64,000 bases of DNA from Geomonas paludis (GTDB taxonomy: Bacteria; Desulfobacterota; Desulfuromonadia; Geobacterales; Geobacteraceae), in assembly GCF_014193585.1 (NCBI RefSeq), contig NZ_BLXY01000011.1:62001-126000 (forward strand), written 5' to 3'. Below are positions 1 through 64,000 of the stretch, piece after piece. The translations under genes and the position numbers were made by a program. Position 1 is the first letter of the stretch. Each line of letters begins with the position of its first letter. The notes under the pieces were generated by a model. It searched no databases. It saw only the letters and a list, made by a program, of their open reading frames with translations, and had not been told where the DNA came from.

Positions 1-110
1 TGGGACAGGTATCCTGGTGAAGTGAGTGGGCGGCAATCTTCCGCCCCCGGAGGGGGGGGGCGGGGAGGGGGATTTTCCCCTGGAGAGCATCACTTGGTAA
101 AGGAGGCGAT

Positions 111-869
111 ATGGAACAGGAGCAGAATAAGACTTCCGTCCGCAGCACCGCTATGGTGCTGCCGCTTTTCGCGGTTGCCTGCGCCGCCTTTGCCTTTTTG
201 CTGCTCTTTTCCTCCGGTCCCGGCGCGAGACTCAACGCCTGGGACTTCAGGACCGGCTTCGCGATGATCAAGTCGGCAGGCTATATCGGGTTGGGGTGCG
301 CCGTCGTGGCGCTTGCCTCAAGCGTGATCTCCGCCAGGAAAAGACACTACCAGGGCATTTTCGTGTCGCTGCTCGCCTTGATCCTCGCCCTGATTTCGTT
401 CAGCATCCCGCTGTACTGGAAGCTCCAGGCGCAAAGCTACCCGCGCATCCACGACATCAGCACCGATCTCAACAATCCGCCCCGTTTCGTGGCCATCAGC
501 AGCTTGCGCCGCTCCGGCGTGAGGTACGGCGGGATCGACATCGCTACCCAGCAGATGAAGGCGTATCCGGAACTGAAGACCATCGTCATGGCAGTGCCTG
601 CCAACGAGGCCTACAAGATGGCGCTACTGACGGCAAGGGACCTGGGGTGGGATATCGTGGCCGAGCGGCCCGCGGAGGGGACTATCGAGGCTACCGATAC
701 GACAAGGTGGTTCGGCTTCAAGGACGACATCGTGATCCGCGTCGTCCCGGCGGGCGATCGGTCGCTACTCGACATCCGCTCCGTATCGCGGGTCGGCATC
801 TCCGATGTCGGCACCAACGCCAAGCGCGTGCGCGCCTTCATGGCCAAAATCGCGCCCGGCCACAAGTAG
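111..869 (+). CDS. DUF1499 family membrane protein
   Basis: The 252-residue product has three hydrophobic segments in its N-terminal 110 residues (about 16-37, 53-77 and 83-106). A soluble C-terminal domain of about 130 residues follows and resembles the DUF1499 family. No enzymatic motif is visible and the family function is unknown. The start is fixed by an AAAGGAGG ribosome-binding site eight bases upstream of the ATG; an overlapping upstream ORF in another frame is a shadow. The gene stands alone and is closed by a strong hairpin terminator. The family call is by pattern recognition only. Confidence 0.75.
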   Translation: MEQEQNKTSVRSTAMVLPLFAVACAAFAFLLLFSSGPGARLNAWDFRTGFAMIKSAGYIGLGCAVVALASSVISARKRHYQGIFVSLLALILALISFSIPLYWKLQAQSYPRIHDISTDLNNPPRFVAISSLRRSGVRYGGIDIATQQMKAYPELKTIVMAVPANEAYKMALLTARDLGWDIVAERPAEGTIEATDTTRWFGFKDDIVIRVVPAGDRSLLDIRSVSRVGISDVGTNAKRVRAFMAKIAPGHK

Positions 870-918
870 ACGGGCGCACGGCTGGCGCCGGTGTCGGGAC
901 CTGTGCAGACAGGTTTTC

Positions 919-948
919 ATCCCCGGGGGAGTGCTCCCGGGGATTTTT
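919..948. terminator. Hairpin terminator after the DUF1499 gene
   Basis: A GC-rich stem (ATCCCCGGG paired with CCCGGGGAT around a short loop) is followed by TTTTTATTTAT on the plus strand. It closes the 111-869 gene. The convergent small gene on the minus strand ends at base 947, inside the same structure, so the element may serve both genes. Confidence 0.85.
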
Positions 949-1168
949 ATTTATCCTCTTTGACCCGGAGCAGTTTGAGGATGTTCTTCGCGCAAAGGTC
1001 CAGGTTGTTGTTGACGAAGTCGAGGGTCTCCATCCGGTTGTCGACCGTCACAAAATGCGTCTGGGGAGAGGAGCTTGGCAAAGCCCCCTTGCTGGAGAGC
1101 TGCACCTGCAGGACACAGAAATCCGCCGAGTCCAACCTGGCACCGCCACTGCGATCTTTGGAAGCCAT
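947..1168 (-). CDS. Small hypothetical protein, 73 aa
   Basis: I do not recognise this protein. An upstream in-frame ATG at base 1207 exists, but AAAGGAGG stands seven bases before the ATG at 1168, so the shorter start is preferred. The product is mostly polar, has two cysteines and no membrane segment, and ends in a basic tail (KLLRVKEDK). It converges on the DUF1499 gene and ends within the shared terminator hairpin. The good ribosome-binding site is the main reason for calling it a gene; the function is unknown. Confidence 0.5.
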   Translation of the reverse strand: MASKDRSGGARLDSADFCVLQVQLSSKGALPSSSPQTHFVTVDNRMETLDFVNNNLDLCAKNILKLLRVKEDK

Positions 1169-1469
1169 CACGTCCTCCTTTACAGCTAATGACGTTGTTC
1201 CCGCCACACTACAAGACTGAAAGCATCCACTCGTATACGGAACATTGGAGTAAATCTTAGTATTTAGATGTAACTTGGATCACAGTTCGTGAACTTTGTG
1301 TCTGAGGTTTACCGGCTCGACGCGCCGTCATCAATGGGTTGCCGCGCGATACCGGCACATTGCCAGGATCTTTACGCACGCTGGATCAATGAGATAGAGA
1401 GGAAAAGGCAGTGAAGGTGTGCCCGACACCATGGGCCGGGCACACCTGTAACGGATAGGGGAGGGGCGA
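1169..1469. other. Intergenic region between a small gene and the MCP gene
   Basis: No gene is supported here. Bases 1415-1447 form a strong inverted repeat (AGGTGTGCCC with GGGCACACCT). It lies just after the stop of the minus-strand chemotaxis gene and probably helps end its transcript, although the T-run on that strand is weak. The A+T-rich part near 1210-1290 may hold the promoter of the small minus-strand gene, but no convincing -35/-10 pair was found. Confidence 0.5.
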
Positions 1470-2969
1470 CTAGTACTTCTCGAACCGCTCGTCCTGTTCT
1501 TCCAGGTCCAGCACCGCCCCCGAGTAGGTGAGTTTGGGGCCGGTGGCCTTGGCCGCAGGCTTCTTGATGGCTGGTTTGGCCGGAGCCCTGCGCACCGGCG
1601 CTGCGGCTTTTTGGCCGCTGTTGCCTGCGGTGAGCTGTGAGATAGCGCCTTGAAGCTGTTCAGCCTGGCTGGCAAGTTCCTCCGCGGTGCTGGCCATTTC
1701 CTCGGCGGCCGAAGCGTTCTGCTGGATCACCTGGTCGAGTTGCTGGATGGCCTGGTTGATCTGCACCACACCGGCATCCTGCTCCTTGCAGGCCGCGGTG
1801 ATCTCCTGCACCAGTTCCGACGTCTTCTGGATGTTGGGAAGCATCTGGGCCAGCATCTCACCGGCCCGGTCCGCCACTTCCACGCTCCCCTGGGACAGGT
1901 TGGAGATCTCTGCCGCGGCCTTCTGCGAGCGCTCAGCCAGCTTTCTCACTTCGCTTGCCACGACGGCAAACCCTTTGCCATGCTCTCCTGCCCGAGCCGC
2001 CTCGATGGCTGCGTTCAAGGCCAGCAGGTTGGTCTGGCGCGCGATCTCCTCGATGATGGAGATCTTGCCGGCAATCTCCCGCATCGCCTGGACCGTCTTG
2101 GTCACCGCCTCTCCGCTTTCCTTGGCGTCGGCGGCCGTTTTCAGAGCGATTTTTTCGGTCTGCAGGGCGTTGTCCGCGTTCTGCCGCACGTTGGCCGACA
2201 TCTGCTCCATGGACGATGACGCCTCTTCTGCTGCCGAAGCCTGCTCCGTCGCCCCCTGGGACAACTCCTCCGCGCCTTGCGACATCTGTTGGCTGCCGGA
2301 AGAAACGTTGTTGGCAGCGTTCATAACCTCGCCCACCACGGCACGCACGGAGCGGATGATGAAAAGAGCTACCGCGATCACGATGGCCACCACGACGATG
2401 GTAGAGGTGATTGCCAAGACCAGAGAGGATTTCTTGATGGCGATGGCCTCTTTGCTCCCCTTGTCCGAGAGCGCGAGGTTGTATTTCAGGTGTGCGGCAA
2501 AGACGTTGTCGGCCTTGGTACAGATGGAGCGGTTGGTGGTGAAGACCTCCCTTGCCTCGCTGTTCTTGTTGGCACGCGACAGGCCGAGCACCTTGTCCAC
2601 CATGGCGTACAGTTCCGCCGTGGCGGCACGGTCATCCGCCAGGAACTGTCTGTCCTTGTCGTCAGAAAGAAGTGCCTCGTAATCCTTGAGCGCCTTGTCG
2701 ACATCGGTTCTTGCGTCCTGGATCACCCGGTCCAATTCTGCCATCTTGGACTCGTCGGTGTTGAGGATGTGAATCAGGGTCTCCGTCTGCACGTCGCGCA
2801 TCGCGATGGAAGCACGGTTGAGCACGGTGATACTCGGGACACTGTTGACGTTCCCGTAGTTAGCCGCGTTGTAGACCCGCTCGGACTGGAACTCGTTGAA
2901 GACCGTGAGTCCGACCATAGCGAACACCGAGACAAACAGCAGCAGGAATAACCTTTTCGAAATAGACAT
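1470..2969 (-). CDS. Methyl-accepting chemotaxis protein
   Basis: This 499-residue receptor senses a periplasmic signal and controls CheA. An N-terminal membrane helix (about 7-27) is followed by a helical four-helix-bundle sensor domain and a second membrane helix (about 188-212). A HAMP-like linker and a long coiled-coil signalling domain come next, with the conserved hairpin tip ([20 protein letters not shown]) and the following [18 protein letters not shown] segment. The chosen start has AAGGAG eight bases upstream; the ATG 19 codons earlier lacks a site. The C-terminus (DERFEKY) has no NWETF-type CheR tether. Ligand unknown. Confidence 0.93.
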
Positions 2970-3029
2970 GGCTGCAACTCCTTTTGATCTGTACGCCAAT
3001 TGACGTAGCGGTTTCTTGTCGCCCATGCC

Positions 3030-3056
3030 TATTCGGTTTTGTAAGACACTTCTTTA
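3030..3056 (-). promoter_or_regulatory. Possible sigma-28 (FliA) promoter for the MCP gene
   Basis: On the minus strand TAAAGAAG, an 11-base spacer and ACCGAATA resemble the sigma-28 pattern TAAAGTTT-N11-GCCGATAA. The -35 half matches well and the -10 half only in part. Its position 60-90 bases before the MCP start, and the usual flagellar-regulon control of chemoreceptors, support the call. Confidence 0.4.
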
Positions 3057-3102
3057 GCGTAAAAAAAATGCGCAGTGGCCGGAACTGCAGCGGGGGGGGA
3101 TA

Positions 3103-3663
3103 TCAGTCAAATAGCCAGCGCTGCACCAGGCGGGTATAGCGCGGCATGACCAGGTAGACCATGAGGAAAACGATCACCCCGGAAACGACCAGGGTGTCGA
3201 AGTAGGGGAGGGGTGGCAGGCCCAGAAGTCGCAGCAGCGGTATCACGGCCAGTGGTACGCACGATGCCAGCGGGAAGATCGCCGACCACGTCACCAGGAA
3301 CTGCTTCCAGCGGACCGGCACCTTCGCCCTTGCCCCCTGCGGTGTGAACCAGAAATCGAGGCCGCTGCGCACGAAGAAGTCGTCGTCACCGGCGAGCAAA
3401 GGACGGACCTTTTCGATCAGTTGGCTGCGCACCTCTGAATTCATCCACCCTTGCAGGTGCTCCACGGTATCGAACCGGATGATTACCGTATAGGTCTCCG
3501 AAAGGCCGGGAATGGGGCGCACAATATGCCAGTCGAGATGGCCGGGGGTCGCCCTGCACAAGGGTCCAATCTCCTCCAGCCAGTCGTTGTATCCTTCCTG
3601 TTGCCCCTCTTTTACACGGTGGGTGATGACGACCGTGGCGCCTTGATCAACTGGATATGACAT
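3103..3663 (-). CDS. Antibiotic-biosynthesis-monooxygenase (ABM) domain membrane protein
   Basis: The 186-residue protein has an N-terminal ABM-like ferredoxin-fold domain (about residues 8-105, containing VIRFDTVEHLQGWMNSE). A linker and two hydrophobic segments follow (about 120-140 and 150-173), and the protein ends in a basic tail. Proteins with this layout are often annotated as ABM-domain membrane proteins of unknown substrate. The start is set by AAAGGAG eight bases before the ATG at 3663; an ATG seven codons upstream is less favoured. It appears monocistronic and is divergent from nifV. Function beyond the domain is not known. Confidence 0.75.
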   Translation of the reverse strand: MSYPVDQGATVVITHRVKEGQQEGYNDWLEEIGPLCRATPGHLDWHIVRPIPGLSETYTVIIRFDTVEHLQGWMNSEVRSQLIEKVRPLLAGDDDFFVRSGLDFWFTPQGARAKVPVRWKQFLVTWSAIFPLASCVPLAVIPLLRLLGLPPLPYFDTLVVSGVIVFLMVYLVMPRYTRLVQRWLFD

Positions 3664-3777
3664 AACGGCTCCTTTCTTGTCCACACACTAGAGTCTACAG
3701 CAATACATGACAAAGAGGATCTCGGATCAGCTGTTCGACAACACGACTTTTGCCATAAATTTAAGCGTGCTGCTGTT

Positions 3778-3793
3778 TGTCTTGCCACCCACA
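3778..3793. promoter_or_regulatory. TGT-N10-ACA activator-type site
   Basis: TGT and ACA are separated by exactly ten bases, the classical NifA upstream activator pattern. The site lies about 110 bases before the -24 element of the nifV promoter, a normal enhancer distance. Such a short pattern can arise by chance, and Geobacter nif activation is reported to rely on another enhancer-binding protein, so the cognate factor is uncertain. Confidence 0.4.
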
Positions 3794-3901
3794 CTCCCGG
3801 ATACCACCGGACCATGTCGATGTTGATGCCCATGACTTTCCACACGGTTTCAGATACTTAAGCATCCGGCGGATTACGTATACCGACTCCAGGGTTGCTA
3901 C

Positions 3902-3917
3902 TGGCACAGCTTCTGCT
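3902..3917 (+). promoter_or_regulatory. Sigma-54 promoter of nifV
   Basis: TGGCAC and CTGCT place GG and GC exactly ten bases apart, as in RpoN -24/-12 promoters. Transcription would start near 3928, about 75 bases before the nifV start codon. Confidence 0.75.
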
Positions 3918-3947
3918 CTTCAAGGTCAATGCCTGACGGCAGCTTAA

Positions 3948-3961
3948 GGGCAACGGCGCCC
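3948..3961 (+). promoter_or_regulatory. Six-base-loop hairpin in the nifV leader
   Basis: GGGC and GCCC enclose the loop AACGGC, which has A at loop position 1 and G at position 4, as in ANTAR-protein RNA targets. The stem is only four base pairs and no T-run terminator follows, so this is weaker than the nifH and nifB examples. Confidence 0.3.
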
Positions 3962-4004
3962 GCTACGCTTTGGAAACGGAGCTTCGGCTTCGGAAGGAGG
4001 CGCT

Positions 4005-5147
4005 ATGGGTGAGCAGAATAAGGTATTCATCGGCGACACGACGTTGCGCGACGGCGAACAGACTGCCGGCGTTGTCTTCAACGCCCGCGAGAAGATTGCG
4101 ATCGCGAGGCACCTGGACGAGATGGGCGTGCACGAACTGGAATGCGGCATCCCGGCCATGGGCGAGGAGGAGCGCGAATCGATCCGGGCCCTGGTCGATC
4201 TGGGACTGTCGGCACGCCTCATCACCTGGAACCGTGCCCTGGTGACCGACATCGAAGCGAGCATCGCCTGCGGCATAGAGGCCGTGGATATCTCGCTGAG
4301 CGTCTCGGACATCATGATCGAGCACAAGATCAACAAGAGCAGGGATTGGGTGCAGGAACAGCTCAAGCGCGCACTCGGTTTCGCCAAGGGAAAGGGGCTG
4401 TACGTCTGCGTCGGGGGCGAGGATGCCAGCCGCGCCGACGGCGACTTCCTGGTAGAGCTGATGCGTACCGCCCGCGATCACGGCGCAGACCGCTTCCGTT
4501 TCTGCGACACGCTCGGCATCCTCGACCCGTTTGCAATGCATGAAAAGGTGGCTCGTCTGAACGCGGCGGTGCCCGAGCTTGAGATCGAGGTACACGCGCA
4601 CAACGATCTCGGCCTTGCCACAGCGAACGCCCTGGCCGGCGTGAGGGGAGGGGCGCGTTACATCAGCACGACGGTGAACGGCTTGGGAGAGCGCGCCGGC
4701 AATGCGGCGCTGGAAGAGGTGGTCATGGCTCTCAAGGTCGCCTGCGGCATCGACGTAGGCATCGACACCAGGCGCTTTCGTGCGGTTTCCAGGCTGGTAG
4801 GGCGGGCCTCCAACCGCGAGGTGCCGGCCTGGAAGGCAGTAGTGGGGGAGAAGGTGTTCTCGCACGAGTCCGGACTGCACGCGGACGGGGTCTTGAAGGA
4901 TCCGCGCAACTACGAGTTGTTCCCGCCCGAAGAGGTCGGCCTCACCAGGCACATCGTGGCAGGCAAGCACTCCGGCACCAACGGCATCGTGGAAAGCTAC
5001 CGCCAGATCGGCATCCCCATCTCCCGCGACGAGGCACAGGAACTGATGGCCCAGGTAAGGAGCACCGCCCAACGCATCAAGGGGCCGCTAGCAGCAAAGG
5101 ATCTGCTCAAACTGCACCAGGCCCGCACGGTTTCGCTGGCGGCATGA
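4005..5147 (+). CDS. nifV: Homocitrate synthase NifV
   Basis: NifV condenses acetyl-CoA and 2-oxoglutarate to homocitrate, the organic ligand of FeMo-cofactor. The 380-residue product is of normal length. It shows the DRE-TIM entry motif DTTLRDGEQTAGV, the metal site HAHNDLG and the following TVNGLGERAGNAALEE segment of the homocitrate/isopropylmalate synthase family. A GGAAGGAGG site precedes the ATG. It has its own sigma-54 promoter, is followed by the separate nifH promoter, and is therefore probably monocistronic. The nif context distinguishes it from 2-isopropylmalate or citramalate synthase. Confidence 0.93.
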   Translation: MGEQNKVFIGDTTLRDGEQTAGVVFNAREKIAIARHLDEMGVHELECGIPAMGEEERESIRALVDLGLSARLITWNRALVTDIEASIACGIEAVDISLSVSDIMIEHKINKSRDWVQEQLKRALGFAKGKGLYVCVGGEDASRADGDFLVELMRTARDHGADRFRFCDTLGILDPFAMHEKVARLNAAVPELEIEVHAHNDLGLATANALAGVRGGARYISTTVNGLGERAGNAALEEVVMALKVACGIDVGIDTRRFRAVSRLVGRASNREVPAWKAVVGEKVFSHESGLHADGVLKDPRNYELFPPEEVGLTRHIVAGKHSGTNGIVESYRQIGIPISRDEAQELMAQVRSTAQRIKGPLAAKDLLKLHQARTVSLAA

Positions 5148-5291
5148 GCCGCCTGGTGCGGTACGGCTGGCCCCCAGCCGGCGTCGATTGGGTGCACAAT
5201 AGTTAGGCAACTGCCTCTCCACAAAGCCCGGCAAAGTGAAGAATCAAAATTTGGTAAACGATATAACAGTGTAATGTCGGCAGGTTACAAG

Positions 5292-5309
5292 TTGGCATGG
5301 TAGCTGCTT
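5292..5309 (+). promoter_or_regulatory. Sigma-54 promoter of nifH
   Basis: TTGGCAT and CTGCTT place GG (5294-5295) and GC (5306-5307) exactly ten bases apart, as in RpoN promoters. The predicted transcript start is near 5319, just before the first leader hairpin. No TGT-N10-ACA site was found upstream. Confidence 0.75.
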
Positions 5310-5332
5310 AGAACAGAAATGAAAACTGAATA

Positions 5333-6437
<1,105 letters not shown>

Positions 6438-6452
6438 GTATCCTTGTCCATC

Positions 6453-6564
6453 CTCCCTCTCCCTTTGGGAGAGGGGCGGGGTGAGGGCTAGCTCCCGCAG
6501 CCATCTCGCTTCTGCCAACGCCCTCACCCGGCCTTCGGCCACCCTCTCCCGGAGGGCGAGGGGA
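6453..6564. repeat. Paired palindromic repeat in the nifH-nifD spacer
   Basis: Two small palindromes of the CCCTCTCCC-type (6454-6475 and 6547-6563) flank a GGTGAGGGC/GCCCTCACC inverted pair, so the whole unit can fold into a large hairpin. Similar units stand at 13157-13250, 26654-26768 and 37227-37350. They look like a REP-like dispersed family. This copy lies within the nifHDK transcript and could act in mRNA stability or partial termination. Confidence 0.65.
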
Positions 6565-6632
6565 ACCGCAGCAAGGGGAGGGGGGATTCTCAAACAACCG
6601 CGAGCCCGGGCAACCGGAGCCGGAGGAATATT

Positions 6633-8078
6633 ATGTCCACTGAATTGAAGACCGTAGAAGGAATCACCAAGGAGTCCACCCAGGCCATGATCGACGAGGT
6701 CCTGGAGCTCTATCCCGAGAAGGGTAAGAAAAAGCGCGCGGCACACCTCGCGCCCAACGACCAGGCCTCCGGTTCGGCCTGCGTCAAGTCCAACAAGAAG
6801 ACCGTCCCCGGCGTGATGAGCGCCCGCGGCTGCGCCTATGCAGGCGCCAAAGGCGTGGTGTGGGGTCCGATCCGCGACATGGTGCACGTATCGCACGGCC
6901 CGGTCGGCTGCGGCTGGTACTCCTGGGGGACCCGGCGTAACCTCATGAGCGGCATCACCGGCGTCAACAGCTTCCCGATGCAGTTCACCTCGGATTTCCA
7001 GGAGAAGGACGTCGTCTACGGCGGCGACAAGAAGCTCGCCACCCTGCTCCAGGAAGCGAAGGACCTCTTCCCGTTGGCCAAGGGGATCTCGGTTCTCTCG
7101 GAATGCCCGGTCGGCCTGATCGGCGACGACATCAACCAGGTCGCCAAGGTGGCCGCCAAGGAACTGGACATCCCGGTCATTCCCTGTAACTGCGAGGGCT
7201 TCCGCGGGGTATCCCAGTCGCTGGGACACCACATCTCCAACGACACCATCCGCGACTACATCATCGAGACCCGCGAGTTCCCGGAGCCGATCGGCCCCTA
7301 CGACATCGCGCTGATCGGCGAATACAACATCGGCGGCGACGCCTGGTCCACCAAGCCCCTCCTCGAGGAGTGCGGCTTCAACGTCAAGGCGGTCTGGACC
7401 GGCGATGGCGAGATGGACCGCATCGCGGCCACCCACCAGGTGAAGCTGAACGTGATCCACTGCTACCGCTCCATGAACTACATGTGCAAGGTCATGGAGG
7501 AGAAATACGGCATCCCCTGGATCGAGCTCAACTTCTTCGGGCCGACCAAGATCAGGGAGAGCCTGAGGAAACTGGCCGAACTCTTCGATGACAACATCAA
7601 GGCAAAGGTCGAGGCGGTCATCGCCAAGTACGATCCGCAGATGCAGGCGATCATCGACGAGTACAAGCCGCGCCTGGACGGCAAGAAGGTGATGCTCTAC
7701 GTGGGCGGCCTGCGCCCCCGTCATACCATCAACGCCTACGAGGACTTGGGCATGACCTGCGTCGGTTCCGGCTACGAGTTCGCCCACACCGACGACTACG
7801 ACCGTACCGCATCCGAGATGCCCGACGCCACCGTGGTTTACGACGACGCCTCCGAGATCGAGATGGAGCACTTCGCCCACATTCTGAAGCCCGACCTGAT
7901 CGGCTCCGGTATCAAGGAGAAGTACCTGTTCCAGAAGATGGCCATCCCGTTCCGCCAGATGCACAGCTGGGACTACTCCGGCCCCTACCACGGCTACAAG
8001 GGTTTCCCCATCTTCGCCCGCGACATCGACATGGCGGTCAACAGCCCCACGTGGAAGCTGGTCGAGGCGCCGTTTTAA
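6633..8078 (+). CDS. nifD: Nitrogenase molybdenum-iron protein alpha chain NifD
   Basis: NifD forms the alpha2-beta2 dinitrogenase with NifK and carries FeMo-cofactor. In the 481-residue product the P-cluster cysteines lie at about 67, 93 and 158 (contexts RGCAYAG, GPVGCGW and SECPVG). The substrate-pocket segment GVSQSLGHH is present, and the cofactor ligands are the Cys of HCYRSM and the His of [12 protein letters not shown]. This identifies the molybdenum enzyme. CGGAGGAAT precedes the ATG. It follows nifH after a 195-base repeat-bearing spacer and is probably co-transcribed with it. Confidence 0.98.
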
Positions 8079-8102
8079 GCACAAAGTCTTTCGGCCTGAC
8101 AG

Positions 8103-8250
8103 CTCCCCCTCCCTTGACGGGCCTGCGCGCCGAAGCGCTACGGGCCGCGAAGGCGGGAGGGGGCAGGGGGGTGGGTGAAGCCGCAAACGACTGACGCTGT
8201 GACACCTACCCCCACCCCCTAACCCCCTCCCGCAAGGGGCGGGGGGATGA
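8103..8250. repeat. G/C-run inverted repeats in the nifD-nifK spacer
   Basis: Two GC-rich inverted repeats of the CCCCCTCCC...GGGAGGGGG kind occupy most of the 224-base gap. It is a second repeat family, similar to the one at 31727-31825, and lies inside the nifHDK transcript. Confidence 0.55.
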
Positions 8251-8302
8251 ACTTACTATCTGGCGGTGTGACGGATGAGTCTCCCGCCAAAGGAGATATG
8301 CA

Positions 8303-9772
8303 ATGGCAAACAATCTTGGACTTACAGTCAAGCCGGTCACCGAGACACCTGAATCTGAAGTAAAGAGGGTGGCGGCCTGGATCAATACCGAGGAGTACAA
8401 GGAGAAGAACTTCGCGCGCCAGGCCCTGGTGATCAACCCGGCCCACGCCTGCCAGCCGCTGGGCGCGGAACTCGCCGCACACGGCTTCGAGGGGAGCCTT
8501 CCCTTCGTGCACGGCTCCCAGGGGTGCGCCTCCTACTACCGCTCCACTTTGAACCGTCACTTCCGCGAGCCGGCTCCGGCGGTCTCCGACGCCATGACCG
8601 AGGACGGCGCGGTGTTCGGCGGGCAGAACAACCTGCACGAGGGGCTCGAGAACAGCTACAAGCTCTACAAGCCCAAGATGATCTCGGTTTTCACCTCCTG
8701 CATGCCGGAGATCATCGGCGACGACCTGACCGCGTTCATCAAAAACGCCCGTCTCAAAGGGTTCGTCCCCGAGGATCTTCCCATCCCGTACGCCAACACC
8801 CCGAGTTTCAACGGTTCGCACATCCACGGCTACGACGCCATGCTGCTCGCCATCCTGCAGACCCTGACCAACGGCAAGAAGGTGGAAGGGCGCTGCACCG
8901 GCAAGCTGAACCTGCTCCCGGGCTTCGACGCCAACACCGGCAACATCAGGGAGTACAAGAGGATCCTGGAGGCATTCGGCATCCCCTACACGGTGCTGGC
9001 CGACATCTCCGACGTGTTCGACTCCCCCAACGACGGCACCTACCGTCCGTACCCCGGCGGGACCAAGCTCGAGGATGCTGCTGATTCGGTCAACGGCAAG
9101 GTGACCCTGGCGCTGGGCACTTACTCCACCGCCAAGACCTACGGCTGGCTCAAGGACAACTACTCCGGCAAGCATGCCAGCATCCCGATGCCCTTCGGCA
9201 TCGCCAAGACCGACGCCTTCCTGCTGAAGCTCTCCGAGCTCACCGGCAAGCCGATCCCGGCTGCGCTGAAAGAGGAGCGCGGGCGCGCAGTCGACCTCAT
9301 GACCGACGCCCACCAGTACATCCACGGCAAGAAGTTCGCAGTCTACGGCGACCCCGACTACCTGCTCGGCCTGGTTTCCTTCCTGCTCGAGGTGGGCGCC
9401 AAGCCGACCCACGTGCTCTGCTCCAAGGGGACCAAGAAACTCGAGAAGGAACTGCAGGCGCTGCTCGACTCGTCCCCCTTCGGCAAGGAAGGGAAGGTCT
9501 ACATCAACAAGGACCTGTGGCACCTGCGCAGCCTGGTGATGACCGAGCCGGTGGACGCCATCATCGGCGACACCCACGGCAAGTTCGCCGCACGTGATGC
9601 CAAGGTACCGCTGTTCCGCTTCGGCTTCCCGATCTTCGACAGGGTGAACCTGCACCGCGAGCCGCTGATCGGCTACCAGGGCGTCATGAACATGATGGCC
9701 ACCATCTGCAACAAGTTCATCGACGTCACCGACGAAACCTGCGATGAGCGTCACTTCGAGATGATGCGTTAA
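8303..9772 (+). CDS. nifK: Nitrogenase molybdenum-iron protein beta chain NifK
   Basis: NifK is the beta subunit of dinitrogenase and supplies half of the P-cluster. The 489-residue product shows the family's cysteine contexts PAHACQPLGA, HGSQGCASYYR and TSCMPEIIGDD, and the C-terminal FGFPIFDRVNLHR segment. AAAGGAG lies seven bases before the ATG. It is shorter at the N-terminus than the Azotobacter protein, as is common outside gamma-proteobacteria. It follows nifD across a repeat-filled spacer and precedes nifEN. Confidence 0.97.
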   Translation: MANNLGLTVKPVTETPESEVKRVAAWINTEEYKEKNFARQALVINPAHACQPLGAELAAHGFEGSLPFVHGSQGCASYYRSTLNRHFREPAPAVSDAMTEDGAVFGGQNNLHEGLENSYKLYKPKMISVFTSCMPEIIGDDLTAFIKNARLKGFVPEDLPIPYANTPSFNGSHIHGYDAMLLAILQTLTNGKKVEGRCTGKLNLLPGFDANTGNIREYKRILEAFGIPYTVLADISDVFDSPNDGTYRPYPGGTKLEDAADSVNGKVTLALGTYSTAKTYGWLKDNYSGKHASIPMPFGIAKTDAFLLKLSELTGKPIPAALKEERGRAVDLMTDAHQYIHGKKFAVYGDPDYLLGLVSFLLEVGAKPTHVLCSKGTKKLEKELQALLDSSPFGKEGKVYINKDLWHLRSLVMTEPVDAIIGDTHGKFAARDAKVPLFRFGFPIFDRVNLHREPLIGYQGVMNMMATICNKFIDVTDETCDERHFEMMR

Positions 9773-9780
9773 AACCCAAA

Positions 9781-9895
9781 AACCGTTAGCCACGGAGGAC
9801 ACGGAGAAATTCTGAGAGAGGCAAAAGGCTTTAGGTTTTAGACAAATTCTTTGGTTTTCTCAGAAGTTCTCAGATTTTCTCCGTGGCTAATGGTT
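9781..9895. repeat. Long inverted repeat before nifEN
   Basis: AACCGTTAGCCACGGAG (9781-9797) pairs with CTCCGTGGCTAATGGTT (9879-9895), with one G-U pair; further in, GAGAAATTCTGAGA pairs with TCTCAGATTTTCTC. The GGACACGGAG core also appears at 37137-37146 and, altered, near 20697. It looks like another dispersed spacer family and fills the nifK-nifEN gap. Confidence 0.65.
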
Positions 9896-9918
9896 TTAGC
9901 CCCAGAAAGGAGGCTCCA

Positions 9919-12675
9919 ATGGCGAAGCCGGATTGGTACGACACGACAGATTGCGACACACACGACGCTGGGGCTCCCAAGTTCTGCAAGAAATCCGAAC
10001 CGGGCGAGGGGACGGAGCGAAGTTGCGCCTATGACGGCGCACGCGTGGTCCTCATGCCCATCACGGACGTTATCCACCTGGTGCACGGCCCCATCGCCTG
10101 CGCCGGGAACTCCTGGGACAACCGCGGGGCACGCTCCTCGGACGCCCAGATCTACCGCCGCGGCTTCACGACGGAAATGCTGCAAAACGACGTGATCTTC
10201 GGCGGCGAGAAAAAGCTGTACCGCGCCATTCAGGAACTGGCTGCGCGCTACCCGGAGGCGAAAGCCATCTTCGTCTACGCCACCTGCGTAACCTCCATGA
10301 CCGGCGACGATATCGAGGCCGTCTGCAACGCCGCCAGGGACAAGGTGAGCATCCCGGTCATCCCGGTGAACACACCGGGCTTCATCGGCGACAAGAACAT
10401 CGGCAACCGTCTGGCGGGGGAGACCCTCTTCAAATACGTGATCGGAACGGCGGAGCCCGAGTACACGACAGACTACGACATCAACCTTATCGGCGAATAC
10501 AACATTGCCGGCGACCTCTGGGGGATGCTGCCGCTCTTCGATCGGCTCGGTATCCGCGTGCTCTCCTGCATCAGCGGTGACTCGAAATTCGAGGACCTGC
10601 GCTACGCGCACCGCGCCAAGCTCAACGTCATCGTCTGCTCTAAGAGCCTGACCAACCTCGCCAAGAAGATGCAGAAGAACTACGGCATCCCGTACCTCGA
10701 GGAATCCTTCTACGGCATGACCGACGTCGCCAAGGCGCTGCGGGACATCGCGCGGGAACTGGACGATCGGGTCAACGGACTTGAGAAGCGGGTGATGCAG
10801 GACCGCGTGGAGAAGCTCATTGCCGAAAGCGAGGCTGCCTGCCGTGCCGAGCTTGCTCCCTACCGTGCCCGCCTGGAAGGGAAGAGGGCGGTGCTCTTCA
10901 CCGGCGGCGTGAAGACATGGTCCATGGTGAACGCGCTTGCCGAGCTTGGTGTCGACATTCTCGCCGCCGGGACACAGAATTCGACGCTCGAGGATTTCTA
11001 CCGCATGAAGGCGCTGATGCACGAGGACGCCTCCATCATCGCCGACACCAGTACTGCGGGCCTGCTCTCGGTCATGTACGACAAGCTCCCCGACCTGATC
11101 GTGGCGGGCGGCAAGACCAAGTACCTGGCCTTGAAGACCAGGACCCCGTTCCTGGATATCAACCACGGCCGCTCTCATCCCTATGCCGGGTACGCCGGTA
11201 TGGTCACTTTCGCCAAGCAGCTCGACTTGACGGTTAACAACCCGATTTGGCCGGCTCTCAATGGCAAAGCCCCCTGGGAGAAGGATGCCGCTGCGCTGGA
11301 AGCGGAGCTGGCCGTGACTGCGGGACACGCGGCCGCGTTGGCCGCCATCGAAATGAAAGGATCGCGGGTCAAGGTGCCGACCAAAAACGCGACGGTGAAC
11401 CCGCAGAAGAACTCACCCGCGCTCGGTGCCACGCTGGCCTATCTCGGCATCGACGGCATGCTGGGCCTCCTGCACGGTGCGCAGGGATGTTCCACCTTTA
11501 TCAGGCTGCAGCTCTCCAGGCACTTCAAGGAGTCCATCGCACTCAACTCGACCAGCATGAGCGAAGATGCCGCTATCTTCGGCGGCTGGGAGAACGTGAA
11601 AGTGGGCCTGAACCGGGTCATGGAGAAGTTCAAGCCGGCCGTCGTCGGCGTCATGACAACCGGCCTTACCGAAACCATGGGCGACGACGTGAGAAGTGCC
11701 ATCGTGCAGTTCAGAGAGGCGCACCCCGAACACGATGAAATTCCGGTGATTCACGCTTCGACCCCGGATTACTGCGGCTCCATGCAGGAAGGTTATGCCG
11801 GCGCAGTCGAAGCCATCGTCATGACCGTGCCCGAAGGGGGTATCCCTATACCTGGACAGGTAAATATCCTGCCCGGTTGCCAGCTAACTCCTGCGGAGAT
11901 CGAGGAAATAGCCGAGATTTGTCGCACCTTCGAGCTTGATCCAGTCGTTGTTCCCGACATCTCCAATGCCCTGGACGGCCATATCGACGCCACTGTTTCT
12001 GCCCTTTCGACGGGAGGGGTCAGCATCGAGCGGATCAAGTCAGCCGGAAGAAGTGTCGCCACGCTGTACTTCGGCGATTCTCTGGCAGACGCCGCCACGA
12101 TGCTCAAAGACAAGTTCGGCATCCCCAACTACGGCTTCACCTCGATCACCGGCCTGGTCGAGTCCGATCTTTTGATGTCCACACTCTCTGCGGTCTCAGG
12201 CCGGCCCGTTCCCGAGAAATTCCGGCGCTGGAGAAGCCGCCTGATGGACGCCATGGTCGATAGCCATTACCAGTTTGGACAGAAGAAGATCGCACTGGCG
12301 CTGGAGGCGGACCACCTGAAGGGGATGACCACATTCCTCGCCAGTCTCGGATGCGACATCCAGGTCGCCATCGCCGCAACCAGGACAAGGGGACTGGACC
12401 AGTTGCCGGTGGACAATCTGTTCGTGGGAGACCTGGAGGACCTGGAGCAGACTGCGGCGGGCGCCGACCTGCTGGTGGCCAATTCCAACGGGCGCCAGGC
12501 CGCCAAAAAACTCGGAATAGGTGCCCATCTACGGACGGGGATGCCGGTGTTCGACCGGCTCGGGGCGCACCACAAGATGTGGGTGGGCTACCAGGGGACG
12601 CTTAACCTGATTTTCGAGCTGGCAAACATCTTCCAGGCCAACGCCAAGGAAGCGCAGAAGCTGGCGCACAATTGA
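9919..12675 (+). CDS. nifEN: Fused FeMo-cofactor scaffold protein NifE-NifN
   Basis: This 918-residue protein joins NifE (about 1-455) and NifN (about 485-918) in one chain; normally they are separate alpha and beta subunits of the scaffold on which the NifB product is matured. The NifE part carries the cysteine contexts RSCAYDGA and GPIACAGNSW, and the NifN part has HGAQGCSTFIR. Cofactor scaffolding is inferred from family membership. The start was moved to the ATG at 9919 because AAAGGAGG stands directly before it. A similar fusion is known in Geobacter. Fusion would fix a 1:1 ratio of the two halves. Confidence 0.95.
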   Translation: MAKPDWYDTTDCDTHDAGAPKFCKKSEPGEGTERSCAYDGARVVLMPITDVIHLVHGPIACAGNSWDNRGARSSDAQIYRRGFTTEMLQNDVIFGGEKKLYRAIQELAARYPEAKAIFVYATCVTSMTGDDIEAVCNAARDKVSIPVIPVNTPGFIGDKNIGNRLAGETLFKYVIGTAEPEYTTDYDINLIGEYNIAGDLWGMLPLFDRLGIRVLSCISGDSKFEDLRYAHRAKLNVIVCSKSLTNLAKKMQKNYGIPYLEESFYGMTDVAKALRDIARELDDRVNGLEKRVMQDRVEKLIAESEAACRAELAPYRARLEGKRAVLFTGGVKTWSMVNALAELGVDILAAGTQNSTLEDFYRMKALMHEDASIIADTSTAGLLSVMYDKLPDLIVAGGKTKYLALKTRTPFLDINHGRSHPYAGYAGMVTFAKQLDLTVNNPIWPALNGKAPWEKDAAALEAELAVTAGHAAALAAIEMKGSRVKVPTKNATVNPQKNSPALGATLAYLGIDGMLGLLHGAQGCSTFIRLQLSRHFKESIALNSTSMSEDAAIFGGWENVKVGLNRVMEKFKPAVVGVMTTGLTETMGDDVRSAIVQFREAHPEHDEIPVIHASTPDYCGSMQEGYAGAVEAIVMTVPEGGIPIPGQVNILPGCQLTPAEIEEIAEICRTFELDPVVVPDISNALDGHIDATVSALSTGGVSIERIKSAGRSVATLYFGDSLADAATMLKDKFGIPNYGFTSITGLVESDLLMSTLSAVSGRPVPEKFRRWRSRLMDAMVDSHYQFGQKKIALALEADHLKGMTTFLASLGCDIQVAIAATRTRGLDQLPVDNLFVGDLEDLEQTAAGADLLVANSNGRQAAKKLGIGAHLRTGMPVFDRLGAHHKMWVGYQGTLNLIFELANIFQANAKEAQKLAHN

Positions 12676-12680
12676 GAACC

Positions 12681-12743
12681 AGATTAAGACAAAGATTAAG
12701 AAAGGGGACTGTTTCTACTTTGTCTTAATCTCAGTCTTAATCT
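12681..12743. repeat. GATTAAGA-type inverted repeat before nifX
   Basis: AGATTAAGACAAAGATTAAG on the left is answered by CTTTGTCTTAATCTCAGTC and TTAATCT on the right. Each arm is itself built of short GATTAAGA-like units, so both hairpins and slipped pairings are possible. Two related elements stand at 13589-13662 and 14034-14067. Confidence 0.65.
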
Positions 12744-12764
12744 GCATTTCTAAGGAGACACGCT

Positions 12765-13154
12765 ATGAAGATCGCTTTTACTACCAGCACGGGCGAAACA
12801 ATCGATATGCATTTCGGCCAAGCGGAGTCCTTCCACATTTGGGAGGTGGGACCGGAAGAGGCGCATTACGTCCAGACTGTTTCGGTGGGTGAACACGGCA
12901 GTGACGAGGAGGACCGCATCGCCGCCCGGGCCAACTTGCTTTCCGACTGCGCCATCGTCTATACCATGCAGATCGGTGGTCCGGCCGCGGCAAAGCTGGT
13001 GGCCAAACGCATCCACCCCATGAAGACCAACGTCGAGGTGGGGCTTAAGGAATCGATCGAGAAGATGCAGGAGGTTCTGAGGGGAAACCCGCCCCCTTGG
13101 CTGCGTAAGGCAATGAACAAGGACCAAGTGGGATCCTTTCTCGACGAAGATTAG
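12765..13154 (+). CDS. nifX: Nitrogenase cofactor carrier NifX
   Basis: NifX-family proteins bind NifB-co or the VK cluster and shuttle FeMo-cofactor precursors between NifB, NifEN and NifDK. The 129-residue product matches the dinitrogenase iron-molybdenum cofactor biosynthesis fold: MKIAFTTSTGETIDMHFGQAE at the start, then the GGPAAAKLVAKRIHPMKT segment typical of NifX. TAAGGAG precedes the ATG. Its place between nifEN and the nif ferredoxin is standard. A NafY-like role is possible, but the length favours NifX. Confidence 0.9.
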   Translation: MKIAFTTSTGETIDMHFGQAESFHIWEVGPEEAHYVQTVSVGEHGSDEEDRIAARANLLSDCAIVYTMQIGGPAAAKLVAKRIHPMKTNVEVGLKESIEKMQEVLRGNPPPWLRKAMNKDQVGSFLDED

Positions 13155-13156
13155 CT

Positions 13157-13250
13157 CTGTCCCCTCTCCCTCTGGGAGAGGGTGAGGGTGAGGGCGTTGC
13201 CACGAGGGATACCCCTCACCCCCGCCCCTCTCCCAGGGGGAGAGGGGAGA
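13157..13250. repeat. CCCTCTCCC paired palindromic repeat after nifX
   Basis: CCCCTCTCCCTCTGGGAGAG and CCCCTCTCCCAGGGGGAGAG (each a palindrome) flank a GGTGAGGG/CCCCTCACC pair. It is the same family as 6453-6564, 26654-26768 and 37227-37350 and lies inside the presumed nif transcript. Confidence 0.65.
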
Positions 13251-13317
13251 CCAGCCCAAAGAGTGCAGGTAAAGCTTTAAACATAATCCGTAATCAACCA
13301 GGAAAAGGAGAATCACC

Positions 13318-13581
13318 ATGGCTTACATCACCGGTTTGACCAAGAGCAAGAAAGAGTGGACCCCCGAATTCATCGTCGCCATCGACGACGAGACCTGCAT
13401 CGGCTGTGGCCGCTGTTACAAGGTCTGTGCTCACGACGTCCTGAGCTTTGAAGAACTCGACGAGGACGATTCGGCGAAGATGTTCATGAAGGTCGAAAAT
13501 GCCGGCAACTGCATCGGTTGCGGGGCCTGCGGCCGGACCTGCTCCAAGAAGTGCTTCAGCTTTGCGCCGGTAGAGGCGTAA
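13318..13581 (+). CDS. Nif-specific 2[4Fe-4S] ferredoxin (ferredoxin III type)
   Basis: The 87-residue protein has two cluster motifs, CIGCGRCYKVC (about residues 27-37) and CIGCGACGRTCSKKC (about 64-78). The lengthened second motif and the length match ferredoxins found beside nifX in many diazotrophs. It probably donates electrons to nitrogenase or to cofactor assembly (NifB/NifEN); which of these cannot be told from sequence. AAAAGGAG precedes the ATG. It is sandwiched between the two nifX-like genes. Confidence 0.9.
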   Translation: MAYITGLTKSKKEWTPEFIVAIDDETCIGCGRCYKVCAHDVLSFEELDEDDSAKMFMKVENAGNCIGCGACGRTCSKKCFSFAPVEA

Positions 13582-13588
13582 CAGGCAG

Positions 13589-13662
13589 AGTAAGACTAAG
13601 ATTAAGATTAAGAAAAAACCACTGCGGTTCCTCTATCTTAGTCTTAGTCTTAATCTTAGTCT
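13589..13662. repeat. GACTAAGATTAAG tandem inverted repeat
   Basis: The left arm is built of repeated GATTAA and GACTAA hexamers (13589-13612) and the right arm of the complementary TTAGTC/TTAATC units (13635-13662), separated by about 20 bases. It fills the ferredoxin-to-NifX-like gap and ends 10 bases before the AGGAGG site of the next gene. Confidence 0.65.
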
Positions 13663-13678
13663 GTCTTTAGGAGGTTTT

Positions 13679-14008
13679 ATGTTATTCGCCGTAGCATCCA
13701 AAGATGGCAAAGAAATCAACCAGCACTTCGGGCACGTCGAGCGCTTCCTCATTTACCAAGTGGAGGAAGACGTGGTCACTTTCCTGGAAGAGCGTCCCGT
13801 TGAGAAGTACTGCCGGTTCGACCCGGAACATCCGCTGCGCGCCCACACGCTCAAAGACACGGCAGACGCTCTCAAAGGCTGCCGGGCGGTGGTCTGTTCC
13901 ATGATAGGCGAGGCTCCGAAAATGGAACTTGAGCGCCTCGGCGTTGAACCCTACGTGGTAGAAGGCGAGATCGAACCCGTCCTTAGAGACCTCGCGCGGG
14001 TACTGTAA
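13679..14008 (+). CDS. Second NifX-like cofactor-binding protein
   Basis: The 109-residue product opens with MLFAVASKDGKEINQHFGHV, the same beta-strand plus QHFGH signature as NifX, NifY and the C-terminal domain of longer NifB proteins. Because NifB in this window lacks that C-terminal domain, this protein may fill the NifB-associated carrier role; that is inference. TAGGAGGTTTT directly precedes the ATG. It follows the ferredoxin and precedes draT in the same direction. Confidence 0.85.
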   Translation: MLFAVASKDGKEINQHFGHVERFLIYQVEEDVVTFLEERPVEKYCRFDPEHPLRAHTLKDTADALKGCRAVVCSMIGEAPKMELERLGVEPYVVEGEIEPVLRDLARVL

Positions 14009-14033
14009 AAACAGGTCTTGCTGTTTGTCCATC

Positions 14034-14067
14034 AATCTTAATCTTTGTCTTAATCTCATTCTGTCTC
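14034..14067. repeat. Half-element of the TTAATCTT repeat before draT
   Basis: ATCTTAATCTTTGTCTTAAT and the following CTCATTCTGTC match the right arm of the two preceding GATTAAG elements, but no left arm precedes it. It looks like a decayed or one-sided copy. Confidence 0.45.
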
Positions 14068-14082
14068 TCAGTTGGTGATTCA

Positions 14083-14874
14083 ATGGAGAATTCATTCAAC
14101 CACTGCAACCTTCCCCCCTGGGTCATCGCTTCCCGTCATTTCAACGACAACCCGCAGCCCTTGGAAATCCAGGGAGTGCGAGCCGTGAACCGCTTCCTAT
14201 TCGATAAGCTAGACGGTATCGCTTCCCATGAAGAACGCGCCTCCATCTTCAACGACTACATGTCAGTTAAATTCCAGTTGCACCAGTGGCAGCAGGAGAC
14301 TGCGACGGCGCGCAAGAGCCTTAAAAACAGCTACCTGCGTTTTCTCAGAGGATGGATGATGGACTCCAACTCGGTGGAGGGCGCGGTGCTGAAAGGATGG
14401 GTGGAGAGCAGGATGGGGCTGGCTCCGACCTTTCACAACGTGCGCATCGCCGGGATTCACGACGAGAATTACCTGCCGTACGCCGTGGACCGCACCAAAG
14501 GGAGCGCACGCACGTCGGCGATCAATTCGCAACTCGACCTTCTTTATGAGTATTGCCAATACGAGCTCGCCAAGAGGTATCCGGATCGCAAGCACCTCAC
14601 CTTGTACCGGGGCACATTCGATCGGTCGGAATATGATGTCCTTGAGACGATCTCGAAACGGGAAGAGATCGTTAGGCTTAACAACCTCAATTCCTTCACG
14701 ACGGACGAGGAGCGTGCCTGGGAGTTCGGTTTCATCGTGTGGCAGGTGCAGGTCCCGCTGGCCAAGGTGTTCTTCTACAGCGAGTTGCTACCCAACTCGA
14801 TACTGAAGGGTGAGGGGGAATGCCTGGTGGTCGGTGGGGAGTACCGCGTTAAGCGACTCATGTGCACGGTTTAG
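14083..14874 (+). CDS. draT: Dinitrogenase reductase ADP-ribosyltransferase DraT
   Basis: DraT transfers ADP-ribose from NAD+ to the arginine of NifH and so shuts nitrogenase off when ammonium appears or energy falls. The 263-residue product is of family length. It carries recognisable DraT segments near the middle (NSVEGAVLKGWVESRMG) and end (LTLYRGTFDRSEYD, then LNNLNSFTTDEERAWEFG), where LYRG and the SFT motif correspond to the NAD-binding core of ADP-ribosyltransferases. The start lacks a strong ribosome-binding site. draG is nearby but convergent, so the two would not share a transcript. Confidence 0.9.
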   Translation: MENSFNHCNLPPWVIASRHFNDNPQPLEIQGVRAVNRFLFDKLDGIASHEERASIFNDYMSVKFQLHQWQQETATARKSLKNSYLRFLRGWMMDSNSVEGAVLKGWVESRMGLAPTFHNVRIAGIHDENYLPYAVDRTKGSARTSAINSQLDLLYEYCQYELAKRYPDRKHLTLYRGTFDRSEYDVLETISKREEIVRLNNLNSFTTDEERAWEFGFIVWQVQVPLAKVFFYSELLPNSILKGEGECLVVGGEYRVKRLMCTV

Positions 14875-14916
14875 AGTAGTGACAGCCTTGATCAACCCAC
14901 CAGGATAGCGTCACAG

Positions 14917-15340
14917 AACTTTTTCACTGCGTCCAGGAACCTTTTCCATTTGTTCTGGAACATTTTCTTAGCGATAGGAGCTTTCCCATTCGTTCTGGAA
15001 CTTCTCCTTGGCCTTCTGGAACTTTTCCATCGTGTTCTGTAACCTTTCCGTCAGTTATGGATCCATTCCTACGCGTTCTGGAACTTCCCCTTGGCCTTCC
15101 GGAACTTTTCCATGGTGTCCTGGAACTTTTCCGTCAGTTCTGGTTCCATTTCATCCCGCTCTGGAGCTTTTCCGTTGTGTCCTGGAACTTTTTCGTCGAG
15201 TTCCGGTGCCATTTCATCAGTTCTGGAGCCATTTCATCGTGTTCTGGAACTTTTTCATCGTGTTCTGGAACTTTTTCATCGTGTTCCGGAACTTTTCCAT
15301 CGTGTTCCGGAACTTTTTCATCGTGTTCCGGACTACCTCT
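14917..15340. repeat. Array of about 20 imperfect 21-bp tandem repeats
   Basis: The 458-base space between draT and draG is filled by units of the form TTCTGGAACTTTTTCATCGTG, 21 bases long with several 20-base variants. Units on the draG side (15230-15330) are nearly identical and those on the draT side are worn. There are no spacers, so this is not CRISPR. Read on the minus strand a unit encodes MKKFQNT, a heptad with hydrophobic residues at 3-4 spacing as in a coiled coil; on the plus strand it encodes the hydrophobic NFFIVFW. Frame breaks from the 20-base units prevent a long ORF. The last bases overlap the end of draG. Confidence 0.85.
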
Positions 15341-16241
15341 GCAGCAGCGGGGACAGCTGCAACAATTCTGCGGCGAGATTCAAGATCTCGGTAACCACTT
15401 CCTTCGCCAGTTTCTTCCGCCATCTGGCCGGAATTCCCTCTTCTCCATAATATGCACCGGCAATGGCGCCCGCTATGGCACCGGTCGTGTCTGCGTCGCC
15501 ACCTTGATTGACGGTCTCGATAACACACCCCTCGAAAGAGCGCGACCGGAAGAAGCAGTGAAAGACGGTTTGCATGGTGTCCACCACGTAGCCAGTGGCC
15601 AGTCCTTTGTACGGATCAAAAGAAAAGGAGGGATGCATGGAGATGAGCTGGTCCACCTCCCGGCGCAGTTGCAGCATGGATCGCCCGGTAAGTGCCAGGT
15701 GCAGCAATCGTCCAAGGTATATGGAGGCTGCATCGGAGTAGGGATGGTTGTGGGTAAGATGGGCCTGCTCCAGGGTGAGACGCTCGAGTAAGAGGTTGTC
15801 GCCAACGGTGCAGAGGGCGACGGGGAGCGTCCGCATGGCCGCGCCATTTCCGCCGTCCCACTCGTTGGGAGGAGTCTCCACGATCCCACGCAGCATATAA
15901 TTCCTGATACCGCGCCGGCAGGTGTCACCGACATCGATGGGCTTGGACTTGAGCCACCCGGCAAGGTTTTCGGCTGCCGCCTGCAGGTTCCATCCTCCTT
16001 CCTTTACGATGGCCCGCGCAAGGCAAAGAGACATCTCGGTATCGTCGGTCACCTGCCCGGGTCTCAACCTGAGCCAACCGCCTCCCACCATCTCTTTCAG
16101 CACCCCGTACTTGTCCTTTATCTCTCCGCGCGTCATGAACTCCACCGGCGCCCCGAGCGCATCACCAACCGCAAGACCGAGGAAAGCTCCCCGAACCCTG
16201 CTGAGAAGTTCACTATGTGCAGAAGAAGTAGTCATAGGCAT
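15333..16241 (-). CDS. draG: ADP-ribosyl-dinitrogenase reductase hydrolase DraG
   Basis: DraG removes ADP-ribose from NifH and reactivates nitrogenase. The 302-residue product has the ADP-ribosylglycohydrolase signatures GAFLGLAVGDALGAP near the N-terminus, TDDTEM (first metal site, about 66-71) and GGDADTTGAIAGAIAGAYYG (second metal site, about 245-264). The start could be either of two ATGs two codons apart (16241 or 16235). It converges on draT, with a 21-bp repeat array between them that touches its last codons. It is probably transcribed separately from the nif run. Confidence 0.93.
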   Translation of the reverse strand: MPMTTSSAHSELLSRVRGAFLGLAVGDALGAPVEFMTRGEIKDKYGVLKEMVGGGWLRLRPGQVTDDTEMSLCLARAIVKEGGWNLQAAAENLAGWLKSKPIDVGDTCRRGIRNYMLRGIVETPPNEWDGGNGAAMRTLPVALCTVGDNLLLERLTLEQAHLTHNHPYSDAASIYLGRLLHLALTGRSMLQLRREVDQLISMHPSFSFDPYKGLATGYVVDTMQTVFHCFFRSRSFEGCVIETVNQGGDADTTGAIAGAIAGAYYGEEGIPARWRKKLAKEVVTEILNLAAELLQLSPLLQR

Positions 16242-16598
16242 AACTTTGCAATATCCAATCCGTTGTTCCGGTGCTGGCCGATGCGCGTTGTGAATCCTCT
16301 TGCTGCGCCTGTTTCCGCTGTGTCAGGCGCGTAAGCCAGAGGAAAGGTTGCTGCCGGGACCTTAGGCAATGCCCAAAAAATAGTCGAGTATAGGTGGCGG
16401 GAGGCAGAAAAGTTCTGAAAGAAGCAGAAAGAGTGGCAACGCTCCAGGGCACGCCGCTTAGGTTCGCAGATACCGATCATCGCAAATACGAATCAGTGGT
16501 AAGCCATTATCTTTCAATGTTTTGCTGGGCTGATGTCTCCCGGTCGCAGTCAGCGACTGCCCCCCTGACAAACCGTAGACGGCATCCTGCGGTGCCAG

Positions 16599-16614
16599 TG
16601 GCACGCTAAATGCT
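16599..16614 (+). promoter_or_regulatory. Sigma-54 promoter of nifB
   Basis: TGGCACG and ATGCT place GG (16600-16601) and GC (16612-16613) ten bases apart; the -24 half is a full match to the RpoN consensus. The predicted transcript start is near 16625, two bases before the first leader hairpin. Confidence 0.8.
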
Positions 16615-16626
16615 CTTTAGAGGCAA

Positions 16627-16644
16627 AGGTACAACGATGTATCT
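16627..16644 (+). promoter_or_regulatory. ANTAR-type hexaloop hairpin P1 in the nifB leader
   Basis: AGGTAC pairs with GTATCT (one G-U) around the loop AACGAT, with A at position 1 and G at position 4. The stem closes with TAC/GTA exactly like the nifH leader hairpin at 5333-5352, although the loops differ in sequence elsewhere. Confidence 0.6.
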
Positions 16645-16660
16645 GACAGTGACGGCAACG

Positions 16661-16697
16661 ATGCCCGGCGGATAGAGATATCCGACCGGGCATTTTT
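16661..16697 (+). terminator. Leader terminator with an internal hexaloop (P2) before nifB
   Basis: ATGCCCGG (16661-16668) pairs with CCGGGCAT (16686-16693), followed by TTTT. Within it CGGAT and ATCCG enclose the loop AGAGAT, again A at 1 and G at 4. The terminator lies between the sigma-54 promoter and the nifB ribosome-binding site, so expression should require read-through. Confidence 0.75.
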
Positions 16698-16735
16698 CGT
16701 TTTCAGGACAGCCTGAAAGGATCAAGGAGGATGAC

Positions 16736-17593
16736 ATGGCGACCTCGTGCGAAAAGATGAAGAAGATTCAGGGGCATCCCTGCTTCGGCGGCAACCACCA
16801 CAAAAATGGCAGGATGCACCTGGCGGTGGCCCCCAAGTGCAACATCAAGTGCGGCTACTGCACCAGGCGCCACGATTGTGCCAATGAATCGCGGCCTGGC
16901 GTGACCAGTCGGCTGTTATCCCCTGAGGAGGCGATCGTCAGGGTGCGTGAGGTGATGGCGAGCCCTGTGACCGGCCCCATCATCAAGGTTATCGGCATCG
17001 CCGGTCCCGGCGATCCGCTCTTCAACGACGAGACGTTTGAGACCTTCCAGTTGGTGGACCGCGAATTTCCCGACCTGATCAAGTGCATGAGCACCAACGG
17101 GCTTTTGCTGCCGGACAAGATGCCGATCCTCAAGGCGCTGGGGCTGCACAGCCTGACCGTCACCCTGAACACCTTGGACCCGGTCATCGGCGGCAAGATC
17201 TACTCGTACGTGCACTACCGGGGCACGACGTACAGCGGCAGCGAGGCGGGCGAGATACTGGTGTGCAACCAGTTGGAAGGGATCCGCCAGGCAGCAGAAC
17301 TTGGGATGACCATTAAGGTCAACACGGTGCTTATCCCCGGAGTCAACGATGCCCAGATACCGCTCATCTCGCAAAAGGTGAAGGAGTTGGGCGCCTTCGT
17401 CATGAACATCATGCCGCTCATTCCGCAGGCGGACTTCGCCCACATCGAGCCGCCTTCGGCGGAACGACTGGACGCGTTGCGCCGCGACAACGAAAAGACG
17501 ATAGGGCAGTTCAAGCATTGCAAGCAGTGCCGGGCAGATGCGGTGGGGCTCATCGGTGAGAACCTGCAACTGGCAGTCGCAAGGGCAGAGTGA
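16736..17593 (+). CDS. nifB: FeMo-cofactor core biosynthesis radical SAM enzyme NifB
   Basis: NifB makes NifB-co, the carbide-centred 8Fe core of FeMo-cofactor, using S-adenosylmethionine. The 285-residue product has the radical-SAM motif CNIKCGYC (about residues 36-43) and the following RRHDCANESRPGV segment specific to NifB. GIAGPGDPLFN is present, as is the C-terminal CKQCRADAVG cluster motif. It is the short form without the NifX-like C-terminal domain. AAGGAGGATGAC precedes the ATG. A sigma-54 promoter and an attenuated leader lie upstream, and the GNAT gene overlaps its stop. Confidence 0.97.
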   Translation: MATSCEKMKKIQGHPCFGGNHHKNGRMHLAVAPKCNIKCGYCTRRHDCANESRPGVTSRLLSPEEAIVRVREVMASPVTGPIIKVIGIAGPGDPLFNDETFETFQLVDREFPDLIKCMSTNGLLLPDKMPILKALGLHSLTVTLNTLDPVIGGKIYSYVHYRGTTYSGSEAGEILVCNQLEGIRQAAELGMTIKVNTVLIPGVNDAQIPLISQKVKELGAFVMNIMPLIPQADFAHIEPPSAERLDALRRDNEKTIGQFKHCKQCRADAVGLIGENLQLAVARAE

Positions 17594-17595
17594 TC

Positions 17596-18399
17596 ATGCT
17601 GAGCCCGTTTCTTACTTCCGACATCGATCCCTTCCTCACCATGGCGTCGACGGAGGGGTGGCTCTGCGGGAAATGGGAGATGGAGTTCCTGCTGCAGACT
17701 TTCCCGCAAGGCTGTCTGGTGAAGCGGTCGGGCAGTGAGACGTTGGGTTACATCACCTCGTTACGCCACGACAAAAGCGGCTGGATCGGGAACCTCCTCG
17801 TCGCGCCACAGGCGCGAAGGGGCGGCATCGGCACTGAGTTGATGCAGGGTGCCATACACGCATTACTGGATGCAGGAGTGGAAACGGTCTGGCTCACGGC
17901 CTCGGCTAAAGGGGTGGAGTTATACAGGAGGCTGGGTTTTACCGCTATCGACAGTATCAACCGCTGGGTGGGGGAGGGGAGTGGAGGCACCGGCTGGTCT
18001 CCTTTCTCGCCTTGGGACCCGGAGATGGTGCGTCACGTGGACTGTGCCGGGTGGGGCGACCGCCGCGAAGCCCTTTTGCACGTAACCAGCGGACGCGGGC
18101 ACGTCATCTGCGACAATTACTCGTTCGTCTGCATTCAGCCCTGGCCACAAGGGACGCAACTGGGCCCGTGGGGTACGCTCCTGGAAGGTCAGGCGGCACC
18201 GCTGCTCGATCTTGCCCTTGCGGCGGCGGGCACACCGGTGTTCCTCGATGTCCCCGCCGGCAACGTGGCGGCAGCGGTTTTGCTCAGTCGCAAAGGTTTC
18301 TCGATCAAAGGGAGCAACACACTCATGTACCTTGGCGTCAGGCCTAAATACTCGCCACAGAAGGTGTTTGCACTTGCCAGTATGGGCAGTATGGGCTGA
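17596..18399 (+). CDS. Two-domain GNAT acetyltransferase next to nifB
   Basis: The 267-residue protein has an N-terminal GNAT domain (about 1-135) with the acetyl-CoA-binding segment APQARRGGIGTEL and the late WLTASAKGVELYRRLGF strand-helix pair. A C-terminal domain of the acetyltransf_18 kind (about 160-265) ends in RKGFSIKGSNTLMYLG. The substrate is unknown. A GTG at 17590 overlaps the nifB stop codon and the ATG at 17596 lies just after it; both lack a strong ribosome-binding site, so translational coupling to nifB is likely. No established nitrogenase role is known to me. Confidence 0.8.
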   Translation: MLSPFLTSDIDPFLTMASTEGWLCGKWEMEFLLQTFPQGCLVKRSGSETLGYITSLRHDKSGWIGNLLVAPQARRGGIGTELMQGAIHALLDAGVETVWLTASAKGVELYRRLGFTAIDSINRWVGEGSGGTGWSPFSPWDPEMVRHVDCAGWGDRREALLHVTSGRGHVICDNYSFVCIQPWPQGTQLGPWGTLLEGQAAPLLDLALAAAGTPVFLDVPAGNVAAAVLLSRKGFSIKGSNTLMYLGVRPKYSPQKVFALASMGSMG

Positions 18400-18483
18400 T
18401 CAATCAGGCGCAAGGTAAAACGGTATTGCAGTAAACCTATAAACGGGTAAGTAGAAAAATGATTGTATCCACAAGGAGGGCGC

Positions 18484-19296
18484 ATGTTAGTCGTCGCCTG
18501 CATCAAACAGGTTCCTGACACCACTCAGGTACAGATAGATCCGGTAACCAACACTCTCATCAGGGACGGCATACCGTTCATCATCAATCCCTATGACAGC
18601 CATGCATTGGAAGAGAGCCTTCGCCTCAAGGACAGTCATGGTTTCAAAGCCGTGGCCCTTTCCATGGGCCCACCCAATGCGGAGGCAACACTCAGGAAAG
18701 CGCTGGCGCTCGGCGTCGATCGCAGCATCCTCCTTTCCGACCGCGTCTTCGGCGGCGCCGACACGCTCTCGACCAGTAATGTGATTGCAGCAGCCATTAA
18801 AAAACTGGGCGAACAGGAAGAGGTGGGGATCGTTTTCTGCGGCAAGCAGACCATAGACGGCGACACCGCGCAGGTCGGGCCCGGGATTGCAGTGCGCCTT
18901 GGGTACTCCCAGTTGACGCTGGTGGACCGGATTGAAAAGATCGACATTGTGAACAGGACCATCGTGGTGCGCCGCAAGTTGGAGGGGCGCTACGAGGTCG
19001 TCGAGGCGCGGCTGCCGGCCATGATCACCGTGGTGCGCGAGTTGAACCGCCCGCGCTACCCGACGGTGCCCATGCGGCTTTCCTCGGCCAAGGCGCAGGT
19101 GGAGTGCTGGAGCAACGACCAGTTGCAGTTGGACGTGAACAGCGTCGGGCTGAAAGGGTCACCGACCTGGGTGAGCCGCATCTTCTCTCCCGAGCGCAAG
19201 GAAGGTGAGATCATCGGTGACGGCATCAGCGACCCGGTGGGGGCCGCAAGCCTGCTGCTGGACCGGCTGGTTGATGGCGACATGCTGGCGGTGTAG
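18484..19296 (+). CDS. etfB: Electron transfer flavoprotein beta subunit
   Basis: EtfB pairs with EtfA to carry electrons between flavin dehydrogenases and a quinone reductase or, in bifurcating complexes, to ferredoxin. The 270-residue product opens MLVVACIKQVPDT and contains the NPYDSHALEESLRLK and FCGKQTIDGDTAQVGPG signatures of the family. ACAAGGAGG lies upstream of this ATG, so an in-frame start seven codons earlier was rejected. It lies 84 bases after the GNAT gene and 63 before etfA. The nif context suggests a FixA-like role, but no fixC or fixX is present. Confidence 0.92.
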   Translation: MLVVACIKQVPDTTQVQIDPVTNTLIRDGIPFIINPYDSHALEESLRLKDSHGFKAVALSMGPPNAEATLRKALALGVDRSILLSDRVFGGADTLSTSNVIAAAIKKLGEQEEVGIVFCGKQTIDGDTAQVGPGIAVRLGYSQLTLVDRIEKIDIVNRTIVVRRKLEGRYEVVEARLPAMITVVRELNRPRYPTVPMRLSSAKAQVECWSNDQLQLDVNSVGLKGSPTWVSRIFSPERKEGEIIGDGISDPVGAASLLLDRLVDGDMLAV

Positions 19297-19359
19297 ACAA
19301 TCCAAGTTTGTCCGACCAGTCGGACCAGTCGGACAGAATTCAATTAGAACAGGTGCCCC

Positions 19360-20673
19360 ATGACTGAACCACAGAAACAAAAGAAACCTCGCGGCAAAGC
19401 GCGGGTCATTGCCGGCAAGTGCATCGCCTGCGGCGCGCGCTGCCAAAGCGTCTGCCCGGTGAACGGCGTTGAGATGAGCGAGCAGGGCGAGCCGACCATC
19501 GAGGCGGCAAAGTGCATCGGCTGCGTAAAGTGCGTCAAAGCCTGTCCGGCGGGCGCGCTGGAAATGTTCTACACGGCAGAAGAACTCGCCATCATCGCCA
19601 GCTTCGAGAAGCACGGCGGCGAAGAGGTGGACGAGGAAGAGCTTGAGCGCCGCAGCAGGATCGCAGCGTACAAGGGCGTATGGGTCTTCATCGAGCACAA
19701 CGACGGCGAAGCTGCCAAAGTCTCCTGGGAACTGACCGGAGTAGGGCGAGAGCTCGCCGACCAGCTCGGGGTGCCTCTTTCGGCGGTCATCATCGGTAGC
19801 GGTGTCGAGCATCTCGCCGACCTCGCGTTCAGTTACGGCGCCGACCAGGCGTACCTGGTCAACGCCCCGGTGTTCCGCCAGTATCGAACCGAGCCGTTCC
19901 TTGAGGCGATGTGCCACCTGATCGATCAGCACAAACCTGAGGTGGTGCTGATGGGGGCAACGGGGATGGGGCGCGATTTGGCAGGAGCGGTCGCAACGCG
20001 CGTCAAGACCGGCCTCACCGCCGACTGCACCGGTCTCGGCATCGACGCCAAGGGGAACCTCATGCAGACGCGGCCGGCCTTTGGCGGCAACATCATGGCC
20101 ACCATCATGTGTGACCGTTTCCGGCCGCAGATGGCGACCGTGCGCCCGCATGTGATGCCAATGCCGTTTCAGAACAAGGGCAGGACCGGCACTGTCATCC
20201 ACGAGAGTTGCCCGATTTCTGAATCGTCCATCTTCACCCGCGTGCTGGAAGTCATCACCGAAAAGGGCGCCAAGGACAAGGTGGACGTGGCCGGTGCCGA
20301 GTTCATCGTCTCTGGCGGCCGCGGCCTCATGGCGAAGGAGAACTTCGCCATGCTGGAGGAACTGGCGGAGGAATTGGGAGGTGTCGTCGGCGGGTCGCGC
20401 AGCGCCGTGGACGCGGGCTGGCTGCCGCAGGACCGCCAGGTCGGACAGACGGGGAAAACGGTGCGCCCCAAGATCTACATCGCCTGCGGCATCTCCGGCG
20501 CCATTCAGCACCTGGTGGGCATGCAGGACTCCGACGTCATCGTCGCCATCAATCGCGATCCCGAGGCGCCCATCTTCGAAGTCGCCACCTTCGGCATCGT
20601 CGGTGACCTGTTCCAGGTAGTGCCGGCGCTGACCGCGCAGGTGAAGGAGATGAAGCAAAGGCCAGCTGCCTGA
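19360..20673 (+). CDS. etfA: Electron transfer flavoprotein alpha subunit fused to a 2[4Fe-4S] ferredoxin domain
   Basis: The 437-residue product has two ferredoxin cluster motifs at its N-terminus (CIACGARCQSVCP, about 24-36, and CIGCVKCVKACP, about 50-61). A linker and the EtfA domain (about 98-430) follow, with the FAD-binding C-terminal half (GSRSAVDAGWLPQDRQVGQTGK, then ACGISGAIQHLVGMQ). Ferredoxin-fused EtfA occurs in several anaerobes and fits electron passage through Fe-S centres. It is encoded with etfB and, after a repeat-bearing spacer, with a membrane Fe-S oxidoreductase. Confidence 0.92.
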   Translation: MTEPQKQKKPRGKARVIAGKCIACGARCQSVCPVNGVEMSEQGEPTIEAAKCIGCVKCVKACPAGALEMFYTAEELAIIASFEKHGGEEVDEEELERRSRIAAYKGVWVFIEHNDGEAAKVSWELTGVGRELADQLGVPLSAVIIGSGVEHLADLAFSYGADQAYLVNAPVFRQYRTEPFLEAMCHLIDQHKPEVVLMGATGMGRDLAGAVATRVKTGLTADCTGLGIDAKGNLMQTRPAFGGNIMATIMCDRFRPQMATVRPHVMPMPFQNKGRTGTVIHESCPISESSIFTRVLEVITEKGAKDKVDVAGAEFIVSGGRGLMAKENFAMLEELAEELGGVVGGSRSAVDAGWLPQDRQVGQTGKTVRPKIYIACGISGAIQHLVGMQDSDVIVAINRDPEAPIFEVATFGIVGDLFQVVPALTAQVKEMKQRPAA

Positions 20674-20680
20674 AAACCTT

Positions 20681-20787
20681 AAAGCAGTTACGCGAAGGAC
20701 ACTGAGTATCCGCGGAGAACTCGGGGGATTTTTTGGCATTACCTAGCGTTCTTTGCGCATGCTTCGGGTTCTTTGCGTAACTGCTTT
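20681..20787. repeat. Long inverted repeat after etfA
   Basis: AAAGCAGTTACGC (20681-20693) pairs perfectly with GCGTAACTGCTTT (20775-20787) across 81 bases, and part of the interior (CGAAGGACACTGAG) resembles the element before nifEN. It has no clear T-run and looks like a dispersed spacer repeat rather than a terminator. Confidence 0.6.
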
Positions 20788-20852
20788 CTGCCAAGACTTT
20801 ATGGAGCATCTAGGAACGCTTCTTTCAGCTCAGCCAGTTTCCCCAAGCATAA

Positions 20853-20882
20853 GGGGACAGGCACCTGGCGGGGCCAGTCCCC
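20853..20882. repeat. GGGGACAGGCACC palindromic repeat, spacer copy
   Basis: A 30-base near-palindrome begins GGGGACAGGCACC and ends GGGGCCAGTCCCC. It belongs to the family also found at 40330, 43205, 48239, 48554, 54513 and 54587. This copy lies in the spacer before the membrane oxidoreductase gene. Confidence 0.75.
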
Positions 20883-20907
20883 TCCCGGCATCAAAATGGA
20901 GCCTTAA

Positions 20908-22911
20908 ATGGAACTGACACTTTTCACCGCTTTGCTTACCGTTTCGCTTGCCACATTTGCCTTCAGCTGTTACCGAAGATTGTCGCTCGTCACTGTAGGC
21001 CGGAGCGAGCACCGCTTCGACCGTCCCGTCGATCGCCTGAAAGAAATGCTGGTGTACGCGGTCGGACAGAAGAGGGTGGTAAGCCGCCCCTTCGGCCTGA
21101 ATCACGGCATCATCTTCTGGGCGTTCCTGGTGCTGGCCCTGGCTAACCTGGAATTCCTCGTTTCTGGCATCGCCCCGGCGCTTTCCTTCGCGCTGCTCCC
21201 GGCGCCGCTCCACGGCGCTCTGCTGTTGCTGTTCGACGCCTGTTCCTTGGCGGCTTTTGCCGCTGTCGTTATCGCAGCAGTGCGGCGAACGGCGTGGCCT
21301 CCATTCGACGGAGCCCGCACCTTCGAGGCCTATTTCATCCTCTCCATGATCGCCATACTGATGCTGGCTTACTTCGGGCTCAACGGAGTGCGCATCGCCC
21401 AAGGCGTGCTCCCTTCGACTTCCGCCACACCGGTGTCGAATCTTGTCGCGGGCCTGCTGCAGGCGACACCCGCAGCAGCGCATCTGGAAACGGCGGGCAA
21501 CATCTTCTGGTGGATCCACGCCGTGGTGCTGCTGGGGTTCATGAACTTCCTGCCCTACAGTAAGCATATGCACATACTTACCGCCATACCCAACGTATTC
21601 CTGCGCAGCATGGGGAAGTGCAACACACAGGAGCGCGAGACCTTTCTGGAAGGAAACAGCTTCGGTGCGGCCACCTTGGAGCAGCTTTCCTGGAAGGACC
21701 TGCTCGATTCATTCTCCTGTACCGAATGCGGCCGCTGCCAGCAATCCTGCCCCGCAGCCAGCACCGGGAAGCAGCTCAATCCGCGCCAGGTCATTCATGC
21801 CCTCAAGGAAAACCTGCTTAAAAACGGCGGGGTGATGGCAAAGCTCTCCGGGGACCGCGCGGCGGAGCGGCAGATCTCGTTGATCGGCAGCGGGGAAAAC
21901 GGGAGTACCAGGGACGCCGCCCTGTGGAGTTGCACCTCGTGCGGCGCCTGCATGGAGGTTTGCCCGGTCTTCATCGAGCATCTTCCCAAGATCGTCAAGA
22001 TGCGTCGGCACATGGTGCAGATGGAAGCCACATTCCCCGTGGAACTGCTGAACCTCTTCGAGAACATGGAGCAGCGCTCCAACCCCTGGGGCATGGCGCC
22101 GTCAGAACGGAGCAAGTGGAGTTCGCAGTTGAACCTGCGCCCTTTCGAGGCGGGGGAGACTGAATACCTGCTTTTCGTCGGCTGTTCCGGCGCCTTCGAC
22201 GCGCGCAACAAGCAGGTTTCGGTGGCGCTGACCCGCGTGCTGGACGCGGCGGGCGTTTCCTACGGAGTGTTGGGCAAGGAGGAGAAGTGTTGCGGCGACA
22301 GCGTGCGGCGCCTGGGCAATGAATACCTGTTCGACCAGATGGCCAAGCAGGCCGTGCAGCAGTTCGTGGCCAAGGGGGTTGCCAAGGTGATCACCCAGTG
22401 CCCGCACTGCTTCACGACGCTGAAGAACGACTACCGCCAGTACGGCCTGGAACTGGAGGTGATACATCACAGCGAGTTGATCAACGACCTGCTAAAGACC
22501 GGGAGACTCAAGACCGACGGCAGCGGCGATGTCGGGCGGGTGGTGTTTCACGACTCCTGTTACCTGGGGCGGCACAACGACGTCTATGATGCTCCTCGCG
22601 AGGCGCTCACGATGGCTACCGGGCGGGAGCCGCTGGAGATGGGGCGCAACCGGGGGAACGCTTTCTGTTGCGGGGGCGGGGGAGGGCGCATGTGGCTCGA
22701 GGAGCACGAAGGGACGCCGATCAACCGCAACCGTGTGCAGGAGGCGCTCGCGCAGCAACCGGAGATGATCTGCGTCAGTTGCCCCTTCTGCATGACCATG
22801 TTCGAGGACGGTATCAAGGAGTTGACCGGCACCAACGCCCAAGTCAGGGACATTGCGGAAGTAGTGGCACTCTCACTCCAGCCGTCGCTTCTTCCTCCAT
22901 CCAGTTCATAA
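20908..22911 (+). CDS. Membrane Fe-S oxidoreductase of the ETF:menaquinone oxidoreductase type
   Basis: The 667-residue protein has about five membrane helices in its first 230 residues (NarI/HdrE-like, with histidines that could bind b haem). Two 4Fe-4S motifs follow (CTECGRCQQSCP near 271 and CTSCGACMEVCP near 345), then two CCG domains (CPHCF and EKCCGD; HDSCYLGRH, FCCGGGGGRMW and CPFCMTMF). This layout matches membrane ETF:menaquinone oxidoreductases of anaerobes such as Geobacter metallireducens, and the position after etfBA fits. It would move electrons between EtfAB and menaquinone. Its 3' end overlaps the convergent gene by 68 bases. Confidence 0.85.
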   Translation: MELTLFTALLTVSLATFAFSCYRRLSLVTVGRSEHRFDRPVDRLKEMLVYAVGQKRVVSRPFGLNHGIIFWAFLVLALANLEFLVSGIAPALSFALLPAPLHGALLLLFDACSLAAFAAVVIAAVRRTAWPPFDGARTFEAYFILSMIAILMLAYFGLNGVRIAQGVLPSTSATPVSNLVAGLLQATPAAAHLETAGNIFWWIHAVVLLGFMNFLPYSKHMHILTAIPNVFLRSMGKCNTQERETFLEGNSFGAATLEQLSWKDLLDSFSCTECGRCQQSCPAASTGKQLNPRQVIHALKENLLKNGGVMAKLSGDRAAERQISLIGSGENGSTRDAALWSCTSCGACMEVCPVFIEHLPKIVKMRRHMVQMEATFPVELLNLFENMEQRSNPWGMAPSERSKWSSQLNLRPFEAGETEYLLFVGCSGAFDARNKQVSVALTRVLDAAGVSYGVLGKEEKCCGDSVRRLGNEYLFDQMAKQAVQQFVAKGVAKVITQCPHCFTTLKNDYRQYGLELEVIHHSELINDLLKTGRLKTDGSGDVGRVVFHDSCYLGRHNDVYDAPREALTMATGREPLEMGRNRGNAFCCGGGGGRMWLEEHEGTPINRNRVQEALAQQPEMICVSCPFCMTMFEDGIKELTGTNAQVRDIAEVVALSLQPSLLPPSSS

Positions 22912-23746
22912 GCGAGAAGGCCTGCTCCTCGTTCATGTGGAGGGTGGAATAGAGGTATTCAGCCTCGGTTTCCGGGTGCACCAGCTTGCGGATGTCCGCG
23001 TATTGAGGTGAGTTGAGTATGCGCACGATGCAGGGGTGGAGCGTGGCGGCGGGGATGCCGTAAACCTGGCTGGTGAAAAGGCTTATCCTGGTCGGCCTGG
23101 GGTAGATGCGGGATTCTTCCCGCACCGTGTCGACGATGGTGCTGCAGGCGTCGGAAACGGCCGAGCGAACCAGCAGGCCGGCGTATTTCTCGGTGATGTG
23201 GGCGTCGCAATAAAGGTAAAGCTCGCCACTGAAGGCGGAGACGGTCTTGATGTCCCGGTACTGCACCTGGGTCTGCATCTCGTTGAGCAGCGAACAGATC
23301 TTCACGGGCTTGATATCCGGGAACAGCGCGAACATGCTGTTCAACGGACTAAGGGCGGTGAGGACCCGGGAATCCCTGCGGATCTTTTCCGCCATGGCAT
23401 GCTTCACCTCTTCCAGCTTCCCTTTGGCGGCGGCATCTTCGATGCTCATGTATTCCTGGGAATAGAGAAATAACTGTCCGGACGGGGTTATCAGTGTGCG
23501 TATGTCACTGGCCAGGGCGCCTGCTGAGATTGCATCCAGCACCCCATGTTGCAGTTCACCCGGCAGTCCTTTGGCGAGTACGGTCAGGATGCGGGAGGAG
23601 GTCAGTGCACCATACCTTTTCGAGTTGCGCCTGACATTGTGAATCAGCTTTGCCTTAACCTCTGCGATCTGCTCGGTCATGCCGGTGCGATGGAAAGTCT
23701 CTGCGGCAGCTCTTTGGCTGTGGTCTGAGTGGAATCCCTCGTGCAT
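22844..23746 (-). CDS. Protein of unknown function with three copies of an about 85-residue repeat
   Basis: I do not recognise a family. The 300-residue sequence is built of three similar segments. Each begins with a helix containing a VR..S-like patch, passes through DI+.L or DIKTV, and ends in a strand-like (F/Y)LYS or YLYC followed by H/Y-M or HIT (ends near residues 105, 190 and 280). The repeated ending resembles the wing of a winged-helix fold, but that is speculative. No signal peptide, membrane segment or catalytic motif is seen. The start at 23746 has a moderate GCGAGG site. It converges on and overlaps the oxidoreductase gene. Confidence 0.65.
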   Translation of the reverse strand: MHEGFHSDHSQRAAAETFHRTGMTEQIAEVKAKLIHNVRRNSKRYGALTSSRILTVLAKGLPGELQHGVLDAISAGALASDIRTLITPSGQLFLYSQEYMSIEDAAAKGKLEEVKHAMAEKIRRDSRVLTALSPLNSMFALFPDIKPVKICSLLNEMQTQVQYRDIKTVSAFSGELYLYCDAHITEKYAGLLVRSAVSDACSTIVDTVREESRIYPRPTRISLFTSQVYGIPAATLHPCIVRILNSPQYADIRKLVHPETEAEYLYSTLHMNEEQAFSLMNWMEEEATAGVRVPLLPQCP

Positions 23747-23981
23747 TGTCAGTAGTACCTCGCGGAAAGCATTAGAACATCTTCACCACGTCTATAATAA
23801 ACGACAAATGCATCCTGTAAACAGTGTCGTTAAATTTTTTTTACTCCGACCGCAGATCCCTGCCCACCAGCGACTCGGGCCGCCTGAGCGAAACATTAAA
23901 GAAGCGCACACTTGACATTAATTTAAACTAATATATTCTGGTTCCCGCTGAAGTCTGAAGATTCTGACGAAGGAGGTCAGC

Positions 23982-24176
23982 GTGGAATATTCAGGGTTTA
24001 TGCTGGTGTTGGGAGGGGTGCTGCCTTGTCTCGGGCTTGGGCTGTTCTGTTATCTCTTAAAGCTCCTCCTGGGCTTTAAGGGGGACAACCTGGAACAGGA
24101 AGAGCCACAGTACGTGCGCGAGATAAACAGGAAGTTGAATCTCAACAACGTCGAGACAGAGCGGGACCTGTCCTGA
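23982..24176 (+). CDS. Small single-pass membrane protein, 64 aa
   Basis: The start is GTG, preceded by GAAGGAGG seven bases upstream, which is the main support. Residues 5-31 form one hydrophobic helix (FMLVLGGVLPCLGLGLFCYL) and the rest is charged and soluble. I do not recognise the family. It stands alone between the triplicated-repeat gene and the nuclease gene and may be an accessory subunit or regulator of unknown type. Confidence 0.6.
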   Translation: MEYSGFMLVLGGVLPCLGLGLFCYLLKLLLGFKGDNLEQEEPQYVREINRKLNLNNVETERDLS

Positions 24177-24263
24177 AGTTGCCAAGACTGTTGCACCGGG
24201 CTGCTTCCTCCTGCTAAACTGCCGCGAAATAACTCCGCCCCCACGGGGCTTTGCGGCGGTGCC

Positions 24264-25031
24264 ATGCCTCGTAGCCATCTCTTCCAATTCGTCTTTCTCT
24301 TTTTTGTGTCGGCAACCTCTGCCTTCGGCGGAGCTCTCGAGGAGTGCCACGAGTTCGCACTCTACGGCGTGCCCGGGCAAAGCGGCGACCTGCTCTGCCG
24401 CAAGGGCTTCCTGCTGAGCCACGACGCGCAAAGGAAGACGCCGCTTTGGGTCGTCGAAAGGATGACCAGGGAGCGGTTGCAGGCCAAGCTGAAACGTACC
24501 AATAACTTCCGTCCCGACCTCGACCTTCCCAAGGGGCAGCGCGCCGAACTCTCCGACTACCGCGGATCCGGTTACGACCGCGGCCACATGGCGCCCGCCG
24601 CAGACATGGCATGGGACGAACAGGCGATGTCCGAGAGTTTCTACCTCTCCAACATGGTGCCTCAAGCGGGCGCCGGCATGAACCGCGGCATCTGGGCCGA
24701 ATTGGAAGAGAAGGTGCGCAGGTGGGTGGAACAGCGGGGGGAAGTTTTCATCTACAGCGGGCCGATCTACCCGAAGGGGGCGGTGAAGACCATCGGGCGC
24801 AACCAGGTCGCCGTGCCGTCAGCCCTGTATAAAGTCGTTCTCGATCCGGCCCGGCACGAGGCACTGGCGCTGATCATGCCGAACCAGGCGCTGGAGACCG
24901 AGGACATGCCGAAGTACCTGGTACCGGTGCGCGAGGTGGAAAGGCAGACCGGCCTCGATTTCTTTTCAACTTTACCCAAGGAAGAACAGGACAGGATCGA
25001 AACGTCGACGCCGCCTGCGCTCTGGCAATAA
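24264..25031 (+). CDS. Secreted DNA/RNA non-specific endonuclease
   Basis: The 255-residue protein starts with a signal peptide (hydrophobic core about residues 6-22, cleavage after a small residue near 22). It carries the NucA/Serratia nuclease active-site motif DRGHMAPAAD (about 105-114), where the His is the general base, followed by the metal-ligand Asn region SNMVPQAGAGMNRGIW. It should degrade nucleic acids in the periplasm or outside the cell. No immunity gene or transport signal beyond the leader was seen. It converges on the S10 peptidase gene with a 6-base gap. Confidence 0.9.
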   Translation: MPRSHLFQFVFLFFVSATSAFGGALEECHEFALYGVPGQSGDLLCRKGFLLSHDAQRKTPLWVVERMTRERLQAKLKRTNNFRPDLDLPKGQRAELSDYRGSGYDRGHMAPAADMAWDEQAMSESFYLSNMVPQAGAGMNRGIWAELEEKVRRWVEQRGEVFIYSGPIYPKGAVKTIGRNQVAVPSALYKVVLDPARHEALALIMPNQALETEDMPKYLVPVREVERQTGLDFFSTLPKEEQDRIETSTPPALWQ

Positions 25032-25037
25032 GTTCAA

Positions 25038-26558
25038 CTATTGCTTCAGGCTTTGTCGGATAAACTCTGCCGCATCCGTCTTGAGCTGTGCCAGTGAGTC
25101 AGGCTCCAGGTACATCATGTGGCCGGAGCGATACCGCTTCACCGAGATGTTGCGCCGCAGTTCCGTCCCCAGTCCCAGGTGCGCCACGGTGTAGTCGGTG
25201 GCGAAGTGGGGGGTGGCCAGGTCAAAGAGGCCCGAGGCGACCATGACCTTCAGGTAGGGGTTCTTTACCATCGCGTCACGCAGGTTCTCGCTGGTGTCGG
25301 CGTAGCTGTTCTTGGCCTCCCAGTCCCAGCGGCCGATGCCGCCTCCCAGCACGAAATACTCCAGGTCGGATTGGTAGCCGAGTTCATCCCTGAGGTACGC
25401 GTTGACGGCGCTGGTAAAGGGAGGACGGATGTTGGTCACGGTAGCATCGAAAGCGAGGTGTCTGCCCGGTTCCGGGTTCTCCGCATTGAACCTGCTGTCC
25501 ATCAATCCGACGATGCGCCCCTCGCGGCGCAACAACTCCCTCGCGAAATCCCGGTTATCGACCCTGAGGTTCCTGTTCTCGATCAGCTCGACGCCGAGCC
25601 CGGTGAATCCCGCCATTTTCGCCGCTATTGCCTTGCGCTCCGCCGCACCCAGACGATCCCCCTGATTCAGAGCCCAAAGATACTCCGTTGCAGCCCACTG
25701 CTCTGCCTGTGCCAGGGTCCGGCCCAGGTCCGCCTGCAATTCGGGTGCGAGTTTACGGTGATACCAGGCGGTCGCCGTGTAGCTGGGAAGGGAAAGCTGG
25801 TAGGGGAGGTCGTTGCCGAAATCGAAGCTTATGGTCTGCATATTGAGGACGCTGGAAACCAGGATCAGACCGTTCAGTGCCACGCCGTGCTCCACCAGCT
25901 GCTCGGCCAGACCGGCACAGCGGAAGGTGCCGTAGCTCTCGCCGACCAGGAAGACGGGGACGTCCCAGCGCCCGTTGCGGGTGAGAAAGAGCCTGATGAA
26001 ACGCCCCAGTGAGTCAATATCTGCCTGCACCGCTGTGAACTTCTTGGCGAGGTCGGGCTTGGCGGCGCGGCTGAAACCGGTGCCGACAGGATCGACGAAG
26101 ACGAGATCGGCTACATCGAGCCAGCTGGAGGCGTTGTCGACCAGGTGAAAGGGGGGCGCCGGCATGCTGCCGTCCGGCATCATCTGCACGCGCCTGGGGC
26201 CCAGCGCGCCCAGGTGCAACCAGACCGACGCTGCACCCGGACCGCCGTTGAACACGAACAGCAGGGGGCGTGGTTTGGCGGTTGCAGGCTGCGGGACGCG
26301 GTAGGAGACGTAGAAGATCTCCGCCTCGGTGTCTCCCGCATCGTTTTGCACCGGCAGCGTACCGGCGCAGGCCTGGTACGACAGTTCATTGCCGCCGATG
26401 ACTGCCTTGTGGGTGGTTACCACGGCTCTTGACGGCGCTGTTGGCTTATTATGCGTTTCCTGCTGCTCGGTGTTTTGCGGTTTACTCTCGGCAACAGCGG
26501 CCGGCACGTGGACCAAGGCAACAAGCAAAACCGGAACTATCAGTAGTGACCTCAACAC
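25038..26558 (-). CDS. Secreted S10-family serine carboxypeptidase-like protein
   Basis: The 506-residue protein has a signal peptide (LLIVPVLLVALVHVPAAVA) and an alpha/beta-hydrolase peptidase S10 domain. The oxyanion segment is FNGGPGAASVW, the nucleophile Ser lies in GESYGT (about residue 206), the catalytic Asp is probably in ASGLFDLATP (about 450), and the His is in SGHMMYLEP (about 485). It would cleave C-terminal residues in the periplasm or outside. The start gives a complete leader; a clear ribosome-binding site (GGAGGG) precedes it. It has no evident partner genes. Confidence 0.88.
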   Translation of the reverse strand: MLRSLLIVPVLLVALVHVPAAVAESKPQNTEQQETHNKPTAPSRAVVTTHKAVIGGNELSYQACAGTLPVQNDAGDTEAEIFYVSYRVPQPATAKPRPLLFVFNGGPGAASVWLHLGALGPRRVQMMPDGSMPAPPFHLVDNASSWLDVADLVFVDPVGTGFSRAAKPDLAKKFTAVQADIDSLGRFIRLFLTRNGRWDVPVFLVGESYGTFRCAGLAEQLVEHGVALNGLILVSSVLNMQTISFDFGNDLPYQLSLPSYTATAWYHRKLAPELQADLGRTLAQAEQWAATEYLWALNQGDRLGAAERKAIAAKMAGFTGLGVELIENRNLRVDNRDFARELLRREGRIVGLMDSRFNAENPEPGRHLAFDATVTNIRPPFTSAVNAYLRDELGYQSDLEYFVLGGGIGRWDWEAKNSYADTSENLRDAMVKNPYLKVMVASGLFDLATPHFATDYTVAHLGLGTELRRNISVKRYRSGHMMYLEPDSLAQLKTDAAEFIRQSLKQ

Positions 26559-26653
26559 GGATCTCCCTCCTTTGCTGCCAGTTCAAATCAAGACACAGAC
26601 GATACTATCTCATAAAGAAAAACGATTAGCGACTATCTTCCGCCAGTTGTCCA

Positions 26654-26768
26654 TCCCCCTCTCCCTCCGGGAGAGGGCTGGGGTGAGGGCGCTGCAATAG
26701 GCAATGATCCCGCTTCGTGGCCCCTCCCTCACCCGCCCTTCGGGCACCCTCTCCCGGAGGGAGAGGGA
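26654..26768. repeat. CCCTCTCCC paired palindromic repeat
   Basis: Two palindromes (CCCTCTCCCTCCGGGAGAGG and a near copy ending CCCGGAGGGAGAGG) flank a GGTGAGGGC/CCCTCACCCGCCC pair. It is the same family as 6453-6564, 13157-13250 and 37227-37350, here upstream of the S10 gene. Confidence 0.65.
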
Positions 26769-26790
26769 ACTAGCGGAAGTAATCAGGTAC

Positions 26791-26824
26791 AAAAAAGCAC
26801 CCTGCCAGGAGCAAGGTGCTTTAT
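26791..26824. terminator. Hairpin terminator after the DUF3443 gene
   Basis: AGCACC (26796-26801) pairs with GGTGCT (26815-26820). On the minus strand six T residues follow, which suits the end of the 26846-28300 gene; on the plus strand TTATT follows. Confidence 0.8.
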
Positions 26825-26845
26825 TGTACTGTAGGCGTAATCGTA

Positions 26846-28300
26846 TCAATAGGCAACGTAGGGGCCGGTGCCCAGGGGTGAGGTTTCGGTTTCGATGCCG
26901 AAGGCGACGCTGCGCCCCATGAAGAAGGGGAGTCCCCAGTCGAACCCGAAGCCGGATTGCCCTCCGATGTCGCTGAAAACGCGGTTGGAGCTGTTCACGA
27001 GGGTAATGAAGTTGGAGATCTGGAAGCTGACCGTGGACGACGGCGAGCCGGTGGCGCTCACGTTGGTTGCCTGCAAGGTACGGGTCACCGGCGGGCAGTA
27101 CCAGTCCGTGTTGGGCGAGGCGCATACCGGGAGCACGCTGGGGTCGGCGTTGGGGAAGAACAGGCCGTTGGAACCGGTGTCGGCAAAGCCGTTGATGGCG
27201 ATCCCGTTGAAGACGGTGGTGAAATCGCCGGCGGCGTCTGTCTTGAGGACCACCGGCTTCGACAAGGTGTTGTTGGTGCTGGTGCCGATTCCCAGGATCA
27301 CGGATCCGTCGATGGATGGCACCCCGCCGACGGGAACCGGTGGCAGGCTCACGATGAGTCCGTTGTTGTCCACCGGAAGTGCCGCAACCGGGTTCTGCAC
27401 CTGGTCTGCCAGCGGGACTGAGGTCCCGACGCAGTTGGTCCCGCTGCAACTGTAGTAGACGCCGTTGTTGGCGGTAATGCTACAGCCCGCGCCGCAATCC
27501 TCCTTGAACACGCCCACCCCCAGGATGCCGGCGAAGCCGGAGGAGACCGGGGTAGGATCGGCGTTGGAACAGGGGAGGGGGAGCGACCCGAAGCTGGAGT
27601 TTATCACCTGGATCGGCACCGAGACGTACGGCTCATTGCCCAGTTTCACCATCGCGGTGCGGATCGGGCCCCAAAGCGAGCTGCCGTCGGCAAACTGGAC
27701 GCAACCGGTAAGTGAACCGGCACCGCTGGCAACCGGCGGCAGGGTCAGGTTGGGGATCGCCTGCTGAAAGACCCGCAGACCGTAGCTGCCGGTGTCGAGC
27801 AGGATGTCATTTACCGTCTGGCAGGCCGAGAGGTCGGGGTTGCAGATGGTGACGCTGACGCAGGCTTTGTTGAGGTAGCTGCCACTTGAACAGAGGGAGC
27901 CGTTGACGGTTAACGGCATGACGTTGGCGGCAGGATTCGACGCCGGTGTCGTGGTGACAACCGTGCTTGCCGTCACCGTGCCAAGGGTTGCCGTCACTGT
28001 AGTGGTTCCAACCGACAACGCGGTGACCGTCCCCTTGGTCCCTGCCGCATTGCTTATGGTCGCGACCCCTGCAGTGGAGGAGGTCCAGGAAACCTGGTTG
28101 GTAATGTCCCGTGTGCTGTTGTCGGAATAGGTGCCTGTGGCGGTGAACCGCCCGGTCGTACCGACGGTGATCGTGGTATTGACAGGGGTTACCGAGATCG
28201 AGGTGAGTGCAGGTCCCTTGCTCCCTCCGCCGCCGCATCCCAGCAACCCTACGAGCACCGCTACCATGGTCAAGACTGCCGATAGCTTAACGGATCTCAT
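26846..28300 (-). CDS. DUF3443 lipoprotein with an Ig-like domain and two DTGS motifs
   Basis: The 484-residue product has a lipoprotein leader (VGLLGCGGGG). A bacterial Ig-like BIG_2 domain follows (about 32-118, with GTTGRFTATGTYSDNSTRDI), then a large DUF3443 domain. Within the latter are two aspartic-protease-like motifs, NDILLDTGSYGLRVF (about 164-178) and NGFADTGSNGLFFP (about 373-386), spaced as in two-lobed pepsin-type proteases. DUF3443 function is officially unknown, so proteolysis is inference. Its start overlaps the end of the DUF2844 gene by 14 bases, so the two are translationally coupled. Confidence 0.85.
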   Translation of the reverse strand: MRSVKLSAVLTMVAVLVGLLGCGGGGSKGPALTSISVTPVNTTITVGTTGRFTATGTYSDNSTRDITNQVSWTSSTAGVATISNAAGTKGTVTALSVGTTTVTATLGTVTASTVVTTTPASNPAANVMPLTVNGSLCSSGSYLNKACVSVTICNPDLSACQTVNDILLDTGSYGLRVFQQAIPNLTLPPVASGAGSLTGCVQFADGSSLWGPIRTAMVKLGNEPYVSVPIQVINSSFGSLPLPCSNADPTPVSSGFAGILGVGVFKEDCGAGCSITANNGVYYSCSGTNCVGTSVPLADQVQNPVAALPVDNNGLIVSLPPVPVGGVPSIDGSVILGIGTSTNNTLSKPVVLKTDAAGDFTTVFNGIAINGFADTGSNGLFFPNADPSVLPVCASPNTDWYCPPVTRTLQATNVSATGSPSSTVSFQISNFITLVNSSNRVFSDIGGQSGFGFDWGLPFFMGRSVAFGIETETSPLGTGPYVAY

Positions 28301-28757
28301 CGACGCTCACTCCTTCGGGCAGGAGTTCGGGAAGATAGGCCCGCCCTTGCAGGTTTCGCATGTGCCCCCAGGTTTGCACTACCAGCCGTTCCGTCGTCAC
28401 CTTGGTACCCCGGCGCCCGGGTTCACGCACGGCACTGGCAAGCGCCTTGCGGTAGTCCTGGTGGTAATTGCCCAGCAGGACCTGCAGGTCCGGGTGCACC
28501 AGGCCATTCCACGCTACCGCGAAGACGACGCCCGAAGGTGAGACGTACTCCCGGACCGTGGTGGCCGTGATCCCGGATGCGATGGACTGGACACGGTACC
28601 TGGGCCGGACCAAAGACTTCTGGAGCACGCCGGAGAACTTCCTGGTGTCCCTGGCGATGGTATCGGCCGGTTCACCCAGAGTCGCTTCCGCAACCCCGCA
28701 CCGGAAGGAGATGACCAGCGCCAGACAAAGCGAAATAAGCCAAAGTCGTAGCATCAT
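28287..28757 (-). CDS. DUF2844 exported protein
   Basis: The 156-residue product has a signal peptide (LWLISLCLALVISFRCGVAEA). The domain that follows is recognisable as DUF2844 (VREYVSPSGVVFAVAWNGLVHPDL, then LLGNYHQDYRKAL). The start was shortened to the first of two adjacent ATGs at 28757, which follow AGGGGAC; an upstream ATG at 28802 would disrupt the leader. DUF2844 and DUF3443 genes commonly pair, and here they overlap. The joint function is unknown; cell-surface or secretory processing is possible. Confidence 0.85.
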   Translation of the reverse strand: MMLRLWLISLCLALVISFRCGVAEATLGEPADTIARDTRKFSGVLQKSLVRPRYRVQSIASGITATTVREYVSPSGVVFAVAWNGLVHPDLQVLLGNYHQDYRKALASAVREPGRRGTKVTTERLVVQTWGHMRNLQGRAYLPELLPEGVSVDEIR

Positions 28758-28886
28758 CGTTGTCCCCTGTGCCGCTCGGAAATTGGTCCTTCCCAGAAAC
28801 AAGGTGACAGTCTACCAACATTTGTAAATTTGTCTTAGCGAACGCTAATTTTTCGAGGTCGCGCAGAAGGAGGGACTTTGGGGCTG

Positions 28887-28926
28887 AAAAAAGCTTCGCC
28901 GCCAGGAAGTCCAAAGGCGGCGAAGC
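28887..28926 (-). terminator. Terminator after the OmpH-like gene
   Basis: GCTTCGCCGCC (28893-28903) pairs perfectly with GGCGGCGAAGC (28916-28926), and on the minus strand a run of six T residues follows. It ends the 28962-29582 gene. Confidence 0.9.
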
Positions 28927-28961
28927 GATTCCAGTTTCAGATGTCTTAAGGGGGCAAGGGG

Positions 28962-29582
28962 TTACTTCTTTCCTTTCTTCGAGAGCTCGGCGGCAACCTC
29001 TTCGCTGATGTCCTTGGACTTCACCTTTTCGTCCGCAAACAGCACACCTTTTTCCTCGACCACCAGCAGGTAACCGTGGGCCTTGGCGTACTCACCGGCA
29101 GCCTTCTTGATCACGCCGCCGATTTCGTTGGTGAGCTTGTCCTGCAGTTGGGTTACCTCGAGCTCGCTGTTACGCGCAAGTTTCTGGTACTCCTCGACCT
29201 TCTTCTGGAACTCGGCTGCCTTGGCGGCGCGTTCCTTCTGCGTCATGGTGGGGAGTTTCGCCTCGATGGCAGCTTTTTGTTTCTCAAGCTGCTTGGTCTT
29301 GGCGTCGAGCTTGCTGCGCAACTGCTCCGACTTCTTCTTGAGCGACTCGCCGGCTGCCTTTCCTTCCGGAGACTCTGCCGCGACCTTGGCCATGTCGATG
29401 TACGCGATCTTTACTGCGCTCGCGTCAGCGTCTTTGACCGGTGCAGTCGGGGTAGCCGGGGCAACAGCAGCGGCAGGGGGCGCTGCCAGGGTTGCGGCGG
29501 GGGCTGCCTCAGCGGCAAAACCATTGGCGGCGACGAGAGAGGTGAGTGCGGAGCCGATGAGTAGTGCAACGAACCTGTTCAT
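28962..29582 (-). CDS. OmpH/Skp-family periplasmic chaperone-like protein
   Basis: The 206-residue product has a signal peptide (MNRFVALLIGSALTSLVAANG), an Ala/Pro-rich spacer to about residue 55, and the OmpH core. The core opens with VKIAYIDMAKV, continues through a long charged coiled coil (about 75-160) and ends with the YLLVVEEKGVLFAD strand pair. Skp holds unfolded outer-membrane proteins; Geobacteria have several paralogues. An ATG at 29654 was rejected because the leader and the AAAGGA site fit the ATG at 29582. It is not next to bamA or lpx genes, so it is a stand-alone copy. Confidence 0.85.
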   Translation of the reverse strand: MNRFVALLIGSALTSLVAANGFAAEAAPAATLAAPPAAAVAPATPTAPVKDADASAVKIAYIDMAKVAAESPEGKAAGESLKKKSEQLRSKLDAKTKQLEKQKAAIEAKLPTMTQKERAAKAAEFQKKVEEYQKLARNSELEVTQLQDKLTNEIGGVIKKAAGEYAKAHGYLLVVEEKGVLFADEKVKSKDISEEVAAELSKKGKK

Positions 29583-29733
29583 ATGAATCGTCCTTTGTTT
29601 GAGTAGTGGTGACTGCGACTGGGAGAGCATAAAGCCTTTGTTGGGCTTTGGCAATTAAAAGAAGTGTGCAATGCAGCGCTGCAGTGGCGACAGGCGCATG
29701 AAATCAGCCGTCAAACCTTTGCTATAAAGGCTG

Positions 29734-29762
29734 TTGACTCGTATACGCCTCACTGCTACCAT
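29734..29762 (+). promoter_or_regulatory. Sigma-70-type promoter
   Basis: TTGACT and TACCAT are separated by exactly 17 bases. It lies 25 bases before the start of the 29787 gene and probably drives the run of four small genes that follows. Confidence 0.5.
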
Positions 29763-29786
29763 GCCTCCACTCAAGAGGAGTGAACC

Positions 29787-30077
29787 ATGACCGATATGCT
29801 ACAGAAGCTGCAGTCAGCGACCACGAACGATCCCGCAGTGGCAGAGCTTTTGCGGGAGGCTGTGCAAGAGATCCGCGAACTGCGCAAGCAAAGGGATGCC
29901 CTGGAAGAGATCATGATCGTGCTGTCACGCACCGAGCTTCCCTGGGACGAGGATGGCAACCCGACCGAAGCACTGCCGCACTTCAAGGAGCGCTACCTGA
30001 ACGCGGTGCACGAGGCGGCCGGGCTGCTGGGGCTCGAACTGCGCAGCACCATCACCAGGACAGAACCGAGAACCTGA
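29787..30077 (+). CDS. Hypothetical helical protein, 96 aa
   Basis: I do not recognise the family. The protein is highly charged and largely helical, with a possible short coiled coil at about residues 18-48 (ELLREAVQEIRELRKQRDAL). AAGAGGAG stands seven bases before the ATG. It is the first of four same-strand genes (29787-31643) with short gaps, ending in a YhaV-like toxin gene; whether they work together is not known. Confidence 0.65.
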   Translation: MTDMLQKLQSATTNDPAVAELLREAVQEIRELRKQRDALEEIMIVLSRTELPWDEDGNPTEALPHFKERYLNAVHEAAGLLGLELRSTITRTEPRT

Positions 30078-30107
30078 TCCAGCCCTACACGGAATAACGG
30101 AGCGTAC

Positions 30108-30374
30108 ATGCCTAGCAACATGATGGAATGGGGATTCGTAGTTGTTTTCTTCCTCCTGCCGGGAACCATCGGCGCCTATGTCGCCTACACCAAGGGGCGC
30201 AACCCGCTGCTGTGGTTTTTGCTGAACGCCCTCTTTGCTCCCACCGTGATGATCACGCTCTTTCAGCGCCCCCAGCGCCCGGTGCAGGGGCACTACCGGC
30301 AATGCCCGAAATGCAGCGAGTTCAGCAAATGGCGCGAGAATTCATGCCGGTTCTGCGGCACCGCGCTTAGCTGA
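30108..30374 (+). CDS. Small membrane protein with a C-terminal zinc ribbon
   Basis: The 88-residue product has two hydrophobic segments (about 8-26 and 33-50) joined by a short YTKGRNP turn. A C-terminal zinc-ribbon-like pair, CPKCSEF and CRFCGTA, follows. Proteins of this layout are common in delta-proteobacteria, with no known role. The start at 30108 follows a weak GGAG. It precedes the 288-residue protein by 8 bases. Confidence 0.65.
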   Translation: MPSNMMEWGFVVVFFLLPGTIGAYVAYTKGRNPLLWFLLNALFAPTVMITLFQRPQRPVQGHYRQCPKCSEFSKWRENSCRFCGTALS

Positions 30375-30382
30375 CCCGGGCC

Positions 30383-31249
30383 ATGTTCTTCCGAAAGCAG
30401 CCTGATTTTGGCCAACTCCTGCGCGAACTGGGGGGCTTCACCCGCCGGGACGTGACCCAGGGGCTCAAGCTCGCCAAATACAAGAAAGCGGCGCAGACGC
30501 TGCTGAAGAAAGACCCTGTCTCAGCCCACGTCCTGCTTGGGCTGGTCGCCTGCCTGGAACACGACATCGCCACGATGCACGCCCAGTATCTTCAGGCCAT
30601 CGAACTCTCCGACTCCTATCTCTCCCTGATGTACTACGCCTTCACCCTGGAAAAATCCTGTCTTTGGAACGATGCGGCCAAGTACGCCCTGCTCGCGCTT
30701 GATCGCGCGCCCCAGGAACCGAAACTGCTCAACGCCGCCATCGGTATCGCGCCGTTAACCGGTAGATTCTCGCTGCTCAAAAAACTGCTGTCCCAGTGGC
30801 AGGAGGATCACGAAGGGGTGCGGCACCCGCGTCAGGGCGATTACGAGGCGGTGAACGAGGCATTGGCTCGCCAGGGACTGGCGGAGCAGGACCTGAAGAC
30901 GGTGCTAAGCGCAATAGGAACCGCCTTTTCCGAGACCGACGCCATGCTGCAGCATTACAGCTACGAAGTGGTGCGCGGCAAGGACTCTTCCTTCATCCAC
31001 TATCGTTTCGTACTCCCGGACAACCTGGTGGCCACCTACTACGAGGACCGGGTGTCCGAAAGGCTCGCCACCATGGCCTGCCATCCCCGCATCTTCGACG
31101 CGTTTTCCTTTTCGGTGGAGAACGGTACCTTGTACGAACTCTACGACAGCATGGAACGGGAACTTGCTTTAAGTGCCGACACCATCAGGGTCCCGGACCC
31201 CGACAAGATGAAGCTGATCGAGGAACTGATCAGAGACGTGGAGGTTTAG
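30383..31249 (+). CDS. Unknown TPR-like protein directly upstream of a YhaV toxin
   Basis: The 288-residue product has a helical N-terminal half with TPR-like spacing (about 25-140: AKYKKAAQTLLKKDP, AIELSDSYLSLMYYAFTLEKS, DAAKYALLALDRAPQEPKLL). The mixed C-terminal half contains SFIHYRFVLPDNLVATYYEDRV. I do not recognise a named family. The stop is one base before the start of the yhaV-like gene, so the pair is translationally coupled. That makes it a candidate neutraliser or adaptor for the toxin, but nothing in its sequence resembles the PrlF antitoxin. Function is unproved. Confidence 0.65.
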   Translation: MFFRKQPDFGQLLRELGGFTRRDVTQGLKLAKYKKAAQTLLKKDPVSAHVLLGLVACLEHDIATMHAQYLQAIELSDSYLSLMYYAFTLEKSCLWNDAAKYALLALDRAPQEPKLLNAAIGIAPLTGRFSLLKKLLSQWQEDHEGVRHPRQGDYEAVNEALARQGLAEQDLKTVLSAIGTAFSETDAMLQHYSYEVVRGKDSSFIHYRFVLPDNLVATYYEDRVSERLATMACHPRIFDAFSFSVENGTLYELYDSMERELALSADTIRVPDPDKMKLIEELIRDVEV

Positions 31250-31250
31250 G

Positions 31251-31643
31251 ATGGTAAGCAACGAGTCGCGCATCCGCTTTCACGCCGCCTTCGAACAGGT
31301 GCTGGACGAACTGATCGCCGTGGTGGCCAAGGAAAAGGAAAGGAACCCGCAGACCTACAAGGATTCGCCCCAGGCGAAGCTGTTGGCGCGGGTGTATCGC
31401 GCCATCAAGGACGAGATCCCGGCTGACCCACAGCATGCCTCCTACTACCAGGGGGAGGCCGAGGGGCACGCCTACCGGCAGTGGCGTCGAGCCAAGCCGA
31501 CCAAGGAGCACCGGCTCTTTTTCAAGTGGGACAAGGAAACCAACGCCATCATCTACGCCTGGCTCAACAGCGAGGTGAGCCTGGTGAAGTATAGGAGCCA
31601 CATGGAGGCGTACCGGGCGTTTAGGGGGAAAAGCAAAGGGTGA
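31251..31643 (+). CDS. YhaV-family type II toxin-like ribonuclease
   Basis: The 130-residue product follows the pattern of Escherichia coli YhaV: an N-terminal FEQVLDELIAVVAKEKERNP helix, then AKLLARVYRAIKDEIPADP, the WRRAKPTKEHRLFFKWD segment and the IIYAWLNSEVSLVKYRS strand with a closing EAYRAF. YhaV is a ribosome-dependent mRNA interferase of the RelE fold, normally neutralised by the AbrB-like PrlF. No AbrB-like gene lies next to this one. It is shorter than YhaV because it lacks the C-terminal tail. It starts one base after the preceding gene. Confidence 0.8.
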   Translation: MVSNESRIRFHAAFEQVLDELIAVVAKEKERNPQTYKDSPQAKLLARVYRAIKDEIPADPQHASYYQGEAEGHAYRQWRRAKPTKEHRLFFKWDKETNAIIYAWLNSEVSLVKYRSHMEAYRAFRGKSKG

Positions 31644-31690
31644 TGGGAATTATGGGAGGGATGGGAAGGATGGGACTTATGGGAAAACTG
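31644..31690. repeat. TATGGGA short tandem repeats
   Basis: Units close to ATGGGAGGG or ATGGGAAGG recur about five times just after the yhaV-like gene. A shorter similar run (CAGTATGGG, twice) occurs at 18379-18396. It is simple-sequence repeat and is not coding. Confidence 0.5.
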
Positions 31691-31726
31691 TAGGGGGCAT
31701 CGTTTCCAGAGAACTATGGACCGTAG

Positions 31727-31825
31727 CGTCCCCGCCCCCGGAGGGGGAGGGGACAGGGAGGGGGCTGCAAGTCAGCAGTTGCTTGGTACGTCCCCCCTCC
31801 CAACCTCCCCCCTCCGGGGGGAGGA
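31727..31825. repeat. G/C-run inverted repeat overlapping the transferase gene end
   Basis: CCCCGCCCCCGGAGGGGGAG on the left and CCCCCCTCCGGGGGGAGG on the right are palindromes flanking a non-repeated centre. It resembles the nifD-nifK spacer element. Bases 31772-31825 are also the last 18 codons of the phosphopantetheinyl transferase, whose tail (SSPRRGEVGRGDVPSNC) is thus repeat-derived. Confidence 0.6.
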
Positions 31826-32503
31826 GTTCACTGCCAAAGCCGCGCAATAACCGGCGGGGACCGGCAGGTCTGCGAGACGCCAGCGGTTGACCTCGGTCGG
31901 GTCGGCTCCGTGCCCCAGGAGGGCCGCAGGTTCACCCGGGCGCAAGGACACATCGAAGCCGGTGGAGGGTTGGGAAAAACCGCTGCCGGCCGCCTTCATA
32001 TAGGCTTCCTTCCTGGTCCAGCAACGGTAGAACGCTTCCAACTGCTGCCGCGGGTCCAGCCCGAACAACTCTTCCCGCTCCCGCACAGAAAAATAGCGCT
32101 CCGCCATGGGGCGAAACGCCAGGTCCTGCCGTACCTCTTCCAGATCGACGCCTATCTCCGCGCCGTAACACACCGCTACCAGCAACTGACCGCCGGCATG
32201 GGAAACGTTGAAGCGCAGCCCTTCGGCCACCTGTCCAGCGGCGAGATACGGCTTGCCGAACTGGCCTTCCGCAAAGACAAGCCGCCCGGGTTCCTCCACG
32301 ACAAGACCCGCCAGGATTTCCCGCAACAAACCCCGTCCCACCAGGAACTCTTCACGCTTGCCGCTGTCGAGCAGCCTTGCGCCGCGGCGCAGTTCGGCTT
32401 CGCTTAAATAGCCGATCAGCCGCGTTTTCTCCTGCTCCGGGCGCTGCAGCGGTTCGAGCCGGTACTGCGCACGTACCGCCTCCAGTCCGGCGACGGGAAT
32501 CAA
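31772..32503 (-). CDS. Sfp-type 4'-phosphopantetheinyl transferase
   Basis: It transfers phosphopantetheine from coenzyme A to the serine of carrier proteins; here the five ACPs of PfaA are the obvious substrates (PfaE role). The 243-residue product shows LRFNVSHAGGQLLVAVCYGAEIGVDLEE (first metal/CoA segment, shown in part as NVSHAGG and IGVDLE) and FYRCWTRKEAYMKAAGSG. The start is inferred as TTG at 32503, within TTGA overlapping the oleD stop, after GAGGCAGGGG; no ATG or GTG fits. The last 18 residues derive from a palindromic repeat. Confidence 0.88.
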   Translation of the reverse strand: MIPVAGLEAVRAQYRLEPLQRPEQEKTRLIGYLSEAELRRGARLLDSGKREEFLVGRGLLREILAGLVVEEPGRLVFAEGQFGKPYLAAGQVAEGLRFNVSHAGGQLLVAVCYGAEIGVDLEEVRQDLAFRPMAERYFSVREREELFGLDPRQQLEAFYRCWTRKEAYMKAAGSGFSQPSTGFDVSLRPGEPAALLGHGADPTEVNRWRLADLPVPAGYCAALAVNSSPRRGEVGRGDVPSNC

Positions 32504-33492
32504 GCCCCTGCCTCGAACGACGCCCGCAGCAGCTGCAACCCTTCTTGCGTCGAGATGCGCGGCGTATAGCCGAGATCCCTGCGCGCGGCGGAGATGTCGA
32601 ACCAGTGGGAGGTGGCGAGCTCCTTCGCAACGAAGCGGGTCATGGGAGGTTCGCCGGGAAGCCTCAGCGTCTTCCAGGCCAGCTCGCAGGCGATGCCGGC
32701 GGCATAGGCCACTCCGGCGGGGATGGTGCGGGTAACCGGCGGGACGCCTGCGGCATCGAGGATAGCGTTGACCATGTCCCAAAGGGGAATCGGCTCGCTG
32801 TTGGAGATAAAGTACGCCTTCCCCGCCAGCGGGGCGTCGACTGCGAGGCGGTCCGCCGCGTTCAGGTGCGCCTCGGCGGCGTTTTCCACGTAGACGGTAT
32901 CGACGAGGCAGGTGCGGCTGCCGATGCGCCTCAAGGCCCCGGCGCGCCCCTTGGCGACGATGCGCGGCACCAGGTGGTTGTCGTTAGGTCCCCAGATCAG
33001 GTGCGGCCGCAAGGAGACGGTGGAGAGGGTGCGCGAGTTGGCGGCGAGCACGGCCTTTTCGGCTAGCGCCTTGGTGTGCGGGTAGGGGGCATGGAAATGG
33101 GCGGGGTAGGAGAGCGACTCGTCGCCACCCTCCACGTCGGAGCCGTCGAATACCACGCTCGGCGAGCCGGTGTAGACCAGGCGCCTGATGCCGAGGATGC
33201 GGCAGGCGGCGATCACGTTCTCGGTGCCGACGACGTTGGCCAGGTAATACTCCTGGAAATCGCCCCAGATGCCGGCCTTGGCTGCCACGTGGAAGACGAT
33301 GTCGCACCCCTTGGCCGCTTCGACGACGGCGTTCAGGTCGGAAAGGTCGCCGCGACGCTGCTCGACACCGAGCGCGGCAAGCTCCGGGTAGTCGCCACGC
33401 GAGAAACTGACCACCTCGTCGCCGCGGGCGCGCAGCTGTCTCACGAGGGCCGAGCCGAGAAAACCGCCCCCTCCGGTGACTAGCGCGCGCAT
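32500..33492 (-). CDS. oleD: 2-alkyl-3-oxoalkanoate reductase OleD
   Basis: OleD reduces the beta-keto acid made by OleA to a beta-hydroxy acid with NADPH. The 330-residue product is a short-chain extended dehydrogenase with the nucleotide motif TGGGGFLG (residues 6-13) and the catalytic YPHTK (Tyr/Lys) near 146-150. The HVAAKAGIWGDFQEYY and VSLRPHLIWGPNDNHL segments are typical of OleD and related 3-beta-HSD-like proteins. Its start overlaps the end of oleC by 13 bases and its stop overlaps the transferase start, so the run is tightly coupled. Confidence 0.9.
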   Translation of the reverse strand: MRALVTGGGGFLGSALVRQLRARGDEVVSFSRGDYPELAALGVEQRRGDLSDLNAVVEAAKGCDIVFHVAAKAGIWGDFQEYYLANVVGTENVIAACRILGIRRLVYTGSPSVVFDGSDVEGGDESLSYPAHFHAPYPHTKALAEKAVLAANSRTLSTVSLRPHLIWGPNDNHLVPRIVAKGRAGALRRIGSRTCLVDTVYVENAAEAHLNAADRLAVDAPLAGKAYFISNSEPIPLWDMVNAILDAAGVPPVTRTIPAGVAYAAGIACELAWKTLRLPGEPPMTRFVAKELATSHWFDISAARRDLGYTPRISTQEGLQLLRASFEAGA

Positions 33493-35129
33493 TTCAAACT
33501 CTCTGCAGCCCAGACCGCCAGCTTTTCACGGAAGATCTTGGCGTTGTGCCGGATGTCCACCGGGAAGGCGGGATGGAACAGGATGGTCTCGATGGACCTG
33601 GTGTGAATATGCTCTTCAGCCAGCGTTTTCAGCTCCTTGCGGATCTGCTCCTGGTCGACCTTGACGTCCTTCTCCAACTCGATGCAGATCACCGGCGTGA
33701 GTGCCCCCGGCTCGCCGACGCCCACGAGGGCGCTGCGGAACACGGCGGGATGGGTGTTGAAGACGGCCTCGCAGGGGATGGTGTAGAGCGGACCCGCCTC
33801 GGTCTCGACGCGATGGGCCTTGCGGCCGCAGAACCAGACACGTCCTTCTTCGTCCATACCGCCGAGGTCGCCCATGCGGTGGAAAAAGGAGCCCGTTGCC
33901 GGGTCGATGATCTTGGAGAGGTGGTCGGATTCCGGGCGGTTGTAGTAACCGCGGGTCACCTGCTCTCCCTGCACCACGATCTCGCCGATCTTGCCGGTCG
34001 GGACCCGCAGCATGTCATCCCAGCCGTAGATGGGGTTGTCGGTGATCTGGATGATCTCCAGGCGGATGCCTTCGACCGGACGGCCGACGCAGACCCCGCC
34101 GCCGGCGTCGGTAATCTTGCGGGTTTCCTCAAGGATCTCGGTGCTGCCGATGGAGCAGACCGGGAGCGCCTCGGTGGCGCCGTAGGGGGTGAAGACCTGC
34201 ACGCCGGGGTTCAACAGGCTGGTGAAGCGCTCCAACACGGAGGCCGGAACCGGCGCACCGGCCGAGATGGCGCGACGCAGGGTCGGCAGTTTCACGCCGT
34301 GCTCGACGCCGTAGCGGCCCACCCGGTTGATGAGCGCAGGGGAACCGAACATCGTGGTCACACCGTACTCGTTGATCGGCCCCACGATCTTTTTGGGATC
34401 TACCGAGCCGGGACGGGTGAAGTCCATCTCTGGAATCACCGCGGTCATGCCGAGCGCCGGGGCGAACAGGGCGAAGAGCGGAAAGGTGGGGAGATCGATC
34501 TCGCCCGGTTCGATGCCGTACACCTCTTTGAGCGCCTGCACCTGCGCGGAGAAGTTGCCGTGGCTGTAGATGGCGCCCTTGGGGATGCCGGTGCTGCCGC
34601 TGGTGAAGAGAATGGCGGCTACATCGTCCTTTTGTGTCGGGGCGGGCGTGAACGGGGCGTCGTCCTGCTGCTCCGCGATGATCTTGGCCAGCGTGGTCCC
34701 TTCCCAGAACAGGCGCGGCCCGACGGTAACGCAGGTGCGGATGGTTTCCTTGCCCCAACCGAAGAGCTTGCGGGCGATGTGCGCCTTGGGAATGCCAATG
34801 AACGCGTGCGGCTCCGCCTCGGAGAAGCACTGCTTCAGGTTCTTGATGCCCAGCCCCGGGTCGATGAGCACCGGCACCGCGCCAACCTTGAAGAGGGCGA
34901 AGGTGAGGGCGAAGAACTCCGGGCTCGGCGTCACCATGAGCACGGTGCGCACGCCGCTGCGTATGCCGTTGGCGATCAGGCCGCGCGCGATCTTGTCGCT
35001 CAGACCGTTCAGTTCGGAGAAGGTGAGGCTGCGCTTCCCCTTGGGGAAGATGATCGCCCTGGTGTCCGGCTGGCGCCGGGCCATCTCCGGCAGGTGCGCG
35101 GCAATGTTGACGAATTCGGTTTCGGCCAT
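33480..35129 (-). CDS. oleC: Olefin beta-lactone synthetase OleC
   Basis: OleC is an AMP-forming ligase-fold enzyme that closes the OleD product into a beta-lactone using ATP. The 549-residue product carries the adenylate-enzyme core motifs LFTSGSTGIPKGAIYSHGN (about 175-193, A3), YGATEALPV (about 318-326, A5) and GRKAHRVETEAG (A8 region). The gene order and the SLTFSELNGLSDKIARGL N-terminus distinguish it from ordinary acyl-CoA ligases by context; enzymatic identity is by family. It starts three bases after the oleB stop and overlaps oleD. Confidence 0.9.
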   Translation of the reverse strand: MAETEFVNIAAHLPEMARRQPDTRAIIFPKGKRSLTFSELNGLSDKIARGLIANGIRSGVRTVLMVTPSPEFFALTFALFKVGAVPVLIDPGLGIKNLKQCFSEAEPHAFIGIPKAHIARKLFGWGKETIRTCVTVGPRLFWEGTTLAKIIAEQQDDAPFTPAPTQKDDVAAILFTSGSTGIPKGAIYSHGNFSAQVQALKEVYGIEPGEIDLPTFPLFALFAPALGMTAVIPEMDFTRPGSVDPKKIVGPINEYGVTTMFGSPALINRVGRYGVEHGVKLPTLRRAISAGAPVPASVLERFTSLLNPGVQVFTPYGATEALPVCSIGSTEILEETRKITDAGGGVCVGRPVEGIRLEIIQITDNPIYGWDDMLRVPTGKIGEIVVQGEQVTRGYYNRPESDHLSKIIDPATGSFFHRMGDLGGMDEEGRVWFCGRKAHRVETEAGPLYTIPCEAVFNTHPAVFRSALVGVGEPGALTPVICIELEKDVKVDQEQIRKELKTLAEEHIHTRSIETILFHPAFPVDIRHNAKIFREKLAVWAAESLKCAR

Positions 35130-35132
35130 CGG

Positions 35133-36035
35133 TCAGGCAGTCTCCCGGGTCTCGGTCTGCTGCATAAATTGCACGATCATCGGCACCACTTCCTCTTTCA
35201 TGTCCTCGAGGATGTAATGCCCGGCGTCGGGGTAGCTCTTCACCTGCGCATTGGGGAAGCGGCGCTGCCACTCGGCCAGGAAGGTGGTGTCGAACACGAA
35301 GTCGAGCTCGCCCCAGAAGATGGCCATGGGGAGTTCGCGGAAGCGATCCAGCCCGTTGGCGATCTCGCTCACCAGGTCGTAGCCGCGGTCGCCGGGGGCA
35401 AGCGGAATGTCCTGCACGAAGCGCAGCGTGGCGATCCGGTTCTGCCACGAGTCATAGGGGGCGCGGTAGGCCTGCATCAGTTCCGGCGACATCGGGTTTT
35501 TCTTGCAGCCGACGATGGAAGCGCCGACGCTGAAGGCATTGAAACCGCGTACCAGCAGGGTGCCCAGCATGGTATCGCGGCAGATCTTCAGCCCCAGCGG
35601 GAAGGTCTTCTCCTTGGGGAGATGGAACGCCGCGGTGTTGAGGACCACGATGCGGCCGATCCGTTCCGGGTGGCGGCTCGCGTACCCCATGCCGATCATT
35701 CCGCCCCAGTCGTGCACCACCAGGGTGATCTTCCCCTGCAGATCGAGGGAGTCGATCAGGCGCTCCAGGTCGTCGATGCGGCGCGAGAGGGTATAGTCGT
35801 AGCGGTCGTCGCCGGGCTTGTCGGAGAAACCGCAGCCGATGTGATCCGGCACGATGCAGCGGTAGTTGTCGCGCAGCGCCAGCACGAGGTTCCGGTAATA
35901 GAAGGACCAGGACGGGTTGCCGTGCACCATGACCACCGGCGCGCCGGTCCCTTCGTCCAGGTAGTGGTAGGCGAGGCCGTCGAGGTCGAGGGTGCGGCCG
36001 GTGAAGGGGTAGTATTTTTTCACTTCGTCTCTCAC
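35133..36035 (-). CDS. oleB: Beta-lactone decarboxylase OleB
   Basis: OleB opens the beta-lactone and releases carbon dioxide to give the internal cis-olefin. The 300-residue product is a haloalkane-dehalogenase-like alpha/beta hydrolase with VMVHGNPSWSFYYRNL near 36-51 (oxyanion region), the nucleophile Asp in VVHDWGGMIGMGYA (about 110), and the His in PDAGHYILED (about 278). The dehalogenase-like HDWGG without a nucleophile Ser is as expected. Its ATG overlaps the oleA stop as ATGA. It is separate from oleC, unlike some fused versions. Confidence 0.9.
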   Translation of the reverse strand: MRDEVKKYYPFTGRTLDLDGLAYHYLDEGTGAPVVMVHGNPSWSFYYRNLVLALRDNYRCIVPDHIGCGFSDKPGDDRYDYTLSRRIDDLERLIDSLDLQGKITLVVHDWGGMIGMGYASRHPERIGRIVVLNTAAFHLPKEKTFPLGLKICRDTMLGTLLVRGFNAFSVGASIVGCKKNPMSPELMQAYRAPYDSWQNRIATLRFVQDIPLAPGDRGYDLVSEIANGLDRFRELPMAIFWGELDFVFDTTFLAEWQRRFPNAQVKSYPDAGHYILEDMKEEVVPMIVQFMQQTETRETA

Positions 36036-37075
36036 CAGTCCACTCCCAGCATGAGGCAGTTAAGGCCGCTTCCGATGCCCAAGAGGGCGACACGGTCGCC
36101 GGCGGAAAGGACTTCCCGCTCGTCGGCCAGTGCGGCGGTCAGCGGCAGCGACACGGTTCCCATGTTGCCCAGGAACTCGTAGCTGGTGAAGTCCTTGTGC
36201 AGCGAGATGCCGAGCGTTTTGAGGATGGCGCTCTGGTGCGCGCTCCCCACCTGGTGGCAGATGACGCGATCCACGTCGGTCTCCCGCCAGCCCACCTCCG
36301 GCAGGAACTCGTCCCAGGTGCGGCGTCCCAGTTCCACGCCGTAGTTCATGACGCTGACCGCATCGGTGCTCATCGACTGTTCGTACCCACCCCTGCCGTC
36401 CGGGATCATGCCCCAGAGGCAGAGCCCGTGGTGTTCGGGGGCCGCCTGGGCGATGCCGCCGCGCAGCCTCCTGCGGCCAGACTTGGAGAAGGAGCCGTCG
36501 GTGAGGAGCACCGCGACCGCGCCCGAGCCGCCGGTCAGCGTGGCCAGCGAGCTGGCGAAGTTCTCCATGCTGCGGTCTTCCAGCATCTTGGCGATCATGA
36601 CGTCGTTGATATCGCGTGCGCTCTCGCAGGAGACCACCAGGCCCGCCCGGATCTGCCCCAGTTCGATGCGGTTGGCGACCTCCAGGATGCCGTTCAAGAC
36701 GCCCAGGCAGGCGTTGGAGAGGTCGTAGATGGCGGCGTTGCCCGAGACGCCCAGGCCGGCGGCGACGCGGCAGGCCGTGGCCGGCTCGAAGCGCTCGCGG
36801 CAGACGCCGGTGTAGAGCAGGGCGCCGATCTCGTTGGGGGAGATGCCTGCCGCTGCCAGTGCCTTTTTACCGGCCGCGATGGCGCCCTTGGAGAGCTGGA
36901 AGCCGGGCTCCCACCAGCGCCGTTCGCGGATCCCGGTAAGGGCCTGCAGCTGTCCCGGGGTGAAGTGCAGCGTCTTGTAAAGCGGCTCCAGCCGCGCCTC
37001 GAGCTCGTCCGAGGTGACCACCACCGGAGCAAGCTCGTAACCGAAAGATTCGATATATACCTTGGAATACTTCAT
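36032..37075 (-). CDS. oleA: Head-to-head acyl condensing enzyme OleA
   Basis: OleA is a thiolase-fold enzyme that joins two acyl thioesters by a non-decarboxylative Claisen condensation. The 347-residue product resembles FabH but has the OleA features: catalytic Cys-123 in LSNACLGVLNG, Glu-97 in VCRERFEPAT (the base supplied to the partner subunit), the His of CHQVGSAHQ and the Asn of FLGNMGTVS. The N-terminal YESFGYELAPVVV-like segment (IESFGYELAPVVVTS) is also typical. It opens the oleABCD run; the 335-base gap before it separates it from pfaC and may hold its own promoter. Confidence 0.92.
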   Translation of the reverse strand: MKYSKVYIESFGYELAPVVVTSDELEARLEPLYKTLHFTPGQLQALTGIRERRWWEPGFQLSKGAIAAGKKALAAAGISPNEIGALLYTGVCRERFEPATACRVAAGLGVSGNAAIYDLSNACLGVLNGILEVANRIELGQIRAGLVVSCESARDINDVMIAKMLEDRSMENFASSLATLTGGSGAVAVLLTDGSFSKSGRRRLRGGIAQAAPEHHGLCLWGMIPDGRGGYEQSMSTDAVSVMNYGVELGRRTWDEFLPEVGWRETDVDRVICHQVGSAHQSAILKTLGISLHKDFTSYEFLGNMGTVSLPLTAALADEREVLSAGDRVALLGIGSGLNCLMLGVDW

Positions 37076-37226
37076 CTAGCACCTTAAGAAACTGAAGCTG
37101 AAAAACTTAAAAGCGGAAAGCATGACCACAGAGGACACGGAGGTCCACAAAGGGCACAGAGAAAACATTATGTACAAGCAGCCTCATCACCCCTTCAACC
37201 TTGCGAGGGAGTGTGGTCCAGCCGCC

Positions 37227-37350
37227 TCATCACCCCCTCGCCCTTTGGGAGAGGGTGCCCGAAGGGCGGGTGAGGGCGACGCCACGGAGTGAGAGGGTTG
37301 CCAATTGCAGCGCCCTCACCCCAACCCTCTCCCGGAGGGAGAGGGAGCGC
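37227..37350. repeat. CCCTCTCCC paired palindromic repeat
   Basis: CCCTCGCCCTTTGGGAGAGG and CCCTCTCCCGGAGGGAGAGG flank a GGGTGAGGGC/GCCCTCACCC pair. It is the same family as the copies at 6453, 13157 and 26654. Confidence 0.65.
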
Positions 37351-37362
37351 GAACCCGAGATA

Positions 37363-37397
37363 ACGTAGAACGTAGAACGTAGAACGTAGAACGTAGA
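37363..37397. repeat. ACGTAGA tandem repeat, five copies
   Basis: The heptamer ACGTAGA is repeated five times without change and then breaks off at ACGG, 13 bases from the pfaC stop codon. Perfect short tandem repeats of this kind can change copy number by slippage. Confidence 0.85.
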
Positions 37398-37410
37398 ACG
37401 GCCGTTAGGT

Positions 37411-40400
37411 TTAGCCTCTCTCCACCTGCACGGTGAAGTCGTTCATCTGGTAAATCGCACGTCCGTCCACGTACAAGAATCCTGCGGCGGTAAGGACGCG
37501 GTTGGCGTCGTCCACGGCTGTGATCCACGCCATTACCGTGACTTCCTTGTTGGTCGGCACGACCTGGCCACGGTAGAGCCAGCGGTGCTTGCGCTCCAGG
37601 GCTACGGCGGAAACAGTGTCTCCTTCGTTCCATCCCCAACGCTCGACGGCGGCAAACTTCATCAACTGCAGGAACGATTCGAGCCCCAGCGATCCCGGCG
37701 TCACCGGGTCCTGGTAGAAATGCGCCTTGAAGTACCAATCCTCGCCGACAACGGTCTTGGTCCCCCTGATATAGCCGAGGCCTGCCGGGCCGCCATCGGC
37801 GACGTACAGGTCGATCCTGTCGATCATCCGAAGCATCTTGTCCGGGAAGGGACGCTGCTCGGGGTAGGGGAGGGAACGCCCGCGGCCGGCTTCCTCGGCG
37901 CTCGGAATGTACGGAGCCGCCTCGCGGATACCAACCTGGTTGGCCAGCGCTTCCTTGGCAAAGAAGCCGAACATGGTTTCGCCTTCGTACAGCACGCCAT
38001 GACGGTCAGCGACGGAGAAGTCGAACTCCTGTATGATCATCCCGCCGCTGGTGGCGGCCTTGGTGAGGGTCGCGGTGGCGGTCAGGGTGCCGCTTTCCGG
38101 CGTAACGGGGCGATGCTGAACGGCAGTGCCGCCGAGGTTCCGGAAGGAGATGTCGGTCGGGCTGGTGAGCGCGGAGCCGACGTAGGCCGCCAGCCAGCCG
38201 CAGGGCTGCAGCGCGGCTTCCAGGAGCACGGCGAAAGGCATGCGCGGCTGACGGTCGGCGGCGAAATACCACTCGTCCACCGGGATGTCATACTGCGCCT
38301 CGGCCATGGCGCCCGGCACCATCTGCCACGGCTCGCCCTTGATGCCGGTAACCCGGTCCATGAACTGGAACGGCGGACCGGGGAGGCGGGCGATCTTCCT
38401 CTCGCTGTCGAAGACCTTGTAACGGTCCCCGAACCCTTCGGAAGGATTGCCGTTGCTGTATGCCAGGATCTGCTGCTTGGTGTAGATGGCCGGCTTCTGA
38501 TCGTAGGCAGGCGCCTGCACTGCGACCGGGGCAAAGTTGTGCGATTGCGCCACGTTAGGCTGCCACAGCTGAAGCAGCGCTTCACGGGTGGTGCCGGTAA
38601 GGCGCGCGGACATATTGGTGATTTCGACGATGGGCTTGCCGTCGGCGTACATCAGTGCATCGACGATGGCGTACGGTTCCGGGCGGTAACCCAGTTCGCG
38701 CACGGTGACCTCGTAGGTGACCACCTTTGTCGTCTCCAGGACCTGGCCGCGGCAGCAGAGCTGGCTGGCCACGCCGGGGACCGGCTGCCAGGCGGCACCG
38801 TCGGCCTCGGCGACCCAGCCCAGGCGCAGCAGGAAGATGCGCAGCGTGTGCATGCAGCACTCGTACATGAGCGTGCCCGGCATGACGCGGTCATCGACGA
38901 AGTGACAGGTGATGAACCAGTCGTCGGGATGGATGTCCGCTTCGGCGCGAATGAAACCGAGGCCGCAGCGCCCGCCATCGGGTACCAGTTCCATGACGCG
39001 GTGCACCAGTTCCATCCTGCCGCCGGGTATGGTGAGCGGCCGCTGGATGGGCAGACCGGCAAAGAGCGGCCCGAAGCATCCGGCAAGGTCGCCGCGGCGC
39101 AGGGCATCCAACTGCCGCGCATCGTAAGAAGCGGGCTGCATGGGGACCAGGTACTGCCAGTCCGCCGGCAGCTTGCCGGTGCGGGGACGCAGGTCGATGG
39201 CGCCGCGCACGATCCCCTTGCCGGCATCGAGCTCCTGTTGGGTGAAGAAGCCGGCGCAGCCATTGCGCATGGAGAGGAGCGGCTGCCCATTCACGGTCGC
39301 CTCGAAGTGGAAGCGGAACAGGTAGGTCTCGCCCTGCTTGAAGAAGCGCTCTATGCGGATGTCGTAGTTGATGGTCTCGCCCGGCGCGGGAAGCTCGCGG
39401 TGGAAGGTCACCACGGCGTCCAGGAGCCGGTACACGGCGAGTCCCTTGGTGATGAAATCGATGCCGAGGTAGCCGGACAGGAACAGGTCGGCTTGGCCCG
39501 CCTCGACCGCGATGCAGGTCGGGATGCGGCCGCCGTCCAGATACCAGGCGCCGGGATGCACGTCGTGTTGGGTGACCACGCGGCCGCTGGTCATCGATTT
39601 CGGCTCGCCCTCGAGTGCCACGATGCGGTGCACGAGCTGCAGCGGCACGTCCGGGAGCCTAACCCTGGTAGGGTAGCTATCCGCCTCGGCGAACTCGGGA
39701 CCAAGCATCTTGGCCACCGACCCGATAGCGAACTCCAGGCACATGTCGTAGTCGTACAGCGCCGGCAGCGCGCCAGGGTAGGGCGCAGGCATGGGAGCCG
39801 GTGCCTGAGCTGGAGCTACAGACGGTGCTGCAGTATCGATCGCTGCACATGCCCCACGTCCTCCCCTTTGCGAAGGGGAGACAGAGGGGATTTGCCCCTC
39901 AACCGGTATCCCTGCAGCCACCATCTGCTCCTGAATGGATATCTGCAGTGCCAGCGCGTCGGCGATGGAGCGGCTCAGGTCGTTGGCCACGCGGAGGTAC
40001 GCCTCGTGGGCTTGCTGGTGTGCGTCCCGGGCCCGGGCAAAATCGCCCAGCAAAGGATCACCGACCGGCTCGGCGGCAGCCGCCTGAGCGACAGGAGGTG
40101 CAACCGCAGCGACCGGTGCAGCCGTAATGGGTGTGGGCTGTGCCGAAGCCAGAGGTGCGTTAACGGTCGTGGTAGTTGCCGCTGTAGCGGGCGTAAAGCC
40201 AGCCGCAGTTGGTGCTTTTTCGATCGTACTTACCGGTTTATTTACGACTGGCATTACCGGCGCAGCGGTTGCAGCCGGAGCCAGTTCTCTCTCTGCAGCC
40301 AACGACGCGACGTCGGTAGTGGGTGCTAGGGGGACTGCCACCTGCGGAGCCAGTCCCCTCTCCGGTGCGAAGGGGGAGCCCCCCGTGGAGAAGCGAAGCC

Positions 40401-43400
40401 CTTTCGGCTCGGATGCCACTGCCGATGCCAACACCGGTACATCGGGCACGTTCAAGAAGAGCGGCTCCAGGTCGACCGGTACGCGCTCGGCGCTGAGCTG
40501 GGCCATGAGGCGCAGCAGCCCGGAGTTGGCGTCGGTACCCGGCTGGCAGACCGAGCGGGCCACGTGGGGACGGTTGTTGAGGATACGCCCGATCATCCGG
40601 CTGCAGGAAGCGCCGGGGCCCATTTCGATGAAGTAGCGGATCCCTTCCTCGTAGGCGGCTTCGATCACCTTCGGGTAGTCGATACCTTCCACGGCCTGGG
40701 CCAGTATCGACTCGGCCGCGCTGCGGCGGTTCACCTGGTAGGCACTTCCGGCGGCGCCACTGTAGAAGGTCACGCCGGCGGGCGGGTTGGTGTTGAAAAC
40801 GTGCAGGTCGCGGTAGGCGTTGGCCACCTGGCGCGCCACCTCGCAATGCACGGTGGTCACACCCTGCAGCGGGAAGAAGCGGCAGTCGAGCATGGCCACC
40901 AGGTGCTTTACCCACTTCACGTCGCCGCCGATGACGCACTCGTCCGGCGTGTTGACGATGAGCAGGTAGACGCGGCTGGTCTTTTTGAGGGCGCGCCGCA
41001 CTTCGCGCGCGGGGGCGTCGACCACGCCGATGCTCCAGTTGATCTCCTTGCCATCCGGCTCGCCCCAAGCCTCGCGGGCAGCGCGGCATTCGCCGGCGAG
41101 ATCGCGGGTGAACAGTGTGGACGCCTTCATGCGGGTCAGCATCAGGTCGCGTTCGGTCCAGGTGCGGGTGGCAAAGAGCCCGGCGGACTCGCCCAGGCTG
41201 TAGCTGATCACGGCGTTGGGCTTGATCCCGAAACGCTGCACCACGTCGGTGACGGCGCAGCCAGTGGCTACCTGCCCGAAGATGACGGCCAGATGATTCT
41301 CGTGGACGCTGTCGATGGGCGCGCCGTTCCAGAACTGCTCCGGCTGGAATTGCTCGCGCAGGTACAGGTTTTCCGCGTCCTGGCGGCGATACACCTCGGG
41401 CCAGCGGGCGGAGAGTTCCATCCCCATGCCGGCGAAATGGTTGCCGGAACCGGGGTAGACGAAGCCGATCTTGCCGTTTTTGCCGATGGGGTTGGCGTTG
41501 AAGAAGAGACGGTCGCGCTGGGACGGGTGCAGCACCGCCTCGGCATAAGCCGCATCGGAGCGCAGGATCCGCTCTCCCTGCTGGCACAGCGATACCAACT
41601 CGTCGGCGCTGCGCGCCACCAGCGACACGGCAAACGGTGCGCCGGAGGCGCTGCTTTCCTTGCAGACGCGCCGGGAAAGGAACGACATTTCCGGTGCCGG
41701 CCTCTTTTCGGCCGTTTCCCGCAACTGCCGCACACCTTCAGCCAGTTCCTGCCGGTCGGCACCGGTGATGATGAACAGGAACTCGTCCCAGCCCGCCAGC
41801 GGGGCCACCCGTTCGACGGTGGCGCGCTCCGGTACGTTGTCGTAGCCCTGCAGCACCACGTGGCTCACGCTGCCGTCCACGCCGAAGACGCTGACACCGG
41901 CGTGGCGCGCACCTTCGCTGCGGTTTCTGAGCCAGTAGCGCGATCCGTTGGGCAGGAAGAGGGCGCCGTTACCGGATAGCTGGCTCACCGGGCGCTCACC
42001 GGCCCGGGTACCGGGGATGATCTCCTGGTACAGCGCCAGGCAGCCGCGCACCAGCGAGGCGAGGCCGGAAGCTGCGCCGGTGTGGCCGATGTCGGCCTTG
42101 ACGCTGGCAACGGGGATCCTCCTCGGCTGGGCTACGGGACCCGGCTCATCGAAGAACTCGGTGAGTGCCGCGGCTTCCATCCGGTCCTCGGCTGCGTTGC
42201 CGCTGCCGTGGGCCTCGATGAGTCCGATGCTGGCAGGAGCAACCTCTGCCTCACCGTAAGCACGTTCCAGCGCGTGACGGTAGGCGGGGACGCCGGGGAG
42301 CATGACTTCGCCGCTGGCGCTCCCCACGCCGCCGATGACGGCGTAGATCCGGTCCCCGTCGCGCTCGGCGTCTTCAAGACGCTTCAGGATCACGGTAGCG
42401 GCGCCCTCGCCGACCACGGTGCCGTCGGCAGACTGGTCAAAGGGGGTGGCGCTGCCAAAGCCGGAGTAGGGGCGATTCAGGTGCTGCCCGATGACGGCCC
42501 TGAAGTCACCGGCTAGGTCCACGGCGCCCACGATGGCGCGGTCGATCTCGTTGGACTGCAGTTGGCGCACCGCGGTTTCCAGCGCACGCAGGCCGGAGCT
42601 TTCCTCGCTGGACATGGTGAAGCTGGGGCCGCCGCAGCGGAACTCGCGCGCCACGCGACTGGCGACCACGCTCCCCAAGGCACCCATGGTGCGGTTGGCG
42701 GTGAGTGCCGGGCCTGCCTGGTTACGCAGTTGTTCGATCCACTGCTCCAGGTCCTCAGGCGAAAGCTGCAGGCCGAGCTGACGCGCCCATGCCTGCGCCT
42801 TTTCCGCGATGGTCCAACGGAAGGCGAAATTGGTGCTGTTCAGGTCGAGCGCAATGCCGACGAAGACACCGGCGCGCAGGTTGTCGCCGCGCTCCATGCC
42901 CGCATCCTTGATGGCGGCTGCCGCCGACTGCAGCATGAGCAGCTGCTGCGGCAGCATCTCCTCCAGCTCTTTGGGCGGGATCCGGAACTGGTCGGTCGGT
43001 TGGGCGAACTCGTCCAGATAGAAGCCGGAGAAGGGGGTGTCCTTCAGCTTTTCCGTGGCAAACCAGGCGCTTTGCTCGGCGCCCCACCAGTCCTTGGGTT
43101 GGGACGGTTTGGCAGCGGCATCGCCACCCAGGGCACGGGACTGGAACGATTTCAGATCCTGCCACTTGCCGAAGCGGGCGTCGAGCCCGACCACCGCTAT
43201 GGCCGGGGACTGGCTCCGCCAGGTGCCTGTCCCCCTTGTTTCAGGTTCAGCAGCTACGCCACTGGGCAGCCATTCCTCGACCAGCAGATGCGCGTTGATG
43301 CCGCCAAACCCGAACGCAGAGACGGCGGCACGGCGCGGCACGCCGTCGCCACGGCGCTGCCACGGGGTTGCCCCCTGCAGTACCCGGAACGGGCTCTGCT

Positions 43401-44610
43401 CCAGTTGGAAGCTCTCCGGAGCCTGCTTGAAGTTCGCGGTTGGCGGCAGGGTTTCCTCGGCCATGGCCAGCAGCACCTTGGTCAGCGCGGCGGAACCGGC
43501 GGCGGTCAAGAGGTGGCCGATGTTGGACTTCACCGAGCCGATGACGCATCCCTTTCCGGTGGCGTCGCCCCATAGTTCCCTGAGGCTGCCGACTTCGGTG
43601 GCATCACCGACCGGGGTGCCGGTGGCGTGACACTCGATCAGGTCCACGTCCTGCGGCGCCCAGCCGGCCTTCTCGTAGGCGGAGCGCATGGCACGCAACT
43701 GGCCGTCGGCCATGGGCGCCAAGAGGCTGCCGCCCACGTCGTTGGAGAGGCCGATCCCCTTGATCACACCGTAGATCCTGTCTCCCTGCGCGAGGGCGTC
43801 ATCCAGCCGCTTCAGCACGAAGATGCCGGCGCCTTCGCCCACGACCAGCCCGTCGCCGGAGGCGTCGAAAGGCGAGCAGATGCCGCGGCGCGACAGGGCG
43901 CGCAACTGGGCGAAGCCCATCTGGGTGTAGAGGGGATCGGGACGGGACAGACCGCCGGTGAGCATGGCGTCGGCGCGGCCGGAAAGGAGCTCGTCGCAGG
44001 CGAGCTTTATCGCGTAGAGCGAGGAGGCGCAGGCGGCGTCCAGGGTGCTGCAGCCGCCGCCCAAACCGAGTGCGGCAGCCAGAAGCCCGGCGGGAAGGCC
44101 GGCGACGTAGCGGTTGAGTGGGTTGGGAATGGGATCACTGCCGGCGTGCCCCAGAAGCTTCTCTTCGAAGGTCCGCCCCAGGAGGGCACGGGAGAGCTCC
44201 GCGGATTTCTCGCTGGGAAGTGCCAGGTTGCCGATGATAACGCCGACGCGGGAGCGATCGATCTTGGCGGTGACCGCACTGTCGAAGGCCCTCTTGCCGG
44301 CGTGCAGCAGCAGGTGGCAAGCGGGATCCAGCCCGTCGGCAAGCTTCGGGTCGATGTGCAGCCCGGAAAGCGAGGACAGGGGAGGGAGGCTGTCGATGAA
44401 GCAGCCACGCTTGGAGTAGACGTGGTCCGGCTTGCCGGCCTCGGGATGAAAGGCGGCGTCAGCCGCGAGGGCCCAGCGTCCGGCCGGGACCTCGCGCGCC
44501 GCGCTCTTGGCGTTACGGATGTTTTCCCAGAATGTTGTCAGTTCCGGCGCGTCGGGAAAGATCCCGCCCAGGCCGACGATTGCCACGGAAGGCGACTGCT
44601 GCTGCTTCAT
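37411..44610 (-). CDS. pfaC: Polyunsaturated lipid synthase subunit PfaC-like (KS-CLF-AT-DH-DH)
   Basis: The 2399-residue megasynthase has a ketosynthase (about 6-440; active Cys in DAACASSLYAIK near 195) and a second, chain-length-factor-like ketosynthase (about 470-920) in which the active Cys is replaced (SFTMSSEESSGLR). An acyltransferase follows (about 1040-1370; GESAG nucleophile in SYSLGESAGLF), then an Ala/Pro-rich linker. Two FabA-type double-hotdog dehydratases (about 1650-2395) close it, with HFVDDRVMPGTLMYE and HFYQDPVTPGSLGLES. It lacks the terminal acyltransferase (AGPAT) of myxobacterial Pfa3. Three palindromic repeats lie within its linkers. It starts with ATG two bases after the pfaA stop. 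Confidence 0.9.
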   Translation of the reverse strand: MKQQQSPSVAIVGLGGIFPDAPELTTFWENIRNAKSAAREVPAGRWALAADAAFHPEAGKPDHVYSKRGCFIDSLPPLSSLSGLHIDPKLADGLDPACHLLLHAGKRAFDSAVTAKIDRSRVGVIIGNLALPSEKSAELSRALLGRTFEEKLLGHAGSDPIPNPLNRYVAGLPAGLLAAALGLGGGCSTLDAACASSLYAIKLACDELLSGRADAMLTGGLSRPDPLYTQMGFAQLRALSRRGICSPFDASGDGLVVGEGAGIFVLKRLDDALAQGDRIYGVIKGIGLSNDVGGSLLAPMADGQLRAMRSAYEKAGWAPQDVDLIECHATGTPVGDATEVGSLRELWGDATGKGCVIGSVKSNIGHLLTAAGSAALTKVLLAMAEETLPPTANFKQAPESFQLEQSPFRVLQGATPWQRRGDGVPRRAAVSAFGFGGINAHLLVEEWLPSGVAAEPETRGTGTWRSQSPAIAVVGLDARFGKWQDLKSFQSRALGGDAAAKPSQPKDWWGAEQSAWFATEKLKDTPFSGFYLDEFAQPTDQFRIPPKELEEMLPQQLLMLQSAAAAIKDAGMERGDNLRAGVFVGIALDLNSTNFAFRWTIAEKAQAWARQLGLQLSPEDLEQWIEQLRNQAGPALTANRTMGALGSVVASRVAREFRCGGPSFTMSSEESSGLRALETAVRQLQSNEIDRAIVGAVDLAGDFRAVIGQHLNRPYSGFGSATPFDQSADGTVVGEGAATVILKRLEDAERDGDRIYAVIGGVGSASGEVMLPGVPAYRHALERAYGEAEVAPASIGLIEAHGSGNAAEDRMEAAALTEFFDEPGPVAQPRRIPVASVKADIGHTGAASGLASLVRGCLALYQEIIPGTRAGERPVSQLSGNGALFLPNGSRYWLRNRSEGARHAGVSVFGVDGSVSHVVLQGYDNVPERATVERVAPLAGWDEFLFIITGADRQELAEGVRQLRETAEKRPAPEMSFLSRRVCKESSASGAPFAVSLVARSADELVSLCQQGERILRSDAAYAEAVLHPSQRDRLFFNANPIGKNGKIGFVYPGSGNHFAGMGMELSARWPEVYRRQDAENLYLREQFQPEQFWNGAPIDSVHENHLAVIFGQVATGCAVTDVVQRFGIKPNAVISYSLGESAGLFATRTWTERDLMLTRMKASTLFTRDLAGECRAAREAWGEPDGKEINWSIGVVDAPAREVRRALKKTSRVYLLIVNTPDECVIGGDVKWVKHLVAMLDCRFFPLQGVTTVHCEVARQVANAYRDLHVFNTNPPAGVTFYSGAAGSAYQVNRRSAAESILAQAVEGIDYPKVIEAAYEEGIRYFIEMGPGASCSRMIGRILNNRPHVARSVCQPGTDANSGLLRLMAQLSAERVPVDLEPLFLNVPDVPVLASAVASEPKGLRFSTGGSPFAPERGLAPQVAVPLAPTTDVASLAAERELAPAATAAPVMPVVNKPVSTIEKAPTAAGFTPATAATTTTVNAPLASAQPTPITAAPVAAVAPPVAQAAAAEPVGDPLLGDFARARDAHQQAHEAYLRVANDLSRSIADALALQISIQEQMVAAGIPVEGQIPSVSPSQRGGRGACAAIDTAAPSVAPAQAPAPMPAPYPGALPALYDYDMCLEFAIGSVAKMLGPEFAEADSYPTRVRLPDVPLQLVHRIVALEGEPKSMTSGRVVTQHDVHPGAWYLDGGRIPTCIAVEAGQADLFLSGYLGIDFITKGLAVYRLLDAVVTFHRELPAPGETINYDIRIERFFKQGETYLFRFHFEATVNGQPLLSMRNGCAGFFTQQELDAGKGIVRGAIDLRPRTGKLPADWQYLVPMQPASYDARQLDALRRGDLAGCFGPLFAGLPIQRPLTIPGGRMELVHRVMELVPDGGRCGLGFIRAEADIHPDDWFITCHFVDDRVMPGTLMYECCMHTLRIFLLRLGWVAEADGAAWQPVPGVASQLCCRGQVLETTKVVTYEVTVRELGYRPEPYAIVDALMYADGKPIVEITNMSARLTGTTREALLQLWQPNVAQSHNFAPVAVQAPAYDQKPAIYTKQQILAYSNGNPSEGFGDRYKVFDSERKIARLPGPPFQFMDRVTGIKGEPWQMVPGAMAEAQYDIPVDEWYFAADRQPRMPFAVLLEAALQPCGWLAAYVGSALTSPTDISFRNLGGTAVQHRPVTPESGTLTATATLTKAATSGGMIIQEFDFSVADRHGVLYEGETMFGFFAKEALANQVGIREAAPYIPSAEEAGRGRSLPYPEQRPFPDKMLRMIDRIDLYVADGGPAGLGYIRGTKTVVGEDWYFKAHFYQDPVTPGSLGLESFLQLMKFAAVERWGWNEGDTVSAVALERKHRWLYRGQVVPTNKEVTVMAWITAVDDANRVLTAAGFLYVDGRAIYQMNDFTVQVERG
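39860..39890. repeat. CCCCTTTGCGAAGGGG palindromic repeat inside pfaC
   Basis: CTCCCCTTTGCGAAGGGGAG followed by ACAGAGGGG resembles the spacer repeats, but lies in the coding sequence for a linker (GQIPSVSPSQRGGRG) before the dehydratase domains. Confidence 0.55.
40330..40358. repeat. GGGGACTG..CAGTCCCC repeat inside pfaC (linker)
   Basis: This 29-base copy of the GGGGAC family is read through as part of the linker GLAPQVAVPLAP downstream of the acyltransferase domain, in the minus-strand frame of pfaC. Confidence 0.75.
43205..43234. repeat. GGGGAC repeat inside pfaC (KS-CLF junction)
   Basis: A 30-base copy in the opposite orientation is read as RGTGTWRSQSPA, exactly at the linker between the first ketosynthase and the chain-length-factor domain. 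Confidence 0.75.
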
Positions 44611-44612
44611 GC

Positions 44613-47600
44613 CTATGCCGCCCCCACAACCGTTACGGTCCTAAGCTTGTTGCGCTGGAAGGCCTGTTTCAGGGACGGGTCGATGACGCACTCGTACCCT
44701 TCCAGGCGCGCCACCAGTTTGCCGCTGCTGCGGTCGAGGAACTCCATGTCGGCGCTGGCGCCGTGCTGGCTCTCGGAGGTGACGCGGATGACGACCTGCA
44801 CGCCCTCGCGCGGGAACGACTCCTGGAACTGGCGGTAGCGCCCGGCGAAGCAGGGGAGGGAACCGGCGCCGAAACGCTCGAAGCTCCAGAGGATCATCAT
44901 CTGGAAGGCGCTGTCGAGGACCAGCGGGTCGGTGAGCCAGGAACTCCTCAGGGGGCGCCTGATCCACTTGGCAGGCGCCGGGGCGCCCTTGACCGAGGCG
45001 GCGATTCCCTTGGCGGAGCAGCCGTCAACCTGTTCGATGCCGTGCAGGTCCGGCCCGTGGAACAGGCGCTCGTTGTTGTAGATCACGCCATCGTGCGGGG
45101 CGTACGGAGTGCTCGGGATCTCCTTGATGGAGCGGATCCCCTCCGGGTGCTTGGTGGCCAGCACGATCTCGGCACGGGCGTGCAGGATGGTCTTGCCGTT
45201 GACGCCCGGGCTGGACAGTTCAACCGGAACCAGCCAGAACGACTCGCGCTTTTCGGCACGGCCCGCCATCACGTTGAGGGTGAACGGGGTGTTGTCCTCG
45301 AAGACCACGCCCTTGCAGATGCGCAGGTCGTTGAAACCGTGGAAGCGGAAACCGGGGTTGCCGTGCAGCGCGCCGTGGGCGAGCCACTCGACGATGACCG
45401 CCATGGGGAGCACCGCCTTGCCGTCCAGCACGTGGGAGCGCAGGAAGGGGTATTCCGGCACGGTCAAAGTGAGCGAGAAGGCCTCGGACAGGCTCTGCGG
45501 TTTGCCCGCTACGGGCGCGGCGGCGCTCACCTGTTCTGGGAGCTGGGCGATGGCGACGATCTCGACTGGTGCGTCGGCAGCGGAGATTTCACGTGCCAGG
45601 AACTCGCCACCATCGGTGAGGCCGATGACGCCGATCCCTTCCGCAGCGAACACCTTCTTCAGTGCCGGGGTGACCATGCCGCCGTCCCACGGACCCCAGT
45701 TGATGCTGACGCAGCGGCAGCCGGTGCGGCGGCGCGCCTCGGCCTGGGCAGTCTTATTGAGCACCTCGTTGGCGACCGCGTAGTCGACTTGGCCCACGCG
45801 GCCGAAACGGCCGGTGGAGGAGGAGAAAAGGGCCACGAACTTGAGGTCGTCGTTCCGGGTTGCGTGCAGCAGGGCGCGCAGACCATGCACCTTGGTGCTG
45901 TAGACCTGTTCGAACTGCTCCGGGGTCTTGTCCACGATGAGGCGGTCGGCCAACACGCCGGCGCCGTGTACGACGCCGCGGATCGGGCCGTGGGCGCGAC
46001 GGACCTCGCCGAGCAGCAGTTCCATCGCGCTCTGGTCGCGGATATCGACCGAGCGGTAGATGGCCTCGGCGCCGGTGGCGGCGATGGAGGTCAGGGTCTC
46101 GCGCAGTTCGCGCCCGGCCACCACGGAGCGGTAGCGCTCCTCGATCTCGCGGGGATGCAGCTTACCGGTGGCGTTCTGCATGATGGCGCGCTTGATCTCG
46201 GCCTCATCGCTGACGCCGGTCAACCAGGCAGGCTCCTCCTGCGGCTCGGGGCTGCGCCCCAGGAGCACCAGGAAGGGATGGTATTCCTTGGCAAGCGCCA
46301 AGGCGGAAACCGCGGTAACCCCGCGTCCGCCGCCGGTGATGACCACGACGTCACCTTTTTCCAGGACCGGATCGGCCGGGGCCGGTGCAGCGGGGAGTAC
46401 GACGCTCTGCAGGCCGAAGCGGCCTTCCGGAGTCAGCCCGACCTCGACCGGGCCGCGACGCAGCATCTCGATGGCCACGGCGCCTGCGGCGGCTGCGGGA
46501 TGAGCGAACTCGCCCAGGTCGATGGCCTTGCAGGCCACTTCAGGCCACTCGAAAGCGGCGGTCTTGGTGAGACCGGCCAAGGCGCCGGAAAGAGGATCCT
46601 TCAAGGTCTTGCCGGCGCCGAAACCGAAGGCGCCATCCAGGCGGGAAACGGTGACGCAAACCGCGCCCTCGGAGCGCCCGGACTCACCCAGGGCTGCCGC
46701 CGCGTTCTTGAGCAGGCGGAAGGCGTTTTCGAGGAAGAGGTCGTCAGTGCCGGCAACCGGCGCGCAGATGACCAGGCCGGAAAGCTTCCCGGCCGGTGCA
46801 ATCTGCTGTGCCTGGGCCGCGTTGACCTTGCGCACCGAGCAGCCGTGTTCGAGCAGGATGCCGCACAATTCCGCGGCAAATGCGGAACCGTCGTCGGTTA
46901 CCCAGATCTCGCCGTCGTTGGCGAGGGTGATGGCATCGTCGTCGCTATCGCCGAGCAGTACCGGAGTCATGGAGCTGCGCTCGATGGGATGCGCAGGGCT
47001 TTCCACTGGCGCGGCAGCGGCAGGTACTGCTGCTACATTGGCAGGGGCAGCGACCTCGGCAGCAGCCGGAGCTGCCGAAACTGCGGGAGCAGCAGGTTGT
47101 GCCGGGCCCGCGAGGAAATTGGCGATGTCACCCAGGGTACGCAGGGTGCCCAGGTGCTCCGGGCCGATCGCCGGGCAGGCAGGGAGGCGCTCCTGCAGGG
47201 CGGAAAGGATCTCGACACGCTTGATGGAGTCGATACCGAGGTCGGAATCCATGCCCATGGTCAGTTCCAGCATCTCGGACGGGTAACCGGTCTTGTCGCT
47301 GACAACTTCGAGCAGGGCTTGGCAGACGGCGGCATGATCGACTGCAGCGGCTGCAGGGGAAGCAACCGGTGCAGCGGGTGCTGCCGGGGCGGCAACAGCG
47401 GCAGCGGCCGGGGCAACGGCAGAACCGGCGCCGAGGAAACCGGCGATGTCACCCAGAGTGCGCAGGGTGCCCAAGTGCTCGGGGCCGATGGTCGGCGAAC
47501 CGGGGAGACGCTCCTGCAGCGTGGACAGGATCTCCACGCGCTTGATGGAGTCGATGCCCAGGTCGGAGTCCATGCCCATGGTGAGTTCGAGCATTTCGGT

Positions 47601-50600
47601 CGGGTAACCGGTTTTCTCGCTCACCACATCCAACAGTGTGGCGGTCACATCGGCGGCAGCGATGGTGGACACCGTGGACATGGTGGACGCGGTGGACGCA
47701 ATGGAAGGTGCGGCGCCTGCGGCGAGATGCCCGGCGATGTCGCCCAGGGTACGCAGGGTGCCGAGGTGCTCCGGACCGATGGCGGGAGAGCCGGGGAGGC
47801 GCTCCTGCAGGGTGGACAGGATCTCGACGCGCTTGATGGAGTCGATGCCGAGGTCGGAGTCCATGCCCATTTCAAGCTCGAGCATTTCCACAGGGTAGCC
47901 GGTCTTCTCGCTTACTACTGCCAGTAGTGTCGCGGTCACGTCGGCAGATGCAACGGTGGACGCCGTGGACATGGTGGACGCGGTGGACACGGTGGAAGGT
48001 GCAACTCCGGCGGCGAGGTGGCCGGCGATGTCGCCCAGGGTGCGCAGGGTGCCCAGGTGCTCGGGGCCGATGGCCGGGGAGCCCGGCAGGCGCTCCTGCA
48101 GCGTGGACAGGATCTCGACGCGCTTGATCGAGTCGATGCCGAGGTCGGAGTCCATGCCCATTTCAAGTTCGAGCATTTCCACAGGGTAACCGGTCTTCTC
48201 GCTGACCACGGCGAGCAGCGTTTCAGTCACGTTGGAAGGGGGACAGGCACCTGCGGAGCCAGTCCCCGTGCTGGTGACTGCGCTGGCGGCGGCCGGTGCT
48301 GCGGCAGCTACAGACGCGGCGCCTGCGGCGAGGTGACCGGCGATGTCGCCCAGGGTGCGCAGGGTACCGAGGTGCTCGGGCCCGATAACGGGGGAACCCG
48401 GCAGACGCTCCTGCAAGGTGGAGAGGATCTCTACGCGCTTGATGGAGTCGATACCGAGGTCGGAGTCCATGCCCATGTCGAGCTCAAGCATTTCAATGGG
48501 ATAGCCGGTTTTCTCGGAGATGACGGCCAGAAGGGTTTCAGTCACGCGGGAAGGGGGACTGGCACCTGCGGAGCCAGTCCCCGCAGCGGCGGGCGCCACG
48601 GGCGCGGCAACGACCGGCGCCGGAGTCGCCTTGGCAACAGCCGGAGCAGCCACGGGGGCGGCGGCCGGAGCCGGGGCTGCTGCGACAGGGGCCACGTAGG
48701 CAGGGGCCTGCGGGGCGGCGACGGGTGCGGCCTGTGCAACGGCGGTCGGAGCCGCGTAGGTAACCGGAGCGACCGGTGCCCCCATGATCAGCCGCTGTTG
48801 CTGCTCGAGGAGCGTCTGGAAGGTTTTGGCTGCGGCTTCCTGCCCTTCGAGGAAGCGGCGATGCAGCAGCGCGGTATCTTCCTGCATCTTCTGCAGAACT
48901 GCCATGCCTTCACGCGCCAGGCGCAGGGATTCGTTCAGGTTCGCGTGGGAGGCGGGCTGGGCAATGGTCTGCGGCTGGTGCGCCGGCGCCGCAGGTGCAG
49001 CAGCTTGGTAGCTCGCCTGCTGCGGAGTGACGGCGGCAGCCTGCACCGGGGCGGCAGGAGCAGCCACAGGGGCGACCGGTGCCGCGGCGACTACAGCCGG
49101 TTTCGGCTGAACGGGCGGTTTTTTCGGCTTTGCTTTCACGTAGTTGGCGCCACAGAGCGGAATGGTCAACGCGGGCTTTTTGCCGGTCGGTGCCGGGGCG
49201 GGAGTGTGTCCCTCGTCCCAGAGCGCCAGGTTGACGCCATAGCCGAGCACGGCGAGCTGCGCCAGGGTCCGGGCCAGGTCGGCGACACCGGCGCGCTTGC
49301 CGGAGGAAGCGTCCAGAGCAAAGGCGAGGTGGGGGCGGTTACCGAGGATGGCCTGCACGAGGCCGGTCAGGCGGTTGCCCGGGCCGACTTCGACGAAGTT
49401 GGTAATGCCTGCCGCGTACATCGCCTCGATCTCGGCCACGAACTCGACCGGCTTGGCGAGCTGGGCAGCCAGTTGCGCCTTGGCGGCAGCTGCATCGGCC
49501 GGGTAGATGGCGGCGGTGGTGTTTGCGTAGGCCGGGATCTTCGCCTGCGGCATGTCGATTTTTTCCAGGGCGGCGAGGAACGGCTTGGCGGCGTCGGCGA
49601 CCAGCGCGCTATGGAAGGCGGCGGCAACCGGCAGTTCCTTGCAGGTGAGACCGAGCCCCTTGAAGACGGTGACGGCGCGCTTGATCTCGGCGCTGGCGCC
49701 GGAAAGAACGGCCTGAGTAGGGGCGTTCTTGTTGGCGATGACCAGGTCGAGCTTCTCGGAGGCGACCACTTCGGCGATTTTCTCCAGCGGCGCGGAGACG
49801 GCCAACATGCTCCCCTTGTCGCCGGAGCCGGCGCCCATCAGCTTGCCGCGCAGGCGGGACAGTTCGTGCAGCGCGTTCTCGTCGAGCCTGCCGGCGGCGC
49901 ACAGTGCGGTCAGTTCGCCGTAGCTGTGACCGGCAACAGCATCGGCGTCTACGCCGAAGTCACGCAGCACGCGCAGCGCACCGAGGCTGGTGGCGCCGAT
50001 GGCGGGCTGAGCGGCCTGGGTGGCGCGCAGTTCCTCCTCCTGCCTGGCGCGGGTCGCGTCATCATAGGCGGAAGGGGGGTAGATCAGGTCGGAAAGCATC
50101 TTGCCGTCGGCGCTGACGAATCCTTCGTTGGCGGCAGCAACGGCGTCCAGCACCTGGGGGAAGCTGCAGGCGAGGTCGTTGAGCATGCCGGTGTACTGCG
50201 AGCCCTGGCCGGGGAACAGCATGCCGAGCTTGCCGGGTGCGCCGCCGCAGGCGAAGTAGGCGCCGTCGGGAGTCTGCCAGGCGGATTTCGCGTTCTTGTC
50301 CAGCATGGCGCGGGCGTTCTTCACCAGCGAGGCGAGGTTGGTCTTGCTGCGCTCCACGACCAGCGCGAGGCGGCAGGGGGCTTTGGCATCAAAGGAAGTG
50401 CGGGAGGCCAGGGCCAAGTCGCGCACGACTCCCCAGGCGGCATCGGTGGGGACCGAATCGAGTTTGGCCGCGACTGCGGCGCCGTCGGCACCCGAGAAGG
50501 CCAGGATCTGGGTGTTGCCGTCCCAATCCACGCCCTGTTTCTTCGGCTGGTACTCCTCGAGTACGACGTGGAAGTTGGAGCCGCCGAAACCGAAGGCGCT

Positions 50601-51956
50601 CACCGCGGCGCGGCGCGGCGCATCGGAACGGGGGAACCAGGGACGTTTGCCGGCCGGGAGGTAGAAGGGGGAGCCGTCGCCGACCACGACGCTCTGCGGG
50701 GTCTGCACCTTGATAGTCGGCGGGATGACCTTGTGGTGCAGGGCGAGCGCCGCCTTGATCAGGCCCGCGGAACCTGCCGCGGCCTTGGTGTGGCCGATCT
50801 GGGACTTCACCGAGCCCAGCGCGCACCACGGGTTCTCGGCCTTGCCGTACACCTCGCGCAGCGCGCTCACTTCGACGGCGTCGCCGACCTTGGTGCCGGT
50901 GCCGTGGGCTTCCAGCATGCCGATGGTTTCCGGGGTGACGCCCGCGTTTTTGTACGCGTTCAGCAGCGCCTTCTTCTGGCCGGCGGAGCTGGGGGCGTAG
51001 ATGGCGTCACCTTTGCCGTCGCTGGAAGAGCCGACGCCGCGGATCACCGCGTAGATCTTGTCCCCGTCGCGCTCTGCGTCCGCGAGACGCTTCAGCACCA
51101 CGATGCCGAGACCTTCGCCCAGGATGGTGCCGTCGGCGGAAACGTCGAACGGCTTGGCGTTGCCGGTGGGGGAGAGCGCCGGGGTCTTGCTGAAGCACAT
51201 GTACATGAAGATGTCGTTGAAGGTGTCGATGCCGCCGCTGACGACGATATCCGACTTACCCGACATGAGTTCCATGGAGGCCAGGTGCAGCGCGCTGAAG
51301 GAACTGGCGCAGGCGGCGTCGACGACGCAGTTGGTGCCGCCCAGGTCGTACTGTTTGCTGATCCTGCCTGCCACCACGTTGCCCAAAAGACCAGGGAACG
51401 AGTTTTCCTGCCACGGCACGTAGGAGTCGGAGATGCGCTCGACGACATCCTTGGCGGTTTCCTCGTCGACACCGGCGTCCTTGAGGGCGGAGCGCCAGAC
51501 CGGGTGGCCGAGACGCGCCCCCAGCGGGATTACCAGCTCCAGCGTGCCAGTGACGCCCAGGATAACGGAGACGTTGCTCTTGTCGAAGGCACGCTCAGGG
51601 CCGTAACCGGCGTCCTTGAGTGCCTGCCCGGCGGCCACCAGCCCCAGCAGCTGGGAAGTGTCGATCGCCTCCAGCACGTTGGGCGGGATGTTGAATTCCA
51701 TCGGGTTGAAATCGACCGGCGAGAGGAAGCCGCCGCGGCGACCGTAGGTGCGGTCCGGGCTCTTCTGGTCCTCGTCGTAATAGGCATCCACCGGCCAGTG
51801 GGTGGAGGGGATTTCCGTGATGGCGTCGACCCCGTCCTTGATGTTGGCCCAGTAGGCGTTTTTATCCGCGGCCTGCGGGAAGAGGCAACCGATGCCGATG
51901 ATGGCAAGCTGAGTTCCGTTGCTGGAGACGGCAGGTTTCAGATCATCAGTTTTCAA
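44613..51956 (-). CDS. pfaA: Polyunsaturated lipid synthase subunit PfaA-like (KS-AT-5xACP-KR-DH)
   Basis: The 2447-residue product has a ketosynthase (about 12-470; Cys in DAACASSFSALH near 215), a malonyl acyltransferase (about 580-890; GHSYGE) and an Ala/Pro-rich linker. Five acyl-carrier domains follow, each with LGIDSIKRVEIL (about 1140-1610), then a ketoreductase (about 1860-2140; TGGGRGVTA, then SSSTGRFGRVGQVDY) and a PKS-type dehydratase-like domain (about 2150-2440). The order matches myxobacterial Pfa2 rather than Shewanella PfaA, which lacks the last domain. The start is inferred as TTG at 51956, overlapping the pfaD stop as TTGA, eight bases after AAGGAG; no ATG or GTG fits. Confidence 0.92.
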   Translation of the reverse strand: MKTDDLKPAVSSNGTQLAIIGIGCLFPQAADKNAYWANIKDGVDAITEIPSTHWPVDAYYDEDQKSPDRTYGRRGGFLSPVDFNPMEFNIPPNVLEAIDTSQLLGLVAAGQALKDAGYGPERAFDKSNVSVILGVTGTLELVIPLGARLGHPVWRSALKDAGVDEETAKDVVERISDSYVPWQENSFPGLLGNVVAGRISKQYDLGGTNCVVDAACASSFSALHLASMELMSGKSDIVVSGGIDTFNDIFMYMCFSKTPALSPTGNAKPFDVSADGTILGEGLGIVVLKRLADAERDGDKIYAVIRGVGSSSDGKGDAIYAPSSAGQKKALLNAYKNAGVTPETIGMLEAHGTGTKVGDAVEVSALREVYGKAENPWCALGSVKSQIGHTKAAAGSAGLIKAALALHHKVIPPTIKVQTPQSVVVGDGSPFYLPAGKRPWFPRSDAPRRAAVSAFGFGGSNFHVVLEEYQPKKQGVDWDGNTQILAFSGADGAAVAAKLDSVPTDAAWGVVRDLALASRTSFDAKAPCRLALVVERSKTNLASLVKNARAMLDKNAKSAWQTPDGAYFACGGAPGKLGMLFPGQGSQYTGMLNDLACSFPQVLDAVAAANEGFVSADGKMLSDLIYPPSAYDDATRARQEEELRATQAAQPAIGATSLGALRVLRDFGVDADAVAGHSYGELTALCAAGRLDENALHELSRLRGKLMGAGSGDKGSMLAVSAPLEKIAEVVASEKLDLVIANKNAPTQAVLSGASAEIKRAVTVFKGLGLTCKELPVAAAFHSALVADAAKPFLAALEKIDMPQAKIPAYANTTAAIYPADAAAAKAQLAAQLAKPVEFVAEIEAMYAAGITNFVEVGPGNRLTGLVQAILGNRPHLAFALDASSGKRAGVADLARTLAQLAVLGYGVNLALWDEGHTPAPAPTGKKPALTIPLCGANYVKAKPKKPPVQPKPAVVAAAPVAPVAAPAAPVQAAAVTPQQASYQAAAPAAPAHQPQTIAQPASHANLNESLRLAREGMAVLQKMQEDTALLHRRFLEGQEAAAKTFQTLLEQQQRLIMGAPVAPVTYAAPTAVAQAAPVAAPQAPAYVAPVAAAPAPAAAPVAAPAVAKATPAPVVAAPVAPAAAGTGSAGASPPSRVTETLLAVISEKTGYPIEMLELDMGMDSDLGIDSIKRVEILSTLQERLPGSPVIGPEHLGTLRTLGDIAGHLAAGAASVAAAAPAAASAVTSTGTGSAGACPPSNVTETLLAVVSEKTGYPVEMLELEMGMDSDLGIDSIKRVEILSTLQERLPGSPAIGPEHLGTLRTLGDIAGHLAAGVAPSTVSTASTMSTASTVASADVTATLLAVVSEKTGYPVEMLELEMGMDSDLGIDSIKRVEILSTLQERLPGSPAIGPEHLGTLRTLGDIAGHLAAGAAPSIASTASTMSTVSTIAAADVTATLLDVVSEKTGYPTEMLELTMGMDSDLGIDSIKRVEILSTLQERLPGSPTIGPEHLGTLRTLGDIAGFLGAGSAVAPAAAAVAAPAAPAAPVASPAAAAVDHAAVCQALLEVVSDKTGYPSEMLELTMGMDSDLGIDSIKRVEILSALQERLPACPAIGPEHLGTLRTLGDIANFLAGPAQPAAPAVSAAPAAAEVAAPANVAAVPAAAAPVESPAHPIERSSMTPVLLGDSDDDAITLANDGEIWVTDDGSAFAAELCGILLEHGCSVRKVNAAQAQQIAPAGKLSGLVICAPVAGTDDLFLENAFRLLKNAAAALGESGRSEGAVCVTVSRLDGAFGFGAGKTLKDPLSGALAGLTKTAAFEWPEVACKAIDLGEFAHPAAAAGAVAIEMLRRGPVEVGLTPEGRFGLQSVVLPAAPAPADPVLEKGDVVVITGGGRGVTAVSALALAKEYHPFLVLLGRSPEPQEEPAWLTGVSDEAEIKRAIMQNATGKLHPREIEERYRSVVAGRELRETLTSIAATGAEAIYRSVDIRDQSAMELLLGEVRRAHGPIRGVVHGAGVLADRLIVDKTPEQFEQVYSTKVHGLRALLHATRNDDLKFVALFSSSTGRFGRVGQVDYAVANEVLNKTAQAEARRRTGCRCVSINWGPWDGGMVTPALKKVFAAEGIGVIGLTDGGEFLAREISAADAPVEIVAIAQLPEQVSAAAPVAGKPQSLSEAFSLTLTVPEYPFLRSHVLDGKAVLPMAVIVEWLAHGALHGNPGFRFHGFNDLRICKGVVFEDNTPFTLNVMAGRAEKRESFWLVPVELSSPGVNGKTILHARAEIVLATKHPEGIRSIKEIPSTPYAPHDGVIYNNERLFHGPDLHGIEQVDGCSAKGIAASVKGAPAPAKWIRRPLRSSWLTDPLVLDSAFQMMILWSFERFGAGSLPCFAGRYRQFQESFPREGVQVVIRVTSESQHGASADMEFLDRSSGKLVARLEGYECVIDPSLKQAFQRNKLRTVTVVGAA
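47100..48560. repeat. Five tandem ACP-coding repeats in pfaA
   Basis: Five near-identical ACP segments recur at spacings of about 317, 290, 291 and 322 bases, marked by the codons for LGIDSIKRVEIL near 48437, 48120, 47830, 47539 and 47217. Linkers between the middle copies are Ser/Thr-rich (STASTMST) and built of 9-base GTGGACGCC-like units. The first linker is longer by the length of an inserted palindromic repeat. Confidence 0.9.
48239..48267. repeat. GGGGACAGG repeat inside pfaA (ACP1-ACP2 linker)
   Basis: A 29-base palindromic copy is translated in frame as GTGSAGACPPS between the first and second carrier domains. Confidence 0.8.
48554..48582. repeat. GGGGACTGG repeat inside pfaA (before ACP1)
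   Basis: A 29-base palindromic copy is translated in frame as GTGSAGASPPS just before the first carrier domain, almost identical to the copy at 48239-48267. Confidence 0.8.
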
Positions 51957-53566
51957 CAAAGGTACTCCTTGATTTGAGCGATTTCGAGGGGTTGCGGTGC
52001 GATCTCTTCCAGGCGCAGCTCGATGCCCTGGCTGCGCAGGAAGTTGGCGCGGGTCAGGTGCGCCGCACCGTGCAGGATATTGAGCGCGACGGTCACGATC
52101 TTGCGCTCGGCGGCTGCCTCCAGGAAGGAGCCGGCGGCCCATTCGTTGAAGGCGCCCATGGCGGGGCCGCACCATACCTGGTAATCCATCTTGCGGTTTT
52201 CGACGCCGTCTTTGGCCCAGTGTGCCCCCATGCCGAGGTACCAACGGAAGACCAGCGCCATCTTGTGTTTCGGGTCGCGCTCGCTGCGCTCCACCTGGGA
52301 CGGGTCGCGCTTGAGGAAGTAGTCCCGGGTGCCGCGCCAGATCTCTTCCAGCGGTGCCAGGAACATGGTCTTTTCCAGCTTTTCCCGCTCGGCGGCGGGA
52401 ATCTCGTCCATGCTGCCGTAGGCGCGGTACAGGTCGTACAGCTTGGCGGCGCGCATCGGGAACATGGTGCCGCGCTTCAGGACCTGAACGGTGACACCCA
52501 TCTCGAACATGTCGGCGGCGGGGGCCATGGTGACATCGGCCTGGCGGGTGCCGGCCAGCATGCCGCGCACGGTGTCGGAGGTGCCGGACTCGACGCAGGC
52601 CTGGTTTACCGACCCGGTCATGACGTAGGCGGCGCCCATGGCAAAGGCGGCTGCGGCCGAAGCCGGCGTGGAGACGCCTCCGCCGAGGCCGACGCGCAGT
52701 TTGCAGTCGTAGCCGTACTGGCGCTCCAGCCGTGCGGCCAGGGAGTTGATGGTCGGGAACAGGGCCATGGCCGGGCGGTTGTCGGTGTGCCCGCCGGAAT
52801 CGGCCTCGGCGGTGACGTCCTGCGCCAGCGGCACATGGGCGGCCAGTTCGGCCTGTTCGGCGGTGATGGAGCCGTTCTCGACCAGGGCGCGCAGCAGCTT
52901 CTCAGGGGCCGGCGCGAAGAACTTGGCCGCCAACTCCTCGCGGGAAACCTTGGCGATGATCCGGTTGGGCGTGACGATGCTGCCGTCGGCGGCGCGCTTG
53001 ATGCCGTGCAGCCGGTAGCGCACCAGGGGGAGGGTCAGCGCCAGGAACGCCGAGGCCTCGATGATACGCACACCCTTGCGGATATACAGCTCGGCCAGCT
53101 CCTTTTCCAGCTCCGGCTCGTGCGGGGAGTGAATCAGGTTGAAGCCGTAGGGGATGTCGCCCAGGGACTGCTTGAGGCGGTCGGCGGTATCCGAGACCGT
53201 GGAGATGGGCAGGCCGGCGGCGCCGAAGAAACCCAGCATCCCCGCGCGCCCGAGCTCCTCGGCCATGGCTGCGGAACTGATCCCCTTGGCCATGGAGCCG
53301 CCCAGGTACGGGTAGCGGATGCCGATCTCGCGGCAGAATGAGGGGTCACCCAGATTTTCCGGAAGGCAGGCCGGGGCATAGCCGACGCAGGAAGCAACGC
53401 TGCCGGCGCCGCCCAACTGAGGGACCAGCGCGCCGTCGCGCTGTACCAGGTACAGGGGATGACGCACGACGCGGAGCGCGTCTCTAAGACTCATAACGGC
53501 AGGACCGGAACTCTCGGGTTTGGCAGAGCAAGCGCCAGGCTCACCCTGAAGTGTGAAAAGATCCAA
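51953..53566 (-). CDS. pfaD: Enoyl reductase PfaD of the polyunsaturated lipid synthase
   Basis: PfaD is the stand-alone FMN-dependent trans-acting enoyl reductase. The 537-residue product has a TIM-barrel with LGGSMAKGISSAAM near 87-100 and RVGLGGGVSTPASAAAAFAMGAAYVMTGS (in part: GLGGGVSTP and GAAYVMTGSVNQ) near 290-320, and a C-terminal helical part ending PLEIAQIKEYLC. The start is inferred as TTG at 53566, eight bases after ACAGGAG; an ATG at 53494 (MSLRDAL) is the alternative. It heads the pfaD-pfaA-pfaC run, the same order as myxobacterial pfa1-pfa2-pfa3. Confidence 0.9.
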   Translation of the reverse strand: MDLFTLQGEPGACSAKPESSGPAVMSLRDALRVVRHPLYLVQRDGALVPQLGGAGSVASCVGYAPACLPENLGDPSFCREIGIRYPYLGGSMAKGISSAAMAEELGRAGMLGFFGAAGLPISTVSDTADRLKQSLGDIPYGFNLIHSPHEPELEKELAELYIRKGVRIIEASAFLALTLPLVRYRLHGIKRAADGSIVTPNRIIAKVSREELAAKFFAPAPEKLLRALVENGSITAEQAELAAHVPLAQDVTAEADSGGHTDNRPAMALFPTINSLAARLERQYGYDCKLRVGLGGGVSTPASAAAAFAMGAAYVMTGSVNQACVESGTSDTVRGMLAGTRQADVTMAPAADMFEMGVTVQVLKRGTMFPMRAAKLYDLYRAYGSMDEIPAAEREKLEKTMFLAPLEEIWRGTRDYFLKRDPSQVERSERDPKHKMALVFRWYLGMGAHWAKDGVENRKMDYQVWCGPAMGAFNEWAAGSFLEAAAERKIVTVALNILHGAAHLTRANFLRSQGIELRLEEIAPQPLEIAQIKEYLC

Positions 53567-53820
53567 ACGGCATTCTCCTGTTGCCACGAATTTGCAGCGG
53601 AGTTGTGATGGCTGTTGGTACTGGATCGGCAGAAGGACAAAGCTCGGGCATGGAGAAGGCAGGTCCACCCATCATGTCAATTGCTGCAACGAAAAGCCGG
53701 ATCCGGCTGTAAGTATTTGCGCCCAGTTTAACAGAGTACCTGTACATTAAATCGCGCAAAAAAGCAAGACAAGACGCGGGTTCAGGGCAACTTTTAACAG
53801 TGCGGGAAGAGCGTTGAGAG

Positions 53821-54474
53821 TCACGCTCCTCCCTTTTGTTTGATCGCTTTAACCACGTACGGGTAGACGGTCTCGGTGACGATGGCGTACCCCTTGGCGG
53901 TCGGGTGGACGCCGTCGGAGAGGTTGAGGCCCTCCTTGCCGGCGACCTTGTCCAGGAAGAACGGGATCAGGATCACCTTGCGCTCCTTGGCGACGCGGGG
54001 GTAGATGGCGGCGAACTTGCCGGTGTAGGCAGGGCCGAGGTTCCTCAGCATCCTCATGCCGGCCAGAACCACGACCACGCCTTTGGACTGCAGGGTGGAG
54101 ACGATCTTGTCGATGTTGCGGTAGGCGAGGTCGGGATCCTGGCCGCGCAGGCCGTCGTTGGCGCCGGTTTCCAGTATGACGATGTCCGGCTTGAGCTTCA
54201 TGACCCAGTCGACCCGGGCCAGGGCGCCGGTGCTGGTCTCGCCGCTGATGCCTGCGTTGATCACGGTCCACTGGTAGCCGGCCTGGTGCAGTTTGCGCTG
54301 CAACTGGGCGGGGTAGGCCTCGGACTCGCGGATGCCGTATCCGGCGGTGAGGCTGTCGCCGAAGGCGACGATGGTGCCGTGGCTCGCGGGTTTCGCTGCG
54401 CCCGCGGCCAGGGCCGGTCCGGCGCCAGTGACGGTGCAGAGAGCCAGGGTGAATATGGTGAAAAGGTTGCGCAT
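53821..54474 (-). CDS. tesA: TesA-like SGNH lipase/thioesterase
   Basis: The 217-residue exported protein has a signal peptide (LFTIFTLALCTVTGAGPALA). The SGNH hydrolase blocks follow: FGDSLTAGYG (Ser, about 37-46), the Gly block INAGISGETS, ETGANDGLRG (Asn block) and DGVHPTAKGYA (Asp/His). TesA acts as lysophospholipase, arylesterase and acyl-thioesterase in the periplasm. AAAGGAG eight bases upstream fixes the ATG at 54474; an in-frame ATG at 54585 lies in repeat DNA. It follows the ybbP-like gene on the same strand, a linkage also seen in Escherichia coli, where tesA borders ybbA. Confidence 0.9.
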   Translation of the reverse strand: MRNLFTIFTLALCTVTGAGPALAAGAAKPASHGTIVAFGDSLTAGYGIRESEAYPAQLQRKLHQAGYQWTVINAGISGETSTGALARVDWVMKLKPDIVILETGANDGLRGQDPDLAYRNIDKIVSTLQSKGVVVVLAGMRMLRNLGPAYTGKFAAIYPRVAKERKVILIPFFLDKVAGKEGLNLSDGVHPTAKGYAIVTETVYPYVVKAIKQKGGA

Positions 54475-54512
54475 TAGGTTCTCCTTTGCGTAAAGCAGGT
54501 GACGCCGCTTGA

Positions 54513-54541
54513 GGGGACTGGCTCCGCAGGTGCCTGTCCCC
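54513..54541. repeat. GGGGACTGG palindromic repeat, spacer copy
   Basis: A 29-base member of the GGGGAC family stands upstream of tesA, 39 bases before its start codon. Confidence 0.75.
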
Positions 54542-54586
54542 TTAGTCCGCATCGTTTGAACTGTGAAGCAGGTGCCGTAAACCAAA

Positions 54587-54616
54587 GGGGACAGGCACCT
54601 TTCGGAGCCAGTCCCC
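54587..54616. repeat. GGGGACAGG palindromic repeat, second spacer copy
   Basis: This member lies in opposite orientation 45 bases from the previous one and next to the end of the ybbP-like gene. The pair flanks a short unique segment, like a REP doublet, and could fold into one large hairpin. Confidence 0.75.
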
Positions 54617-54626
54617 GCCCACTTGC

Positions 54627-57117
54627 CTACTCGTCTGACTGCTCGCGCAGGAAGGTCACCGGCTTTTGGCGCAGCAGCGGGAGAGTGACGGCCAGGCCGA
54701 CCGCAACCACCAGCAGCGTGGTGCCCGCCACCAACAGCAGGCTGTCGGCAGGGTAGGGGCGGTATTCCATGTCCAACCCCTTGCGGCAGATGAGCAGGCT
54801 GGCCACCTGGGACATCAACAGGGCAATGGCGCCGCTGACCAACCCCAGCAGCAGGTTCTCGGCGGTGAAAACGGCCAGCACGAAGCTGCGCCTGGCGCCG
54901 AGGATGGTGAAATAGACCGCTTCCTGGATCCGGGCGTAGCGGGTCGCGAACACCGAGCTTACCACAATCAGCACCCCGGCTACGATACTGAATGAGGTGA
55001 AAAAGCGGACGATGGTGGAGAGTTTGCCCATGATGCGCCCGAAGATCACTACCGTTTCGGTGAGGTCGATGACGCTCACGTTGGGGAACTGGTCGACCAC
55101 CTGGTTCTGCAGCGCGCTGATGCGTTCCTTGTCCACCCTTACCGCGGCAAAGATGGTGTGCGGCGCTCCGGCAAGTGCGTCCGGCGGGAAAACGAAATAG
55201 AAAAAGGGCGTGAAACCGCTGCTGGTGCGGGTGCGGATACTGGCTATGCGGGCGGTCATCGGGACGCCCTGGATCTTGAAGGTGATGCTGTCGCCCACCT
55301 TCATGTCGTGCATCTTGAGCACCGTGTCCAGCACGGAAACCTGCAGCGCGTCGCCCCAGTCCTTGCGAAACAGCGTGCCGCCGGAGACGATACGCTCGTC
55401 GGCAAGGAGTTCGTTGCGGTAGGTGAGGTTCATCTCCCGGCCGAGGTTGTCGCCGCGCGACTTGCGCTCCTGCTCTGGGTCGATCGGTTTCTCGTTCACG
55501 GCGCTTACCGTCCCCTTTACGATGGGGTAGTACCTCGCCCCCGGCCCCAAAAGCCGCGCCAAGCCTTCCTTCTGGTCAGGCTGGATGTCGATCAGGAAAA
55601 CGTTGGGAGCCCCGGGGGGAAAGGACGTTATGAAGCTGGCATCGAGGTTCTTTTCCACGAGGGTGAGCGAAAAGATCACGCCGAGCGCGGCGGAGAGCGT
55701 GACGATGATGGAGAGGGAGGCGTTGTGCGGGCGGAACAGCCCCTTGAGGGCCTGCCTGAGCGCCAGGCTCCCGGGCGTGCTCTTTCTCAACAGCCGCAGC
55801 ACCAGGGCAGCGAGCAGGTAGGAAACCAGGATGAGTCCGAGCAGGGCGAGCATGAAGTAAAGGCCGGTCTTCAAGTCGCGCAGCCGGATCAGCACCATGG
55901 AGAGGAAAAAGAGAGCCCCCAACCCGGCGATGATCCAGGTCGAACGGCTCCACATTCCTGCCGCGTCCTCCTTGCCGAAGATAGCGCGCGGCTTAACTTC
56001 CTTGAGCCGGTACAGGGGGAGGGCGGTGAACAGGAGCACCACCAGAAGGCCGATCAACATCCCTTGCCAGATGGCGTTGAAGGAAATCTGCAGCGTTACC
56101 TGGGCCGGGATGAGCCCGCTGAACAGTGAGGGGAGAAAGCCCTGCAGCAGGAAACTGCCGGTGAGTCCGACCAGGGTGCCGATGGCGCCGAGGACCAGGG
56201 TGACGGCAAGGAAGTGTCCGATGATGAACCGGCTCTTGGCGCCCAGCGCCTTCAGCACCGCGATGGTCCGCTCCTGTTCCTTCAACAGCGCGAACAGGGT
56301 GCTCTGGATCCCGAAGCCGGAAAGAAGCAGCGTGAAGATCCCGCTCAGGTTGAGGAAGAACAGCAGGTTGTCGAAGAAGCGCTTCACTCTGGAGCCGGCG
56401 TTTTTGTAGGTGGCGACACGGACGCGGGTTTCATCGGTCGTGGCGGCAAGACGGGAGGCGATCGTGTCGAGGTCTTTCTGGTGCGCCACTTTGAGCAGGG
56501 TCACGTGTTCCACCCGGCTTCCCAGGCCGATCAACCCCAGCGCCTCCCGGTCGGCGGCGGCAACGAAGACCCGCGGTCCCAGCGAGAAGAAGTTCACCGG
56601 CCGGTCCGGCTCCTGCAGCACTACGTCGCGCACAACCAGCGTCGCGTTCCCCACCTTGAGCGAGTCCCCGGGCTGCAGGCGCAGGCGGTCCAGAAGCTGC
56701 TGCTCCACGACGAGGGTTCCGGGCTTGAGCACCTCGGCCAGCGGCTTACCCGAGCGCAGCAGCACGCGGCCGTAGAAGGGATATCCCGGCTCGACCACCT
56801 TCAGGTCGCAGAGCAGGGAACCTTCACCTTTTACTTTCTGAACGACCGAGTAAAAGTCCCAATACCGGGCACTTTTTGTCTGCCCGTGCTGGACCAGCGT
56901 GGCAATTTCCTGTTCCGTTGCGGAGGGTAGGGGAGCGTGGGACCTGACGATGATGTCGGCGGCATGCAGCGACTGGGCGTCGCGCAAAAGCGAACTTTCC
57001 ACGCTTTCGCGGAAGCTCCCCAGCGACACCAGCGTGATCATGGAGAGGGCGACGCAGAGGATGAAGACGGCGCACTGCCGCTTCGCCCCCGTCATCTGGC
57101 GCACGATGAAACGCAGG

Positions 57118-57125
<8 letters not shown>
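54627..57125 (-). CDS. ybbP: ABC transporter permease, YbbP/FtsX type
   Basis: The 832-residue permease has an N-terminal membrane helix (about 15-37), a large periplasmic domain, about four central helices (about 255-440), a second periplasmic region (about 480-690) and three to four C-terminal helices (about 705-815, including SFSIVAGVLIVVSSVFA). This is the duplicated FtsX/MacB layout of YbbP. It overlaps the ATPase gene by eight bases and precedes tesA. Transporters of this class move lipids or hydrophobic compounds out of the inner membrane rather than import; the substrate here is unknown. Confidence 0.88.
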
Positions 57126-57798
<673 letters not shown>

Positions 57799-57918
57799 CA
57801 GGGCAGGGTTCCGTTTCTTCGATCAGGGTGAATCTCCGCCAGGGGAGGTTTACAGTTAGAAAAATTTTATTACACTCTCCGACTCGGGCGAAATGATTAT
57901 CCCGGTACAGATAATTCA

Positions 57919-57938
57919 GGGCGAATGATTATTCGCCC
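57919..57938. repeat. GGGCGAATGATTATTCGCCC palindrome
   Basis: This perfect 20-base palindrome is followed by CCTACA and preceded by a worn half copy (GGGCGAAATGATTATCCCGG, 57886-57905). It looks like a dispersed repeat and is not followed by a T-run. Confidence 0.6.
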
Positions 57939-58022
57939 CTACAGGTGGATCACAGCGAATTCAACCATAGAGAGTCAGAGGCAAAGGCCTATGCACCTTC
58001 ACTCAAACATGGAGAGGTTGCC

Positions 58023-58250
58023 ATGCGAAAATCCGGATGTCGACTGAAAAAACGAAGGAGTTGCTTCTCCGAGTGCAGAACGACCAGTGTGGGCGCCGCA
58101 ATGCCTGGTACCAACAAGCTTTTGTTCTACTGCTCCCTGGATGAAGCCGAATGCCGTTACGCCCTGCCGGTCGGCTATGACATCGTCTGCAAGCATCCCG
58201 ACTGTGAACTGTTCGCAGCCGAAGACCCCGCGGGGCATCCCTTCCTGTAA
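58023..58250 (+). CDS. Small Cys-rich hypothetical protein, 75 aa
   Basis: I do not recognise the family. An upstream ATG at 57945 is in frame, but GGAGAGG seven bases before the ATG at 58023 favours the shorter product. It has an Arg/Lys-rich N-terminus and six cysteines, two of them in a C-K-H-P-D-C pattern that could bind a metal. It stands alone between ybbA and the rubredoxin gene, pointing toward the latter. Confidence rests on the ribosome-binding site. Confidence 0.5.
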   Translation: MRKSGCRLKKRRSCFSECRTTSVGAAMPGTNKLLFYCSLDEAECRYALPVGYDIVCKHPDCELFAAEDPAGHPFL

Positions 58251-58266
58251 TTCCACGACAAAGAAA

Positions 58267-58290
58267 AGGGCAGGTCCCGGGACCTGCCCC
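58267..58290 (-). terminator. Terminator after the rubredoxin gene
   Basis: GGGCAGGTCCC pairs with GGGACCTGCCC, and on the minus strand TTTTCTTTG follows. It ends the rubredoxin transcript and may also limit read-through of the convergent small gene. Confidence 0.75.
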
Positions 58291-58320
58291 TGCAGGTTTC
58301 ATCCAATCATCGTTTTTGTG

Positions 58321-58497
58321 TCAGCGCTCCGGCTCCTCGGGATACGGTTCGAAGAAGCTCTTGGCCGCCTTGCACACGGGACAGTGCCAGTCCGGCAGCA
58401 ACTCTTCGAAGGAGATATCGGGCGGGACATCGTTGACGGGGTCTCCCTCGTCCGGGTCGTACACATACTGGCAAATGGTGCAGGTCCATCGTTGCAT
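58321..58497 (-). CDS. Rubredoxin
   Basis: This 58-residue electron carrier has the two Fe-binding knuckles CTICQYVYDPDEG (about 6-18) and CPVCKAAKSFFEP (about 39-51), with the YDP and DWHCPVC contexts of classical rubredoxins. The ATG at 58497 has GGGGAG seven bases upstream; a TTG two codons earlier is the alternative. The C-terminus (PEEPER) is slightly longer than the minimal form. In anaerobes rubredoxin often serves oxygen or superoxide detoxification; no partner gene is adjacent except a universal stress protein. Confidence 0.95.
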   Translation of the reverse strand: MQRWTCTICQYVYDPDEGDPVNDVPPDISFEELLPDWHCPVCKAAKSFFEPYPEEPER

Positions 58498-58523
58498 GGG
58501 CAATCTCCCCTCGTTTGCGCGAG

Positions 58524-59006
58524 TTACCAGTTGACAGCTTCAGGCTCCCTCTTAATCAGCAGAATGCTGCAGGGCATGCGACGCAGGATGGCATCGTTGT
58601 CGCGGCCAAAGAGCATGTGTTCGATACGCCCCTCTTCATGGGCCAGCAGCACCATGAGGTCGATCTTCTCGTCCTTGACCACCTGCATGATCTCGTCGAC
58701 CGGCTTGCCTTCCTTGATGATGACCTTGATGGGAAGCCCCGCGCGTATCTCCTGCCCGATCATCTGGTCCAGTTCGTCCTTGGCCCGCTCCCTGATGCTG
58801 GCGTAGTTCTTCACCTCGTCCGGAATGGCGCTGGGGGCGTTGAGCGCGCCTCCCGCCATACTCATGGTCCCTTCGGGATTGGTGGCGATATGGAGCACCA
58901 TCAGTTCGGAGCCGTATCTCCTGGCGATGGAGACGCCTGCCTGGACGGCATCCCGGCAGTATTCGCTCATCCTGTTGACCACGAGAACGCGTTTGAAATT
59001 TTCCAT
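58524..59006 (-). CDS. Universal stress protein (UspA family)
   Basis: The 160-residue single-domain protein begins with the strand KRVLVVNRMSE and has the helix AVQAGVSIARRYGSELMVLHI. It ends with the ATP-binding-like region LMVLLAHEEGRIEHMLFGRDNDAILRRMPCSILLI, where the usual G-2x-G-9x-G(S/T) pattern is only partly kept. It may therefore not bind ATP. GGAGGCAAGG precedes the ATG. The rubredoxin gene follows 27 bases later, so they probably share a transcript and a stress-related role. Confidence 0.88.
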   Translation of the reverse strand: MENFKRVLVVNRMSEYCRDAVQAGVSIARRYGSELMVLHIATNPEGTMSMAGGALNAPSAIPDEVKNYASIRERAKDELDQMIGQEIRAGLPIKVIIKEGKPVDEIMQVVKDEKIDLMVLLAHEEGRIEHMLFGRDNDAILRRMPCSILLIKREPEAVNW

Positions 59007-59219
59007 GGCCTTGCCTCCTGAGTCAATGTTGTGGCCTGAAGTGCGCTGCCTTACGATGTTGTTAACGAATCCGGCGCAGGGGAGGCGCTAATGATTGACC
59101 ACCCCAGTATATACGATTGCCAACCCGCAGCAACTTGGTATAAATATTTCCAATCTTCCCCGAACCCCCTTCCAAAGCCTTGCCAGCACGCCAATTCCAA
59201 CCGTTAACGGAGGTGACAC

Positions 59220-59849
59220 ATGCGCAACCTGATCAGGATCGCCGTAGTGTTGTGTTTGACCACCATGCTCTGCTCCTGCGCTTCGGTTTCTGTCGTGGAT
59301 ACCTGGCGCAACCCTGTTCTAAGCGGCAGCCGTTTGCACAAGGTACTCGTGGTCAGCTTCGCCAGGAAGGAGGGGAGCCGTGCCGTGTACGAGGACATGC
59401 TGGTCAGCGAGCTGCACCGGCAAGGGGTCGAGGCGGTCGCCAGCTACACCATCCTGTCGCAGGTGAAGCTGCCGGACTGGCATGCACTGGACCGCGCGGT
59501 GCGCTCCACCGGTTCGCAGGGTGTGTTGACCGTGCAGACCATCAAGGTGGAAAAGCAGACCACGGTGCAGCCCAGCGGCGTCGCCACGCCGTATCCAGGC
59601 TACTGGTATCCGCCCGCGTTCCCGGACTGGGACTTCCCCGGTTACTACCGCTCCATGGCCCTGTACGGACCGACCTACGTGTCCACCTACGACGTAGCCA
59701 CCATGCAGGTGAACCTGTTCGACCTGGGCTCGGACAAGCTCGTGTGGGCCTCGACCATGCAGACCATGGAGCCGGAGAACGTCACCAAGGTGGGGAAGGA
59801 CCTGGCGCACAAGGTGGTGAAATCCCTCAAGAAGGAAGGACTGATCTAG
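59220..59849 (+). CDS. Lipoprotein of the DUF4136 kind
   Basis: The 209-residue product has a lipoprotein leader with the lipobox LCSC (mature Cys about residue 20). A domain with beta-alpha alternation follows, resembling DUF4136-type lipoproteins: SVVDTWRNPVLSG at the start and VNLFDLGSDKLVWAST near the end. A Pro/Tyr-rich insert (PYPGYWYPPAFPDWDFPGYY, about 125-144) stands in the middle. Function is unknown. AACGGAGG precedes the ATG. The DNA glycosylase gene follows after 9 bases. Confidence 0.75.
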   Translation: MRNLIRIAVVLCLTTMLCSCASVSVVDTWRNPVLSGSRLHKVLVVSFARKEGSRAVYEDMLVSELHRQGVEAVASYTILSQVKLPDWHALDRAVRSTGSQGVLTVQTIKVEKQTTVQPSGVATPYPGYWYPPAFPDWDFPGYYRSMALYGPTYVSTYDVATMQVNLFDLGSDKLVWASTMQTMEPENVTKVGKDLAHKVVKSLKKEGLI

Positions 59850-59858
59850 GAGGCGTCC

Positions 59859-60419
59859 ATGACCGCGCTGACCCCGGTGCCGCGCGCCTTCTACGACCGC
59901 GACACGGTTGAAGTCGCGCACGATCTCCTGGGCGCCTTCCTGGTCCACAACCTGGCCGGAGAGGTGAGGGTGGGCAAGATCGTCGAGGTGGAGGCCTATC
60001 TCGGCGAGAGCGACCTGGCGGCGCACTCCTCGAAGGGGCTGACGCCGCGCACCCGTATCCTCTTCGGCCCGCCCGGTTTTGCCTACGTCTATCTCATCTA
60101 CGGGATCTACTGCTGCATGAACGTGGTGACCGAACGGGAAGGCAACGCCTGCGCCGTCCTGCTGCGCGCCCTGGAACCGGTGCAGAACCTGCGCGACCGG
60201 ACCCAGGGGCCGGGGCTTCTGTGCCGTGCCATGGGGATCGACCTGCGCCACAACGGGCACGACCTGGTGAGCGCGGATTTCTTCATCGCTCCCCGGGACG
60301 GCAACGAGCCGCGCCAGGTGGTGGCGCGCCCCCGTGTCGGTGTCGACTACTCGGGCCTCTGGGCCAGCAAGCCCCTGAGCTTCTACCTGGACGGAAATCC
60401 TTACATATCCCGGAAATAG
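59859..60419 (+). CDS. 3-methyladenine DNA glycosylase (AAG/MPG family)
   Basis: This monofunctional base-excision enzyme removes alkylated and deaminated purines. The 186-residue product has the family segments IVEVEAYLGESDLAAHSSKG (active Glu within VEVEAY) and FGPPGFAYVYLIYGIYCCMNVV. The later QGPGLLCRAMGI and SKPLSFYLDGNPYISR segments are also typical. AGGAGG precedes the ATG. It is tightly linked to the lipoprotein gene, with no obvious shared function. Confidence 0.93.
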   Translation: MTALTPVPRAFYDRDTVEVAHDLLGAFLVHNLAGEVRVGKIVEVEAYLGESDLAAHSSKGLTPRTRILFGPPGFAYVYLIYGIYCCMNVVTEREGNACAVLLRALEPVQNLRDRTQGPGLLCRAMGIDLRHNGHDLVSADFFIAPRDGNEPRQVVARPRVGVDYSGLWASKPLSFYLDGNPYISRK

Positions 60420-60547
60420 AGAACTGTCCCCGCCGCGCCGCCGCCGCAATCCCTCCCTTTGATCCATGTCGGTTAGCACGACAAAACATTAGTGCAAACA
60501 AATCTTACTTCGCTATACTCTTCTGCATTTGCCAAGGAGAGCCCGCC

Positions 60548-61690
60548 ATGGACATGCAGCAGGCAGAGCAGCTCTACCGATTGATGTTCACCAACATGCG
60601 GGAGGCACTCGCCATTCTGCACCTGGACGTGCGCAATCCCGAGGCTCCCCCACAGGTGATCGAATTGAACCCCGCGGCGGTCAGGCTGTGCCGTTGCAAG
60701 TCGTTCAACTTCGACAATTGCCTGGTGACCGACTGCTTTCCCGGATGGTTCGACCCGGACCGGTTCAAGGACCACTGCCACCGCCTGGCGGCGTTCGGGG
60801 GGTCCCTGGAGTTGGGCGAGGTCTACCGGGACGAGTTCTTCTACCGGGTCCGCATCTTCGCCCTGACCGACAACCACATCGGCATGGTGATCAGTGACTG
60901 CACGCGCTACCGCGAGGAAGAGGCGGAAATTGCCGACCTCACCGCGAAGCTGGAAAAAGAAGCCGCCACCATGGACCGTCGCGTCGCCGAACGCACCGCG
61001 CAGCTCGAGGAGATCAACGAGGAACTGGACACCTTTGCCTTCTCGGTCTCCCACGATCTCCGTGCTCCCATCCGCGCCATGCAGGCCTTCGCCGAGATCC
61101 TTCTGGACGACGAGCTGCAGACACCCGCCGAGCGCAACGCCTACCTGGTGCGCATCAAGACCGCCGCGCAAGGGATGGACCGGCTCATCCAGGACCTGCT
61201 CGCCTACAGCCGGGTCAGCAGGCAGGAGATCACCCTGGAGCCTGTGCGCCTGGGCCAGGTGGTGCACGACGCGTCCCAGCAACTGGAACTGGCCGCAGGG
61301 GGCAAAGCCTACCGCCTGGAAATCGCCCAGGACATGCCGACCGTGATCGGGCACCACGTGGTGCTGGTGCAGGTGGTGCTGAACCTGATGACCAACGGCA
61401 TCAAGTTCGTCCCCAAGGGGGTGGTCCCCCTGCTGCGCATCTGGACCGACGAGTCGCAGGAGTACTGCCGCCTATACGTCGAGGACAACGGCATCGGCAT
61501 CGCCCCGCAGCACCAGGAGCGGATCTTCAAGATCTTCGAGCGTCTGCACAGCATGGAGAGCTACCCCGGGACCGGGGTGGGGCTGGCCATCGTGCGCAAG
61601 GCGGTGCAGCGCCTGGGGGGACGCATCGGATTGGAATCGAAGGAAGGGGAGGGGAGCCGGTTCTGGATCGAACTCAGGAGAGCGCAATAG
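60548..61690 (+). CDS. Sensor histidine kinase (soluble, PAS-like)
   Basis: The 380-residue protein has an N-terminal PAS-like sensor (about 8-115), a linking coiled coil (about 118-150), the HisKA site FAVSH-like FSVSHDLRAPIRAM (phospho-His about 164) and a HATPase domain with the N box LNLMTNGIKF, DNGIGIAP and GTGVGLAIV. No membrane segment is seen, so it senses an internal signal. CCAAGGAGAG precedes the ATG; an ORF running further upstream in frame overlaps the glycosylase gene and was rejected. The response regulator gene follows after 13 bases. Confidence 0.92.
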   Translation: MDMQQAEQLYRLMFTNMREALAILHLDVRNPEAPPQVIELNPAAVRLCRCKSFNFDNCLVTDCFPGWFDPDRFKDHCHRLAAFGGSLELGEVYRDEFFYRVRIFALTDNHIGMVISDCTRYREEEAEIADLTAKLEKEAATMDRRVAERTAQLEEINEELDTFAFSVSHDLRAPIRAMQAFAEILLDDELQTPAERNAYLVRIKTAAQGMDRLIQDLLAYSRVSRQEITLEPVRLGQVVHDASQQLELAAGGKAYRLEIAQDMPTVIGHHVVLVQVVLNLMTNGIKFVPKGVVPLLRIWTDESQEYCRLYVEDNGIGIAPQHQERIFKIFERLHSMESYPGTGVGLAIVRKAVQRLGGRIGLESKEGEGSRFWIELRRAQ

Positions 61691-61703
61691 CGCCGGGGGG
61701 ACC

Positions 61704-62189
61704 ATGAGCTACGTGCACCACACCATCCTCCTGGTCGACAACGACCAGGACCAGGCCCACTTCACCAGGCTCGCCCTGCAGCGGGTGGGCGTGATAACGC
61801 CGGTACAGAGCGCCAGGGACGGCGAAGAAGCCATCGGCTACCTGAGCGGACGCGGGGTGTTCCAGGACCGGGACAGCTACCCGATGCCGGTCCTGATGCT
61901 GCTCGACCTGCAGCTGCCGCACATCTCGGGGGTGGGGCTTTTGTCGTGGCTCAGGGAACAGCCGGCCCTGAAACGGCTGCCGGTGGTCGTGCTCACCACG
62001 CCGGTGCCGGCGGCGGATCTGAACCGGGCCTACGAGCTTGGCTGCAACTCCTTCCTGTTCAAGCCCAACTCATTCAACGCGCTCCTGGTGATGATGCAGA
62101 ACCTGGTGCAGTACTGGCTGGGGCTCAACGTCGCGCCCGAGCTTGCGGCCCACCCGCCGGCCCAGGAGCAAAGCGGCACGTCTGTCTGA
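61704..62189 (+). CDS. Single-domain response regulator (Rcp1-like)
   Basis: The 161-residue receiver has the acidic pair DNDQD, the phospho-acceptor Asp in MLLDLQLPHISG (about residue 70), the Thr of VVLTTPV and the Lys of FLFKPNSF. There is no output domain, as in Rcp1-type regulators that pair with soluble histidine kinases. The C-terminal tail is short and polar. It lies between the kinase and the PilZ-like gene, so all three may form one signalling unit. Confidence 0.92.
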   Translation: MSYVHHTILLVDNDQDQAHFTRLALQRVGVITPVQSARDGEEAIGYLSGRGVFQDRDSYPMPVLMLLDLQLPHISGVGLLSWLREQPALKRLPVVVLTTPVPAADLNRAYELGCNSFLFKPNSFNALLVMMQNLVQYWLGLNVAPELAAHPPAQEQSGTSV

Positions 62190-62243
62190 TTCCGTTGCCA
62201 AACTCGCGCCAGCAAACCGTCCTGGACCGCCCGGGAGGGACAC

Positions 62244-64000
62244 ATGGGAGACGCGGTAACCACACTTCGTGCAGTCCCATCCGATGCCGAGAGCCCGGCG
62301 ACCGGCAAGAGCGTCAGCCGCAGCCACTTGGTGAACCGCCTGAACTACATCAATTTCCAGGACCAGACCGTGCTGGTGTGCCTGAAGCACCTGGTCTACG
62401 ACGACGCCATCCTGCTTCGCGCCCGGCCCGAGCCGTGTGCGGGAGAGCAGTTGGAGTGCCGCTGGGACGAGCCGTGGAGCATCCAGCAGATCCTGAAGAC
62501 GTACCGGTTCGCCTACCTCCTCATCGCCGATGGGAGGAAGTACCTGGTGGTGAACTCCGAGTTGCTCTCCATCGATGATGCCGGGTTGTCCCTGCTGCTC
62601 CCGACCGCCTGCCGCGAGTTCCAGGCCAGGAAGATCCGTCGCCATCCCGCCAACGAGGTCAGCGCGCAACTGCTGCAGCACGGCGTGCTCTTCGATTGCG
62701 AACTGGTCGACTTCACTCCGGTCACGCTGCGGGTCACCGGGACCTGGCAGCGCCCCGAGGCGCTCAACTGGATCAATACGGACGAGCCGGTGCACCTGAA
62801 ACTGTCACGCGGCGACGCCCTGATCTTCTCGGGGAGCTTCGACATCCTGTCCCTCGACAGCGACAACCGGCGCTGCTCCTTCGTCTTGAAACAGCATCAG
62901 GACAACTTCCGCCGCTTCCGGCCCAAGGCCTACCGCAACGCACGCAAAGAACTGGTGCCATCGCCCAACATCGTGTTCGACCACCCGCTCATCGGCAAAA
63001 GGGTCAACCTGAAGATGGGGGACCTCTCCGGCACCGGTTTCTCGGTGGAGGAGAACGAGGGGGAATCGGTGCTGCTGCCGGGCATGATGATGCCGGGGGT
63101 GAAGATCACCTTCGCCCAGGGGCTGACCCTGGAGTGCCTGGCCCAGGTGCTCTCGCGCAACGTCACCGGGGAGGAGGGGGAGGAGCGGAGCGCCCGCTGC
63201 GGCTGCGCCATCCTGGAGATGGAGATCCGCGACCACGTCAAGCTCCTTTCCATCCTGCACCAGGCGGCCGACCGCAACGCCTACGTCAGTACCGAGGTGG
63301 ACCTGGACGACCTGTGGGACTTCTTCTTCCAGACCGGCTTCATCTATCCCGGCAAGTACGCCTACTTCCAGGCCAACAAGGAACGGATCAAGGAGACCTA
63401 CGCCAGGCTGTACAGCGAGAACCCGCACATCGCCCGGCACTTCATCTACCTGGACCGGGGCGCCATCCTGGGGCACCTGGCCATGGTGCGCTTCTACCAG
63501 AACTCCTGGCTCATCCACCACCACGCCGCCAGAAAGTCCGCATCGGTCAGGGCGGGGCTGGCCGTTTTGGAACAGGTGGGACAGTACCTGAACGAGCTGG
63601 AGAGCTTCCCCTTCGCCCACCTGCGCTACGTCTTTTGCTACTACCGCCCGGACAACAAGTTCCCGGCCCGGGTCTTCGGCGGCTTCGCCCACAAGCACGG
63701 CGACCAGAAAAGCTGCTCCCTGGACCTGTTTGCCTACTCCCACTACCGCCCGGAGGGGGACGAGCCCCCCTGGCCGGAGCCGTGGGTGCTCTCCGTGAGC
63801 AGCGACTTCGACCTGACCGAACTGGGGCGCTTCTACCGCCACGTCTCCGCGGGGCTGATGATCGACGCCTTCGACCTTACCCCGGGCGCGGCCGGCAGCA
63901 GCGAGGTCAACGACGACTACCGCAACCTCGGCTTCCACAAGGAGCTCTACCTCTACTCGCTGCGCAGGGGGGGCGGCCTGAAAGCCCTGTTCCTGGTCAA
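62244..64000 (+). CDS. PilZ-like protein with a C-terminal acyltransferase-like domain (partial)
   Basis: The frame is open from the ATG at 62244 (GGGAGGG before it) to the window end, giving at least 585 residues. An N-terminal region of unknown type (about 1-130) is followed by two PilZ-like segments: RKIRRHPANEV with VDFTPVTLRVTG, and KELVPSPNIVFDHPLIGKRV with the D-x-S-x-x-G motif DLSGTGFSV (about 250-260). The C-terminal part from about 355 (FIYPGKYAYFQANKE, HFIYLDRGAILGHLAMVRFY) resembles GNAT-like long-chain acyltransferases; that is tentative. Cyclic di-GMP binding is inferred. The 3' end is outside the window. Confidence 0.7.
   Translation, partial: MGDAVTTLRAVPSDAESPATGKSVSRSHLVNRLNYINFQDQTVLVCLKHLVYDDAILLRARPEPCAGEQLECRWDEPWSIQQILKTYRFAYLLIADGRKYLVVNSELLSIDDAGLSLLLPTACREFQARKIRRHPANEVSAQLLQHGVLFDCELVDFTPVTLRVTGTWQRPEALNWINTDEPVHLKLSRGDALIFSGSFDILSLDSDNRRCSFVLKQHQDNFRRFRPKAYRNARKELVPSPNIVFDHPLIGKRVNLKMGDLSGTGFSVEENEGESVLLPGMMMPGVKITFAQGLTLECLAQVLSRNVTGEEGEERSARCGCAILEMEIRDHVKLLSILHQAADRNAYVSTEVDLDDLWDFFFQTGFIYPGKYAYFQANKERIKETYARLYSENPHIARHFIYLDRGAILGHLAMVRFYQNSWLIHHHAARKSASVRAGLAVLEQVGQYLNELESFPFAHLRYVFCYYRPDNKFPARVFGGFAHKHGDQKSCSLDLFAYSHYRPEGDEPPWPEPWVLSVSSDFDLTELGRFYRHVSAGLMIDAFDLTPGAAGSSEVNDDYRNLGFHKELYLYSLRRGGGLKALFLV

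Follow-up and report, generated by a model that had tools for sequence, protein, structure and literature searches.

Eight consecutive genes in a 64,000-nucleotide stretch of the genome of Geomonas paludis (the whole stretch analysed, hereafter the window) probably constitute a Type I pfa-ole cluster, in which malonyl units would be built into a polyene acyl chain that OleABCD would convert into a long polyene, most likely C31:9. We assign this reading a probability of roughly 0.87. The gene order, the product class and the hypothesis are already published for a relative, and the system is known. According to a 2016 review, the genome of Geobacter bemidjiensis contains pfaD, A, B, C, oleA-D and pfaE one after another in tandem, and the organism produces C31:9 (PMC4882568). 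The accessible portions of a 2011 survey report that bemidjiensis produces C31H46 and propose that Type I synthases may supply the olefin precursors for ole (PMC3098273). The reading in which the synthase supplies OleA has been published for the G. bemidjiensis cluster and is termed speculative in those same portions (PMC4882568, PMC3098273). Compared by its published description, the Type I cluster of G. (Citrifermentans) bemidjiensis Bem has the same genes in the same order, the position of the transferase included (PMC4882568, available sections), and no substantive difference was found between the clusters of these two species. The preliminary description had raised a doubt over novelty, which was justified, since the arrangement has been in print since 2016 (PMC4882568, available sections).

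The eight genes run on the minus strand from position 53566 to 31772 in the order pfaD, pfaA, pfaBC, oleA, oleB, oleC, oleD and phosphopantetheinyl transferase (Table 1; start codons were assigned by eye). The analysis confirmed the genes, strand and coordinates in the preliminary description, which had named pfaD-pfaA-pfaC followed by oleA-D and an Sfp-type transferase, except that its "pfaC" is a pfaBC fusion. The start of pfaA, which is preceded by AAGGAG, overlaps the pfaD stop codon (TTGA), and the start of the transferase overlaps the TGA of oleD in the same manner. By coordinates, oleB overlaps oleA, and oleD overlaps the end of oleC. The transferase had been described as fused into the ole translation unit. 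An in-frame fusion with OleD was ruled out, because the transferase is encoded by a separate ORF that shares only overlapping codons with oleD. The sole sizeable break within the cluster is the spacer between pfaBC and oleA. The gene order is kept in relatives, and thus the arrangement is not a matter of chance. An Rfam scan of the window returned no match at gathering score.

Table 1. Features of the cluster and of the pfaBC-oleA spacer (positions in the window)
Feature	Position	Strand	Basis
pfaD, enoyl reductase, 537 aa, TTG start	51953..53566	-	TIGR02814 626 bits, cut-off 449
pfaA, 2447 aa, TTG start	44613..51956	-	TIGR02813 1940.6 bits, cut-off 1010; Pfam domains
pfaBC fusion, 2399 aa	37411..44610	-	domain matches, motifs
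oleA, head-to-head condensing thiolase, 347 aa	36032..37075	-	NF006720 500.7 bits, cut-off 285
oleB, haloalkane-dehalogenase-like hydrolase, 300 aa	35133..36035	-	family matches
oleC, AMP-binding beta-lactone synthetase, 549 aa	33480..35129	-	olefin beta-lactone synthetase model 692.4 bits, cut-off 850
oleD, 2-alkyl-3-oxoalkanoate reductase, 330 aa	32500..33492	-	NF042422 464.8 bits, cut-off 580
Sfp-type phosphopantetheinyl transferase (pfaE role), read as 243 aa, TTG start	31772..32503	-	ACPS domain, WTRKEAY motif
Repeat-filled spacer, 335 bases	37076..37410	.	no promoter or terminator in a simple scan
7-base tandem repeat (TTCTACG on minus strand), 5.6 copies	37362..37400	.	
REP-like element	37247..37345	.	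perfect palindrome core 37325-37345 and related imperfect arm from 37247
Copy of second interspersed repeat CCTCYGTGNNCTCYGTGG	37126..37143	-	15 places in genome

The synthase proteins carry the domains of a polyunsaturated fatty acid synthase. In PfaA, Pfam matches revealed KS, MAT, five ACP, KR and a C-terminal polyketide-type DH domain; the ACP motif LGIDSIKRVEIL is present in five copies, and the DH domain carries HVLDGKAVLP. PfaBC comprises a KS, a second KS-like domain, a PfaB-like acyltransferase and then dehydratase domains. The first KS has DAACASS. The second, inspected by eye, is without a cysteine motif of this type, and on the basis of this absence and of its KS match we read it as a putative chain-length factor (CLF). 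The acyltransferase has the serine motif YSLGE, and its score against the PfaB model TIGR02816 (106.2 bits, cut-off 144.3) is below the threshold for a PfaB-type acyltransferase; the domain is fused within PfaBC. The FabA-like dehydratase region contains two active-site-like motifs, CHFVDDRVMPG (found by pattern) and AHFYQDPVTPG (found by eye). The functional meaning of these motifs is the one generally assigned to them in the respective families. With tandem ACP, KS, the putative CLF, MAT, KR, FabA-type DH and the PfaD ER, the domain set of a Pfa synthase is complete. The eight cluster proteins gave no match to a thioesterase or AGPAT family, which agrees with a route ending at OleA. The combination of a pfaBC fusion with pfaD and pfaA is that of a Type I pfa gene cluster as given in the available text of the 2011 survey (PMC3098273), and the lineage of the window accords with this type.

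The four ole genes lie together. This oleA encodes the only protein in the whole genome above the NF006720 cut-off, and residues 3-347 of OleA align to 3fk5/3row. The catalytic residues looked for, Cys123, His274 and Glu97, were found in 76/76 aligned OleA sequences; His274 and Glu97 count as catalytic in this family, and C123 is given as the catalytic cysteine in the accessible part of a 2019 study (PMC6463001). Among named relatives, OleA is 99% identical to that of Geomonas anaerohicana and G. azotofigens, 98% to that of G. propionica, 96% to that of G. diazotrophica and 92% to that of Citrifermentans bremense, in line with an origin of the window in Geomonas or a close neighbour. OleB is presumably the beta-lactone decarboxylase of the known pathway. 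OleC exceeded the cut-off of a general fatty-acid CoA ligase model (795.7 bits, cut-off 478) and fell below those of both olefin-specific models (Table 1, and 686.8 bits against 900). The best match of OleD was the OleD model, yet the score was below its cut-off (Table 1), as was that of a further model (423.7 bits against 580). Neither protein thus reaches an olefin-specific equivalog cut-off, and the matches of both span almost the full length. The ACPS domain of the transferase was detected (E 4.4e-16) in a longer ORF, 31772-32782.

From these assignments, the following route can be proposed. The transferase would load the five carrier domains of PfaA, and PfaA, PfaBC and PfaD would together assemble malonyl units, without the use of oxygen, into a polyunsaturated acyl chain. 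A C16 polyene (16:4) would pass from the synthase to OleA, which would join two such chains head to head. The later steps of the pathway are assigned to OleD (reduction), OleC (beta-lactone) and OleB (decarboxylation). Accordingly worded for the window, OleD would reduce the OleA product, OleC would then close a beta-lactone and OleB would release CO2, leaving a long polyene. A 16:4 chain is named as the polyene precursor in the available sections of two articles (PMC6463001, PMC4882568). By analogy with G. bemidjiensis, the product in the window strain is most likely C31:9; both this and a direct transfer of the chain to OleA by the synthase are what we infer. That the synthase supplies OleA agrees with the co-occurrence of pfa and ole, with how closely oleA follows or overlaps pfaBC in sister genera and with the grouping of pfa-associated OleA, all presented below. 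The preliminary description had likewise proposed that OleA receives its substrate from the synthase, there directly, to give a long polyunsaturated hydrocarbon, perhaps a membrane-active one. The proposed supply and product class gain support from the co-occurrence, from the reading of the G. bemidjiensis cluster and its C31:9, and from the 2019 study, the accessible part of which reports that OleA connects the Pfa and Ole pathways in vivo and that Pfa together with OleA yielded a 31:8 ketone in an E. coli fadD mutant (PMC6463001).

We examined a sample of 58 relatives' genomes (the own genome and 57 others), with true OleA defined by E below 1e-160. PfaD and OleA were found together in 45, PfaD only in one (G053), OleA only in none and neither in 12; pfa and ole are thus nearly all-or-none in this sample. 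In G053, no OleA, OleC or OleD match accompanied PfaD, and its PfaD contig stops about 3.3 kb further on. The survey of pfa-ole adjacency suggested in the preliminary description bore out the pairing: pfaBC immediately preceded oleA on the same strand in 43/45 genomes, the own included, and the two genomes with oleA not adjoining pfaBC (G042 and G049) belong to one genus. In searches of 14 genomes for OleC (limit E 1e-100) and OleD (limit E 1e-40), both were matched in 10/10 genomes with OleA, and neither was matched in the four without it (G021, G029, G048 and G053). The genes for OleC and OleD were about 270 kb away from oleA in G040 and on a different contig in G020, G042, G047, G049 and G055, for G020 and G047 perhaps only through a contig break; the oleC match of G047 contains one internal stop. 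A missing back end of the ole pathway in genomes whose oleC and oleD do not adjoin oleB was therefore rejected, because both were matched elsewhere in the same genome, several possibly only across a contig break.

Among named loci found via OleA, 31/32 had PfaBC-like coding upstream on the same strand, and these pfa-adjacent loci include Planctomycetota, Elusimicrobiota, Sumerlaeota and Desulfobacterales records. Locus L050 had no PfaBC-like coding within its 3.7 kb. In the Desulfobacterales-type loci L051, L054, L057, L058 and L062, the upstream ORF was shorter (1331-1561 aa). OleA distances were correlated with those of the PfaBC C-terminus in 50 of 64 loci (r 0.96; 0/2000 permutations as high), the other 14, the own 4-kb stretch among them, having been left out because their PfaBC alignment was missing or short; this correlation takes in close kin and reflects shared descent plus co-inheritance. 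Plasmid-borne relatives were also considered and rejected: among 72,556 plasmid records, OleA had no match at E 1e-30, and all 23 records matched by PfaD were below 60% identity.

We also drew 148 genomes evenly from the phylum, the own included. Ten of them gave a match to the PfaBC C-terminus (E up to 1e-60) and 16 a match to OleA (E up to 1e-40). OleA of at least 57% identity occurred in seven genomes, six of them with PfaBC (in G127 on a separate contig). The remaining one, G134, has a completeness of 85% and shows no PfaBC match in the 3 kb upstream of OleA. OleA of at most 48% identity occurred in nine genomes, eight without PfaBC and one (G092) with a distant PfaBC on another contig. 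Three of the ten PfaBC genomes (G058, G097 and G132, from one genus, with PfaBC of 34-36% identity) had no OleA at E 1e-40. PfaBC-like synthases lacking an OleA partner thus exist outside the order, which counts against pfa-ole pairing as a general rule.

The OleA proteins associated with pfa appear to form one supported group with diagnostic residues, a lead drawn from a query-biased set. In a midpoint-rooted tree of 43 OleA rows, which omits the long-branched rows L120, L121 and 3fk5, a group of 36 (31 pfa-adjacent, three with pfa elsewhere and two of unknown state) was separated with support 100/100 from seven rows without pfa, defined as having no PfaBC C-terminus match at E 1e-60. In an earlier tree with those three rows added, the identical 36 were grouped with support 100/99. 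In these trees, long branches meet at the split between pfa-associated and other OleA, as a warning of the tree tool indicated. Q42, I156, G182, W221 and R320 of OleA were invariant in 67/67 sequences in the group and present in 0/9 outside it, and G90 and C102 in 65/67 and 0/9; the 67 include many close kin, were picked mostly for their resemblance to the window OleA and are thereby biased to grouping together, and the nine come from genomes of one phylum, including G092 with its distant PfaBC match. If the residues do mark OleA enzymes that take polyene chains from the synthase, polyene products would become predictable from sequence. Neither these residues nor pfaBC-oleA overlaps are reported in the available portions of the open-licence literature examined. 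Together, the nearly all-or-none occurrence of pfa and ole among the relatives, the often tight pfaBC-oleA joint and the diagnostic residues make a comparative result that could be of use, the residues for questions of substrate choice.

The pfaBC-oleA spacer of the window is filled with repeats (Table 1), and the perfect palindrome core of its REP-like element occurs 341 times in the genome versus 0 in the reversed control. The gap between the pfaBC stop and the oleA start ranged from -4 to 398 bases in 18 congeners, among which spacer length and repeat content vary. Outside the genus, it was measurable in 24/26 genomes of the order. A PfaBC-OleA fusion in L051 and L055 (gaps of -1044 and -1050) was ruled out, since the alignments ran through stop codons and stops precede oleA in both; these two values were excluded from every count. 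Tight pfaBC-oleA joints are frequent in the genera around this one, and the wide spacer of the window looks derived, by repeat growth. REP-like motifs were present in the spacers of 7/22 other loci examined, indicating that other material also adds to spacers.

The repeat-filled spacer could split pfa and ole into two transcripts in the window, and pfa and ole would then be two separately transcribed operons merely side by side in the genus. We consider this quite possible, though we lean against it. Its size and repeats, and gaps of more than 10 bases in 16/18 congeners (2/18 had 10 or fewer), are what such an arrangement would lead one to expect. However, in 17 of the 24 measurable genomes outside the genus the gap was 10 bases or less, including six overlapping gene pairs, with gaps of 23 to 141 bases in the remaining seven. 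Further, a simple scan of 37076-37410, which other promoter types would escape, detected no sigma-70-like promoter or terminator-like site.

The destination of the chain allows two further alternatives to the preferred reading. The synthase may chiefly make a free polyunsaturated fatty acid for membrane lipids, while OleA draws off an intermediate that is shorter. This is the situation in Shewanella, which makes EPA alongside C31:9 according to the accessible part of the 2019 study (PMC6463001). In its domain types, the window synthase matches an EPA-type synthase. In this genus, moreover, the gene immediately upstream of pfaD encodes a GDSL hydrolase, which could liberate free acids. We nevertheless regard this as unlikely, because OleA accompanied PfaD in 45/46 genomes, a sign that pfa alone is of little use in the order, the GDSL gene adjoined pfaD in 12/20 genomes examined and was absent there in eight, and the cluster proteins lack the thioesterase and AGPAT matches mentioned above. 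Very improbable, in our judgement, is that OleA condenses ordinary type II fatty acids while the Pfa product goes elsewhere, which would make the adjacency metabolically meaningless. Xanthomonas OleA does condense ordinary acyl chains (PMC7064751, available text), but C31:9 is made by G. bemidjiensis (PMC4882568, PMC3098273, available sections), and the pfa-associated OleA is separate from the OleA of the sampled pfa-less genomes. A stronger version of the preferred polyene reading can be offered only tentatively, as possible but doubtful: pfa-associated OleA would be a dedicated lineage, bound to the synthase and co-translated with it in many genera, that takes the unfinished polyene straight from the carrier domains of PfaA, so that Pfa in this order would yield only hydrocarbon and no fatty acid.

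The window resembles other known systems in part. Xanthomonas-type oleABCD is the same four-gene pathway, and its OleA (3fk5/3row) aligns near end-to-end with that of the window; in the tree including 3fk5, however, it belongs to a distinct lineage. To our knowledge, Xanthomonas-type oleABCD occurs without pfa. The pfa and oleABCD genes of Shewanella and Photobacterium are like those of the window in enzyme types and product class, but there pfaB and pfaC are separate (Type A; PMC3098273, accessible portions), whereas pfaBC is fused in the window, and EPA is made in addition. Homologues of pfaT occur in linkage with pfa or ole, Shewanella and Psychromonas being the exceptions (PMC6463001, accessible part). 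That pfa and ole lie apart, as the preliminary description stated for Shewanella, does not hold as a general rule: according to the available texts, the two operons of Photobacterium profundum SS9 are neighbours (PMC6463001), and G. bemidjiensis has the genes in tandem (PMC4882568). The same part of the 2019 study states that such a hydrocarbon was not found in P. profundum despite its ole operon (PMC6463001). The myxobacterial Type L pfa clusters share the fused pfaBC-type gene (PMC3098273) but carry an AGPAT domain (PMC4882568; both in the sections available), none of which was detected in the window cluster.

We also considered the genes upstream of pfaD. The GDSL hydrolase family includes the thioesterase TesA. 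All three genes, encoding a GDSL hydrolase and ABC/FtsX proteins, were upstream of pfaD in 10/10 congeners sampled, whereas of 10 genomes from outside the genus two had the GDSL gene only and eight had none of the three within about 5 kb at E 1e-5. These genes were therefore rejected as a fixed part of the system, and they look like lineage neighbours.

The genes around the pfa-ole cluster were compared with those of related genomes. A GDSL hydrolase, an FtsX-type permease and an ABC ATPase lie upstream of pfaD, and this trio, which resembles the tesA-ybbA-ybbP group, was kept at that position in 10 of 10 sampled congeners.

The spacer between pfaBC and oleA contains members of two interspersed repeat families. 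One is REP-like, a perfect palindrome (CCCTCTCCC-N3-GGGAGAGGG) with 341 occurrences in the 5.1 Mb of the whole genome; among the matches listed, many palindromes were paired, with approximately 70-90 bases between them. The other, a CTCTGTG-type repeat, had 15 sites in the genome by strict pattern and corresponds to the stretch preceding oleA in 13 of 14 aligned rows of congeners, counting that of G. paludis itself; locus L036 is without it. The window also carries a tandem array of ~21-base units with 62- and 83-base higher orders.

Coordinates of the features (window unless a locus is named)
Feature	Position	Strand	Remark
REP-like palindrome copies	6455, 13162, 13226, 26657, 26747, 37325
CTCTGTG-type repeat	37126-37143
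Tandem array	14936-15332		overlaps ORFs
GDSL hydrolase, FtsX-type permease, ABC ATPase	53821-57798	-
930-aa ORF	9883-12675	+
Homocitrate-synthase-like protein, radical SAM protein	4005-5147, 16736-17593	+	same region as 930-aa ORF
HsdR, YhcG-type nuclease, HsdS	L082 10006-15399		G040
833-aa protein	L072 11044-13545		G019
239-249 aa protein	L054 12003-12752; L058 12017-12736; L062 12329-13069		oleB-oleC interval

Two stretches of the 930-aa ORF matched the nitrogenase component 1 family, and it looks like a fused NifE-NifN. Together with the homocitrate-synthase-like and radical SAM proteins, it probably marks a nitrogenase cofactor region.

In the phylum sample, three genomes of one genus (G058, G097 and G132) had a distant PfaBC match (34-36% identity), and OleA was not found in them at E up to 1e-40. 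Their synthase is probably of another type.

Other genes were observed in the ole loci of relatives. Directly after oleA, G040 carries HsdR (a type I restriction gene), a YhcG-type nuclease and an HsdS subunit, and ~270 kb separates oleC and oleD from this locus. An 833-aa protein containing InlB B-repeat-like domains lies between oleB and oleC in G019. Three Desulfobacterales-type loci, within whose stretches OleD had no match, encode at the same place a protein of 239-249 aa that had no Pfam match and may be part of a pathway variant.
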